64,000 nucleotides of DNA from Hydractinia symbiolongicarpus. Its lineage: Eukaryota; Cnidaria; Hydrozoa; Anthoathecata; Hydractiniidae. The notes beneath the pieces were generated by a model, which was given only the letters and a program-made list of their open reading frames with translations, was not told the DNA's origin and ran no database searches. The stretch spans positions 11,098,001 through 11,162,000 of the forward strand of contig NC_079882.1 in NCBI RefSeq assembly GCF_029227915.1, read 5' to 3'. This document shows positions 1 to 64,000 of the stretch, piece by piece. Made by a program: the position numbers and the translations under genes. Each line of letters begins with the position of its first letter. Position 1 is the first letter of the stretch.

Positions 1-3000
1 GCCATTCCAAATTAAAGCTGTACAATGCTACTTGAGCATTTTTACATATTTTTAATTTAATTTTTAAAGGTTATTTAAAAGTTATTACAACTTATAATAA
101 CATTGTGAATGTAGAACGCAAGATGAGACAAAGCATACCTGCATACACCTATCTGTTTTTTGTGGTCTTGTTATTGTTCCTACCATGTACTGCAGCACAG
201 AGTCATAAACATTTCCCTTACCTTTCAATTCACTAATTTTTGAATTTACTATTTCTTGGCACAAACTTAAATTAACTTACCACTATCAGTTTATTGGTTA
301 TATTTGTCATTACATATATGCGAGGTCGTTTGTAGCAAAAATTCGAAAAAAATTTATCATATTCTTATAAAGAAAATTATGAGCTTTCTAATGATATATT
401 AAAAAATCTGCAAAATTCCTATTGCCAAAAATAATGAAGCTCTGAAGAAGATAGTGACAGCTTGGACTGAAATATGCCATCACTTTTTTATTATTTTTTG
501 TTTATTCCAAAGTTATTGCCCCTGGAACTCAAAAATGGGATGTAAGAAAAAAAAAGAGATTTTTTTTCAACATATACAAACCAACAACACGAGAAATGTG
601 GTAGCATATTCTAAGCAAGACTGTTAGGCAAGATTTTTATGGCTTGTTTTGCACTAATGCAATCCATATTATAATACGTCCGGAGTAGCTTAGGTTTCTT
701 TTAAAAATGATTATTATAGTGGTAGCTTACTCACAGTTTCAATTATCATCCAGGCTTCCCAAAATGTGACGATGTAACTTCAAAACTGGCTAGGGTAGCC
801 ACAACTTCTTTATGTCCCTTTATAGTTCTTTGTACTTCTTTTTTGCTTCCTTATTTATATTTTCCTAAATCTTTATAGTTTAGTTGGATCTTGACAACCT
901 TTTTCACCTATATACAAATCTTAAATGTATTTATTTTGATGTTTTAGCTACGTATCTATATCACCAAGAGGTACTTTCGTTTTGTGATCTGAAATTACAC
1001 TAGCTGACGTACTACACTTCTCGTGATTTTCCTTTGTTCCTTATTTTCGAATAGTTATGTAATTCTAATGTTTTTTACTTTGAGAATGTACCGCGGTAAA
1101 TTTTTTTAATTGTGTATTATAGTATATTGAGTGTAACTTGACATAGTAATTTAAAAGAATAGGTAAACAGATTTATTAATGGCAATATATTGTGCCACAT
1201 ATATCCAGCTTGACAGCCAGTATATTTATTCCACAAATTTATTCCATAGTGTGATGGCAAGTATCTGGTGGTGAATACTATGTTTTAGTTTTTGCCATAA
1301 TGGAGTTAAAGTATTATTTTCCCAGGTTACTTTAGGCAAATTTTAGGCAGCCTTATCTCTGATATCTTTTTAACATATTCATTGTCCTGTAGTAATTAAC
1401 CCTATTTAAACCAGGTTGTGTGTTAATAAAATGTGGTAATAGAGCTTAACCAACATTTGGCGTAAAAACATAATAACAAGATCAGTTGCTCTGATTTATT
1501 TGACTCAGGCTTTGATCATGTTTTTCTGAAAAGAAAATGTATATACGTATTTTTTCAACATTTGGTCAAAATTCCCAATGTTTTACAAAAGTCTTGTTAG
1601 CCTCCTTTTAAAACGCCTAAATTTTGGAACTCAGAAAGTAAATATACAGCTAATATATTTTTTTTATCCCAATTTCATTACGTAATGGCACCCTAAAACA
1701 ACTTTAAATTGAAAAATCCTATTTGTAAACAAGCTATTTTTGATTTTCACAATATCCTAAACTTTTTTTACTGACACTAAGTCGTTGAAGTGCAAAACGA
1801 TCTGCAAATACTAAATAACTTACTGCTATGACATATCATCTTACGGCTTTTAATATTAGTGGAAGGTAGTAAATTTTACAAAATAATTCCTCACAACTTC
1901 TGTAAAAATTGAAGCTATGACTTAGACTAGGTTCTAGACTTTTTTGATAAAATGAATGCAAAAAAATTTCTACCTAATTATCATTTCGACTTCTTTTATC
2001 TCACAAATTTTGGTGACCATTTTTCATTATCTTACTATAAGTTACACAATTGCAGGTGTGTTAACAAAGCAGGCAGGCAGACATCTAAATTTTTGCTGAC
2101 ACAGGTAAATTCAAATTGGAAAGGCTGAAGTTGAAACTTTTTCTCTAGCCAAAGTAAAAGGTAAAGCTAAGTACCCGTCTTTTTTTCACATTTACAAATA
2201 ATCTGTTTTATTTTATCTAATATAATACTATGCTAAGTGTGTCTGTTTGTAATAAGCAAAGTCGATTGGTAACTTTTCCTTAAAGAGTAGCTGTATTAAC
2301 ATGTCACATTTTCTAAGTGATTATTTTTATTCTGACATTTGTTTCTTTTGTAAAAACGTTTGTTTATTTTAAAGACTTTATTATACAAAAAAACACAGAT
2401 AATTACATTTTATTGTTCTCTTAATCACGTGTATATTGTCTACTATTGTCTGTTTTATTTCCGCTCAATAAATAAATTAGCAAATTGACATTATTTATTT
2501 CCCTCAAATAAAGGTAACTTTCTTGATGAAAAAAACAAACTTAGTTTTTTTCAAATTAATTTTGTTTCGGTATCAAAAGTGTATTTTCCACAAATCTTAA
2601 AACTTGTCTTTGATAAACTTACTATGACTATCAAAGACATCACAGGAAATCCCCTGACATTTCCCTTAATCCTATGGAAAATCCAAGGTTATCTGAAAGA
2701 TAATAATGCATATGTATTTATACAAACAAACTTCTATCATCTGTCTCTTATAAATTATTAAACTTCACCTAAACAATTCACCAGAGGTTGTCAATTAAAG
2801 GTAATTAAACCTGACTGTTTGTCAACAAAAATTTAGTCATCACAAAATTCAAATTTGTTAAATTTTGGCATTCCTACATAGAAACTGGGTACGAAGTGTA
2901 TTCTCAAAAAAAAGCTTGACATTGGTAACAAAATTTTTTTGTTTAATGCACGTTTATAATATTGTGCAACAAATATAATGTAAAGCTATTTTATTTCGTC

Positions 3001-3858
3001 AGAAATTGAGATGAAGTATAACAGGATGTTTAAAAATGATCACTACAAAGAACAAATTTTGCACAGGAAGATATGATTTTATATAGTAAATAAAAAGTTG
3101 ACATTTCCTTCACACAGTCAAAGTTATTTCTATTGACACAAAAAACAAATAAAGTTTAATTACATGTAACTACTGTTGTTGAGAACTTGATGATCTTGAG
3201 AAATCATACGTCCTCACACTGTTGCAATATAAGTTGTTCCACTGGAATACTATTGTATTGTTATAATTAACATCTTATTGGTTGAAAAAAGTAATTTCGT
3301 AAATGCGGTTTGTAAGAATGATTCCTACGTAAATAAGACTTATTATGAACGTCCTAAACGTCAAGTGCATTAGTATTGCATATTGCAGGTATTCAACAAA
3401 ACAGTTTGGTGAAGTGCACAGAAATATTTTAATTTAAAGTTTATGCAAAAATAGTGTTATGTTTTTTTCACAGATTTGCATTTGTTAATAATTCAAACAA
3501 GTATTCGAATATACAATTATAATAACAAAAACATCTATACTTTATAAAACAAAATATGCATAAATTTATAGTGTAGCTAACGTAAACCTTAAATTTGTCC
3601 ACACAAATAACTTACACAAACAGATATTTTTTAAATCAAAAGCTAAAACTTTATCCAAATTTCAAAACTACCAATGTCAAAACTATACTGTAAAGAAAAC
3701 ATCAGACAATTTGTAAAAAAAATCTGAAAACGTTTCGAATTTTTGTACAAAGTTTTCGTTTATGATAGGTGTTTAAACCAATTTGCTATAAAATAATAAT
3801 GATAATTAATTATTCTGACGTTTATTATAAAGGAGTTTTAAAGTTATTTATAGCTTAC
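1..3858. other. AT-rich stretch without a firm gene
   Basis: No exon chain of recognisable protein could be built here. On the minus strand a short piece at about 136-188 (acceptor TGCTGCAG, donor GTATGC) is open in one frame and could be a small exon. It is too short to identify. The 3' end of the zinc-finger gene at 3859-9311 should continue into this stretch on the minus strand, but no RING-like cysteine/histidine pattern was found. A 60-bp motif at about 2055-2115 (TTAACAAAGCAGGCAGGCAG) has a diverged relative at about 36982-37040, so it is a dispersed repeat. Confidence 0.5.
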
Positions 3859-6800
3859 TTGATAAATTCATGTCTCGCGATGTTATTGTTGATGATGGCA
3901 TCGTAAACTGTCTTTTTTTGTCTGTGTCAATGAGAGGTGGACTGGAAACTGACCTATAATTAGAAAAATCTATTAGTAATACATTCAAGGTACTTCGCTA
4001 AAGACGTTTTTACTCTTTAATTTAAAAATCAAGAATTACATGTACAACAAATAATAAATCAACTTATTTTATTCACCTTAACTTTATTTTACAATACTTC
4101 ATTAATTTGTAAGCAACATACAATAACATGTGCTACTAATATCACGTTCTATTGTTTCAGATCTGTAATAATATATGGTTTGGTACCATGATTACTCATA
4201 TTATTACTTGTACAAGCACATGAAAAGTTACTTGGTAAAGTTTATTGGACTCATGAGTTTGCTACAAAATCGACAAGTCTTTAAATTAAAGCAAAAAAAA
4301 AAAAAAAAAAAATGATATTTTACATCTATCTAATAATTGTCACAATAAATAAAGTAGAGAGCAAAGCAAAAACACAAGTGATGGTCCCATACCTTTTCAG
4401 AGAATTTCCTGTTAAAAGAAAACATTGTGCACATCTATTACTCATTGAATGGTTTTTATTATAACAACTTGGGCAGTCCCATTTTTTTTCAAAAAACACT
4501 TCTGATAATTCTGATAGCTCATCTTCTGCATCATCCTTTTGTCCTATCCATTTAGGTGCTAAAAGTAAAATATATAATTTTTTAAAGAATGGAGTTCAAG
4601 AATTAAATAAAAAAATACTAGCAGCTGCTTGCCATGCATATATAAAAGTAATTTATATAATATATATAAGAAGAAAATATTCAATACTGTTTTGACATTC
4701 CCCAAAATCACTGTTTTCTGCAGGCTCTGACTCTGGTTCTGAATCAGCTTCATATTCAAAAACTTCGTCATAAATTCGTGTTGTGTATATTGGCACAAAC
4801 TGGTATGTAATTAGTCCTGTTGTAGAGTTTCTGACTTGTTGTAATTCTTCAATCCTTGGTATCAGGCAGTTACTATCACTTTCATACTGTACATCAGATT
4901 CATTAATCTCATCACTTGTTGTTGTAACTGAGGCAGCATTAGATAACCTAGGACTTGATCTCTAAATATGCAAGGTGATCTTATAAAACACTGCCTGTTA
5001 GTTTTTTAGGCATGAATAAATTTTATATACCTGTTGGAAAATGAACTTGACATGTATTTATAAACATGACGTTTCAATGAAAAGTAAATAGAGAATGTTT
5101 ATGTCTTAAAAAGGTAAACACTGTCAGCTTGTTTATTTTTAAAACAAACCAAGGAACATCATTCTAATGTTACACTGCATTTCAAAACAAAATAAAATAA
5201 TGTGTAAAAATGTATCGGAAGAATTTGTTTTTATACTTATGTTGCACTTTCCCCAATTATAAGAAGTTAAAAATCATTTCAAAGAATATTAAAATCTTTA
5301 TCAGTAATTAGTAACTCAATTAAGGCTATAAATATACAGAATATGGCAATTAAAATCATAAATGCTTCTTACCGCAAATAAACATCTAATTCTATCAAGT
5401 CCTCTGGACTTTTTAAAACATTTTTTTGCACCTTATTGGTTAACATTTTAGAAAAGCAAGTTGTATGTTGCAGTCTATGTAAAATTGTAAATAGATACGT
5501 TAAATTTTTAGCTAAACATAATAAATCTTGACCATGTATTTTGCATCTGGCAAATTGTTCAAATGCTTGTGATTTTTTTACACATTTACGACAAATGTAC
5601 TTGCTGTAGTATATATTGTAAAAAACAAAAAATTCATTTATAAAATAATTTACTGCTTTATTCCATAGTTGTATTAACTATGTTTATTCCATCTCTGAAC
5701 AACAATCAAAGATCTGCTTCGTTGAGCAATTAACAAAAGAAGTAAACTGCGGTGGAGAGACATAATTTCTGCTAACAGTGGTGAAATGCATACAAACTTC
5801 ATTTTTCAGTGATTTAAAAAACTGAAAGAAACAAAACTAACACAGTGAAATTTAGTTCGTGAGTACGATTTTAAAGCCTTTAAAACAAAGAAACCTAAGT
5901 TAAAAAATAATGTAATGATTTTTACAAGGTACATGAATATTAATAATCTACATTTCAATGCATGCAGATGGTTTTAAGGAAATTGACATATCTAGAAAAC
6001 TTACTTACAACTAGATGTTTAACATAATTAGATTTCGAATAAATAACAGTTGTTTATTTGAAAATGCTAATTTAGGAAAACGTAATGTAGCAAAGTAAGT
6101 TATTATTTTAGTTCCTTACAATGATAATTAGAAAGGCTAAGACATCTTTTTTTATAAACCGTAGTCGATAGAAACAAAAAACTTTAGAACTTTTGTTGAT
6201 CAGAAACAGCTTTGGAGTTTACTACCTTCCTACCTTGCGAACATGCTATAAAATTTTTTTTCAGTTCTTCCAGTAGGTAATGCAACTACTATGCATTTGG
6301 CACCTTTTAACATGTAATTATTTTTTTTTTCACTGCATGAGCAAATAACTTTTCAATGCTTCTTTTTTAGTTTTAAAAAGAACTGTATAGTCTAAATATA
6401 ATTTTTGTTGTTGTAGATTTTTCTCTTTTGAGAAAACCAGGAAGCAAAGATGTAAAATACATAAAAAGTAAAAATTTAACTGCATTTAACCAAATCAAAA
6501 TCAGCTGCAACTTTACAACCTTGCAGTAAACATAGTTTTGCCACTTACAATAAAAAATTTTGCGAACAAAGTTGAGTGGCAGGCTAAAAAACTTACTTTT
6601 TGTGGATCCTGTCGATGTATGTCAAAGAGCAACTGCAATTCTCATAATTTCCACTGGTTTTACTAGTCAAAACGGCTGATGTAGCTTATTCTGAAGTCTA
6701 CAGAATGTGACTTAAATTTCTATTTTCAAGATCAGCCATGAACAGAATTATTTTTTTTTAGCTCAATAAAAACGAATTAATACCTATTACATTATTTGGA

Positions 6801-9311
6801 CACCCACTTGAGTAAGAATTCTCATTTCCCTTTGATGGGGCTACTGTCTGACTGTTTTGTTCATATCAAATATGACCACTGACTTAGAATGTGCAAAGAA
6901 ATATTTGGCAATTTAATAGCAAAAGTGTCTATTTTATTTTAAAGATCATTTTCCTTCTTTTTCTATTGTAAAATATAAAAAAATACTAATAAAAGAGAAC
7001 TCACGCTAGGAGAAAAAGCTTCACTGTCTACTTCAGCTATAAAATAATAACAGTATATTAAAAAAATGCTGATTTTAAACCATTATATATTACACAATCA
7101 ATTGATTAAAAATATTAGGCACAGAAGTTGAAACATCACAATATGCCTCCACACAAAAATTGGCTTAAATGTATATACTTATTGTACACAAAAATGTATC
7201 GAAATTATGTGAATGTAAGGGACCCTGAGATGAAAACCAATGTCGGATTTTACTATAGAACTTAAAACGTTTAACAAGTCTTTTGGATTTTTTAAAAAAG
7301 CTTTCCTCATTTTGAAGATATTCATATTCACATCCTTCTCTCTCCTGTCAAGTAAATAATTTAAATTTCTTCCCCTTGAGTATAGATAAACTTTCCTTTA
7401 CATTAAATCACCAAATATAAAGTACCCTAGGAAAAAAACTACCCCCCCCCCCCACAACCAAAGCTAATTTTTTCCACACCCTTAATCTTTGACAGTTTAT
7501 AACTTTAAAAAAATTGAACAAAGAGTTGTTTATAAACAAAAGAAAAAATAAAGTGTGCAAAATTTTATTACCATGCATTCCAAAATGCATACATCAAAAT
7601 AATAAAAAATAATTATTTAACAACACACATTCTGAAGTGGTTGAAAACCTAGTGGTTTCATAGCCAGCATACGTTCCTCGCAAAAAACGTAAGTATTGTA
7701 AAGAGCTGAATCTAAAAATAAAAACTATACACAATTACTTTTATGTACATTTCCCTTCACAAATATTTTACTGTATAAACTTACGATCCGTTGTATAATT
7801 TTGGGAATTCATCATATTTTCCTGAACAATCAGAATCTTCTTCATCCAGGACATTTTCTCCATAACTTTGTGGCAAGTATCCCACACCAAATGGGATTGA
7901 ACCTTCTAGAAAGAAAATGTTACAGTGTTGAAATTTTATACAAAAAGGCAAAATGAAGTATGCCTTGTTAAAAAAGGCTTTAAAATATTAAAATGATGTC
8001 ATTATTTGAATAAAAGCAAATTGAGACTTTTTACTTATTAATTCAAGGCAGTTTTGTGATTTTTTTAAACTTATACTCATTATAAAACCAAAGAAGGAAA
8101 GAAATGTGCTACAAAGCTTGTTCTTATATATAGCACATATATGTGTTTTTATATTTTTATACAGGTATTATTATATGAGCATAATTTTTATGAAGAAAAT
8201 CTTTTCATTTATGCTTTGATTTTTTTCAAATCAAATTGTTGTTTTTTTCTGTAAAAAAATTTGGTATTTTCATCCAAAATGTTTTTTTGTTTGATATAGT
8301 TTTAATGTTTGTTTCACTTTTTGTCAATTATTCACTTATATAAAATAAATATTATTTTTAGTTGTCAAACCAAAAATAATGTATGAAAATTAAAATACTT
8401 GAAATAAAAAGAGATTTTAGAGTTTTTAGACTTGCATTCTGACTTTATTCTTTAGCTAGCCAACTATTACATTGAGGCTCTTAAGGCCGTTTTTCACATA
8501 GTTCTCATATTTGGCCCAAATATAACCCTTTGGACAATTTCGGACAGTAATAAAATTAAGTAATTTTCATTCAAAATATTTAACCTAACCTGTGGACCAT
8601 AAAAAACATGTTTTCTTAACTTTATTTCAGAGATATTGTGGAAGACATTCATCTAAATGATAATTTTTAAATCATTTTTAGAAATTTTACCAATTTCGGA
8701 CAGGTGTCCAAAAAATTTTTTCTTTTAATAATATGGACAATTTATCTAAGATTATTATTATTTTTACAGAATATAAAAATCTTATTTTGTTCTTGAGATA
8801 TCCTGTTTTAACTGAGAGGGTAAATGGAATTATTTTTCATAGCATTTTTGTCCGCTACGCAGCAGCCATGTAGAGCTAGCATGTGTAAATGCTATACAAG
8901 AAATTTCTATTTTTAGTAATATGACTAACGAAAATGTTCATCACGTGCATAGCTAGCTACACTTTCCTTCTCGTTGCTGTTTCTTAAAAACCTCTGGGGA
9001 TGAGCATGCTAACTTTTGGTTGAATAGCTTTTATATTTTACTTTACAGTTTAACTGTCTACTTAAATTGTTTTTTTCCGGAATAAAATATAAAGGTTTTA
9101 TTAGTGAAATGTTTAAAAGTAGTCTCAGTGTGGGAGAATAGCTATTGGTTAAGCTGTTGGCTGCTTAGCAGAGAGCTTTTGCTAGCTAATCTAACATGGC
9201 TTTAGAAGTAGCTATAGCTAGCTATAATAGTTATACTTGCTCTTAGGCTACATACTAACCCGAGCTTGTTGATGGAGAATTTCTTTCTCTGTACCTTAAC
9301 GATGTAGCCAT
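3859..9311 (-). CDS. RanBP2-type zinc-finger protein, MDM2/MDM4-like in part (3' end not found)
   Basis: Exons read on the minus strand are 9311-9260 (start MATSLRYRER), 7905-7785, 7711-7629, 7036-7005, 4961-4697 (or from 4953), 4558-4393 and 3953-3859. Every junction keeps phase. Donors are mostly GTAAG or GTGAG; those at 7628 (GTGTGT) and 4696 (GTCAAA) are weak. The 4961-4697 exon is acidic (DEINESDVQYESDSN, then EADSEPESEPAEN). The next exon carries W-x-C-x2-C-x3-N-x6-C-x2-C (KKWDCPSCYNKNHSMSNRCAQC region), the RanBP2 zinc-finger pattern. In MDM2/MDM4 an acidic tract followed by this finger sits before the C-terminal RING, where the protein binds ribosomal proteins and controls p53. No p53-binding SWIB domain lies ahead of it here, and no RING exon was found downstream. 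The zinc finger is firm, MDM2 kinship is inference, and the 3' end is incomplete. The start codon lies 572 bp from the giant element's left target duplication. Confidence 0.6.
5373..5603 (-). CDS. Probable extra or alternative exon with a CxxC motif
   Basis: Minus-strand open segment with a good acceptor (ACTACAG at 5604-5610) and donor (CG/GTAAG at 5373/5372). It encodes about 75 residues, beginning YICRKCVKKSQ and ending SPEDLIELDVYLR. It lies in the intron between exons 7036-7005 and 4961-4697 of the zinc-finger gene. If the acceptor after CAGCAAG is used (exon from 5599) and the next exon starts at 4953 rather than 4961, the reading frame is kept, so it could be an included or alternative exon. 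Otherwise it belongs to a transposon remnant. The cysteine pair suggests a metal-binding knuckle. I do not recognise the family. Confidence 0.4.
7441..7453. repeat. Poly(C) run
   Basis: A run of 13 C in otherwise AT-rich DNA, inside an intron of the minus-strand zinc-finger gene. A homopolymer of this kind is prone to length error or polymorphism. Confidence 0.8.
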
Positions 9312-9883
9312 TCTGGTGTCCTCAGAAATGTTTTAAAATAAAAAGAAGGGCGATATTAAAAAGGACACGAACATATAAACAGAACAATAAAACAATCTTG
9401 CCCGGGCCTTTGCCTATGGACAATTTCCAAGAATAACTAACTTCGTCCTTACTGATTCGGTCGTTTTTACCAGATGATATTTTGAATACATAGAACTAAC
9501 CGAGGCAAATTTGAATATTTTGCAGATTCAGTAAAAAATTGAAGTCACTTTAGAATTTTTATTCTGTATTTTATTAGATTGACGAAAAAGAACAACGGTA
9601 AATACCCCTGGGTTAAATAACTGAGCTTTAACTTTCCAATCTCCTCCCAATGCCTTTTTGTCTCTCATCGGTGCAGTGCTCATTAATAGATTGACAATAG
9701 GTCCTGGGACCGAGGTTGAACAAACCTTTTTTTTTTAAATGAGGATATTAAAATGAGTTTCTTAAATTTTTTAAAAAAACGTTCGTTTAGGCAAGCGAGG
9801 CAAGTTAAAAAAAATCTTTAGCTTTAGAGTATTTTCTTGTGACGGTGCACAATGACGTAGGAACATCAGAAACCAGTATCCCC
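9312..9883. promoter_or_regulatory. Short upstream region of the zinc-finger gene, cut short by the giant insertion
   Basis: Only 572 bp separate the start codon at 9311 from the left target duplication at 9884. No TATA box or other named site can be asserted. Before the insertion, this sequence would have continued into what is now 32047 onward. Placement as promoter is inference from position alone. Confidence 0.3.
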
Positions 9884-9891
9884 GTGACTTT
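9884..9891. repeat. Left 8-bp target site duplication (GTGACTTT)
   Basis: GTGACTTT directly precedes the outer end of the left arm (GGTAAGTCGTCC). The identical octamer follows the outer end of the right arm at 32039-32046. Removing the element and one copy gives the continuous sequence CCCCGTGACTTTCCGTCCC. Confidence 0.9.
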
Positions 9892-12226
9892 GGTAAGTCG
9901 TCCACGTATTACTTCCTGAATATAAAGGAGATATAGTATTCAACATGTGTTAGACCTATGTACGTTCCCAAGCCTTGTGGAGATAATGATGTGCTATTCT
10001 CCATAAAGCACAAGTGTAGTAGCCTGTAGTAGAGCGTAGTAGAATGTATTTCTCTGTAGTAAAGCGTATTTCTCTGTAGTAGAGTGTAGTAGCCTGTAGT
10101 AGCTTGTAGTAGAGTGTAGTAGCGTGTAGTAGAGCGTAGTAGAATGTATTTCTCTGTAGTAAAGCGTATTTCTCTGTAGTAGAGTGTAGTAGCCTGTAGT
10201 AGCTTGTAGTAGAGTGTAGTAGCGTTTAGTAGAGCGTAGTAGAATGTATTTCTCTGTAGTAAAGCGTATTTTTCTGTAGTAGAGTGTAGTAGCGTGTAGT
10301 AGAGCGTAGTAGAATGTATTTCTCTGTAGTAAAGCGTATTTCTCTGTAGTAGAGTGTAGTAGCCTGTAGTAGCTTGTAGTAGAGTGTAGTAGCTTGTAGT
10401 AGAGTGTAGTAGAGCGTATTTCTCTGTAGTAGAGCGTATTTCTCTGTAGTAGAGTGTAGTAGCGTGTAGTAGAGCGTAGTAGCGTGTAGTAGAGCGTAGT
10501 AAAATGTATTTCTCTGTAGTAAAGCGTATTTCTCTGTAGTAGAGTGTAGTAGCATGTAGTAGCTTGTAGTAGAGTGTAGTAGCGTGTAGTAGAGCGTAGT
10601 AGAATGTATTTCTCTGTAGTAAAGCGTATTTCTCTGTAGTAGAGTGTAGTAGCGTGTAGTAGAGCGTAGTAGAATGTATTTCTCTGTAGTAAAGCGTATT
10701 TCTCTGTAGTAGAGTGTAGTAGCCTGTAGTAGCTTGTAGTAGAGTGTAGTAGCTTGTAGTAGAGTGTAGTAGAGCGTATTTCTCTGTAGTAGAGCGTATT
10801 TCTCTGTAGTAAAGCGAATTTCTCTGTAGTAGAGTGTAGTAGCGTGTAGTAGAGCGTAGTAGAGCGTATTTCTCTGTAGTAAAGCGTATTTCTCTGTAGT
10901 AGAGTGTAGTAGCCTGTAGTAGCCTGTAGTAGAGTGTAGTAGCGCGTAGTAGAGCGTAGTAGAATGTATTTCTCTGTAGTAAAGCGTATTTCTCTGTAGT
11001 AGAGTGTAGTAGCGTGTAGTAGAGCGTAGTAGCGTGTAGTAGAGCGTAGTAAAATTTATTTCTCTGTAGTAAAGCGTATTTCTCTGTAGTAGAGTGTAGT
11101 AGCCTGTAGTAGCTTGTAGTAGAGTGTAGTAGCATGTAGTAGAGCGTAGTAGAATGTATTTCTCTGTAGTAAAGCGTATTTCTCTGTAGTAGAGTGTAGT
11201 AGCATGTAGTAGCTTGTAGTAGAGTGTAGTAGCGTGTAGTAGAGCGTAGTAGAATGTATTTCTCTGTAGGAAAGCGTATTTCTCTGTAGTAGAGTGTAGT
11301 AGCCTGTAGTAGCCTGTAGTAGAGTGTAGTAGCGCGTAGTAGAGCGTAGTAGAATGTATTTCTCTGTAGTAAAGCGTATTTCTCTGTAGTAGAGTGTAGT
11401 AGCATGTAGTAGCTTGTAGTAGAGTGTAGTAGCGTGTAGTAGAGCGTAGTAGCCTGTAGTAGAGCGTAGTAGAATGTATTTCTCTGTAGTAAAGCGTATT
11501 TCTCTGTAGTAGAGTGTAGTAGCCTGTAGTAGAGTGTAGTAGCGTGTAGTAGAGCGTAGTAGAATGTATTTCTCTGTAGTAAAGCGTATTTCTCTGTAGT
11601 AGAGTGTAGTAGCGTGTAGTAGAGCGTATTAGCGTGTAGTAGAGCGTAGTAGAATGTATTTCTCTGTAGTAAAGCGTATTTCTCTGTAGTAGAGCGTACT
11701 AGCTTGTAGTAGAGTGTGGTAGCTTGTAGTAGAGTGTAGTAGCCTGTAGTAGAGCGTAGTAGAATGTATTTCTCTGTAGTAAAGCGTATTTCTCTGTAGT
11801 AGAGTGTAGTAGCCTGTAGTAGAGTGTAGTAGCGTGTAGTAGAGCGTAGTAGAATGTATTTCTCTGTAGTAAAGCGTATTTTTCTGTAGTAGAGTGTAGT
11901 AGCCTGTAGTAGAGTGTATTTCTCTGTAGTAAAGAGGCGTTCATAATGGTCTCGCACTATATACAAACGAAAAATTATCGTGACATCTTCGCACAAAGAG
12001 ATTCTTATCAGTACATCACTTGTAGTTGGTAGATAAGCAAGGGATGATGGCCGATTCGCCAGTGGTCATCATAATATCAGAGACAAAGAAACAAATTTAG
12101 CAGACACGCCTAAATATTCATTTTCAATTTCACATCTTGTGTTTTACTGCGCTTACCCAACGAGACATGATCAGTTTGTTTGAGTCTAACAGAATACATC
12201 ACAAGCAATGTATGTTCCAAATACCA
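9892..12226 (+). repeat. Left inverted arm of the giant element
   Basis: Outer tip 9892-10014, minisatellite 10015-11936, inner unique part 11937-about 12226. The outer tip, and the inner part as far as about 12120, match the right arm base for base wherever I compared them. From about 12120 to 12180 a few mismatches appear. From 12180 to 12226 identity drops to roughly 80% and then ends. The divergence is therefore graded from outside to inside. Confidence 0.85.
10015..11936 (+). repeat. 10-bp minisatellite, about 190 units, left arm
   Basis: The units are GTAGTAGNNN variants (GTAGTAGAGT, GTAGTAGCCT, GTAGTAGCTT, GTAGTAGCGT, GTAGTAGAGC, GTAGTAGAAT), mixed with GTATTTCTCT and GTAGTAAAGC. They keep one 10-base register from start to end with no visible slippage. 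Units are grouped into higher-order blocks of roughly 60-130 bp that recur. The complementary strand contains no stop codon in the common units, so it stays open for hundreds of codons. The frame at 11996-9909 is a consequence of this and is not called as a gene. Confidence 0.9.
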
Positions 12227-12244
12227 TTAGTAAAGGCGAGTGAT

Positions 12245-12630
12245 CAGTATTACGTAAGAGATACGGTTGTTTCCGTAAATTAGACCCTTGATAAAAATTT
12301 AGAAAAAAGCTCCTGTTTTAGAAGCAATCCATATATCTCAGATTCAGTTGTTTCGGTGGATTGGGCCATTGTTAAGCATTCAGGAAAAAGCTCCTATTTC
12401 TAGAAGCAATCCATATATCACAGATGCGGTTATTTCCGGTAAATTGAGCCATTGATAAACATTCAGGAAAAAGATCCTGTTTCTAGAAGCAATCCGTACA
12501 TAATAGAATTACTTGTTTTGGTGAGCTAGGCCATTGTAAAAAATTCAGGAAAATGGTCATGTTTCTAGAAGCAATCTATACATAACAGGTTCAGTTGTTT
12601 TGGTGAATTGGGCCTTTCATAACCTTTTAG
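12245..12630 (+). repeat. Degenerate tandem repeat, unit about 82 bp
   Basis: AGAAGCAATC recurs at 12320, 12402, 12485 and 12567, a spacing of 82-83 bp. Each is followed by diverged copies of a segment with GTTGTTTCGGTG and CATTCAGGAAAAAG. The array starts just inside the left arm, and no counterpart was seen inside the right arm. Confidence 0.75.
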
Positions 12631-12649
12631 ATAATACTTTTTGACATTC

Positions 12650-12870
12650 AATTTTGGCCGGAATATAAAATTTCAGAACAAAAGTTACCGAATTTGGCGC
12701 TCGTCTATGATAATATCAGTTAAACGCTCCATGTTTCTCTTGTTTCGTTCAATTTTGACAATATAAAACGAAATTTTAGACCAAAAATCACCGAAGTCGG
12801 CACTTGTCTATGCCATTATCAATTAAGCGCTCCATGTTTCTCTCGTTTCGCTTAATTTTGGCCGGAAAAT
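12650..12870 (+). repeat. Degenerate tandem repeat, unit about 102 bp
   Basis: AATTTTGG or AATTTTGA recurs at 12650, 12751 and 12854. Between copies are the related pieces AAACGCTCCATGTTTCTC and AAGCGCTCCATGTTTCTC. There are two full units and part of a third. Confidence 0.7.
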
Positions 12871-13754
12871 GAAATGTGTCTAAGGTATTGTCACATATAC
12901 GAACTCTACTTGTCTTGTTTCGATGAATTAAGACCTGAATACTTTTATATATGCCGATTATCTCTTGGTTGAAAGAAACCTTTTTTTGTTTCACAATATT
13001 AAAACTTGTTAACGTATACCGGAACAAAGTTTTCGGCAAATATGTATCACGCCGTCTTTGCTAAGGATTAATCTGTTATGCTTTCGAATATAGAAGAATC
13101 CGTTTTTTGTGAAACAATTGTTAATATATATTGAACGATTGTAGTTTATAGTTGTAGAGTCTTGATGAAATCTAGTGGTGTTTGTGTATTTCACAGACTA
13201 AAAGCTACTTTCTAAAAATATGCTCATGCACTACGAAAGTCAAAACAATTAGCATCCGTGGCATCACAGAATGTTTCACAAAAAGATTGCTACTTCTTTA
13301 TGAATTGCTTTTTGTTAATGTAGGAAGTTTTTTATATGATTACTTCAAAAATAATATGATCAAGCTTGTGGTCATCCTTTTTAATATATTACATAGGGAA
13401 TGATATTGAGACATTCACTTTCCGTTTGATAGCCCATTGTGATTGATTTCAATTTATTTCCACAAATGAGTATGTATAATACAGTGTCACGTATGAGGTG
13501 TGCTAGTTTTACGTATATTATACGTCTTGTATTATTCTAAGAAGCAATTAACTACTTGTTAAAAAGGGAAAAATATATATTCTACAAATAGTTGAAATAT
13601 AGTATAGAGCTATTAGTTTTTCTCTTCTTGATTAAAGTAGAATGAAAAGTCCTTGCAGGCTAAAAGATTTCGGAACAAATTCAATTTATTTCATTCCCTT
13701 TATAGTTCAGAAACATACTTTAATGACTTGACACAAGTTGATAATATAAATTGA

Positions 13755-14096
13755 CTAGTCGTTGATTAGTAGCCCGTCCTTTATATTTACCTGTCGCAGC
13801 AAAGTGGATAAAAATATATCGCATTTGATATTCGTGTTTCCGCAACATCATTTTCTAACTCAGCGGGGGGTCCGCGCAGAGACAGACAGACGACGGCTAT
13901 TATTATAGAGACTAGTCGTTAGCCCGTGGAAAAATCCACGGGGTCGTCCGTCCTTCAAATTAACCCGTTGCAACAAAGTGGACAGAAATATATCGCATTT
14001 GGTATTGATGCGCATTTTAAAAATTCGTGTTTCCGTTACGGGACACGGCTTTCGCGGACACACAGACACACAGACGACGGCTATTATTAAAGAGAT
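13755..14096 (+). repeat. Two tandem copies of a dispersed retroposon-like repeat
   Basis: Each copy runs from a GACTAGTCGTT start, through CAACAAAGTGGACAGAAATA-like sequence, to an end reading GACAGACGACGGCTATTATT. The first ends near 13912 and the second near 14096. The second contains a short hairpin (CCCGTGGAAAAATCCACGGG). The minus-strand frame at 13860-14177 is an artefact of this repeat. The 3' end resembles the short insertion at 44586-44634 in the sirtuin gene. Confidence 0.6.
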
Positions 14097-14270
14097 TACA
14101 AACAATAGAACATACTGTGTAAAATGAGTGAGAAGGATAAGAAGGAAAACGAAGGAGGAAAAAGCCCGTTTAAACAAGATTTTGGATACGATACGAAATC
14201 TTAAAAATTATGTAATCCCGGAAAAGAGCTATGGTAGTTCAAATAATAAATACAGACGATAACAGCTACA

Positions 14271-15175
14271 TTATTCCGGGTCACTGTCTGAGCCGGACAC
14301 GGAAACATGCCTCTCTTCAGGATTAACCTTTTCGCCATTGGTAAGCACTGAAATATAAAAAAATGTCATAGAAAAGCATTTGAGAAACCATATCTAATCC
14401 TAAGTTTTAAAACTGCAAGAGCTGTTGTTAAGACATCCCAATCAGAAGCACACAATAAAGAAGAATCCTGAACATTTGACAAAACCAAAAAAAAAAAAAA
14501 ATATAAATATAAACTAGCACAATTAGGCAAAAGAAGCATTCAGCATACCTCATTCGCATAAAAGTTGAAGCTATTGACATCTATCTCATTTTCCAATTAT
14601 ACTGTAAAAAAGCCAGTAGCTAGACATTTCTTTTTTGAGTATGCCGACTTCTTCTTCACATCTTTTCAACAACTCATTTTCGTTGTCGCCACTATTTTTT
14701 AAACCCTACAGTACCTCAACCCGAATGTTTTCACAATGAGTGTAAAATCATGATATATGAAGTGTCAAGAAATGTAACAACAATTCTACTTACCATCAAT
14801 CTCTGTATTTTCCATCCATGGGAAATCAAAATCACTGTCTTCGCCAGACTTCTCCTCAACACGAGGTACACCAATGTCCCCGCAATGGTGTTATAACATT
14901 TCATGAAGTCTTTATCAACGTCTCCACAGATTTACATACTATGTAATTCAATCCTCCTTTTATTATCTGCCTTCTTTGTTTCTTGTTTGTTCTTATATGC
15001 ATTGCTTCTGCCCATGAAATAAGGTGTCGTTGTCCTTTTCGCTTGCTGTTGTTATTTTCAAGTTTTTCACGGAGCAACTTTTCCATTTTGCTAGCAGGAT
15101 AATTCTTTGTTGAGATCCACTCTAGATCTTTTGCATGAAACAAGAAGATATATTCAGATGATAGAATATATCTTA
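14271..15175 (-). pseudogene. Broken coding exons with an acidic C terminus, inside the giant element
   Basis: On the minus strand the last exon is 14347-14271, ending SGSDSDPE and a stop. It splices in phase (acceptor TTTCAG, donor GTAAG at 14793) to a segment from about 14890 down to 14794 that reads HCGDIGVPRVEEK, then SGEDSDFDFPWMENTEID. Further upstream, 15175-14901 encodes a basic stretch (YPASKMEKLLREKLENNN, then HIRTNKKQRRQ) that ends at a stop codon in a different frame. At least one frameshift therefore separates them. It looks like the 3' part of a decayed gene. The protein is not recognised. It could be the C terminus of a transposon protein or captured host sequence. The SAP exon at 28716-28467 lies on the same strand upstream and could be its 5' end, which is unproven. 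Confidence 0.45.
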
Positions 15176-15699
15176 CCTACTTTAATCATAGAAACTTTGC
15201 AAGATTGAATTGAATTGAAGAACACTTTCGAAAAGTGAATTTAAATTTCATGAAATAGATTTTCGCCATGGAACCATTGTGTGATTGTTTTTTGAAGAGT
15301 ACATACACATTTTCAATGTGTTTATTGAAATTTCAATACGTTCTTGTTTTAATTATTCCTTTTGAAATTTACTATATTGATCAGGAAGGAACCATTTTTA
15401 GCTCGAAATATACTTGCTCTGCACTTCACTCACAAGTTACCTAGTGTACCTAGTGTAGATAAACAACCACCTCCAATTTACATTCGCTCAGCGGTCATTT
15501 TTTTAAATAATGGAACAATATTCAGCAACCTTTCCCAACAAACTATCTCATGCTGATTACGTAAGTCTCAAATGATTTTCCATTATAGAATACTTCATAG
15601 AATGTTATTAAACAATTGATATTTTATACTCTTAGCCTTTTACTTTGTGCAAATTTAGTACTATACTGTGAGTTCTTGTGTTATGGTAGTTATCCTTTT

Positions 15700-15823
15700 T
15701 AAACAATTTAGTTTTTTGCGGTTGTCTATACCATGGCAAACAACTCTGTTTGTGAGTGACCACGGTAAAATACACAGTATGGATTGGTGGCCCCCTAACT
15801 CACCGCTGGAGGCAAGAAAGAAG
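15700..15823 (+). pseudogene. Possible transposase-like exon remnant
   Basis: Plus-strand open segment with a possible acceptor (ACAATTTAG) and a good donor (AAG/GTAAGA). It reads VSDHGKIHSMDWWPPNSP. The DWPPNSP element is reminiscent of the motif before the last acidic residue of Tc1/mariner-type transposases (DWPPxSPDLNP), but the following residues do not match. It is short and unsupported by neighbouring exons. The overlapping minus-strand frame at 15661-15867 is considered its shadow. Confidence 0.2.
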
Positions 15824-16867
15824 GTAAGATAACTCTTGTACGCGCCTAACTGACTGGCCATCTCCAAAAGCCACCCGCACCTCTCCCCCTCCTAGCTAAT
15901 GACGGCAGTTTATTGTTTTCCACTTTCATATTAGAATCTTGATTACCTGTAAATAAACATTACCTACGTCCCCTAAACGATTATCGTGCAGAGAAACGCA
16001 CAGTTCTGTGAAAAAACGAGTCTGTCTAGCCACAAATTTAGCCAGGAGACCCAGCGTTTTCCCTTCAAACCGCCTTTACGATCAATTTTTTCTTTCTCTA
16101 TCAAAGAAAGCTTAAATAACTAGGCTAGTCATAAAGTATGATATGAAATGTTATGGAAGGTTGAGGGGTATCCTGGCTACAGACTCAGCCTAGTGTAAGT
16201 GGCGGCTTCTCAAGTTTGTAGATACCTGATGATGACGTTAATAAATAAATCTTAGTGTTATATTTCCTTGTTTGAAAGAGGGAAGAGGATGGGGAACAAG
16301 GATGCAGTAGTCCGTAAACCGCGGAGCGCCCTGCAGTGCAGCGGATAGACGCAGCAGCGATGCGCTCCGTCCTGACATAGTCACCAGGTCTCTATATTAT
16401 ATGGATTCTCGGATTTCCTGAAAAAATCATCAATATATCCATTTTTCATACATATGGTCAATATGTCAATATTTAGAAGCCCGTTCATTGCAGTGCATAT
16501 GGACATAATATCGATATATTGTCCGTTTTTTATAGTGAGTATGTTGTAAAAACAAAGCCCTTAGAAGTCAAAAATGTCATAAGGAGAACATTTTAAACCT
16601 TGTCAAAACCCAACAACTTTACTATTCAAATCTGGCTGTTCAAATCTTCGTTGTCGAACCATTAAAAAGCAATGTAAAGAGCCTTAACTTTTAATTAATC
16701 ACGGTAGAAAAATTCGAAGAGCTTAAATTTCTGATTTGTTTCCATTTTAAAAAAGCAGCAAAAGATAAATAAGAATCTCCTCCATATCGTTACTTACCGG
16801 TACTGGCTTGGATAGAACTTGATGATGTGGTTACAAAAGTGTATTACTGAATGAATTACAAATTTTG
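15824..16867. other. Cargo stretch without identifiable features
   Basis: Mostly AT-rich. There is a GC-richer pocket at about 16315-16375 with many CpG. A minus-strand donor-like site (CCG/GTAAGT near 16799) follows a short open segment (VTTSSSSIQAST), but no exon chain could be built. Confidence 0.3.
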
Positions 16868-17000
16868 AATTGATTTGGATTATTGTTTGTTGCAGTATGA
16901 AACTAATTACTGCACACCCTGTTGTTCTTTAATTTGAACTACCACCTTTTAAAGATGGATTGGATTCGAACCAATAACTTTCATAGTCTTGCAACAATAG
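16868..17000 (+). repeat. Repeat R1 copy 1 (pair with 22507-22637)
   Basis: About 130 bp at roughly 90% identity to 22507-22637, both running from ATTGATTTG through TTGTTTGTTGCAGTATGAAA and GGATTGGATTCGAACCAATA. On the minus strand the last piece forms a tRNA T-arm-like hairpin (ATTGGTTCGAATCCAAT). This arm precedes, rather than follows, an A-box-like segment (TAGTTCAAATGG in the other copy), so it is not a tRNA gene. Confidence 0.6.
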
Positions 17001-17789
17001 ACTTAATTTACTTGGAATTCACGAAATTCAATGTCACTTCAAATAAAAACACATCATAAAGCTTGTTGTTACAAAATTAATTGTGAGTTAAAAACCGTAG
17101 CTAAGTATTACAGGTTTGTTGAAACTGTTGTCTCCTTGAATTAACAAACTTTAGACTTTCGCTAAATTTTTTTTTAAAGTAAAGGGTGTAGCCACCTATC
17201 TGAAAACTTTGTTGCAGCCAACTGGTTTTCGGCTATTTTCGCTTTTTAGCCAGATTTTTTTAAAAATTCACGTTAATTTAATGTCCCTTATTAAAGTGTA
17301 ACGTAAATATCCAGGACGTTTAAAAAGCTACTAGTTGTATTTTTCTGACATCGCAACAGCGATTATAGCCAGGGACGAGGTTGTATTATTATAACCTCGC
17401 TACGGACGACGTTGTACTTATATAACATAACACAAGTTCAGCTGGGAAGAGGCCAGGGAAGGGCTGCAGAAAGTTAGTATGTATCACCATGCTCGGCAGC
17501 ATGACTGCATGTATTAATGTAACTGTGTCTCTTTTATTACTTGCAGAGTAATTAATTACCCAATGGGTTATGGCATATGCTCGTCATTCATAAAACAACG
17601 CATCCATCCATACCGTACCGTACGCATTTAATTTTTGCAACGTGAAATTCATCGTTAAACAAATTTTAAAATTCTGGTTAAATACTAAGAATTAAAACGC
17701 AAAGACCTACTAAATATCTCGATTAACATTAAGGTCTTTTTTTATCACATGAAATGTGTACAACTGTTCTAAATTTTAACGAGTTTGTT
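17001..17789. other. Cargo stretch, nothing identified
   Basis: AT-rich with a few short inverted repeats (CGAGGTTGTATTATTATAACCTCG-like at about 17376-17400). No coding exon or known repeat was recognised. Confidence 0.3.
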
Positions 17790-19160
17790 CGGAAACAAAA
17801 AAGCAAGGGGAACTTTATTCTAGTCAGTACACAAGCAAGCGAATTGAATTAAGTAATTGGGGAAGATGTCCTATTAGGGTAAATATTTAGACAATTAGCC
17901 TGGCACATCCACACCTACACATACAATACTGAAAACAAAATTTAGGAAACCATTCCCGCAATATATACGATATTGAATGTTTTGTGAAGCTAAATAAGGC
18001 AAATCTTATTCTGATTAAAAAACAATTAGACAAGTAGCGAAACCTATCAATTCATCATTAAAAAAGTATTTTGGGGAATAATCTTACGCAATATAAAAAA
18101 AAGAACAGAATAAAAAACGGTCCAACGATCACTTTTTTCTACTCAAAAATCGAAAGGGCGAGTAGCACGCGCGTGCGTATATCATTGCATGTGCATACAT
18201 CAAAGATTTTGTTAAAGCTCTCTCGCACCTTGTAGGAAGAAGCTCGCACCAAATGAAATGTTCAATGTTCTAGCAAGCGAATAAAAAAGCCTTTCTTCTA
18301 CTTTGTAAACAGGCAAGGGAGCAAAAGATCCTGACATACAACCTAAAAGATATCTGATAAAAACGCTATCGCGAAAGGTGAAGTATTAAATCTCTTGGTC
18401 GGCCAATTCGAGAAAAGACTTTATTCCACTCAGAAAACAGGCACGAGAGTGTTAGACCTATCCATACATCATTTGAAATGAGAATTTTGGAAGTTGCCTT
18501 TCACGCTGAATATAATGTTAGATATCCATCCATACACTACTAAAAAGGAGATTTAGCTAGTAAGCGAATCAAAAGCGAAACTTTATTCTACACCACAAAG
18601 AAGCAATCAAGAAGAAGACCCTACCAGATATGTCTAAAAACACTTCATTCCACTCCGATAACAATCACGCGCGATAATATCAGATGTCCTGGCATGTAAA
18701 TTCACGGGAAGACTTTATTGCACTCAGTAAGAAGCAGAAACAAGGGAGACCGATCCATACCACCATACAATATTAAAAGGATATTTTGCAAAATACCTTC
18801 AGGCGGAAAAACATACAGCATGTCCTAGCATACCTGTGTATAAAAAATTAGTTCTACTCAGTAAACAACCAATCAAATGAGAGATCCATCCATACCTTAT
18901 AAAAATAGAGATTTTATCAATATACATGCATCATTTGAAAAACGCATTTTTTGATCTTACCCTTCGCGCGAATTAAAATATTTAGCACGCCAACCTTAGA
19001 TGTTCTAACAGCTCAATTCACGGAATACTTTATTCGACGCAGTAAAAATGAAGGAATGTGGGACACCTATCCATACATCTATCAAAAGAGAGATATTGAA
19101 ACAAGCAGTAGAGTTGAATAACTATCCATACACAAATAAAAACGATATTTCAGAAAAATA
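17790..19160 (+). repeat. Field of degenerate dispersed repeats
   Basis: A motif like GACTTTATTCCACTCAGTAAA followed by variants of ACAAGCAAG and CTATCCATACAT recurs with substitutions near 17810, 18418, 18580, 18645, 18710, 18850 and 19025. Spacing is irregular, about 65-200 bp except for a wider gap after the first copy. No reading frame spans the region. It appears to be an old, decayed tandem array, possibly a transposon subterminal region. Confidence 0.5.
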
Positions 19161-19791
19161 GTTGTGTGTATCATATGTTTTTTTTGCTGTTCATAGGAAG
19201 CAGTTTAATGTGATTTTGAACTTTCAATATTTTTAAAACTAAAACCTTATGACAAAAATGATAAAAATGTATATGGACTTTTTTTGTTCGTAGCTGTTAG
19301 AAAAACTATTGGAGGGACATAGTTATTAATATAGTCTAACTAGCTAAATAAAATTGAGTTATGACTGTTATGGTTGCTACGAAGTTAAGTTATATTGTGC
19401 TGTCCTAGGCCCGTTCTTAAGGCTCTCTAGCCATTGAACGCTACGACTTTCTCATAATAACCGGTTGAAAATAGCTATTAGGTAATAATAGTATGAATAG
19501 AATTTGATTTAGCTAATATTGGGTATATTTTGACTCCTAAAAAGAAATAGTACTCTAGCATTTTTTTTTTTGCAAAACAGTAAAATTTGTTGAGTTATTT
19601 CTAAAAGGTTTTAGTAATTCTAATAGACTAAGGCAGTTTACAAGATAGTTAGCGTATTGCTCTGAATAGACCCGTCATCATGCTCCATCCATACTACACG
19701 AAGGTAGCATAGAAGCACACAGTATGTTACAAAAAAATTATGGTCCTTTTTTGAACATTATATTTAATTAAAACGTATATACAGTTGACTC
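19161..19791. other. Cargo stretch, nothing identified
   Basis: AT-rich sequence without recognisable exons or repeats. Confidence 0.3.
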
Positions 19792-19961
19792 TCTCCGATC
19801 CGAATCTCTATTATCCGAATTTTTAACTATAATCCGAACAAATTAAAAATCAGCGTCAATTTTCCTTAAGAAACTCTCATAATCTACTTTCTACTATCCG
19901 ACTCTCTGTAATCTGAAAGAGAATTATCCCCCTTGAGATTCGGATTAGAGAGAGTCAACTG
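19792..19961 (+). mobile_element. 170-bp pogo/Tigger-like MITE
   Basis: Inverted ends: CAGTTGACTCTCTCCGATCC on the left, and the right end is the complement of CAGTTGACTCTCTCTAATCC. They are flanked by TA on both sides (19790-19791 and 19962-19963). A CAGT start, TA duplication and CTC in the terminal repeat are typical of pogo/Tigger-group non-autonomous elements. There is no coding capacity. Confidence 0.8.
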
Positions 19962-20039
19962 TACATACATTTCAATAAAATAATTTGTTATAATTTTTCT
20001 ATACCGAAATATCGCCGCTTTATTAAAAGAAAAATGCTA

Positions 20040-21300
20040 TTCAGTTGATGTCGACATAAGTATGATATATAGAGGTAGCAGAACTACTTTAGGATCCACT
20101 GACAGAGATGCGACAAGGTTAGATGAAAAGACTGATCGACTTCCTCGAACACATATGCATATAGACTTGATAAGCGCAAAACAAATGTTACGTCATATCC
20201 ATGCTGAAAGTTTTAAAAAATGTTGTTTACGCTTTTCAGAAATCATTTCAGAAAGCCGAGTATAGAACTTTCGACACACGCGACCCATTCCGCCACACAC
20301 GGATATCGCTAGTGGCGTTAAAGTTTCATGCTCTACTTGCAAAATAAGTTTATTGTAATTTTTCTTTTTTTCCATTTTATTTACATCATATGCTTTTGGT
20401 AGCACACCTTCGCATCTAAAAATGCCATTTGACCAGTGTTCCAAAAGCCTCTTGTGCATACATAACTCTCGATTCCTGAGAAACATTCGCTGTCCACTGG
20501 CTCAATGGCTCACCAGGTAACTGTTGTAGACACGGTTCAATGCGTACATTATGACAAACCTCTTTTAGTTACATCCCCGTGACATTACGGATTTCATTGT
20601 CTAAGCGAAAGGAAGCCACATTATTTGCATGACAAAGCATGATCAATTGTGAACTTGAAATTCGAATCTGAGCCCAGAAGCATAGCTTGTTAATTGTGTA
20701 TCTCTCGTTCCTTGAAGGTAGTCAGTCAACTAGATACACTGCTTCCTGGTTGATATCGTTCAGTCTGATTTCCTGCTTACACATTTTACTTCTGACATGA
20801 TCAAGAATGACACTAATCTTAGCAATTTATTTTGTTTGATTGTTTTTTCTGTTGTTTCAGTTCTGGATCTTCTTCATATTGTCGAGTCTGTTTTTTTATT
20901 TGTTTACCAAGATATTCAGTTATTTGTGATAAGTTTTAGAATATTCGTAAGACGACCAAGTTTAACCGGGAGTGACAGCAGTTGTCTCTCGTTATTGTTT
21001 ACTTTAATACCTCCCGTCAGTGCTGGTATTAATTCGAATTAATAACTACGAGTACTTCTTCCAATAATTATATTATGTGTGGTATGTTTGCATACAGTAT
21101 GTTAATTTATGCTTGTAGCCAGCCACTGATAAAACAACTTTATGTCCCTTGCGACTCTGTTTTAGCAATTTTACTCAGCATCTTTAATTCATTAATCCAA
21201 TCTTCTACCTTATCCAAAATATATCCACCTTTCAAGCTTCTTGAACCAATTACATTATTACATTATTACCAATTACATGTTACAAACTGCGGTGTGATAA
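20040..21300 (-). pseudogene. C-terminal part of a retroelement reverse-transcriptase protein, decayed
   Basis: Minus-strand pieces line up in protein order but in shifting frames. 21290-21075 reads VEDWINELKMLSKIAKTESQ and ends near YANIPHI. 21060-20797 has REVLK, then LSLPVRLGGL-like remnants and KQIKKQTRQYEEDPELKQQ. 20690-20490 has FTIDHALSCKCGF-like and EIRNVTGDVTK-like pieces. 20486-20193 reads VEHETLTPLAISVCGGMGRV, then KFYTRLSEMISEKRKQHF. After a stop, a short ISFALLRS-like piece (CFALIKS) ends in VRGSRS near 20070. These blocks belong to a retroelement protein group common in cnidarian and other invertebrate genomes, recognised from memory, not by search. Stops and frameshifts show it is dead. 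Confidence 0.6.
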
Positions 21301-21370
21301 ATTAGTTTCCTCAAAAAATTATTTTTTTAACTAAATTTTACTTATTGGATTTGACTTTGACATGGCAACT

Positions 21371-21577
21371 ACAATCATGTTCATAATAGTTTTGGAAAAA
21401 CCACTTTCCCCCTCCCCCCACTCTTCAGTGTTGGTTGGAGGTCTTTTCCAGAGTATTTTGCCGGCAGTATTTTGGGGCACAAATCAACACAAAATCAACA
21501 CTGACTGTTGGGGAGAGGGGGAAACTCTGAAAAAAGCCTCAAAAGCCGTTTTTCCAATAATTTATGAACATGATTGT
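21371..21577 (+). mobile_element. MITE family M1, copy 1
   Basis: 207 bp with inverted ends: ACAATCATGTTCATAATAGT on the left, and the complement of ACAATCATGTTCATAAATTA on the right. The interior is G/C-run rich (CCCCCTCCCCCCAC and GGGGAGAGGGGG). A second copy at 22177-22381 is about 90% identical. The open frames in both orientations are side products of the compact sequence. Confidence 0.75.
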
Positions 21578-21639
21578 CTGTAAATGACATAAAAAAATTG
21601 AAAAGGGGTTGCCCTTGTTTAGAGCCAAAATTTTGCTTT

Positions 21640-21885
21640 GATGACACGTTACACACGTTCCGTACACGTTCCACACCCGTTCCAAGGTGCTCCACCATCG
21701 GTTGCAACTAAATTGAACACGTTCCACACGTACCGTCAAATTCAATGAAATTGAAGTAAATTTTAATTTTTATAAAAAATTGACGTAACGTGTGGAACGT
21801 GTGCTACTGCAGTCTCCTCTTGTACACTTGGCTATGGAACTTGAGTGGAACGTGTGCGGAACGTGTGTGGAACGTGTGTGTTTTC
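21640..21885 (+). repeat. Inverted cluster of GGAACGTGTG motifs
   Basis: The left half carries CACACGTTCC-type motifs (21650-21690 and 21716-21732). The right half carries the complement, GGAACGTGTG (21792-21803 and 21844-21880, where three follow one another). About 60 bp separate the halves. The whole could fold back on itself. No protein is implied. Confidence 0.7.
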
Positions 21886-22176
21886 CATTTCTTTTATACT
21901 ACAAAGTGTCTATGTTATACAAAGAACAATTTTAGTCATGTATATACAATATATAAGCATATAAAAGCTCTTGCCACATACGACAAACAATAAGAAACAA
22001 ACAGACATTAGGAGGCCTGGAACCTAGTTTATGAAACAAGAAAACCAACCAGCTCTGCATGCACGGTATAAGGAATGACAAAGTAGTACTTGTCCTTAAT
22101 TCAGCCAACACAAACGCACACAAAAGCTTTTGTAAAAAAAAAGCCACTTAAAAAAACTAAGTCTCACATTATAGAG

Positions 22177-22381
22177 ACAATCATGTTCATAATAGTTTTG
22201 GAAAAACCACTTTCCCCCTCCCCCCACTCTTTAGTGTTGGTTGGAGGTCTTTTCCAGAGTCGCCGGCAGTATTTTGGGGCACAAATCAACACAAAATCAA
22301 CACAGACTGTAGGAGGAGAGGGGGGAAACTCTGAAAAAAGCCTCAAAAGCCGTTTTTCCAATAATTTATGAACATGATTGT
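22177..22381 (+). mobile_element. MITE family M1, copy 2
   Basis: 205 bp, same ends as copy 1 and nearly the same interior, with a few small indels (for example near position 22260 and in the G run at 22310-22325). A clean target duplication could not be defined. Confidence 0.75.
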
Positions 22382-22506
22382 AGTTATAGCTCAGCAAAAC
22401 CTGAATAACTGAACGTATATCCCGAGTAAATTAAAAAATTTCCTTCTTTCATTTCTTTTCTTATAGTTACCTCTTTTTTTGAAACATTTGTTTGTAAAAT
22501 TTTTTG

Positions 22507-22637
22507 AATTGATTTGCATTATTGTTTGTTGCAGTATGAAACTAATTACACACCATGTTGTTCTTCCATTTGAACTACCACCTTTTAAAGATGGATTGGA
22601 TTCGAACCAATAACTTTCATGGTTTTACAACAATGGA
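22507..22637 (+). repeat. Repeat R1 copy 2
   Basis: Second copy of the repeat at 16868-17000, same orientation. It begins ATTGATTTGCATTATTG and ends near GGTTTTACAACAATGG. Confidence 0.6.
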
Positions 22638-23255
22638 AATATTTTTTAAATAACATAACACAGAAATACAAAAGGTCACACATAGTATCAGTATTTACAC
22701 AAAACTAATTTTGTTACCAGAAAACTTCCTTATCCCACTCTTCCAAGAATCATTTTCATCAAAGTTTTTTTTTGGTTTTACCTGCATTAGAAATACAAAA
22801 AAAAACAAAAAAAACAGTAAAGAAGCAAAAATTACCACCAAATTGATTAACATAAAAAGCAAAGTATAAATTAGAACAGAAAAATCCCGAGAAGAGTTGT
22901 GAACAAAAACATCGCGCATCATCATTAAATTAAAACAACAGAAATTTATCTAGTTTTTAAAATCATTACACTGTAAAACTAACTCCACCACTCCACGATT
23001 GTTATAAATTAAAACAGGGTGTAAAAGTTTCAGAAATTGCTTATTCAATTTTTCAGCATAAGTCGCAATAAAGCCTTGAGGTAGGAAATTAGCTGACTGA
23101 AGAGAGGGATATACTTCAACTTAGGGGTATTTCAACTGGCAATATTACCTGTACATATAACATGTCCCTCCTGAAAGTCAATATACTGAATAAAAACTTG
23201 ACTACTTATTTGAATAATTATGGTACCAAGTAGCCTAGTTAGTTGTCTAGCCTAG
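22638..23255. other. Cargo stretch, nothing identified
   Basis: AT-rich. The minus-strand frame at 22695-22925 is rich in phenylalanine and leucine from poly(A/T) runs and has no recognisable features. Confidence 0.3.
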
Positions 23256-23259
23256 TTAA

Positions 23260-24732
23260 AGGGGAACTCCAGTAAAAATCACTTTTCTTTTTTTTGTTTG
23301 TTTTATACGTACTCAGAAAAGCATAAGAAATAAAAAAAAACTTACTTTACTTGTTTTTCTTATTTAAAATTGTTGTACAAGCCTTCGCATATTCAATTTT
23401 TTTCTCATAAAAAACAGACAGGTGCGATTTCATTTCGGACTGGACCCGATTATAAATAATGACATCACATCGTGCAGAAAGTTTAAGCAAGCGCATGTTA
23501 AGACCTATAAATACAGCTTACATTAAATCGCTTTTTGTATGTAATTTACGTTTAAATCTTTAAAAAATGGTTAGTTGCTCTGTGTTTCTATGTACCGATT
23601 GATCAGAGAAGTGTAAAGAAGTAAGTTTTCACAGAATCCCGTCTGTGAAAAAGAAAGAACTCAAAAACGACTAAACAAAATACGTCGTGCAGGTGATCTA
23701 CCAAGCGATCAAAGTTTTTATATTTGGTTGGTGCACTTCACAGATAGTTCTTTTAAAAGATATCTGCAGGAAATAAACTTCCATATTAAGATACTCTGCA
23801 ACTTTGTAAAAATGCTATTTTAGCTAGTGAACGCGATTAAAGTTTCTCATTTCTTCTCATCTCAATATTTGTACTTATATCCACAGAACTGAACCAAATA
23901 ACGTTTTGTACATTTTTATATTAAATAAGAGAACATTATACGAATTTCCAATACAAACACCGACAAAAAAGCTTTCTAGTTACACATGTATCTTTTGTAG
24001 CGCTCAAGTTTCTATTCTTTGTTTTTCAAAAAAGAAGCTTTTTTGATGGAAGGACATGCCAAGTATTTTCAGGGGGTAAATGTACCCATTTTCTTCAATC
24101 TTTGTAACTTTATAACGGCTGCATGTAATGCTGATAATGCAGTTTCTAAAACAGCTTTGTCAAAACAACCACTTGTAAGTCAGTAGCTTCTCCAACACAT
24201 TTATGACCTACCATAATCATAAGATTGATTTTTATTTATACAATAATAATACCCCGTTTTACCAACTTATCTAGACCCGAACATTATTTGATTTTATATC
24301 ACGCATTTCAATGGTCCTCCATCACGGAGAAAATTCAACGTTACATAAAATTTGTTTACATTTGTGCGCAAAAAAAGCGCGTGCAGAGGAAAAATATTGC
24401 TGAACTGTGAAAAAAATAAATTGGCTTGTAAAGTATGAAAGATTTTTTAATGAAGCAAATGATAAAGTTTTTTGACGAAAAGAATGTTAAAAAAAGCGAT
24501 TAAGTATATTTATTTCTTAAAAAAAAAAATATTTTGCTAAGAACGTTGCTTGAGCCAGTAAAAGACACCTCATCACTTTGCATCATTATTAATTTCTCCC
24601 TTGTGAGACAGAAGAGGTTCGAAGTCGTGTGGCTGTAGCTTTGTAAAGTCTTTTTCATGAAGAGAATTATCCGATTCTATGTTTTATATAACATTTTTTT
24701 TTTAAAGATTTTTTTTTCACTGGAGTGCTCCT
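23260..24732 (+). mobile_element. Kolobok/T2-like DNA transposon with TTAA ends
   Basis: TTAA (23256-23259) is followed by AGGGGAACTCCAGTAAAAAT. At the other end AGTGCTCCT is followed by TTAA (24733-24736), so that read inward both ends are AGG(G/A)(G/-)xACTCCAGT. TTAA duplications with TTAAAGGRR ends are a hallmark of Kolobok/T2-type elements, and members of that superfamily carry THAP domains. A broken THAP domain lies inside at 23567-23775. The length is 1,473 bp, too short for an intact autonomous copy. Confidence 0.7.
23567..23775 (+). pseudogene. Degenerate THAP zinc-finger domain
   Basis: The plus-strand frame starts ATG at 23567 and reads MVSCSVFLCTD, stop, SEKCKEVSFHRIPSVKKK. After a second stop or frameshift it continues RRAGDLPSDQSFYI, then VHFTDSSFKRYL. 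The spacing (C-x4-C, then F/H-R-I-P, then C-x2-H with HF and SFKR) is that of a THAP domain, the DNA-binding C2CH finger of P-element and Kolobok-type proteins. The third cysteine position reads W, and at least two stops interrupt the frame, so it is not functional. Confidence 0.65.
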
Positions 24733-24736
24733 TTAA

Positions 24737-25740
24737 CTAAGTTTTCTTTGAGATATTAAAATTGAGTTTTTTATATAATAATTTTTCAGTGCAACCCGAA
24801 TTAAAATCAACCAATATGCATAAAGCCAGCATGGCCACATCTAACATTAAAGAAGAAAAGATTTCCCAATAATGATCACGTGAGCAAAGAACAATAGAAG
24901 TTCTTGCCTTAAAGTATTGTCCAAATTTCTTTCATACAAGACAAAAAATATCTTCGGATCAATTGTATTTCAAGTGGCAAAAAGTATTCCTACTACTAAA
25001 GTGAACACACAGCACTATTTGTCTTTCTTTAAAAAATAAGCTTACTCAAAATAATTAACAAAATTCAATCTAGCTCAGGCTACAGAAATATAATTATATG
25101 CTTAACTCAGATATCTTTGAATAGATGACGTACACTGTCTCTTTTTTTCAAAAATAAATATAAATGTGCCAGCTCTTTCAGAACATGTATTCAGTATGGA
25201 ATTAGCTGCATTTCATGTTGGTGGAAATTATATTTAAAAAAATATTCTCTTTATTTAAAAAATCAACCCTGGCCTACTTTTCCACCACATCAGATTTTAA
25301 AAACTAACGTTTTCCTCAAAAAATTATTTTTTAATCTTTTTATAAAATTATTATTCAGCAGATAATTGAAAAAAACAACAACACCTATTTAAACTTTTTA
25401 ATAGGAAATTTCCACAGTTAATGTGTACCATTAATAGCATGGCTTTCCAATGAATGGCTGTAATAAGTATTATGACAATCAACAGCGTAAGTTATTGTTG
25501 CCAGATATTGTATACTGGAAAGAATCAATTTTTATATGTAAATTATACCTATTATCATCATTTTCCTCAAAAAGTTATTTTTTGGTCTTATAACAGCAGA
25601 TCACTGAGAATTTACGGAACTAAAAATCTTGTGGTAACATTTTCAAAATTAAAAATCTTGATTTTGTAAACATTAAATGCACAAATCCTAACAAATTATA
25701 AATCTTTTTAAAATAAATTGGAATGATCATCTGTTTTAAA
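24737..25740. other. Cargo stretch, nothing identified
   Basis: AT-rich. Two short segments share ATTTTCCTCAAAAA(A/G)TTATTTTT (about 25311-25332 and 25560-25581), suggesting a small internal duplication. No exon was recognised. Confidence 0.3.
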
Positions 25741-25746
25741 ACATCA

Positions 25747-26010
25747 ATGCACATGCATCTTGCCCACGAAAAAAAGAATTGTATGGAGCAAAAGATTGAA
25801 ATGGAATTAGAGTTTAAAAAAGAATGTCTTTTAGTAAGGAACACAATCGTTACGAGAAAATATAACCTGCTGTGAAAAGATAATCTGCGGCCATGTTGAG
25901 GGGCAGATTGACACGGCAAACGAAATAGTAGATGATTGCAGTGAATACAACATCGTACGACATAGCCCTCCCTTTGTCATGTATTCCTGCAGTATATATT
26001 TGCTATAGGT
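25747..26010 (+). pseudogene. Coding-like remnant in two frames, unrecognised
   Basis: An ATG at 25747 opens a lysine/glutamate-rich stretch (HEKKNCMEQKIEMELEFKKE, then VTRKYNLL) that stops near 25873. The overlapping next frame continues CEKIICGHVEGQIDTANEI, then VDDCSEYNIVRHSPPFVMYS, and stops near 26008. Such a neat hand-over suggests one former reading frame with a single frameshift. I do not recognise the protein. Confidence 0.3.
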
Positions 26011-26550
26011 TACTTCTACCGACAAAACAATGTGTTAATATATTTAACACTTTTAAACCATTCAATAAGTGAATACTAAAAATTAAAAAATTGGATGCGC
26101 AAATTCTCCAATATAGATTCATGCGTGTTGTTTTTTTCATGGAATTCCTGGTAAAATGTGCATATGTTTTACAGTGATAGTCTTGATCTCTAGTTCTGAT
26201 TCACTGGTGGGACTGTCAAGATTGAGGCCCTGGACGCCTCTTCAATTTTAATCTTTAATAGATCCCAGTATTGTCATACCATCAGTGAGTCAAACCTTTT
26301 GAGCCATCGAATTATTTTTATAGATATTTTCTGATACCTCAATATTTCAGCTTTCCTTTCAGGCTGCATCCTTTTCATTTCTGAAAAGACAACCGATAGC
26401 CAATGATATATTGTAGTAATGTTGTGTATGGTAATAATTGAGATTTACTTTTAAAATTTCAGAATATAGGTCTATACTTCAAGTTTAAGTATTTTCCAGG
26501 TTATTTGAAACCCTGGTTTGTGTAAAGGAGGAAATCTCGAGGTTACTTGT

Positions 26551-26720
26551 GGGGCCGTAGATTAGTGGTTATAGCTCTCGTACTCTGACCGGGGCTCAAT
26601 TCCTCTTGACGGAGATTCAACATGGGTGAGTGAATCTGAATGTTACCATAGCCCCGGTTTAATTGGTTACCAGAAGTTCAGAATAAAAGAAGTGAAGTTT
26701 ATTCAAAAGAAATACCACAG
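26551..26720 (+). mobile_element. tRNA-derived SINE
   Basis: An A-box-like TAGATTAGTGGTTATAGC begins at 26558, and a B-box-like GGCTCAATTCC lies near 26593, about the spacing found in tRNA genes. A non-tRNA body follows (CCATAGCCCCGGTTTAATTG, then AGAAGTTCAGAATAAAAGAA). It lacks the stems of a functional tRNA. Internal Pol III promoter boxes followed by a unique body are the standard SINE layout. The 3' end is approximate. Confidence 0.6.
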
Positions 26721-26952
26721 CCCATTTATCTTTTATCATTCAGCACAGTGGGTGTTCTTTTTAACTTACTAATTACAGGCTTTTTATTAGTAGCTAGCTA
26801 AACATTGGCTTTATAGTAAAAATAAATATACAGCTACTTTACCACCGAAAGCCTTAATACAAGCTGGAATTCAGAATTGACAGTTCTTTATGCATTTCAA
26901 GCCTTCAAAGAGTGGAAACACTTTGAACGATAGCTGGCATCCAAATTACATA

Positions 26953-27300
26953 AGGCGGACGTCACAAATATCTGGTGTTAGAGTCATTTGAGCACCAAAA
27001 ATAAAGTCGGTTGGTAGATCGGCGAATGATAACTCAAAAATATCCAACCATCCAGCCATTAACGCGCGCCATTAAATTGCCGATGTTTAATGATAACTTT
27101 GGCACCTCCGGCAGTTTCCGCGTGAACACTTTTCACATTTTAAAGCGAAGCACAACAATCGCTGCAATTGCTGTGGAGAGACAACAAGCGTATAATATTG
27201 TTTGTCATTTTAGTTTTTCCGACTCAGTATATCAAAAATTTTGATCAAAAATTAGGGTCAGTCGGGTGACTCTAACACCAAATATTTGTGACGTCCGCCT
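26953..27300 (+). mobile_element. 348-bp MITE with 34-bp inverted ends
   Basis: The left end is AGGCGGACGTCACAAATATC and continues with GGTGTTAGAGTCA. The right end is its complement with one mismatch. The interior has no transposase. The 77-codon open frame at 27011-27244 lies within it and is not considered a gene. The flanks (ATA and AAT) do not give a clear target duplication. Confidence 0.75.
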
Positions 27301-27317
27301 AATCATTAATAAATAAA

Positions 27318-27446
27318 TACTGACCGGTTTTGATAACGTACTGTGAAATACAAAGCCTGGCTCAAAAGTACAGACCGAGCTTGTGAGGTCTGTGCCCCTG
27401 ACAAATGGCTTTGTATTTTACAGGGCAGAATCAAAACCGGTCAGTA
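27318..27446 (+). mobile_element. Small foldback MITE
   Basis: 129 bp that folds on itself: TACTGACCGGTTTTGAT at the left and ATCAAAACCGGTCAGTA at the right. There is a second paired block (GTGAAATACAAAGCC with GGCTTTGTATTTTAC). Confidence 0.75.
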
Positions 27447-27522
27447 GCCATTTTATAGCTGAAATCTATTCTCATCTTTAAAACAACAATCAAATTTTGC
27501 ACATGATTAGATGGAATACCAA

Positions 27523-28329
27523 TACATGGAATCACTCCTGATATTTACTTGCCCACGCATCAAGTGATTATGTAATGCCCGATGCGCACGCAGAAATGGA
27601 GGTAAATATGTAAACAAACTAATCTGAAACAGTCAGGGATAACCGTAAATTAGGCTATCACGCCAAATTAGGCTAGTAGCTTAGTTAGGAGATTTTTCAT
27701 AGACTATTTAGGCGAGTATCTCCTATTTAGGCGATTTGCTATCTTCTTTGTTAAATATAACGGAAACGACATATAGTTGCGCCATGTTTTTTTGGCTATC
27801 CAGTGGCCTGTCAAGTCGTCTTTGGTCAAGTAAAATTTCATGTAATTTGCTTCGCGGAACTAAAAATTATATGTCAAAAGTCTTTGGATCGGCTAATTAG
27901 ACGAGAAATAGTCTATTTAGGCTATGCGCCACCATGTTGAAAATATGCGCGCGGGAAATTTAGCCTTTGTTCAGAAGCAACCGTGGCCGTAAAAAAAAGA
28001 AGCCGTATCACAGCGCATGCGTTCTAAATCAAAACAAACTAAACGCTATTTCTTCTGACAGCGCAAATAATAAAGAAAAATATATTTGGACCATCAAAAA
28101 GGGGTTCTATAGAATGTTTTTAGCTAATAAAATCATTGCGACTATGTAACAGAACAGCGATAGGCAGCAAAAACCATGTTGATAGCCTAATTAGGAGAGA
28201 TAAATCGCCTAAATAGGCTATCGTAGACTAATTAGACTATCATAGCCTAATTTGCGGTTATCCCTGACTGAGAAAAGTTACCTCAATTTCTGCGCGCGCA
28301 GAAAAAATACGGCACTATAATTGAGTGTA
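27523..28329 (+). mobile_element. DNA transposon family M2, copy A, with an element nested inside
   Basis: The outer ends are related to copy B at 34253-35235: left TACATGGAATCACTCCTGAT, right ACTATAATTGAGTGTA. Near its centre is an inverted pair (GCAGAAATGGAGGTAA and TTACCTCAATTTCTGC). The 641-bp insertion at 27630-28270 is absent from copy B at the equivalent position, so copy B acts as an empty site. Confidence 0.6.
27630..28270 (+). mobile_element. Nested element with CAGTCAGGGATAACCG ends and TTAGGC motifs
   Basis: 641 bp. The inverted ends are 29 bp (CAGTCAGGGATAACCGTAAA and the matching right end, one mismatch). Many copies of ATTTAGGC, TTAGGCTA or their complements lie just inside both ends (27650-27735, 27890-27930 and 28185-28250), as expected of subterminal protein-binding repeats in hAT-like transposons. 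No clear target duplication and no transposase. Confidence 0.65.
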
Positions 28330-28466
28330 TGGCAAATTTTAATCCACAACTACTTAAATTAGAATGTACAGTTCAAATTTTAAAGGGAGAAGAAAACGTT
28401 CGAAATTACGTTAAAAACGAACCAACCAAAAAGGGTATTTGTTTCAGTTATTTTAAACCGACTTAC

Positions 28467-28716
28467 CCTTCCAAACATTCCAAGTCAGCTCTTCGTCTGA
28501 ATCAAATGTCTTTTCGCATGTTACGCAGAAGCAAATTGTATGTTCAGCAGTGGCTTTTACTTCTACTTTTTGCTCATGAGCAATCAGAGCTCTTACAGCC
28601 AACGTTCCATGTGATCCAGATGTTGGAAGCCCACGCTGGGAAAGGAAAAATTGAAGTTCAGCCATAGAAAGTTCTAAAAAATTCTGCAAACATTTAATAT
28701 CTTTAACCGAAGCCAT
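28467..28716 (-). CDS. First exon of a SAP-domain protein
   Basis: The minus-strand ATG at 28716 opens MASVKDIKCLQNFLELSMAE. Residues from about 14 to 45 fit a SAP motif: LSMAELQFFLSQRGLPTSG is followed by a GTLAVRALIAHEQ helix, matching the helix-extended loop-helix pattern (L-x2-L...GL-x2-G-x3-L-x2-R). The segment ends at a strong donor (G/GTAAGT at 28466). SAP domains bind AT-rich DNA and also occur at the N terminus of transposon-encoded proteins in invertebrates. The exon lies about 1.1 kb inside the right arm, pointing inward. No downstream exon was securely joined; the decayed exons at 15175-14271 are on the same strand and are candidates. The overlapping plus-strand frame at 28329-28667 is its shadow. 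Confidence 0.55.
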
Positions 28717-28919
28717 CAAGCTCACTTGATTTAACTTTTTAGGTTTTTTAATTAATTAAAAGTAAAATATATAAGAATTGATTAAAAATTAACTTGTATA
28801 AACAGAAAAACCACGCGACCACATAAACTTCGCATCCCTGCTAGCAGCGGTGTTGTATTTTGTCATAGTGATTACCCAGAATGCTTTGCGCAACCGTGAA
28901 AGATCTACCGTTAATGATC

Positions 28920-29040
28920 GATTAGGCCCCTGGGGGCTTATTTGTCAAAATGGGTTTTGGGGGACGGGGCTTATTTGGGAGGGGCGTGGCGGGGGGTTAA
29001 ATGGGAGGGGACTTATAAAATTATGCAAAAGTCTTAGTGT
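28920..29040 (+). repeat. G-rich repeat (GGGGCTTATTTGGGAGGGG type)
   Basis: Repeats of GGGGCTTATTTG and GGGAGGGG. The complement of a similar sequence occurs at 47945-48045 in the sirtuin intron (CCCCTCCCTT, then AATAAGCTCCCC). It is a dispersed simple or mobile repeat. Confidence 0.5.
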
Positions 29041-29111
29041 GCTAAAAAATAAAAACAACAATTTTAATAAACACAACATATATTTCTAAAAGTATAATAA
29101 AAACAAACACT

Positions 29112-29290
29112 AATCGATCTCAATATCACTATTGCCTTCTTCGTCCTCGTCTACGATCGTCTCTAAGGGAGCCGCATCAATCATTTCCTCCGGCATCTGG
29201 GATAAATGGGTTGTCTTCCGTCTCGTTTACCAGTTGTATTTGTTCATTGAGCATTGAGGGTATTTCGAACTCGTTGGGTGAGCGCAGAAG
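29112..29290 (-). pseudogene. Acidic C-terminal coding remnant beside the right arm
   Basis: Minus strand: one frame reads FEIPSMLNEQIQLVNETED, then NPFIPDAGGND and a stop. The next frame continues MPEEMIDAAPLETIVDEDEE, then GNSDIEID and a stop at 29112. The compatible composition suggests one protein tail split by a frameshift. It abuts the partial third copy of the arm's inner sequence at 29268-29455. The protein is not recognised; a transposon protein is plausible from position. Confidence 0.35.
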
Positions 29291-29455
29291 AACACAAGAT
29301 GTGAAATTGAAAAGGAATATTTAGACGAGTCTCCTAAATTTGCTTCTTTGTATGTGATATTATGATGAACACTGGCAAATCAACGTTTATGCCTTGTTTA
29401 TCTGCCAACTACACTTGATTTACTGAGAAAAAGCTCTTTGTAGGATGTAAACATA
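29268..29455 (+). repeat. Diverged third copy of the inner arm sequence
   Basis: About 190 bp at roughly 75-80% identity to 29868-30058. Examples are CGTTGGGTGAGCGCAG against CGTTGGGTAAGCGCAG, and GATATTATGATGAACACTGG against GATATTATGATGACCACTGG. It has the same orientation as the right arm and lies 0.6 kb inside it, without any minisatellite. Confidence 0.7.
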
Positions 29456-29805
29456 TCCAAATTTAGTTTTGCTTCACCCAGTGAACGGCTATCATGAATT
29501 GCGTTTGAACATATAAACTACATTGAAAAGGCTTCATTTATTTTTTCCATGAAGACTTTTGTAGTGTTTTCGCAAATACTAAACACGGTAGAGCAATTTT
29601 AAAGTAACAATTTCTGCACATAAAAATTATGAAGTATGGATGACATTACACACTGGTTGCTCACGTTCCAGCTCAAAGATAGAAATTTCGACTATTCTTT
29701 CATAAAACCGCAACTAGACATTCAACAATCAAGAGCAAAATTAATATCCCCAAAGTAACTTGTGAGGAATTGACGATTGATGTATGAATACAAAGCATAA
29801 TAGTG

Positions 29806-32038
29806 AACACTCATGGTATTTAGGACATACATTGCTTGCAATGTATTCTCTAAGGCTCAAACAAACGGATCATGTCTCGTTGGGTAAGCGCAGTAAAACA
29901 CAGGATGTGAAATTGAAAATGAATATTTAGGCGTGTCTGCTAAATTTGTTTCTTTGTCTCTGATATTATGATGACCACTGGCGAATCGGCCATCATCCCT
30001 TGCTTATCTACCAACTACAAGTGATGTACTGATAAGAATCTCTTTGTGCGAAGATGTCACGATAATTTTTCGTTTGTATATAGTGCGAGACCATTATGAA
30101 CGCCTCTTTACTACAGAGAAATACACTCTACTACAGGCTACTACACTCTACTACAGAGAAATGCGCTTTACTACAGAGAAATACATTCTACTACGCTCTA
30201 CTACACGCTACTACACTCTACTACAGAGAAATACGCTTTACTACAGAGAAATACATTCTACTACGCTCTACTACACGCTACTACACTCTACTACAAGCTA
30301 CTACAGGCTACTACACTCTACTACAGAGAAATACGCTTTACTACAGAGAAATACATTCTACTACGCTCTACTACACGCTACTACGCTCTACTACAGAGAA
30401 ATTCGCTTTACTACAGAGAAATACGCTCTACTACGCTCTACTACATGCTACTACGCTCTACTACAGAGAAATACGCTTTACTACAGAGAAATACATTCTA
30501 CTACGCTCTACTACACGCTACTACACTCTACTACAAGCTACTACAGGCTACTACACTCTACTACAGAGAAATACGCTTTACTACAGAGAAATACATTCTA
30601 CTACGCTCTACTACACGCTACTACGCTCTACTACACGCTACTACACTCTACTACAGAGAAATACGCTTTACTACAGAGAAATACATTCTACTACGCTCTA
30701 CTACACGCTACTACACTCTACTACAAGCTACTACAGGCTACTACACTCTACTACAGAGAAATACGCTTTACTACAGAGAAATACATTCTACTACGCTCTA
30801 CTACACGCTACTACGCTCTACTACACGCTACTACACTCTACTACAGAGAAATACGCTTTACTACAGAGAAATACATTCTACTACGCTCTACTACGCGCTA
30901 CTACACTCTACTACAGGCTACTACAGGCTACTACACTCTACTACAGAGAAATTCGCTTTACTACAGAGAAATACATTCTACTACGCTCTACTACACGCTA
31001 CTACACTCTACTACAAGCTACTACACGCTACTACACTCTACTACAGGCTACTACACTCTACTACAGAGAAATACGCTTTACTACAGAGAAATACATTCTA
31101 CTACGCTCTACTACACGCTACTACACTCTACTACACGCTACTACACTCTACTACAGAGAAATACGCTTTACTACAGAGAAATACATTCTACTACGCTCTA
31201 CTACGCGCTACTACACTCTACTACAGGCTACTACAGGCTACTACACTCTACTACAGAGAAATACGCTTTACTACAGAGAAATACGCTCTACTACGCTCTA
31301 CTACATGCTACTACACTCTACTACAGAGACATTCGCTTTACTACAGAGAAATACGCTCTACTACAGAGAAATACGCTCTACTACACTCTACTACAAGCTA
31401 CTACACTCTACTACAAGCTACTACAGGCTACTACACTCTACTACAGAGAAATGCGCTTTACTACAGAGAAATACATTCTACTACGCTCTACTACACGCTA
31501 CTACACTCTACTACAGAGAAATACGCTTTACTACAGAGAAATACATTCTACTACGCTCTACTACACGCTACTACACTCTACTACAAGCTACTACAGGCTA
31601 CTACACTCTACTACAGAGAAATACGCTTTACTACAGAGAAATACATTCTACTACGCTCTACTACACGCTACTACGCTCTACTACAGAGAAATTCGCTTTA
31701 CTACAGAGAAATACGCTCTACTACGCTCTACTACATGCTACTACGCTCTACTACAGAGAAATACGCTTTACTACAGAGAAATACATTCTACTACGCTCTA
31801 CTACACGCTACTACACTCTACTACAAGCTACTACAGGCTACTACACTCTACTACAGAGAAATACGCTTTACTACAGAGAAATACATTCTACTACGCTCTA
31901 CTACAGGCTACTACACTTGTGCTTTATGGAGAATAGCACATCATTATCTCCACAAGGCTTGGGAACGTACATAGGTCTAACACATGTTGAATACTATATC
32001 TCCTTTATATTCAGGAAGTAATACGTGGACGACTTACC
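29806..32038 (-). repeat. Right inverted arm of the giant element
   Basis: Inverted counterpart of 9892-12226. The inner unique part is about 29806-30106, the minisatellite 30107-31916 and the outer tip 31917-32038. The arm is about 100 bp shorter than the left one because of the minisatellite length. Confidence 0.85.
30107..31916 (-). repeat. 10-bp minisatellite, about 180 units, right arm
   Basis: Complement of the left array (units CTACTACACT, CTACTACAGG, CTACTACGCT and CAGAGAAATAC-type in 10-bp register). The plus strand is open in all three frames for 500-640 codons, encoding monotonous LLHSTTEKYALLQRNTFYY-like peptides. This follows from the unit lacking stop codons on this strand. Confidence 0.9.
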
Positions 32039-32046
32039 GTGACTTT
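32039..32046. repeat. Right 8-bp target site duplication (GTGACTTT)
   Basis: Directly follows the outer end of the right arm (GACTTACC) and is identical to 9884-9891. Confidence 0.9.
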
Positions 32047-34252
32047 CCGTCCCAACTTATCCCCAGGCCTCCTTTGTTAGGTTCAGCTAAACCACAAAAA
32101 ATTATTGAAGGAAACGCAACGATCATCCATCAAGAAAAACAAGGATTTTCAAAACCAATTAAGTAAAATGCCAAGTCCATTTTACTTGTTGTGATTACAA
32201 AAAACCACATAAATCTACCATTTTGGAAAAGATTTTTTTAACTCATCTCTTTCTTTTTTGAATATAATTTTAATTCTCAGTTTTTACTCCATATATGGTT
32301 GTCATATGATCTATTTAAGTAAATGTGGACATGTAATATACCGAAAGTGCTGACGTTGCAGTTCAATTTCTCGAAGCGAAGAAACCGTAAGAGCGAAAGA
32401 AGGGAGCCCTTCATTCTCATCCCCAGAGCTCTTTGAGATTACAATCTCGAGGTTTTAATCTCAAAGAGCTCTGGGGACGAAAATGGGAGCCCTTGCGACG
32501 ATGTTAGTAGTAGTAGTCCAAAAATATACAAGATCAGAAGATATACCTCCTAAATTATGGGACACCCCAATTTGCGGACACCTCTAATAAAAGGAGAAAA
32601 ATATTTTAGACAATTGCTTATCTCCCAAAAAGTTTATTTTCTTAGTCGAGTTGATTGGTTTTTTATGCCTAGTGCAAAGTTTATCTCATAAGAAACTCTA
32701 ACCCACTTTCCAATTACCTTATATTGAGGAAGGAATTTGGTAATTGTAAAAACTGTGCCGACACTTTGGATATGTTCATTGGTAAATGTTTAACAATAAA
32801 ATTGATGCATCACAGAATAACAATGATGCTCGATAAGCTAGTCAATGTAGATGACACGAGTGTGGATGACTCCCTGATTCTTGATGACAACACAATGCGA
32901 TACTCTGTATACAGTATAGAAAAAAATATAGAAGGCCTTACACACAATCAAACAGAAAAGACGAACTCGCATCAGTGTTTTTTTTTTGAAAATATGTACT
33001 TGAAGTTATAACTTGGAAATATAATTTTACACTTTTTATAAACTCCTACGCAGGTCAAAAAAGTTGAAATTATTAAAAAACTGTTGACTTTCCATTTAGC
33101 GGGCATCTCTAATATTTAGCAGATTAATTTCTCCTCATCGATGGTATCCTAGGTGATAGCCTTTACACTACAAATTGCGTAGATTTGCGTGAGAGTAAGG
33201 CTAAAATACCGACGTTCAATTTACTAGCCATAATTCGTCACCACTCAAATTTGAGATATCAAAATATAAAAGAGAATAAACCTTTTTTTCCTACAATGTC
33301 CAACCGAGCCGTTATTATGGAGCAAGGCGCTACGCCACACAACCGACAACTTTTTGTTTTTAGCATTGTTTCTCCATACATCACTGATAAATATTGCTTA
33401 TCAAATCAACAAACTTAATCTTGAGTAACTTATTCTTAGGGTACGAGATTAGCTCTGAAATGTGTCCATAGTATCTGGTAAAAAAGCTTATCGAGGAATT
33501 TCCAAGAAAAGAAGGCTGTTAGTATGATAAGAAACAGAAATTAACTAATCATTTTTAAAGTAAAAAAATTATTTTGCTTGTCTTCGGTGTTCGCTTTAGA
33601 AAGATTTCATCTAACAAGCCCTGGTTACGAGAATGTTTTTAAACGATAATAAGGACTAGTTAGTAGGATGAATATGATATGTTGCCTAATTATTCCTGTT
33701 TTTTCTTTTTATTTTAGAGCGCGCGTAAAACCCCAAAACGCAAACCCCGCGTACGGGCTTGTAGGGTTGAGGTTGGACGAAGTCGGAACTCGAGGATAGA
33801 AATAAGTGGTAAAATCGGGTTGCGCGACATAATATGGCGGAGGGATCACGTCACGAGAATGAGAAGAGCAACAACCCATTTATTGTATCTTTTAGCTCGT
33901 AGCTAGCCATATGCTGATAATATATTTTCATAATACGTGGTTGTATTTTCCTTGTTTGTTTCTTTGATGATACTAAAAGGGTTTAGCTAAGTTTTTCTAA
34001 AGGAGTGTGATGAAGATGGGTTTTTAGCCTGTGAAGCTTCTCATATTCTCTTATCTTCTTCTAGCTATATACTTCTTATCCATGATTATTTTTTGTATTG
34101 TGTAACTAAGGTATAGATTAATTCCCGCGTGTCGTTATTTGTTTACTTTTTAGCAGTAAGCTCTTCGACTCTGGCATTTGGATAGTGAAGAGAGGTCTTG
34201 GCTGTAGATTTATTCTTCTCGTCAAACATCGTTCAAGGTTTTAAAACTATTA
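32047..34252. other. Intergenic region right of the giant element
   Basis: A plus-strand open piece at about 32067-32166 (PPLLGSAKPQKIIEGN) follows an acceptor-like CCCCAG, but no partner exon was found. A 95-codon open frame at 32724-33011 (CKNCADTLDMF, then VDDTSVDDSLILDDN) looks like a decayed transposon protein piece but is not recognised. A CpG-richer segment lies at about 33717-33870. No gene is called. Confidence 0.3.
32401..32492. repeat. 92-bp foldback palindrome
   Basis: Left arm AGGGAGCCCTTCATTCTCAT then CCCCAGAGCTCTTTGAGATTA. The right arm is its near-perfect complement. The loop is about 13 bp. It fits a tiny foldback MITE and is only about 360 bp outside the giant element. Confidence 0.75.
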
Positions 34253-35235
34253 TACATGGAATCACAGTCCCGATATTTACTTGCGCGCACATCTAAGTGA
34301 TTATGTTCTGCCCAATCTTAAAACGCTGCCCAATCTTTGGACATAAAATTGCCCAGTCTTAAGACTGGCCGTCCAGTCTTAAGATTGGGCAGGCCGTCAC
34401 AAGATTGGGCAAAAGACCATGTTAGGCCCATCCTTGGTGCCTTTTAGATTTTAAAGAAGGGATGTACCACACAAGCTCCGTTTTTTGCAAGTCTCAACAA
34501 ACATTCTCAGGCACATTAAAACATCATATTTTGGGTAATGGTGAATTGACCTGGTCAGTTTTTGGACACAGTAGAGTGAAAATCGTAGCTAGCTACCTAG
34601 GTAGCTGGTAGAGCATGTGTTATACATTTAGCATTTATATACATACAGCTTGTAGTAGTCGCTACATTTTAAAAATATAAGGTTTATATTTATGAAGAAT
34701 CAGAAAAATCGTATTCAACCATATTATTAGTTGGCTAGCTGTTAATTTCTTCGGATGAGATGTTTAGCCAGCTAGCGAGCTATAGCCAGCTAGCTAATAT
34801 CATAGTCTATAGAAGAAAAACCTTATAGACTATGCTAATATGGTTGAGAAGTTTTAATTTTTTATACATAAAATACATGGTATATATAAATTTTTGGCCT
34901 TTTGATTTTCCAAGAAAAGTTTCAATTTAAAGTTCCTATTAAAAGGTAAATTCTAAAAATTTTATTGTTTTGTTTGTCTTCCACAATTGTTCTAAGATTG
35001 GGCATGTACGTCCATAGATTGGGCAGTCCAGTTTTAAGACTGGCCACCCATTTGTCACTGTCGGAAGATTGGCCTGGCCAGTCTTAAGACGGAGCGTGTT
35101 CCAAGATTGGGCAGAACAATTACATAATACCCAATGTGCGCGCAGAAATGGAGGTAAAAATGTAAACAAACCAAGCAGACATGTTACCTCCATTTCTGCG
35201 CACACATGAAAAACACAGCACTATCATTGAGTGTA
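34253..35235 (+). mobile_element. DNA transposon family M2, copy B, with a different nested element
   Basis: Ends TACATGGAATCACAGTCCCG and ATCATTGAGTGTA correspond to copy A. The central inverted pair (GCGCAGAAATGGAGGTAA and TTACCTCCATTTCTGCGC) is intact. The 813-bp insertion at 34305-35117 is absent from copy A at the equivalent place. Confidence 0.6.
34305..35117 (+). mobile_element. Nested element with GTTCTGCCCAATCTT ends and repeated GATTGGGCA motifs
   Basis: 813 bp with inverted ends GTTCTGCCCAATCTT and AAGATTGGGCAGAAC. Within 130 bp of each end the motif CCCAATCTT, CCAGTCTTAAG or its complement recurs about five to seven times, in both orientations, giving several possible hairpins. 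The centre is AT-rich, with no transposase. Confidence 0.7.
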
Positions 35236-35589
35236 GATTGAATGCTTCTGATTTATTTGTTTTCATTTAAAGTCCTAAGAAATCCACTAAAAAAATACTT
35301 TGCTTCACCTAGCCTTGCCCATCTTTTCTGCCATAAAGATGCCAGTGCCGAAAGAGCATACCGCTATGTAAGCAACTAAATTCATCTATTGTGAAGTAAA
35401 TTTCTTACTTTTTTACTCCTGCTTCATGTAGTAGCCTAGCTAGCTGCTAGCTAGACTAAAACAGCTAACTACTAGCAGGGTATTACAGTACAATTAGTGG
35501 AAACCTGCTGTTAAATGCTAGCTGATGCTACAACAGTACAGACTAATCAATGTGTACAGACTAATTAATATAACAAGTTTGCTTGACTA

Positions 35590-36347
35590 CAGTACTGTGA
35601 AAAGGTTTGTTAACATCGTGTTCGTGTAACGAGCGTGGTGCACACAAACCACGATAAAATCGTGGTCTTTATGTATAACAAACATTCAAACATTTTATTG
35701 TGGCCACCACACCAATATTGTTATCTCCACGAGGGATCGTGTGTCCTACGATTATTTTCGCGAGCTCCACGATTTTTATAGCCATTATAATTTAATTTTT
35801 TTTCTATTTATAAAAGCATATTTGAGTTTTTTCTTGGTGTATACTTTTTCATCATGACGCGATTGTATTTTTATGAAATGTCATTTGTCTAGAAAAGTTA
35901 AATTTGCTGTGCCGTTAGAAACGCTTTTTTAGATTGCATTTTAAAAGTTTAAAAACGAAAAGCGGCGATAGAAATGTTTTTTTAGATCACATTTTAAAAG
36001 TTTATAAGAAAAAAGCAATGATAGAAATGTTTTTTTAGATCACAATTTTGATTCACGAACTATTAAAATCTGTTATGTAGCTAGCTTTATGACAACGAAT
36101 TAAAACAACAAGTGTTAATTTATATTTTTGCTGTCGGTTTTGATTTAATTGATAATGGTCTCTGTTGTTTTACAATAGAAGTTATCTAGCGTGGACGCCA
36201 TGGTGTAATGTTTAATTTTTGTTCGTGTAGTCCTCGAAACATGATTGTGTGGTCCGCGATTGTTAAAAAAATAGGCATTGTGGGCTATTCGTGCATAACA
36301 TGAAATAAACACGAACCACGATGTTAACAAACCTTTTTACAGTACTG
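35590..36347 (+). mobile_element. 758-bp transposon with TA duplication and CAGTACTGT ends
   Basis: Left end CAGTACTGTGAAAAGGTTTG then TTAACATCGTG. The right end is its complement with few differences. TA flanks both sides (35588-35589 and 36348-36349), as in Tc1/mariner/pogo-group non-autonomous elements. Subterminal CACGAT/ATCGTG motifs recur. A 60-bp tandem unit (GAAATGTTTTTTTAGATCAC) is repeated about 2.5 times at 35915-36055. Its right end is 384 bp from the V-ATPase E start codon. Confidence 0.75.
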
Positions 36348-36730
36348 TAGTTTATAGCTATAACTTTATACCACTTTAATAAAAACTTGAAAAATATTTC
36401 TATGCCTTTCTAATTTTAACTGCAAATTTCATCTCCATTTTAAATTTATTATAGGTTCAATCAAAATGGCATTTTCAATTGAAAAAGGCCACTTTTTAAA
36501 AAATAGCGAGCATTAAGGATTGTCAGTAATTCTTTTGTATAGTCAAATTTTTAATTAGCACTTCTGACTGTCATCCATATTAGGGGTTAGAATTAATGAA
36601 ATAATTTTGAGTTTCCTTAACTTACTTTAGTTTATGGGAGAATTGTGTTAATACTTTTAATTAAAGAAATTTTGCATATCTTTAGACACCAAATTCTCTA
36701 AACAAAAAAGTCACTTTTTAAATTGCAGCG

Positions 36731-39215
36731 ATGGTTCTCAGTGACGAAGATGTAAAAAAACAGGTACATAAATTTATGTCGAATTTTATAAATTACAAAA
36801 CACGGCAAGTTGTGTTTTCATTTTGAATGAATGTATAAATTTTTACCCCTAGATTGATCATATGATGGCATTTATCCATCAAGAAGCCAAGGAGAAGGCA
36901 GAAGAAATCGAAGCCAAGGTTAGCTATGGTTTTTCAATTTCCTTCTACAATACAATCCACTCTTTTTAAGTCATGCATATGTGTTAACAAAACAGGCAGG
37001 CAGATAGTAAATTTTTGCAGGCGTGAATGAAATTAAATTAAAAAAGCTTTTAAAACAGTAACTTTCAAGATGCTGTGTTATTACTGCTTTCTTGCTAGGC
37101 TGAGGAAGAGTTCAACATTGAAAAGGGAAGATTGGTGCAACAAGAACGATTAAAAGTGATGGGTTACTATGAGAAGAAAGAAAAGCAGATTGATCTGCAG
37201 CGAAAAATGTAAGTCCTTCTTTCCTACTAAATGTTTCAAAATAATAGAAATCTATTTCTTAAAAAAAATTTGTAGTGAGTAAATGTAAAAAAGTACTGAT
37301 TAAGTAATGGTTAATGACGTCATATATTTTTAGTCAAAGGTCTAACTTCTTAAATCAATCTCGTTTGCAAATTTTGAAGAATCAAGATGACCACATTCAG
37401 GTATTTATACTAACCTGTTTTTCTGAGAAACTCAAAGAAACCTCTCTTGCTTGTAGGGAAGCAGTTGTCATTTAAAAAGTGTTTGCATTTGATATTTTGC
37501 ATTGTCATTGTTTTAGAAAATTTTAGAAGAAGCTCGCCAAAAACTTGGAGAGGTTGCTAAAGATCAAGCTAAATACAAGCAGGTCCTCTGTGGCTTGTTG
37601 ACACAAGTTAGTATAAGCGTTTATAAATATATAACAGCATCAGCTTCTCACAGACTGACAATTGTAAATCTTTGACGCTAATTTTTTTAGTGCTTGTTTC
37701 AATTGCTCGAACCAACTGCTAAAATTCGTTGTCGAAAAGCTGATTTAGAGATGGTGAAGGTAAACTTTCTTCTGAGTTGACCAAGTATACTGAATGTTGT
37801 GGTCTAGAGCTATAGGAAAATATGCTCTTTTTTTGTAAATCGTTTTTTTTTCAGGAAATAAAGGATGCAAGCTTAAAGGACTACAAGGAAAAAACAAAGA
37901 ATGATTGTGATCTTCAGATTGACACCGATAACTACTTGAGTGAAGATAGGTAAGTGTAACCACCTCTGGAAAAGTCATACAGCCTCAATGACCCTGCTTG
38001 TCCACCTAAAAATTAATCAATTTGTTGAAAATTTTTAATATCCTGGTTGTTGTTGATTTCGGGTTTTATTAAAGATTGTGCTAAGTATAATGTTTGCAGC
38101 GTCATGGGACGCTCAACATGTCTTTGTGGAAATCTAAATTTCCTGAATTTTTCTGAAAGTTAAAGCATTTAATTTCTCCTTTAATCCTAAAATTTTGTAT
38201 AACTTCCTTTATTCGTCCATAATTAGTTTTATTGGAATGTTTTGTTCTATTGGACCTCTTTCCCTAAAATGTAAACTTTTTTTTGAATTTTTAAGATTCT
38301 ATTTAATTATTTCTATAAGTCCATTTGAGCAACAGTATTTTGGTGTTTTTAAACCGCCATAAATTCTACTTGATATTTGAAATAGCAAGGTGTGTCCCAG
38401 CCCTAAAATGTGCGAAAACATTTTTTTATTATATTATTCGTAGTCTGTATCCGAGCTAAAGAAGGTAGCTACAAGTATCGTTCAATTCCGTAAATTTTTC
38501 CATGGACTGACCACTAGTGCGTTTCTCATGTGTAACAAATGTTTTTGTTTGAAACTAAATTAAAAATGGAAAAAAAATCCAAAAATTTGGTCAGCAGTAA
38601 GATTCTTAATTAAGAATAGTACTGCTGACCAAGTTTTTGGTCTTTTTAGGACTGCTCATCTGGGAATAACTCATTAATGAGTTATTCCCAGATGAGCAGT
38701 CCTAAAAAGTTCTGAAAATGTTCTGAAATTCGAAACATTCAGCAACATTCGGATTAAAATCCAAAATCGTTGTTATTTTTGTTCAAAAATATTTTCTAAT
38801 AGTGGGGAACGCCTAATGGAATTTTTCAGTTGCTTCTTGTTTTTAAAGAATTTGAATCCCATGTTACTTTTTGTCGTTACTTTCTTTTTTTTCCGTAGCG
38901 CTGGTGGAATTGAATTGACTGCTAAAGGCGGACGTATCAAAGTGACAAATACGTTGGAGAGCAGATTGACTCTTCTCAGTCGCCAGGTTTGTAGCAATAT
39001 TTTTACCAACTTTGTTGCGGCGGGCGAATTCCTGTGAGCAAAACCTTTCCAGGGCGGACAAAATCTTTTGGTCGCGTGTCTGCCCGCTTTAACGATGTCC
39101 CATTGTATTTCACTTTTTTTGCGGGTTAACTACTATTTTATATTAATTTTAGATGCTGCCTGAAATTAGAGAGTCGTTGTTTGGAAAGAATCCCACCAGA
39201 AAATTTTTGGATTAA
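36731..39215 (+). CDS. ATP6V1E: V-type proton ATPase subunit E
   Basis: Nine coding exons: 36731-36763, 36853-36918, 37099-37208, 37334-37400, 37517-37606, 37691-37759, 37855-37949, 38899-38986 and 39153-39215. The total is 681 nt, 226 residues, the same as the human protein. All introns are GT-AG and all phases agree. The product begins [19 protein letters not shown], has [19 protein letters not shown] around residues 34-52, [10 protein letters not shown] near 112, and ends with [14 protein letters not shown] and RKFLD. Subunit E is a peripheral stalk of the cytosolic V1 sector, forming with subunit G a long coiled coil that braces the V-ATPase acidifying lysosomes, endosomes and secretory vesicles. 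The start sits just after a GCAG acceptor, so an upstream untranslated exon is likely. Nothing suggests decay. Confidence 0.97.
38588..38632. repeat. Imperfect 45-bp palindrome
   Basis: TTGGTCAGCAGT at the left pairs with ACTGCTGACCAA at the right, and the centre ATTCTTAATTAAGAAT is also self-complementary. It lies in the last-but-one intron of the V-ATPase E gene, 9 bp before a longer palindrome. Confidence 0.8.
38642..38709. repeat. Perfect 68-bp palindrome
   Basis: The left arm CTTTTTAGGACTGCTCATCT continues to AACTCATT. The right arm is its exact complement with no loop (34 + 34 bp). Same intron as the preceding palindrome. Confidence 0.9.
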
Positions 39216-39844
39216 AAAAAAGGAGAATTTGCACGAATTTTTAGTGGAATTTTTTTTATAAAAGAGAATTAATTTATTTTAATGAAGTTCAGTCTGTTTA
39301 ACAATACATAGCCAGAGATCGTTCGCTAGTGAACCTAAGCACAAATTTATATTTGCCTTGTTATTTCTTTCATCCACTGATTAACAAAGACGAAACATTG
39401 ATTTTTGTTCGGTATATACAATGTATTTATATAGCCACGTGATTTGAAATGAAACAAATATACGATTTAAAAAATGCCACTTCAATATTACATTTTATTG
39501 TTGTTGTTGCCCTATCGGCGCCCCATTCCTTCAGTTAAGCCTACAAACCTGTTTGATGCGGATCATACTTGTATAAGCATTTGAGGAAAGTGATATCTTA
39601 CGTCAACCTCGATCCCAGGGCTCATAGTGTTTTTAATATAATCTTATATCAAATAACGCTGCGGACCATACGATGAAGGTTCATCTTACGTACAAGATCG
39701 CATTCTCTTCAACTGAGAACTTATGTACAATGACTGGTGAATTTTTAGGAAGACAACCCAACCATAGATTAAAAAATACTCTGTGACTGTTGTACGCAGA
39801 AAAGAAGATAAATAAACAGGTACAATATTGTATTTACAAAGTAT

Positions 39845-40145
39845 ACTAGCTAATTACCTGTACGCTACAGACTAGAGTCTATACAAACATGGTGTATTAT
39901 TATATTTGTATAGTATATTCGCTAGTTAGCTGTACGCGATGCAGAAGAGAGGCTAAATAAACATGCTGTATTGTTATATTCACATAGTATATTCGCTAGT
40001 TAGCTGTACGCGACGCAGAAGAGAGGCTAAATAAACATGGTGTATTTTTATACTGATATAGTATATTCGCTAGTTAGCTGTACGCGACGCAGAAGAGAGG
40101 CTAAATAAACATGGTGCATTATTATATTGATATAGTATACTCGCT
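39845..40145 (+). repeat. 74-bp tandem repeat between convergent genes
   Basis: GCTAGTTAGCTGTACGCGA recurs at 39921, 39995 and 40069, each followed by GCAGAAGAGAGGCTAAATAA. A more diverged copy precedes and a partial copy follows. It lies between the ends of the V-ATPase E and sirtuin coding regions. Confidence 0.85.
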
Positions 40146-40882
40146 TCAATTGCACGCCTTCGAATTCAAAATGAGAGCATGCTGTGCAATAAATCAAATA
40201 ATTACAATGTATGTGATAATTAAAAAAATAAGTCCTCAGGCCGACCCTAAAAAAATAGAAAGATATCAGCCCTAAAAATTTTATCTGTAAAATCTGTAAT
40301 TTTTTTTATAAATAAACTTAGCAATATCCAAAATTCAACAAAAATAGCCTAATTCGCTATACTTTTCGTAAAATTTAGCTAAGAAGCATTAGGTCGTTAA
40401 AAAGTAAATTCTAGGAAAATTTAATGAGAATGAAAAATGTTCCCATAATCTGACGATTGAAGCTCAAAAAAGATTATTTTTCCTTGCAACTTTTGAAGAG
40501 CTTTTCTAACACATTTCATTTCTAGGAGTAGTGCTCACTTTGCGACAACTAAGAGATAATGAATGGTTCTGATTCCTGGAAGCGAACTTGGGTAGCAGTA
40601 TAACCTGAACACTGAGATTAAAAAGCTAATAAAAACAATCACGAAGTAAAACCATGGCACAACCGTAGCTGCAACAACATATTGATATTAAAGCTGACAT
40701 TGCACTTCTGCATGCTTCGATAGTGTCAAAATAGTTATTGTTTAGTAGTGGTTGTTCGTTTGCAGGCTTAAAAAAATTAAGTTCGTTGCAAAGTTGACAA
40801 AAAAATAGAAAAGAAGTCTATCACAACCCTTCAACATAAAAATGTAATTACAATATATTTATTTTATACACAATATAAATTA

Positions 40883-43800
40883 CTAGCTACTAATATTACG
40901 GTTAACTTCGTTTAAAAACTTTGTCTCTCCTTCCGTACTGCCATCAGTCATTTCAGATTTAACCGTGGTTGTTAGTTCATCATTTAGCTCGGCAACGTCG
41001 ATCTTATCCGAATCGCCCTCCTCCACATCGTTTTCATAATCACTGTCAAAATCATCGGCTGAATCAAATTCTGCGCCATAAAATATGTACCGGTTGGGTG
41101 GTACAGACAAATAATATACGTCTAAAATAATATAAAAAATTGACATAACGCGTTGAATAAGAGATATTTAGGGGTGACCACAAATTTAATTTCGGGGTAA
41201 AATTTTAAGAGGAAACACCAAAACACGTAACAAAGTCTTTTCTTTTTTTGAATGCTGTGGGGCAGGGTTTTTATTTTATTTATTATTACTACTACGAATA
41301 TTTATACAGGATATAGCCACATCAGTGTTGGTAATACTCTTATCAATGTGGGTCCTGTGCTCTGAATGTATACATTAGATACACACCAGCATTGCTGACC
41401 ATTAACCAGTAACTGTGGTAAAGACACTTGCCCACGGAGTAGAACAAACCACGGACCTTGTGATCACGAAGCGAAGCGTAAAAACAAAAAGTAGGTATTT
41501 GAAAAAAATAATGTCACAAAAAACAATTTTTTGGGTACAAATTTTAGGTTATTTAGGAGATTAAAGACGAGTGTTCATGTTTTCTGTCACCCTGCTTTTT
41601 CGGTAATACTTGAATTTCTCTATTTAATTGCAGGCAAGCAAGTTAGAGCAATGCTTTACGTATCTCTGGCGGTAATGTAACATAGTTGCATTCGGAGTGG
41701 AGGAAGAGCGAACCGTTAGGATGGAATCCCCAAGGACGTTAAACTTCCCGTTATTTACTTACTTGCTTATTCTATTAAATTTTACAACAATAAGCTTAAG
41801 CACAGCAAGATTTATTTAAAAACTAACCAAATATTTTTGAAAAGGATTAGGCCATATTCAAATTTAAATTAAAAAAATTCGAAAAGTTACTACCTTGCTT
41901 TGACTGCATCACATCATTCGGTTTTCTTTTCTTTGTGGCAGGCAGCTGGTCTCCACAGCCACATCTTCTCCTTATTTTGTCGTCATTTTTATCGCCAGCG
42001 CATGATTCACAATCCATCTCGAAACTTTCTACATCCTCGTTCGTACCCTCCTCCGTTGCATTGTTCAATTCTAAATTATTCGCAGTCTCCGCCTCAGTAA
42101 ACAGGTTCTTAATTTTTTCTTCATCTAAGGGTTTTGGTTGAAACAAACCAATCACATTTTGCCATTCGCCTCCCAATTGTTCACACAATTCGCAGATGAC
42201 GTCATCACAGTTACCGTAAAATTCGACATCAAACTGCAAGCTAATCGGTTCTCGGTTGATCAAAATCTGTGGTACGTCTGGTTTCACTAAACCTAAGAAA
42301 AAATTTGATTCGTTGTGGCTTCGCTGCTACTTTTAATCAGAGGTGTAAGAAGTGAAATAAGAATCGACTTACTTGGAATTAAAGCCACAGGTCTTACTTT
42401 TAATGAAGAACCTATCACAATTAACAAGTCAGCCTATAACAAAACGTTGCCCAAAATTAATAGCCATATTTATGCTGAGACTAACTTAGAAATCGGTTAA
42501 TTTTCACTGACTGACGCGTGTTTCTTGAAGTGAACAGCCTGGAAACTGTCTAAAAGTCTAAAATAAATTACTGGGGGGACGGGGTTTAGGTAAATGTATA
42601 TAATAAAAACTCGTGTTAAAGTTTACTTACTTTTTCTTTATCCTCTTGTATCCGCTCATGAAATGTCTGTGGTAAACTTTCTCCAAAAAATACAATATCT
42701 AGAAAATAGTAGAACAAATTATTAAAAACAAAAACGCTGGTGTTATAATTTCCCTACCACCTGAAAAACAAAACAAAATCTCTAAGAAAAAAATTTCTTA
42801 ACATTTAAGGATTAAAGAGTTTTTCTTCCTCCTAATTACTGCCAATAAGACAGTTAAACTTACTTTTTGCAGGAAGCACAATTTTAATAAAAAAAAGAAA
42901 AAAAAAAGAAAGGAAAAATGTACACATACAACAAAGATAACACAATTATCAATCTTGACACCAACTGGTTTCGCCCAAAAGCGTCAACCAAAGGGTCAAC
43001 CAGGCGGGGCACCTCTTTTGTCCTTAAATGCTTTTTCAATTACGTGTAATCTATTAGCATATATACAACAAGGAATAACTTGCATAAGAAGTGGAGTAGT
43101 CACACCCAAAGAAAAGACCAAGTTGGTCAATCCCCCTTGCTACGCTTCTTTCAGTATCCTTGGAGGATAAAGGGATCAAACTAAGTTTGAGGACTAAGGC
43201 AAAAAGTAGGGGTCGTTACACCTAAAGACAAGACTTGCAGGAACTTGTAAAAAGGGAAATTGTCCAGTCAAATCTAATAAAAATGTTTTTAAAAAAAGGA
43301 GGCCTTCTATCGAGAAGAAATTCATTGGAGTAAATACTGTAATTCAATTTATTGGAGTAACAATGAAATCAACCTTACCTGGTTTTAGAATATTTGATGT
43401 TTCTTCGCTTTTTACCTGACATTGGGTGCAGTATGGAATTCTCTAACAACAAATTAGGCAAGGAAAATATATGAAATACATATTCACTAATCTAACATAC
43501 ATATGATATGTCATTACGTAAAAAAATATAGCTATTACCTCCTCGAATATATCCTTTCTAATCTCATCAGAATTAACTTTGTGTTTACAATTAGTGCAGG
43601 TTGCAGTTGCGAAGGATCCTACAAAAAGATCTCAAATACATTATAGAAAAATCTTGCTAACAGGTAATGTACGTCCCGTAGAAATTTGAGGAAAAGATAA
43701 GTCAAAAGAGACTTAAAATTGTAGAATTAGACAGTTAAAAAGAAAAAGTCAGGCTTAAAACACACATACCATGGCATTGTACTACATTTTTTATGCCAGC

Positions 43801-46800
43801 AGTCTGTTCTAGAGTGTCGATATTTTGAGTGTAATTTCGTAACAGCTTTCCAGATTTATCCAGATGGGAAATGAATCTGTGACACAATGATGGAACGAAC
43901 TGACCAGGGTAAATTTCCTAAAAATATATTAATTTGTTGTGATTACTGATGCACAAAAACTTTTGGCTCCTGTTGTTGGAACAAGAGGATTCTTTAAAAG
44001 GAAACCCAAAACTCAAAGCCTACAAAGAAACTTCCTAACACAGCAAGCAATCATATGCGTATGTGCTAAGCATAACCACAGACGCGATACATCAGCTGTC
44101 AATGGCTTCAGAATAGTCTTTACTAAACAAAATTAACCCAAAATTTTTGGATAATTCTTCCACTTACTTTGGCAAATTTAAAGAATGGCCACGGATTGCT
44201 TCGAAAGTAGTGAATATCAAACATTGATCGAGGATCCGGCAAGTCAGGATAATCTTTACTTAGGCGAGCATAAATGCCATCTCGTGAACGGAAATCAGGA
44301 ATTCCACATGAAACAGATACCTGTAAATATTAAGATGTACAGCTTTATCAAAATGTGAAAAATAATACATGTTTTCTTTATAAGCAAATTAAATGTCGAA
44401 ATCAAGCTTGGATATGCTTCTGTGTAAGACACAATCAGGCTTAGAGTTACTTATAGGTTATATATTGCAAAAACAAATTAAAAACAAAAAAGAAAAATTT
44501 GGGATTGGATAAGACAAAATTGTTCTATTTTTACCTTTATATAGGAGTGACAAATTTATTGGTATTCTTACACGAAGGTATAATTGCGTGACAGACAGAC
44601 AGACAAACGTATACAGGCATTATAATATAGATTTTTACACGAAGGTATAATTAAAGGGAAGTATAGTGGTTTTATTACATTTTTTTGTGTAGATGGAATA
44701 AAAAAAGTCTGTGTCTAATTAAAAAAACATAAGAAAAACACACATGAGTTGTCCAGCCTTGGTGAATCCTTTAAATATGCTTATTATAGGTTAAAAAAAT
44801 TCCCGTCTGAGCCTGAATATGCTTATAAAAATTTTTTCTTAAAACACAACGTATAAAATTCAGCAAATTAGGGTTTTCAGGTTTACTACTCTTTTTCTAA
44901 AACGAAATTGAGGAGCACTGAGAAGAGATTTCATTGGCTAAAAACAATTTTTAACTTATTGATAAAAAAATAATACCTTAGTTCAACAGGCAAATTTAGA
45001 CAGCATAGTGGTTTTAATTAAGATTTATTGTGTATATGGAATTAGAAAAGACTGTGTCTTATTAAAATACCCATAACACAAGAAAAGAGCATAGGCTTAA
45101 AAAATTCCCTTGTCCAAGCCTGGCTGATTATAGGCATTATGCTTATAAAAAACATACTTAAAACATAACGTATAAAATGCTGAAAATTGGGGTTTTCAGA
45201 TTTGCTACTTTTTTTACTCATTAATGTACACAATTATAACACACAACCACACACACGGTTAAATAAGGTAGAAATTTATAATTCCATAGAAATTTTAACT
45301 TGGTAATAAAAAAATATTTGTGTTTAAGAAAATAAAAAAAAATTAAAGCTATGAACAAAAAAACCATGCTTGCTGATTTTTACCCTAATTTTCACAGATT
45401 TCCCTTTTATTTTATATAAAATTTAGCCATATAATTCCGTAAGATAAAAATACTAAAATTAAAGTTAAACACACATTACATCTTGTGACATCAAATTTTG
45501 TACATGCTAACAAAATTGATGTTTATACAAACAACAAAGTGTTTACTTACTCCTGCACCTGTCAATACAATGATGTTCTTGCAATTTGTTATTAACTTTA
45601 CAACATGCTCAATAGATGTAACATGTAAAAGTCTTTGGCGAGGTGCTGGTTCTGTTATTATTTCAAAGACAAGTCTCCAAAGTGACAAGTCATCCACTTG
45701 ATCCGGCTAAAGAAATTAAACTTTGAATATTGAAATTTATATGGTAAACAAATAAAAAGAAAAATAATGTTACAATTATTTATTTATTCAGTATTTAAAA
45801 AAAAATGAATTTACTTACTAAATTAAGTCTCGGCACGAGATGGTGAATAATATCTCTAGGACTGGCATCATTCTCAATTTGTTCTTGAACCCATGACATT
45901 GGGTCTAAAAATAAAATATTATTGTTTGTACCATACCTCCGGGGTTTTCATAAAGATTTTACTTTTATATTTTAAAAATGTGTATTATTTACAATACACT
46001 GAAACAGGCATTCATAAAGAGCGTGCATGTTGACAAGCGTGCATGCAACTGGATTAATTGCAATTTAATAGCATACACAAAATAAGGTCCTTCAATAATG
46101 ATTTTAGACAAAAAGTATAACAATTAAGTCCAAAAGCAATTTATCACAACGATTTTAACATAAGAATATTATAAAAAAGTCAAATATTGCAAATAATAGT
46201 TATATATAAATATAATAAATCAAAGTTAAAGTCACGTAAGAATGTTTAGGAAAAAACACATTTGTTGCAAGCATGAATGACATACTCTAAATTTGTTGTG
46301 TAATTTTTAAAAATACAAGATTTAGAAAACCCTCAAATTATATTTTCTTAGCGAGCCCATTCTCTCAAAAACAGCTTTAGCTTTCGGTCTAAGTTTTTAT
46401 GTTTTTTTCGACGACAATGTATGCCATGCGTTGTTCTGATCTAAAACAAAGCATTATAAAGTAGCAAAGATTTTTTTGTTTAATTCTATGCATAAATGTA
46501 TCCATGTGGGTGTTATAAATTGCAGCATATTTGTTTAACTGGGAACATAGTCAAATTTGCGTCATCCAGACATTATGTATTTTTTAGGTGATAATATGTG
46601 TGTTAGGAAAAAATCTTATGAATTCATGCTCAGTTAAGGTTCCAGGCAATTCAGTTGAATTCCTGGAAGATTCTGTACTAAAAGGTAGTATTGCACATTA
46701 TTTTGATCAGCAAGGACAGGACAATAGCCAAACTGTATACTTGTTTTTTCCCTAGCTACCTGACTGCACAAAGTTTGGTTGGCAATATGGACATTCTGAA

Positions 46801-49787
46801 AAATATGCTTAGGATCATTTCTAATTACAAAAGTGAGGCAGTTTGTTAGTGAGGTAAAAACTTTCCCAGCTATATTTCCTTCTTTGTTGCTAATGTTTTC
46901 CTTCATTTCAAGTTCATTCTTGTCAATCAGGATCATTCCATTGGTTTTCACTTGTTTTGCGTAAATGTGAAGCAGGAAATATAGCAGACTGAACAACAAA
47001 TGAACCAACACAGTTCCCACACCTCTGTAAGTGAGAAACACATGAACCAATCAATCAATTTTTTCTGCTTTATAAGGATTAATTTAAAACAAAGAGTACC
47101 CCAATTGGGGTAGCTTTTGGGATAGGGGTTGTATTATGGCTAATTTTAACATTAGAAGCATATATTTTGTAAACATACAATGGCTGTTATAGCTCACTTA
47201 ACATATATACCAAATTTTGCACTTATATAGTTGTTAAAAATATGTTTCACCTTTACTCTCATTTTTTATTCTGATACTTCACCATATTAATTTTTTTCAT
47301 AATAATTTCCATAATAGATGCATTGTGCCACTTAACTGCTTTTGCGAAACTTGAGCTGCTGTGTGAAGTTGATCGCATACGGAAAAATGGGCAATGTTGT
47401 AAGGTACATTCCTACTGGATGGTCGCCACATGATAATCAACCAATTTTTTAGAGCTATAAAGGTTGCACTAGTTACATGGTGAGGTGTAGTAAGGCTCTT
47501 ATGCAGCTATAGCCTTGTTTTCATGTTATTTGATCACTGTAAAGACAACTTTAAGGAGGAAATTTAAAATAAATACATTACTGGTCAAAAGCCTCCTTTC
47601 TAATTTTATTAAAAAAACAATGGCTAGTCTTGTTTACTTGTTATCTCATTGACAAGAGAAAATCTTAACCAAAAGATTTGCTATAGAACCTTGCATGGGG
47701 GGAGCCTTGTTTTCAAGATAATTACATTTGAATTGTTCTGCAAATAGAAACTGCTCAGTCCAAATCCAATAGGATGGTTTCCACTTTTAAAACCAGAAGT
47801 CAGCAGCAAAGAAGAGCACATAATTCTTGTCTGTAAAACAAAACTACCCTAAAGCGTCGGTTCCATCTGGCATTGAATTGCATTAATTTTCTTGTGCTAA
47901 TTTCTGTACTCAGAGTTATTCATTATATATTTAGCTTACCGTAATTCATCTTTTTATCCCCCTCCCTTTATTTATCCCCCCTTCTAATAAGCTCCCCTCC
48001 AGAGACTAAAAAGGTTATTTAGCCCCTCCCTTGCCCCCTCCATAAAAAAACTAAAATTAAAACAAAACAAAAATAAAAACAGATTTAAAAAAAAGTAAAA
48101 GTAGTCAAAGAAATTCGATATTATTCGTTGATTTAACGTCATATACAACAATATCCATATGATGCAACTTTAATTGGAGTTAAAACAGGTGCGCTAATTA
48201 CATATTCATCAACATCCACTAGGCATTAAAAAATCATATAACTCCAATTAGTGCATTTGCGAAACGCAAAATAACGCCAGATGAAAATCAAGCTGTCACG
48301 TGGTACAACTTTCAGTTGAGGGAAAACACGAAGATTTCACAATCAAACTCTTACAGAAGTATCTCAATTAATTAAAGCTAAATTACACAATATGTCAAGT
48401 TTGAAGTTAGAAAAAAAAAATATCAAAAAAAAATTCAAACCATATTTATGAAGTGACTGTGTCAACAGCATGAACTGTGGTTTTTTCACAAATCATACAG
48501 ACCTGTAATTGGTTTAAAAGTATATATAGACCTTTTTGAATGCTTACATTTTCTATGGGAAGCCCTTCTGACTCTAACAAGTGCTTGGCAAGCAGAAAGA
48601 TGGAGAAGGTTGCGGAAGAAAGGTCTTTTTCAGCCCTTTTTTTCTATGGAAAGATTTTTAAAGCTTTAAACTATTATCGAGTGCAGATAGATAACTTCTT
48701 GTTAACATAAATTCATATAAAGTCGTAATAATACCTTTGTGCGAAGAAACAGACTAAAAAGGACCTCACTTCACCTAGTACCCACATCTTTTTTCATGCC
48801 ACGCAATTGTTAAAGCCAAAAGAGCTTACCATGGAAAATGTAAACATTCAAAAAGGTCTATCACAAAGAGGGTGTCAACTCGCTGAAAGCCCCATATATA
48901 TGAGAGCGAATGTAGGCGTTTTTTCGGGTTTTATGAGCTCATTGTTTGCACTTAAAATTTTTGGCAAAAGAAGGAAGGTGCTATTCTGTCATTGTACTCT
49001 CAGTTTAATTTTTGTGGGATTTTATTTGCAGCTATTTATAAAAAATCATGTGACATTTGTCAACTATGAGAATAGCTACGATAGATGAATTCCTCTGTTA
49101 ACATTTTCAGTGGTAAGCTCATTTGGCTCTGACATTTGTTTGGCAGGACAAAAGGATGGGCACTTAGCTAGTTGAATTGAAGCAAAGTTATTTGAAGTTC
49201 ATTTCATCACCTGAAGACATTGTTATAAATAAATTAAAATAAATCAGAAGACATTAATCTACACTCAATAATAGTTTAAAACCTCATACAATGTTTCCAT
49301 GAAAAGAAATCAACATGCATCAAATCTTTTTACCTTTTTGCCTCTTTTTTTCCTGCCATGCAAATCCACAGCCAAACAAGGACACTGTTGAAAGGCAAAC
49401 AAATAACGCCACAAGGAAATTCATTTATAAAAAAGGTGTACTTCATTAATTTTGTGTGGACCAAAACCATTTTTCTTTCTCTTTCTCAACAAATAATTTT
49501 GCTGTATGTTTCTGTCTGAAGGAATCCTTTTGTTGTGGAACTGGGCAGGTTTTAGGGGTCAGATTTTTTACTTTATTTAAAAAAAAATTAAAGTTCTAAA
49601 TGTTACCTGAATTTATTTTGGGGGCATTCAACTCTGTGGCAACTGTGTTAGACACATCGTGTGCTAGATCATTTTTTTCGATTTTTGTTTCATTTTCGTT
49701 CGCATTTTTAGCCGCCATTTTTTTAGAATTTTTTCGAAATACTTCACCATAACTGACTATGTCTGGAGAAAATAAGGCTGTCGGCAT
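40883..49787 (-). CDS. SIRT1: SIRT1-class NAD-dependent protein deacetylase
   Basis: Eleven exons on the minus strand: 49787-49607, 45904-45819, 45706-45551, 44320-44168, 43917-43770, 43618-43539, 43442-43379, 42698-42631, 42433-42373, 42292-41894 and 41121-40883. The total is 1,635 nt, 544 residues; all junctions keep phase and use GT-AG. The core has IIVLTGAGVSVSCGIPDFRS across residues 134-153 (NAD-binding), QNID at 223-226, catalytic His241 in VVQCHGSFA, zinc cysteines 249, 252, 273 and 276, KPDIVFFGESLP, and VIGSSLKVRPVALIP. The C-terminal VPPNRYIFYGAEFDSADD (about 472-489) matches the ESA segment that pairs with the SIRT1 core. A basic KKRKP stretch may be a nuclear signal. SIRT1 deacetylates histones and transcription regulators. 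The protein is shorter than the vertebrate one at both ends. The first intron is 3.7 kb. Confidence 0.95.
41276..41480 (-). mobile_element. SINE fragment in the last sirtuin intron
   Basis: Read on the minus strand: CGTGATCACAAGGTCCGTGG (tRNA-like 3' part), then GGGCAAGTGTCTTTACCACA and a core with CAGCAATGCTGGTGTGTATC, ending in an A/T-rich TAATAATAAATAAA tail. This is a standard SINE order, with the 5' tRNA part truncated. The core resembles the plus-strand sequence at about 57625-57735. Confidence 0.6.
44568..44652 (+). mobile_element. Short retroposed insertion with 18-bp target duplication
   Basis: TTACACGAAGGTATAATT occurs at 44568-44585 and again, exactly, at 44635-44652. The 49 bp between (GACAGACAGACAGACAAACG and onward) resemble the 3' end of the repeat at 13755-14096. 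A long target duplication around a tail fragment indicates a strongly 5'-truncated, LINE-driven insertion. It lies in an intron of the sirtuin gene. Confidence 0.7.
44660..45215. repeat. Diverged direct duplication of about 230 bp
   Basis: 44660-44890 and 45008-45215 share ordered pieces: GTGTAGATGGAATAAAAAAAG/GTGTATATGGAATTAGAAAAG, AGTTGTCCAGCCTTGG/TTGTCCAAGCCTGG, CTTAAAACA(C/T)AACGTATAAAAT and GGGGTTTTCAG/AGGGTTTTCAG. The duplication is within the sirtuin intron 45550-44321. Confidence 0.6.
46634..47050 (-). CDS. Unrecognised 138-codon open frame in the first sirtuin intron
   Basis: The longest non-repetitive open frame outside the called genes. It contains a hydrophobic segment near its start (VLVHLLFSLLYFLLHIYA), then mixed sequence (TNGMILIDKNELEMKEN, later TSLTNCLTFVIRNDPKHIF) and ends GIQLNCLEP. 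It has no splice partner that I could define and sits on the same strand as the sirtuin. It could be a piece of a transposon protein, a nested gene or chance. No function is proposed. Confidence 0.25.
   Translation of the reverse strand: MVHVFLTYRGVGTVLVHLLFSLLYFLLHIYAKQVKTNGMILIDKNELEMKENISNKEGNIAGKVFTSLTNCLTFVIRNDPKHIFQNVHIANQTLCSQVAREKTSIQFGYCPVLADQNNVQYYLLVQNLPGIQLNCLEP
48527..48860 (+). mobile_element. 334-bp MITE in the first sirtuin intron
   Basis: The left end TAGACCTTTTTGAATGCTTA continues CATTTTCTATGG. The right end is its complement with few mismatches (CCATGGAAAATGTAAACATT, then CAAAAAGGTCTA). No coding sequence. The frame at 48807-49088 starts inside it and is not supported. Confidence 0.75.
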
Positions 49788-51617
49788 AAAAACTCAAACG
49801 GTTAAGAAATGTTTCAGTCACACAAGTCGGGTACGCCCCGAATAGTATTTTTCATTCAAAGTCCTTTTCCGCCAAGTCCCGCCGCGTCCGCCTTGCGACG
49901 GAGCCCGGGGAATAGTACGAGGGCAGCAGGGTCAAAAGCAGGCTAAAGAAGAATGTCATATGTCAAACTTAGATTCCTAAAAAGCTACCTATGACGCCAC
50001 GCATAAATTAAACATAATTTTCGCAATCTCAGTGAAAAATTATTAAAGCGTGATGTGGTGGATATCTGAGCTTCATATATTTTTTTTCTAAGCAAGTGTG
50101 GAGACAAAGTTATTATTTTTCACTTATTTTATTTATTGTGAAATCTACAAAACTACTCGATAGATAAGTCCACCCTTCATGACGGAGATTTTATCAGGTT
50201 AAAAAGGTGCCTTATTCTTTACAAAAGACCAACTACCAAGGGCAACCAACGAGTATTTTTAGAACAAGTTCATTTATAATTGGAGGCTCCTTTTTATGTA
50301 ATGCACTGTCAGATTATATTAAAAAAAAGGAAACGTTAGAGGTAAAATTGCTCTGCACGCACAATAAATCTAACGAGTATATGTTCTTGTAGTAGCTGTG
50401 CAGGTGATTTAAATCTAGTATTATGGTTATTTTTCTTTTTATGATCTTTCTATGTTTTGTTACTATTTTTTGTTACTATGTAAAACCAACTTGAAATAAA
50501 TAATAAATAAATAAAAAATAAAAAGGAATTATTACATTTTGGATATTTGTATTTATCTAACGTCCTTTAAAGTTGCAGAGAGATGACTCAATAGGAGACA
50601 AGTTTTTTCTGTTGTCTATCGTCGATGGTATGTGCAATTTATCATTTTACGTATATGTGTCTGTTGTTATTTCGCATTAACCATATACTTACAGCCATGT
50701 TCGCGTCGACCTCTACTGCAAGTTACCTTGGTTATGGTACCACAATACATCCAAGGATATGCACTTGGCATAATTCTCTCGGTCGTTAAACCAATTAAAG
50801 GTCCGTATTTTTTCGGATATCCATTATGATTTGAGGAAAAACACGCCGTTCACGAAGTCACCTCTTTAAAAATAGGGGCTGAATTTCTCGTAGTATTGAA
50901 AATTGTACCACGTGACAAATCCGACCCGGGAGAATGCGATCTGTGCTCTTTGTAGTACTAAATGGTAACAAAATATTTTCTAACAAAAAAAAAGAAGCAA
51001 ATAAAAATGCTTGAAGTGTGTTCCGCTGAAAGCAGAATAATATGTACCGACTGAACCTATTTTTTAATTCTTTTATCTTTTAGAATCTAAAAACAGAGAG
51101 TAATAAGGAGTGTCTCCGTTCCGAGATACGTTCGAGACTCTTTCGGCTTTTCACCAACCCCACAAGACATGGGATTGCATATAATAAGATCTACTAATTA
51201 TGCATTGATAATTAAATAAATTACTAACGTTAGCGAATGGATTATCTACCTGGAAAAGAAAAATAGATTACAGGCAAAACACGTTTGCGACGGATTCGAA
51301 GTGACGCGGATTGTGTTTGCCGCCCCTCTGCCGCCCGATATGATGGCTTCTTCCGGAGGCTTTGCAGCGCGACGACACTATGAAAGGCATATTTACAATG
51401 AATATGGCGGCGTGTGCTGTGATCACCCCACTTTCAACTTTGTTTTGTTGGCACTTTTAGCTCATTTACCCCCATCAGTATAGCACCGTTTTCGTATTTG
51501 CAAATGTCTCCAAACAGAGACAAACTGTTGTATGTGTGTCTCAAAGCATGACCTCAAATATTGAGGTATATTTTTTTTAACGTTTTTGTGTTTATCTAGG
51601 CTATATTCTGTTATTAA
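49788..51617. other. Upstream region of the sirtuin gene and intergenic DNA
   Basis: A CpG-rich patch at about 49827-49925 immediately upstream of the sirtuin start is a plausible promoter. A second GC-richer patch at 51280-51430 is open on the minus strand (SLRKKPSYRAAEGRQTQSAS) but has no partner exon. Otherwise nothing was identified. Confidence 0.3.
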
Positions 51618-52835
51618 CCTAATAATAATAATAATAATTATAAAAAATATATTTAAAGTGGCTAGCCCAGAAAATCACAAAAACTTATAGTTTGTGGATT
51701 GCTTTCACTGAGGGCCACTAGAACAAAAAAGAAACAAAAAATGATAAACCTTATCAACCAAGGGTTAACCCAAGCCATGTGAGGGAAATTGGGGAGACGG
51801 CACACTGGTGTGGGCCGTTGGATGTTGCCGGGAGTTGTCTAGTAGAGCATGGGGCCTACTAATTGGGTCTGCGTAGCTCAAAATGAGCATTAAATACTCT
51901 AGGTCTCACCATCTAAGCCATGCCCCTCCTGGAAATAATAGACAGGGTATATCCCGCGATATTTGTGAGGCAAGCCATGTAAAATATGCACGTCCATCTA
52001 TCTAAAATATATACAAATTAAAAATTAAAATGTTAAAAAGAGATCTTCATTAGAATTTGCCAAATACATTAGAGATGGAAGTCTTAAACGAAAGCAGACT
52101 TCCATCACAGGTCACTTGGTCTTTTTTGCCAAATTCCGTGTTGACCAAAGGAAGTGTGAACCTGTTTTTTAAAACTCCTCTTGTTCAATGATTATGAAAA
52201 TTTTTTGCCAAAAGGAATTTTAAACGCATGTAATCAGGAGCAATGTGATTCAAGGCTTTGAAAACTAATATGGCATCTTTTTGATGAGTAAATTACTCAT
52301 TGAATATTCCCTCTCTTCCCCAAGAAAGGACACATTTTAATCGTTTTTGTAGTTTTCCCAATCTACCTTGGGTGGCACAAGCCCATGCCAAGGAGCAGTA
52401 GTTGATATATGGCATGACAAGTGCATTAATTAAAAGGTTTTTATGTGAGGTGTTAAACAGGATGCAATGGTTCTAATTTTGGAATATTTAATTAGTATTT
52501 TTCTATTTATGTCATTAAGGTGCTCTTCCCATTGCATATTTAACTTTTTCGCTTCTCTTCAAAGGAATACCCATATAGTTGATAGTTTTGTTCTCAACTT
52601 TTTTTAACTGGCTATGGTTGCCGAAAAAGATCGTTTCAGTTTTGTCCGTATTAATAGTCATTTTGTTATTATTTAGCCAGAGGTCGACTTGCGAAAGTTC
52701 TAACTCGACCTGGGAGACAAGGGTATCCAAGTTTTTATGGGACGAAATAATTATTGTATCATTTGCATTATCTGAATTATCATTATCTGCACTATCTGCA
52801 TTATCATCTGCAACCTCACTATTTTTCACGGATTA
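51618..52835 (-). mobile_element. LINE 3' end (reverse-transcriptase tail and 3' untranslated region)
   Basis: On the minus strand, 52829-52515 reads past a modified ADD catalytic motif into TIIISSHKNLD, then VDLWLNNNKMTINTDKTET and IFFGN, typical of the palm end of a non-LTR reverse transcriptase. Frame-shifted pieces downstream (52500-52040) include CLTPHIKTF-like, WGREGIFNE and KFLLAKNFHNH segments. Next comes a GC-richer untranslated stretch (52010-51740) and an (ATT)n tail at 51640-51618. Stops and frameshifts make it a pseudogene copy. A repetitive acidic tract is inserted at the catalytic ADD. Confidence 0.6.
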
Positions 52836-53025
52836 CCCTGTCAATTTTTATCAGAAGGGGGACCACAAAGGTGGTTTAAGTGTTGATTGATTTGAGCTAT
52901 AGCTATTATACTACGAAAATCCTTTTAGCCCAAAATATATCAAAAAAAATGTTTGGTGAAGGGTCTCTTTAAGAGACAAGAGAGGAGTTAAACGTCCTCC
53001 ACCATACCTTAGTTTAAAGGGGCGA

Positions 53026-54303
53026 TTGTGGAAGTCTCATGAAATGCCACATAGTGATGGTGTAACTTTATGGGTAGTGGAGGCTATTAGGAAATTGAAG
53101 ATTGGCAAGGCTGCAGGAGTATCAGGTATTGTTGCAGAGTTGGTAAAACCATCTGGATATATTGTAGTTGAGCTTATTACAAGTCTTGCTAATCAGATTA
53201 TAAAGGATGGTGCTATTCCGAGTAATCCTACTCCTATTTGCAGCCGTGATTGGAGGAAATTTAATGAATGTGATTTTCATGATCTTAATAAGGTCAATTG
53301 GAATGATGTGTTGAAAATACCTAGTCAAAATGTTAATGCCACATTTGATAATTTTTTCAAAGTAATTGAAGAACTACTAGATCTTCATGCGCCATTTAAA
53401 CTATTCCCAGGTAAAAAGTACAGTGAAAAGTCCAATTCTCCATGCTCCATGCTCAATCAAGGTTAGAAATCGTCTATATAGATCTTTTTTGCATTGTAGA
53501 AATCCTATTCAGAAAGCTATACATAAAAAAAACTATAAAAGGTATCGTAATAGGATTGTTTCTCTTTGCCGGCAAAGTAAGCGTAATGCTATATTGTTCT
53601 CAAATCTGGGGTCAACCAAGTGCTTCTGTTAAAAGGATTTATACACTCCAAAACTGGGCTATTCGTCTAATGTCTTTCGTCAATAGATACACATCTGCTA
53701 CCATTCTCTATGCAAATCTTGGTATACTTAAATTTTCTGATACTGTATATATAAATAATGTTCTCCTCCTACATCAAATGTATCATAAAACACTTCCTGA
53801 TCCTATTTACTCAACATATGCTATTGACTTCACCCACCCCCGCACCACACGAGCACAATACAATGGTCTTTTGAAAGTTACCTACTCACATACCAATCAA
53901 TTTGGTACTAAATCAATTCGCCATCAAGCTATTATTTCATGGAACACCCTCCAAACTCGTATGCCTCATATTAAATTCTTTGATGCCTCATTTATTATGC
54001 TCAAAGAGAGCCTCCAAAAACATATTCTTGGAACCTACTATATATAGTCACATGGTTTGTACCACACTCTACATGTTTTTTGTCTTTGTCTTTGTTTGTC
54101 TGTGTAACCTAGCGTTTCCCTAGGCCTGTCCCTGTTTGTTCTTGTCCACAGTGACTATCATAACCCTAGCTTCTAGCTATTTTGGTAGCCTTCGTCCAAC
54201 ATACTCATATATAGTTAATATATAGTATATATAAAAATAAATTAATATTTCTAGGCTTTATATGTTTACTGGATACTTGTAACTGTAGATTGTTGTTAAA
54301 AAA

Positions 54304-54343
<40 letters not shown>

Positions 54344-55475
54344 CAGGATTAACGTTTCACTTAGTGATGAATTTAGTGTAAATGTTGGTGTACATCAGGG
54401 TTCTGTACTTAGTCCTTTGTTGTTTGTTCTAATCTTAGAAGCGCTGTCGGTGGAGTTCAGAACAGGTTGTCCATGGCAGTTATTGTATGCAGATGATTTG
54501 GTTCTCATAGCAGAGTCGATGGAAGAATTAGTTGAAAAGTTTGAGAAGTGGAAGAAAGGACTAGAAGAGAAAGGGCTAAGGGTGAACACAGCAAAATCTA
54601 AAGTCATGATTAGTAGCATTGTAGCCAAGTGTAACCTTGTAGTTGGAAAGTGGCCTTGTGGAGTTTGCAGGAAAGGCATTGGTAGTAACTCAATTTTTTG
54701 TCAGACTTGCAAGCATAAGAAGTGCAGTAGTAGTGGTGGAAGGTTAAGAGCTGACAGTCAGTTTGTATCCAAGCGTTGCAAAGGTGAGATTATAGAGAAT
54801 GAAGTATTTCCAGCTTCAATGATGTATAACAGTGGCTCATTAGAGATAGTTGAGAACTTCTGTTACTTAGGTGATATGTTGGGCAGTGAAGGGGGTGTTG
54901 GAAGAAGTGTTGCTTGCAGGATAGGTTCTACTTGGAAAAAGTTCAGAGAGTTACTTCCTTTGTTGATTAGCAGAGTCTTGTCAATTGAGTTAAAAGGTAG
55001 GTTGTATGAGGCCTGTGTAAGAAGTGTTATGTTGTACGGTAGTGAGACATGGGCAGTGAAGCAGGAAGATCTTGACCGTTTAGAAAGGAATAATATGAGA
55101 ATGGTTAGGTGGATGTGTAACGCCAGTCCGAGAGACAAGAAGAGTTCAGATGAGCTAAAAAGCAGGCTAAGTAATCGTAGAATTAAAGATTTTATCCAGA
55201 TAAGAAGATTGAATTGGCTGGGGCACTTGGAAAGAATGGAGGGGGATAATTGGTTAAGAAAGTGTAGAGACTCGATAGTTCCTGGAGCAAACCCCAGAGG
55301 CAGACCAAGAAAGACTTAGCAGGAGGTTATAAGGACAGACTTGATACAGAGGAAGGTGAGTTTAGATCTAACACAGTTTAGATCAGATTGTAAGAGGGTC
55401 ATTAATATACCCCGTCCAACCCATGCTAGCATGGAAAACGGACGTTAAGCCGAGAATGATGATGATGATGATGTG
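53026..55475 (+). mobile_element. LINE with (ATG)n tail, interrupted by another LINE
   Basis: 53026-53226 encodes the fragment AIRKLKIGKAAGVSGIVAEL. After the nested insertion, 54344-55316 encodes VHQGSVLSPLLFVLILEAL, PWQLLYADDLVLIAESMEE (YADD catalytic motif), a cysteine-rich part (GKWPCGVCRKGIGSN, then CQTCKHKKC) and the C-terminal FCYLGDMLGSEGG, SRVLSIELKGRLYEACVRSV and RRLNWLGHLERM. The tail is CATGGAAAACGGACGTTAAG followed by GAT repeats at 55454-55473. About 115 residues of the palm normally lying between the two parts are missing. The clade is not resolved. There is no endonuclease in this copy, so it is dead. Confidence 0.75.
53227..54343 (+). mobile_element. Second LINE nested in the first, lacking its reverse-transcriptase core
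   Basis: It begins within the linker between endonuclease and reverse transcriptase (RDWRKFNECDFHDLNKVNW, then LDLHAPFKLFPGKK). After a frame change it gives KVRNRLYRSFLHCRNPIQKA. It then jumps directly to the C-terminal thumb-like region (LYCSQIWGQPSASVKRIYTL, SATILYANLGILKFSD, LPDPIYSTYAIDF) and ends near 54047. The reverse-transcriptase catalytic part is deleted. The (TTA)n tail at 54304-54341 marks the 3' end. Confidence 0.7.
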
Positions 55476-58008
55476 TCCTCTGAGCAACCCAAGTTTACAG
55501 TATAAAAAACACAGGCTGGTAAATCGACAAAAAAAAAATTAAAATAATTAATTAAAGAGAATTAATTAAAAATCAACAAAGCTTTCAGAAACTTGGTGCT
55601 ATTTCTAAATGAGAAGTCCCAGCCATATTTCATTATTTGTTTTAAATATATCAGTTTGCAGTACTTTTGCCATCCATTTTAATTTTTTTTGTCAATTTTT
55701 TTTCAATTATTAAGTGAAATGTTTATAGAAGACAGAGTATGAACCAGCCAGCGCAGTCTCCCCACCCCCATAAGTGAGAAACACAAGAAGTGTGTGAAAA
55801 AAAAGAAAGGCATGAGTTTTACCATTTTTTTGGTTTATTTTTTAAAAAAAAGAACAACTCTTTTTGGTAAAATATTTATTAACAACATTTCGGCCTTACA
55901 ACGGCCATTATCAAGTACAAAGTTCAAACACCACAAAATTCGATATATACAACGTGTGACGTTTCTCTGTAGGGACAATGTTATGGATTAGTATTGGGAA
56001 GAAAAAAATACAAAAGCATTGATGCAATGTTTCTATTGACGGCCTCTATTACAGCAACGCGAAACCGTACAACATTTGAAAGTTAGAGCTTGCGAACATA
56101 TGGGTTTTTCCTCTCTGACTGGAAAAGCTGTCAAAACTTAAAATTCCAGTGCTGTGCTAGAACATGTAATATACTCCAATTACATACTGAGTTTTGACAA
56201 CTTGGGTATACTCTCCACCACATATACTTATTTTGATTTAGAACTTAAAGAGAGCTTGTTAATCAGTAGGGACAAACCTATACTTTGAACCCATTGTTTG
56301 GTTTATTGTTATCAATGTCTTGTATGTCTTCACATCCATAAGAATTTGCCATGGCATTCAGCAATGACATACTGCTTTCATAATTGACACTGATGGTGGT
56401 AAAAATATAAACATATCATGACTTTTTAATAAATGATTTTTTACGAACATCAACAAATTAACTTTTTTGTAAAAAGTTACATTATATACAAGATAGTGCC
56501 ATAAAAAGTTACCTATGCATTGTAAAACAACATTTGTTTCGAAATAAATAATAGAAGAATGAATATTTAACTTAGCCACTGACGAGAAAAAACGGTGTTT
56601 AATTAGTTTTTCCTACAAAAATTTAATTTACCCACAAGTGATATGAAACTGTTCTAAATGATATAGTTAAAACTTGATGCAAATATTGATTGTTTAATCA
56701 ATAAATTTTTGCTAAACACTTTATACTTTGTCAAAAATAAACACTCTGAATAAACACTATTTTTTGTTGCTAAAATTTCAACTGTAATTTTAACTGTACG
56801 TTTTTCTATCATAAAAGGAAATGTCAAATTTTAACCGTCACTTACCGTTGATTGGCCATTATTTTAGGTACTGTGATCTAAGCAAATTCGCAAAAATTGA
56901 ACTGTCTTCTACAACAAATTTTCACATAGTTTAGTTTATATGTTCTAGATTTAAAAACACTGTATAACAAAATACGGCAATATTAAACTAGTTGCGTTTT
57001 CAATATTTTCAACAAAATTAAATGATTTATAATTTTCATATGGTGGTGTTTTCATCATTTCAAAATTAAATAAGGTGTTTTTAACATTTACACAGCCACA
57101 ACGATTTTCACCTCTAGTTTTGCACAATTAGCAAAACATTTAGGATATATTGCAAGAACCAATAAAGATTTTCAAAAACTTCTAGACAACTTTTACAAGC
57201 TCAACATGTTTTTTCAGGGGAGGTAAGCTTTAAAGAGTAAATGCAAGTCAGAAAATTGAATTCATTAAGTCAAAGTATCTTAATCAGATAATATACAATA
57301 CTTTGCTGTCACCACTTTCACTAAATTGAATCAACACTGCATGTGAGCTGATGTAATCATGTAATTTACATGCACCAGTCAATGGTTTCTTTAAAAATAA
57401 TATTGTTTAGGTGTTAATAAAATCAAACCAAATTGATTTTAATAAATCAATTTTTGCAGGTTTTTAATAATTTTAGCTTGATTGCAGTATTATTTTTTGG
57501 GGAAATACATTACAATTTTAAACAAACTTTAGATCAATATTTTTTTCTAAATATTGAATTGCAAAATAGTTGTGTGTACTTAGACCTTAGACCATTTTTC
57601 TTTTAAATCAGTTATTTTTGCTGTTTTCCTGAATATTTATATGGGATAGCCATCCCAGTGTTGCAAAAACTGTTATAAATGGGTCGTGCATTCTGAATTT
57701 ATGTATGCACCAGCATTGCCTACCTAACCACTGTTGTCTACCATTTTGTTTTTCTTGTTGTTGTTGCCACATATAATGTGTATTTCAAAGGAAACAGCTA
57801 AGTCTAAGCCCTTTATATAATCTCATATTTCACAGTCAAGGTTATAGTTTATATCTTAGTTTTGTGATTTATTCTTATCCCCCTCTTGGTCCTTATCGTT
57901 CCATCTCCTTGGTTCTATATGCGAATCAAATAGATAATTTCTGATAGGTTTAAGATTGTAGTTAATATTCTATCTTCTTATACTAGATGTGAATTTCATA
58001 AAATAAAA
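55476..58008. other. Intergenic DNA upstream of PPP6C
   Basis: AT-rich. 55884-55915 (CAACATTTCGGCCTTACAAC, then GGCCATTATCAAG) is a short inverted motif of the kind found at ends of some retroelements. 57625-57735 resembles the SINE core at 41276-41480 (GGATAGCCATCCCAGTGTTG, then CACCAGCATTGCC). No coding exon was found. Confidence 0.35.
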
Positions 58009-61000
58009 ATGACTGTAAATATAGACCAGTGGATTGAAATCGCAAAAGACTGCAAATATTTACCTGAAACTGATTTGAAGGTATAGTATTGTTAAATGTT
58101 GTTGCTAACACAGTAATTATTTGTAATTCTCTCTTTCAATTCTCAATGGATGATTTAGAAACTTTGTGACTATGTGAGTGATCTCTTACTTGAAGAATCA
58201 AATGTTCAACCTGTATCCACCCCAGTCACAGTATGTGGTGATATTCATGGACAAGTATGATACTAATTAGTTGTTGTTATTTTTTGACGACATAATTCTT
58301 TTGGGGAAAAAAAATAAAAATTTCCAAATTAGCCTGAAATTTTAAAATAAGCTCAAACCTCTTGTCACAGCATGTAAAGTATAATTCTTCCAGCGATTCA
58401 TCATCTATATACAAAATTGAATCATCCACCCTTTTTTGTGACTGCCTCCTAACTAAGAATTAGGTTTGCAATTAAATTGTTTAGATGTTACAATGGCATT
58501 CAAGTTAGCAGAAAATTTGAAATTATATATGTATTATTATTATTAACGAGTAGCTATATATTTTTCTAGTTTTATGACTTAGAAGAGTTGTTTCGGACTG
58601 GTGGCCAAGTTCCTGATACAAGTTATATTTTTATGGTGAGCTCCTCATTAACATGTCACTATGAACATTTAACAATTACATAATTTTTATGGTGAGCTCC
58701 TCATTAACCTGTCACTATGAACATTTAACAATTACATATTTGATATTTTTCTAATATTTTTTTTCTTGTAGGGTGATTTTGTTGATAGGGGTTATTACAG
58801 TTTGGAAACATGGACAAGATTGTTAACTTTAAAAGCGAAGTAAGTGAACCATTAGGTGTTTTGCTTTAACTTAAAGTAACCTTATCTCTATTCAACTATA
58901 AACAAGAAAATCATTGTTAAAGATATTATTTTGGTTTGTCTGTTTAGTATTCATATTATTGTGGAAAGTTTATAATTTCTTGCACATTTAGTTTAGTAGG
59001 CGATGTTTAAGGAGATCCTTCTCCCGTCATTAGGGAAAAAAATGATGATGTAGAGTACTATTTATAATTGCAGAGGATCGCCCACTAAACTATCATGTGC
59101 AAGAAATGATAAGCTTTTCATAATAATAATCGTTGCTGTCATACACAAGAAGATATGGCGTATAAATCTGTTTTTGGTTGCGTATCACTGGAAATCTTGT
59201 GCAGCTCATTTACTCCAATAAATGAACAATATATGGAATCACAAATTTTTTGTTTATTATTATTTTTAGATATCCAAAACATGTCACACTTTTGCGTGGC
59301 AACCACGAAAGTCGACAAATCACACAAGTATATGGATTTTATGGTAAGAACTTATTTTTTATTTACGTATAAGAAATTATGGCAAATGTATAAATATATG
59401 TCCCCCTTGAAATGCATAAACACTTATTGCTATGTTTATTGGTGGAAATCTTTGTAAGTGATACCTCTTGAAATGATCTTTTCTTCTTATAGATGAATGC
59501 ATGTCTAAATATGGAAATGCAAATGCATGGAGATATTGTTGTACAGTATTCGATTTGCTCACTGTTGCTGCGGTATGTGGTACCAAACTGAAAAAAATCT
59601 TTTTGTTGCAATTGTAACTCAAATGCATGATCTTCGTATTTTGACTTTCTTTTTGCTTTAGATCATTGACAGCGAGGTGTTGTGTTTGCATGGAGGCCTT
59701 TCACCAGAACTGAGAACTATAGACCAAGTATATATATTTTTAAAACATTTTTTCTTCTTTTTATTTAGTTTTCAGTTATTTTTTTTTTTTGCTAAACTTC
59801 ATCTTCACATACAACGCAAATCCTTTCTCTTTAGATGAGGACGATTGAGCGAAATATGGAGATCCCACACAAAGGAGCATTTTGTGATATCCTTTCTTAC
59901 TCTATGTCATAAATCCTTTTTTTAATTCTGCTTTTAATTTTATTTATCGTAAGATATGAAAAAAAAGGTGAAACTTTCCATCAAGTTTGATCGTATAGAT
60001 CTTTAACTGATATTTTTACATATTGTGTGGTCTGACCCAGATGAAGTGAGCACATGGGCAATGAGTCCTCGTGGTGCTGGGTGGCTGTTTGGAAGGAAAG
60101 TTACAAATGAGGTACGTAGATACCTTTTGAATTGAATTGAAGTGTAACTTCGTTAGCTGGTGATTCACAAGCCTTTATATTATTGTGTCAAGATTACTTC
60201 TTCTTTATTATATCTGTGCTGATCTTTTCAAAAAATTTGGTGAATTAAGAAAATAAAACCAAATAAAGAAATACAGCTATCGCTTTTAAATCTAAAATAA
60301 ACCCTACTTCTGTATATACTTTGTTCGATACTTAAATGAAGGTGTGCCAGAGGATCTTAACTGATTAGATAGCACTAAAATTTTTCTGTATTTTGTCATA
60401 TTCCTATTGCATTTGGAAATGTATTATTTCAATATAGCATTTGTCAATTCCGATTTTCCGAACTGATTTCGTTGCTAAACAGCTATAACGTGTACTCCAC
60501 TACTGAATAAGGTTCAAAAAATGAACTCAGATTGTCTCTCTTTGCAAATAATTCTTTGCCTTTTTGTGTATACTTTTTGTGCGACCTTCTTGTATGCCGT
60601 TCGTTTGTATCTGCGTTGCTCTTAAGAATCTTTTTGATCATACGGTCGATATCTCCTGTTCTAGGTAGTAATTTTGTATTTTCTGATTATGCGTCCAAAA
60701 AATCTTGTGTATAACTTCCTAACATAGTGATTACAAACATCCTTATTTGCTTCCCTAATGTAGCCATTTTTTAACCACGAAATATTGTCTTAAATCAAAT
60801 GATTATTTAACTCTCGAGCAGTATACTGTCAGTGCATGCAATTTAGACATAGATTGATATTTTACCAATTAAGCCTGTACAACTAGTAAGGGGGATTGTA
60901 TTATAAAGTGGGTGCTTTTATGTCAACCTAAAGTTTGGTTGTATCGGCTTTCCCTGCACCAATCTTCAGAATCAAAAAGTATAATATTGCTTGTGTATTG

Positions 61001-62218
61001 CAAAATTGTGTTTGAAAATGCAAGCAATCACTTATTTGTTCCAGTGAAATGAGTGGACGAGAAGTTTAGACAATACTTTTTTTATTCCCCCTAAATTGAA
61101 TTTTTCACGGTATAAAATATTTTAACGTCAAGATATTTACCATGTATCTCCCTCCTTCGCATCGGATTGATATGAGTGTACTCAGATGTGTAGGTCATCC
61201 CAAATACAAGCCTACTTGCATTGATTTTACACATCAGTGGGAGAGAGCGATACATCAAATAATCATTACCAAGGTGGGTGACCAGTAAAGTGACACAAGA
61301 TATCATTTTTATTCTGTTCTGTAAAATACACAACAATTTTGTCGTATGTCAAATTATGTCATTTAAAGTACAACTCGTAATCTCAATGCTGTAAATAACA
61401 AGGTTGTCACGCCTCCACAAATCTCCTCTAACAGTAGTTTTTCAATAATTTCTCATCTAATCTCCTCAATTTTAGTTTTATATTTTATTCCGTTTTATTA
61501 CTTTTAAGATGCACAGAAATGCTACCTGAATACAACAATTATTTGTGTTTTACTCACAGCTCTCATTACCTAAAACACATCACATTTCTCAATTTCTTTG
61601 AAAAACTCTCCTTTCGTGTGAAAATGACCGATCTTAAAAAAGATTCCATAGTCCAATCAATAATCTTTAAATCTCCCCAAATTTAACTGCCCAAGTAAGG
61701 ATTTTATTTGGTTCTAAAATCAGTTTTTTCCATTAAGCAGACAAGTGGGGCACAGGTATTAGTTCGGTTTTAATGAAATAGTGTCTCACGTTTTATCATT
61801 TTGGGCATCTTTATACCTTCAGGTTCTGTAGACAAGGGGGTATTGGCTATTGTAAATACAGAGCATTTTTAGAATTAATTTTCTGAGTTGTGAATTAAAT
61901 GATCTTTCTATTTCCTGTTGTAGTGTGAGTATTTTATAGATCGTAAGCTTCACCGTTTTTACTTTGTAGTTTATGAATTTGAATAATTTGGATTTGATAT
62001 GTCGCGCACATCAACTGGTCCATGAAGGTTATAAGTATATGTTTGAAGAGAAGCTTGTGACTGTTTGGTCCGCTCCTAACTATTGTTACCGCTGTGGAAA
62101 TATAGCCGCAGTACTTTCGTTTACTGATGCTAAAACCCGTGATGCAAAATTATTTCAAGCTGTTCCTGATGACGATCGAGTCATACCATCGCGCACAACA
62201 ACGCCATATTTTTTATGA
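58009..62218 (+). CDS. PPP6C: Serine/threonine protein phosphatase 6 catalytic subunit
   Basis: Ten coding exons: 58009-58080, 58159-58254, 58570-58635, 58772-58839, 59270-59343, 59493-59572, 59662-59727, 59835-59886, 60020-60111 and 61970-62218. The total is 915 nt, 304 residues, one fewer than human. The product starts [20 protein letters not shown] and contains all metallophosphatase motifs: [48 protein letters not shown], and the C-terminal [10 protein letters not shown] and TTTPYFL. PP6 works with SAPS-domain and ankyrin subunits in cell-cycle control and DNA-damage signalling. The exon 8/9 junction uses an AT-AC intron (59887-60019); the others are GT-AG. The TTPYFL tail, a carboxymethylation signal in this family, is intact. 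Clear orthologue. Confidence 0.97.
58629..58740 (+). repeat. 56-bp tandem duplication over an exon end
   Basis: TTTTTATGGTGAGCTCCTCA occurs at 58629 and again at 58685, each followed by TTAAC(A/C)(T/T)GTCACTATGAACATTT. It duplicates the last bases of PPP6C exon 3, its donor site and the start of the intron. The copies differ by about one base. Confidence 0.85.
59887..60019 (+). other. U12-type AT-AC intron of PPP6C
   Basis: The donor is ATATCCTTTC, a full match to the minor-spliceosome AT-AC donor ATATCCTTT. A branch-like TCTTTAACTGA lies 13 bases before the final AC (TATTTTTAC). Joining TTTTGTG to ATATTGTGTGG restores CDIVWSDP, as conserved in PP6. Reading through the donor meets a stop, and no GT-AG alternative preserves the protein. 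Confidence 0.9.
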
Positions 62219-64000
62219 TTATATCTGCTATAAATTGGAACTGGCTTTGGGCTATTTTGGAGCACAGCGTGAAAAGACACTTATATAGACAAGTCTTGAA
62301 GTTTTTAACTTAAACGTTTGAGGTAAACATCTTTCCCGAATTTCCCTAAGCAAAATCTTAGTGCTGAAAAAATTTGGTTAATTTGGCGAGTTGTTGTCAA
62401 GTAGATTTACATCAAATTTAAAGCATTTGATTATTTGCCAATTTAAATTCATAAATTTAAAGGGAAAATACAGTTAACATTTGTTCATTTGTAATATGCT
62501 TTTAAAAGTTTTATAATTTAATATGTTTTCAATACGGATTTCGAATATTTAATCTATTTTTTGAAAAATATTGAGACAAAGCTAACGTTGGTAAATAAAT
62601 TCGGGAAAGGTGTATAAGGACAAAGTAAGAAGTACCAATAAAATTATTTTACGTTCTTCTAATTAATTCCCATCAACACTAACAAAGAAAATTGGTGAGA
62701 TATTTGCACTCAGCTTTCCGTAGAATGGAATTAGCTATTTGTTTTGTATTTATGTAGATTTTGATAAATAAAAACTCGACTCTTACCTCTAACAAGTTTT
62801 TTAAAGAAAATTTTAAAACTAAGTAAACACCCTGTGGACATTGTTAGGTCTGATGACAGTAGTATATTGACTCCTAGAAAGCCCGCAATTGACGTTTTAG
62901 AGTTGTGAGTGTTGGAAAGCACATTGTCTGCCAGTATTATAGGTTCGATTTCTTTAATTTTTTATTCACATTTTCCCTTGTACATTTTTTTGTACTTTTT
63001 TCGGTTTTTCGAGTGAACTTGAAATAGAAAGGAGCATGGATTACCAATGAGATTCGTCTATTCATTCCAGTGCTACTTTATTGGGATGAATTTTCGGGGC
63101 GATTAAATTTCGCGGATTTTGACCTAATCCGTGGATGACTACTTTTGTTGTTGTGTTATTTACTTGGCTTTACGTCTGCTTTCTGAAAATAAGTTGAACC
63201 ATGATGCATAATTATACTGTCTCATTTTCACTATTTTTTACTTTACTCCTTAACCCTTCAAAGCCCTTAGACGACGGGGGCTTTTTCTCTCATTTTCCTG
63301 AAATTTTGGCAAATTTCTCTAACTATTTCTCGAATTTTTACATAGATGCTCGTGAAAAATCCCTCAAAATTAAGCCTAAGCATAGCATAACATGAACTGA
63401 AATTCAGTAACTCTTAATAGTAGCCTATTGTAACTAGTAAATTTAAAATATAATATCATTTTATTCATTCTCCTTTTGACCTCCATCTATAAGTAAGTAG
63501 TTGTTTGATGGACTGACTTTCAAAACTTGATCATTTCAGGAGGAATATATAAAGTTTGTTTTCATATATTATGCTCTGCCAAATAATACAAGGTAACCTA
63601 GTTGTAAATTGAAAGCTCCATGAATCAATACATATTAACTGGCAAAAAACTGTTTTCATATATTCTGCTTCGCCGCCCTATAAAAAACAATATTTTAAAA
63701 CATATTTCATGGGAATAAAAACAAGTTCGTTTTATATGAAAGTTTTTACCTTATGAAACTTTTTAAGTTATGAAAAAATCTTGATTAGATTTCGAGATGT
63801 AAGCCTTGAAAGTTTAGATAATTATGCGGAATTATGACATCGTTGATTAAATGCTGAGAAACAATTGGCATGAATGATAATGGAAATAACTAAATAATAA
63901 TATTCTTGATATGTTCAAAATATCAGACCGAATAGGTAAAAACATATTTACGTCACCACATACGTTGATAAACCCTTAAAAAGCACCTCATTTACATCAA
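62219..64000. other. 3' flank of PPP6C and intergenic DNA
   Basis: A polyadenylation signal AATAAA lies at 62637-62642, about 420 bp after the PPP6C stop. Beyond it the sequence is AT-rich, with no recognisable exon. The open frames at 62731-62922 and 63201-63395 show nothing identifiable. Confidence 0.4.

Follow-up and report, generated by a model that had tools for sequence, protein, structure and literature searches.

The window analysed here, a stretch of 64,000 nucleotides of Hydractinia symbiolongicarpus DNA, contains an element of 22,147 bp that runs from a left tip, GGTAAGTCGTCCACG, at position 9892 to the end of a right tip at 32038, and that has a perfect 8-bp duplication, GTGACTTT, on both sides. 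Coordinates and blastn agree with the original prediction that its inverted arms (2.2–2.3 kb each) are mainly a 10-bp minisatellite ending in mirror-image tips flanked by this duplication, and the perfect duplication supports the further claim that the whole was inserted as one unit. In a comparison of the window with itself by blastn, the inverted repeat aligned 9892–12231 with 32038–29809 at 88.65% identity over 2370 columns. Inward of the array, each arm has an inner domain of about 300 bp, and the left domain of one copy is 92.7–96.8% alike to the right domain of another. The features, by position in the window, are:

9884..9891 (+), target site duplication, left, GTGACTTT
9892..10012 (+), left tip domain, the outermost 121 bp, beginning GGTAAGTCGTCCACG; the right one is identical
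10013..11918 (+), left minisatellite array, built of 10-bp units that also show a longer-period order
11932..12231 (+), left inner domain of the inverted repeat
11950..30094 (+), interior common to family 1 (see below), no Pfam domain; six other copies at 0.9–1.5% substitutions
21371..22381 (+), a pair of direct repeats (21371–21577 and 22177–22381), each about 205 bp long
27634..28270 (+), 637 bp with inverted ends CAGTCAGGGATAACCG, a probable nested element
28456..28716 (−), reading frame whose first Met codon is at 28716, with a SAP-like exon recognised by eye
29809..30105 (−), right inner domain of the inverted repeat
30122..31917 (−), right minisatellite array
31918..32038 (−), right tip domain
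32039..32046 (+), target site duplication, right, GTGACTTT

Both the 599 bp between the direct repeats (21578–22176) and the 637-bp segment are absent from three of the six other copies compared. The empty site of the insertion, with the 8 bp present once, is predicted to read CCCCGTGACTTTCCGTCCC. An Rfam search of the window gave no match at the gathering threshold.

The element belongs to a family dispersed through the 481-Mb host genome (family 1), in which a search with the 21-bp tip at up to two mismatches found 151 tips, including those of copies carried within a second family described below, and none with the reversed-pattern control. Pairs were drawn by hand from 100 of the 151 tips, so that their counts are lower bounds: at least 14 full-size pairs have a spacing of 20.7–30.3 kb and at least 17 shorter ones span 0.4–8.6 kb, with copies in both orientations and arms of variable length. 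The interior was matched by one 1.5-kb probe in all 14 full-size pairs and, base by base, is the same in all six other copies compared, any two copies differing by 0.7–1.7% substitutions. This constancy contradicts the earlier proposal of a foldback-flanked composite, and a composite of the Ising type, with cargo differing between copies, is rejected on the same grounds. The nested transposons and gene fragments foreseen in the cargo survive in part, as nested-insertion-like indels (the 637 bp) and one SAP-like exon, but they sit in a fixed interior rather than in random cargo.

Perfect 8-bp duplications, each different, flank 15 of the 19 family-1 pairs read; one further pair has a 9-bp duplication and three have imperfect ones (C10:25803239, 6 bp; C6:32624607, 6 bp; C2:11892430, AAGATATATT versus AAGATATT). 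The 19 exclude the 143-kb pair C3:25491210/25634530, as well as the 80-kb pair C2:23738441/23818938, which showed no duplication on reading and was removed ahead of the count. The search for other tip copies with 8-bp duplications, suggested along with the original prediction, thus succeeded, and it bears out a multi-copy foldback-like family far larger than typical foldback elements. Six short copies were also read: four consist of arms only, one retains 1.9 kb of the interior, and one joins arms to some 3.5 kb of sequence unrelated to the family. The idea that these derivatives include a small autonomous copy was considered and rejected, as no transposase frame was seen in the frame lists of the six. 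A LINE-like frame in one of them, L050, was taken, by eye, as a nested element. Tandem-repeat inverted arms, a constant short duplication and dispersed copies that include arm-only derivatives place family 1 in the foldback structural class, and we regard it as probable, at roughly 0.8, that the 22-kb stretch in the window is one full-size copy of a giant foldback-type DNA transposon family moved in trans.

Movement in trans is suggested by the coding content, as six-frame Pfam scans of the family-1 interior found no transposase domain (best E 0.29), the MULE domain included, and no domain of the Polinton/Maverick polymerase, integrase or capsid genes. Silent changes are not generally in excess in the reading frames, either between copies, a comparison that is weak for family 1 because neutral decay after insertion gives the same picture, or against a diverged relict over 6.7 kb aligned. 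Low replacement-to-silent ratios between copies do occur in a few short frames, each counted over three to eight changes, the lowest in 24207–24407 (1 versus 4). In the C5 copy, the counterpart of the SAP-like frame is the NCBI model LOC130644435 isoform X2, and a gene model within one copy makes a product possible. The exon has relatives 60–63% identical in two short ENA proteins, whereas a search of longer proteins at E 0.01 gave no match; it may be kin to SAP-SWIM-YqaJ proteins. On the whole, the interior looks like ordinary non-coding DNA plus this exon.

A second giant family (family 2), with arm repeats of about 88 bp, has 164 tips in the genome against none in the control. At least 17 pairs, drawn by hand from 100 of these tips and hence a lower bound, have a spacing of 43.7–79.1 kb, and all 17 contain the family-1 interior. 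The 11 copies tested for duplications, of 43.7–55.1 kb (the 79.1-kb pair stands outside this set), all carry perfect 8-bp duplications, each different; one, CTTTTTTT, is a simple run. With its long inverted tandem-repeat arms and 8-bp duplication in 11 of 11, family 2 also falls in the foldback class. Identity between two of its copies stops no more than 1 kb from the tips. The family-1 probe was found in none of 12 family-2 pairs of 10–35 kb with 40 of 207 candidates scored, an absence that is not firm at that coverage, since the family-1 tip C5:23542773 falls within a 27.8-kb family-2 pair. Six-frame Pfam scans of the family-2 pieces L084 (1–4800), L055 (3911–7000) and L053 (1–3309), and a scan of the central 1.9 kb of one 10.3-kb copy, yielded no convincing domain, the best scores being E 0.043 (a dynamin GED domain, under its cut-off), 0.17 and 0.24. 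The family-2 copy studied is 47.1 kb long and was read except for about 10.5 kb, where a gene may sit. For comparison with transposon ends, the tips of the two families are GGTAAGTCGTCC and GGSAACGACTTC.

Since the two families agree in duplication length and arm design, we presume that one kind of transposase serves both. An enzyme from elsewhere would recognise the family-1 tips and cut and paste copies that lack a transposase, the arm repeat units probably acting as many binding sites that help to join distant ends, and the arrays would lengthen or shorten by slippage or unequal exchange. Family 2 would at some time have taken in a copy of family 1, which has since lost its right arm by breakage, and would then have spread as a unit with that copy inside.

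Several superfamilies could supply such an enzyme, and we compared their matches in the host with the drawn pairs, which come from 100 of the 151 and 100 of the 164 tips, so that this inside/outside comparison is incomplete. Merlin elements make duplications of 8–9 bp and their ends start with GG, and Merlin/IS1595 has 27 matches in the host, seven of equal score in open frames of 349 codons, with intact copies at C7:8636189 and C13:7144159, for example; it nevertheless seems an unlikely source, as none of the 27 falls within a drawn pair (0.08 expected) and kilobase arms of tandem repeats are, to our knowledge, not a Merlin feature. KDZ (Zisupton-like) elements are large, with 8-bp duplications, and one KDZ match (C4:18432193–18432600, in a 563-codon open frame) lies inside the 34.7-kb family-2 pair C4:18405264–18439945, known from its tip positions, as though a rare long copy were autonomous. 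We hold this to be quite improbable: one of 82 matches inside drawn pairs compares with 0.25 expected by chance (P ~0.22), and other KDZ matches, in open frames of 561–563 codons, lie in no drawn pair, so that the C4 match may be a nested element. Intact KDZ copies are found, for instance, at C8:10880630 and C5:19037773. A Mutator (MULE) enzyme, with our elements as giant relatives of Muta1 or of the Tm1-type Mutator-foldback elements, is a possibility to be taken seriously, if still short of an even chance. The Mutator-like foldback elements of Aedes aegypti share duplications of 8–9 bp and, in ten of 14 families, long ends with 9–15 bp tandem repeats, and they include many non-autonomous derivatives whose ends vary (PMC5225508, in part); Tm1 of root-knot nematodes has composite unequal ends with a variable 13–15 bp repeat, duplications of 8–10 bp and MITE-like derivatives, so that in both, non-autonomous forms vary in arm length or cargo (PMC3169594 and PMC5225508, in part). 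Long inverted ends and duplications of 8–11 bp are shared with Mutator across eukaryotes (PMC6446971, in part), although a duplication of this length is not specific to MULEs. In the host, 49 matches to the MULE domain were found, several of which lie in open frames of 457–661 codons, and intact copies stand, for example, at C3:19873188 and C8:7683980. None of the 49 lies within the drawn pairs (at least 31 of family 1 and at least 38 of family 2), but with 0.15 expected there by chance this zero is weak evidence against a MULE. Duplications here are almost strictly of 8 bp, whereas those made by Muta1 in yeast measured 8 bp in 21 cases and 9 bp in 39, and Muta1 itself is 3.2 kb long with 145-bp ends and its own transposase, against full sizes of 21–55 kb, arms of about 1–3 kb and no transposase found here (PMC5225508, in part). 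Likewise, the Tm1 element measured has 1,080 bp and a commonest duplication of 9 bp (PMC3169594, in part), and the Mutator ends analysed are of 14–500 bp (PMC6446971, in part) against more than 1 kb.

Family 1 may have begun as a composite, a host segment caught between two foldback elements and later multiplied together with them, as the non-coding character of the interior and its SAP-like exon might suggest; at least six diverged interior matches were found, one of them, on C11, without arms by blastn. We consider this doubtful, as a diverged copy may equally be an old element with decayed arms and no donor locus was found among the 40 of 207 candidates scored (40 of 155–207 across the DNA searches). 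That arms or duplications are assembly artefacts is highly improbable: long tandem repeats are difficult to assemble, but the duplication is the same on both sides at 15 of 19 family-1 and 11 of 11 family-2 sites, which argues against misassembly, and a published assembly of this species, likely the one analysed, was built from HiFi reads (PMC10411563, in part). Array lengths in individual copies may nonetheless be in error.

Outside Mutator, other known elements resemble ours in architecture or in size. Sea-urchin TU elements have an outer arm domain of tandem repeats, an inner arm domain and 8-bp duplications; they differ from ours in size and interior. Drosophila FB elements have long inverted arms of tandem repeats and a 9-bp duplication. 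As here, very large DNA has moved between foldback elements in the Ising TE, where a host segment lies between two FB elements, whereas one fixed interior has multiplied in Hydractinia (PMC6431247, in part). Polinton/Maverick elements, Teratorn (180 kb; PMC10175614, in part) and the 16–20 kb CACTA elements of Chondrus (PMC6431247, in part) are of the same size class, but carry several genes of their own, and no such domain appeared in what was read of our units.

According to a review, cut-and-paste transposition in nature falls off once the cargo exceeds about 6 kb, and the Pack-MULEs first described reached no more than 7 kb, while engineered transposons can move 100–200 kb (PMC6431247, in part). 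A weak search of open-licence literature found no description of giant foldback elements in Hydractinia or any other cnidarian, the word "foldback" is absent from the genome paper PMC11067881, and a published repeat annotation leaves 48% of the host genome unclassified (PMC10411563, in part). We tentatively suggest, as an idea not yet as likely as its opposite, that giant cut-and-paste transposons devoid of genes (about 23 and 47 kb) form a class of their own in Hydractinia, in which tandem transposase-binding repeats in the kilobase arms lift the usual size limit, so that non-autonomous DNA transposons can grow, swallow one another and multiply to dozens, and that the unclassified repeats include many of them. 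Against our main reading, of a giant foldback-type family moved in trans, stand the reported inefficiency above about 6 kb, tempered in the same passage by the engineered cases, the three family-1 pairs with imperfect duplications, and the failure to find an autonomous partner or to observe transposition. Known giant natural DNA transposons such as Polintons and Teratorn carry their own genes. The Hydractinia units, natural ones too and about 23 or 47 kb long, have clean 8-bp duplications and have multiplied in recent times, apparently with no genes of their own. Confirmation would allow a test of whether arrays of end repeats beat the natural size limit, in a host that is a laboratory model; it would also supply components for transferring large DNA, and would provide a case of one giant element absorbed and spread by another.

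The window carries one copy of family 1, a giant foldback-type family of ~23 kb; the copy spans 9892-32038 (22,147 bp), and its coordinates bear out the inverted repeat arms, mirror-image tips and 8-bp duplication of the original prediction:

starts 9892: left tip, GGTAAGTCGTCCACG
ends 32038: right tip, mirror image of the left
immediately outside the left and right tips: 8-bp duplication, GTGACTTT

The arms (9892-12231 against 32038-29809) are 88.65% identical, each consisting of a 121-bp tip domain (identical left and right), an array of 10-bp units of ~1.8-1.9 kb and an inner domain of ~300 bp, which is 92.7-96.8% alike when left and right arms of different family-1 copies are compared. In the five family-1 arms with both edges readable, tip plus array measures 1.2 to 3.0 kb. 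The tip at 9892 reads G|GTAAGT, resembling a splice donor, and TTTCTCTGTAG, which resembles a splice acceptor, occurs 40 times in one of the window's two arrays and 41 times in the other; both likenesses are possibly chance. CpG observed/expected in 2-kb bins runs from 0.65 to 1.17 within the element; the left flank gives 0.36-0.68 and the right flank 0.34-1.03. Elsewhere in the window lie an open frame resembling, by eye, the C-terminal part of sirtuin 1 (41847-42326, minus strand; no Pfam match at 0.001), palindromes at 38571-38709 (68 bp at 100% and 78 columns at 87%) and a tandem repeat of a 74-bp unit in 4.8 copies (39794-40145).

This copy belongs to a multi-copy family, as had been proposed, rather than recording a lone event. 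The assembly searched measures 480.9 Mb in 76 contigs, the window being part of contig C8; a published chromosome-level assembly of Hydractinia symbiolongicarpus, built from HiFi reads, is described as 483 Mb in 15 chromosomes (PMC10411563). Across the assembly searched, and allowing up to two mismatches, the 21-bp tip has 78 forward and 73 reverse occurrences, against 0 for a control pattern; the tip counts take in tips of copies carried within a second family (below). Among the tips listed (100 of 151), at least 31 plus-minus pairs were drawn by hand: at least 14 full-size (spacing 20.7-30.3 kb, median 22.9 kb) and at least 17 short (0.4-8.6 kb). Perfect 8-bp duplications, no two alike, flank 15 of the 19 pairs with ends read; one of the remaining four has a 9-bp duplication and three are imperfect. 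An 80-kb pair without duplication was judged a false pair and is left out of the 19.

The interior is constant. In six other full-size copies, of which three are oppositely oriented, 16.9-17.7 kb of the 18.1-kb interior matches the window copy, with substitutions of 0.9-1.5% relative to it and 0.7-1.7% between any two copies; a 1.5-kb mid-interior probe matches all 14 full-size pairs drawn. A few indels differ among copies:

20790-20970: indel of 181 bp, absent from three of the six
21578-22176: indel of 599 bp between direct repeats, absent from three of the six
27634-28270: indel of 637 bp with inverted ends, absent from three of the six

Some of the nested insertions envisaged in the cargo are thus real, but with the interior otherwise common to the six copies and, by probe, to the 14 pairs, the cargo does not vary as it would in a foldback composite. 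Of the six short derivatives read, four consist of nothing but arms, a fifth retains 1.9 kb of interior, and the sixth holds ~3.5 kb of unrelated sequence between its arms, with a frame like a LINE endonuclease (named by eye). A diverged relict of the interior lies at C11:27674500-27693400 (L056-L058; blastn segments 76-97% identical), where blastn found no arms; its divergence indicates that the family-1 lineage predates the present burst.

The interior offers little sign of coding. Pfam searches of all its frames gave nothing better than E 0.29, and the longest stop-to-stop frame outside the arrays is 131 codons in the window copy and up to 168 in others. Frame by frame, silent changes are not in general excess between copies (low ratios appear in a few short frames, resting on three to eight changes each), nor are they against the C11 relict over 6.7 kb. 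One exon is recognisable:

28456-28716, minus strand: SAP-like exon (by eye), the sole recognisable exon of the interior

Between copies its frame has 14 replacement changes, including two stops, against no silent change, and the exon survives only in pieces in the C11 relict. From these absences together we infer that family-1 copies are probably non-autonomous. One copy (contig C5) contains a counterpart of NCBI model LOC130644435 isoform X2 of H. symbiolongicarpus.

A group of near-equal scores among the family-1 probe matches led to family 2. One such copy was read (C5:10536500-10562500) and five others sampled; on both sides, the flanks as well as the family-1 element are common to these copies, at 99.7-100% identity across about 190 bp to the left of the tip and across 3.2 kb that spans the right break and continues past it. 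Outward sampling showed that identity between two C5 copies stops 10-20 kb out on each side, on the left less than 1 kb from the family-2 tip. The ends are mirror-image arms of ~88-bp tandem repeats with tips GGSAACGACTTCATTTAGCACCGGGCTAAGTGG, flanked in the C5 unit by the perfect 8-bp duplication GAATCTTC:

C5:10527886-10575015: family-2 unit, 47.1 kb (L083, L053-L055, L084)

Genome-wide, this tip with up to three mismatches occurs 164 times (control 0). Among the tips listed (100 of 164), at least 38 pairs were drawn, at least 17 of them large (43.7-79.1 kb, median 47.1 kb). Ten further large pairs with ends read all have perfect 8-bp duplications, each different, making 11 of 11 tested (43.7-55.1 kb; the 79.1-kb pair is not among them). 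The 22 ends begin GGG or GGC in 21 cases and GAC in one.

Family-1 interior was detected by probe in 17 of 17 large family-2 pairs drawn and in 0 of 12 pairs of 10-35 kb (best 40 of 207 candidates scored); a family-1 tip nonetheless lies inside a 27.8-kb family-2 pair. In the C5 unit read, the family-1 copy keeps its left tip while its right arm ends early, a break common to all five sampled units. A LINE insertion is present in some units and absent from others; the window has a LINE reverse transcriptase frame (54300-55319, plus strand) whose DNA is 94% identical to it. The scanned parts of family 2 gave no convincing domain, ~10.5 kb of the 47.1 kb lying outside the sequence read.

Three transposase superfamilies were weighed as candidate movers of the two families, with 49 (MULE), 27 (Merlin) and 82 (KDZ) domain matches in the genome. 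Among the tips listed (100 of 151 and 100 of 164), on which this inside/outside test rests, no MULE or Merlin match falls inside a drawn pair, where chance expectation is only 0.15 and 0.08. One KDZ match, in a 563-codon open frame, lies inside a 34.7-kb family-2 pair (C4:18405264-18439945), possibly an autonomous copy or a nested element, and another ~37 kb from a family-2 pair; the probability of at least one KDZ match inside drawn pairs by chance is about 0.22. The architecture of both families, which resembles Muta1 and Tm1, speaks for a Mutator-foldback relative as the mover, although the near-strict 8-bp duplication length is somewhat against it.

In structure both families are foldback elements, a known kind, from which they differ by size (20.7-30.3 kb in family 1, 43.7-55.1 kb in tested family-2 copies), by their constant interior and by the lack of detectable genes in the sequence read; the open-licence texts searched gave no earlier account of elements like these from cnidarians. 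They insert as units with 8-bp duplications, have spread recently, change in arm length, undergo internal deletion and nest. A DDE-type transposase acting in trans would move them, the arrays may serve as many binding sites that help distant ends to pair, and copy number would rise through post-excision repair from the sister or homologue.
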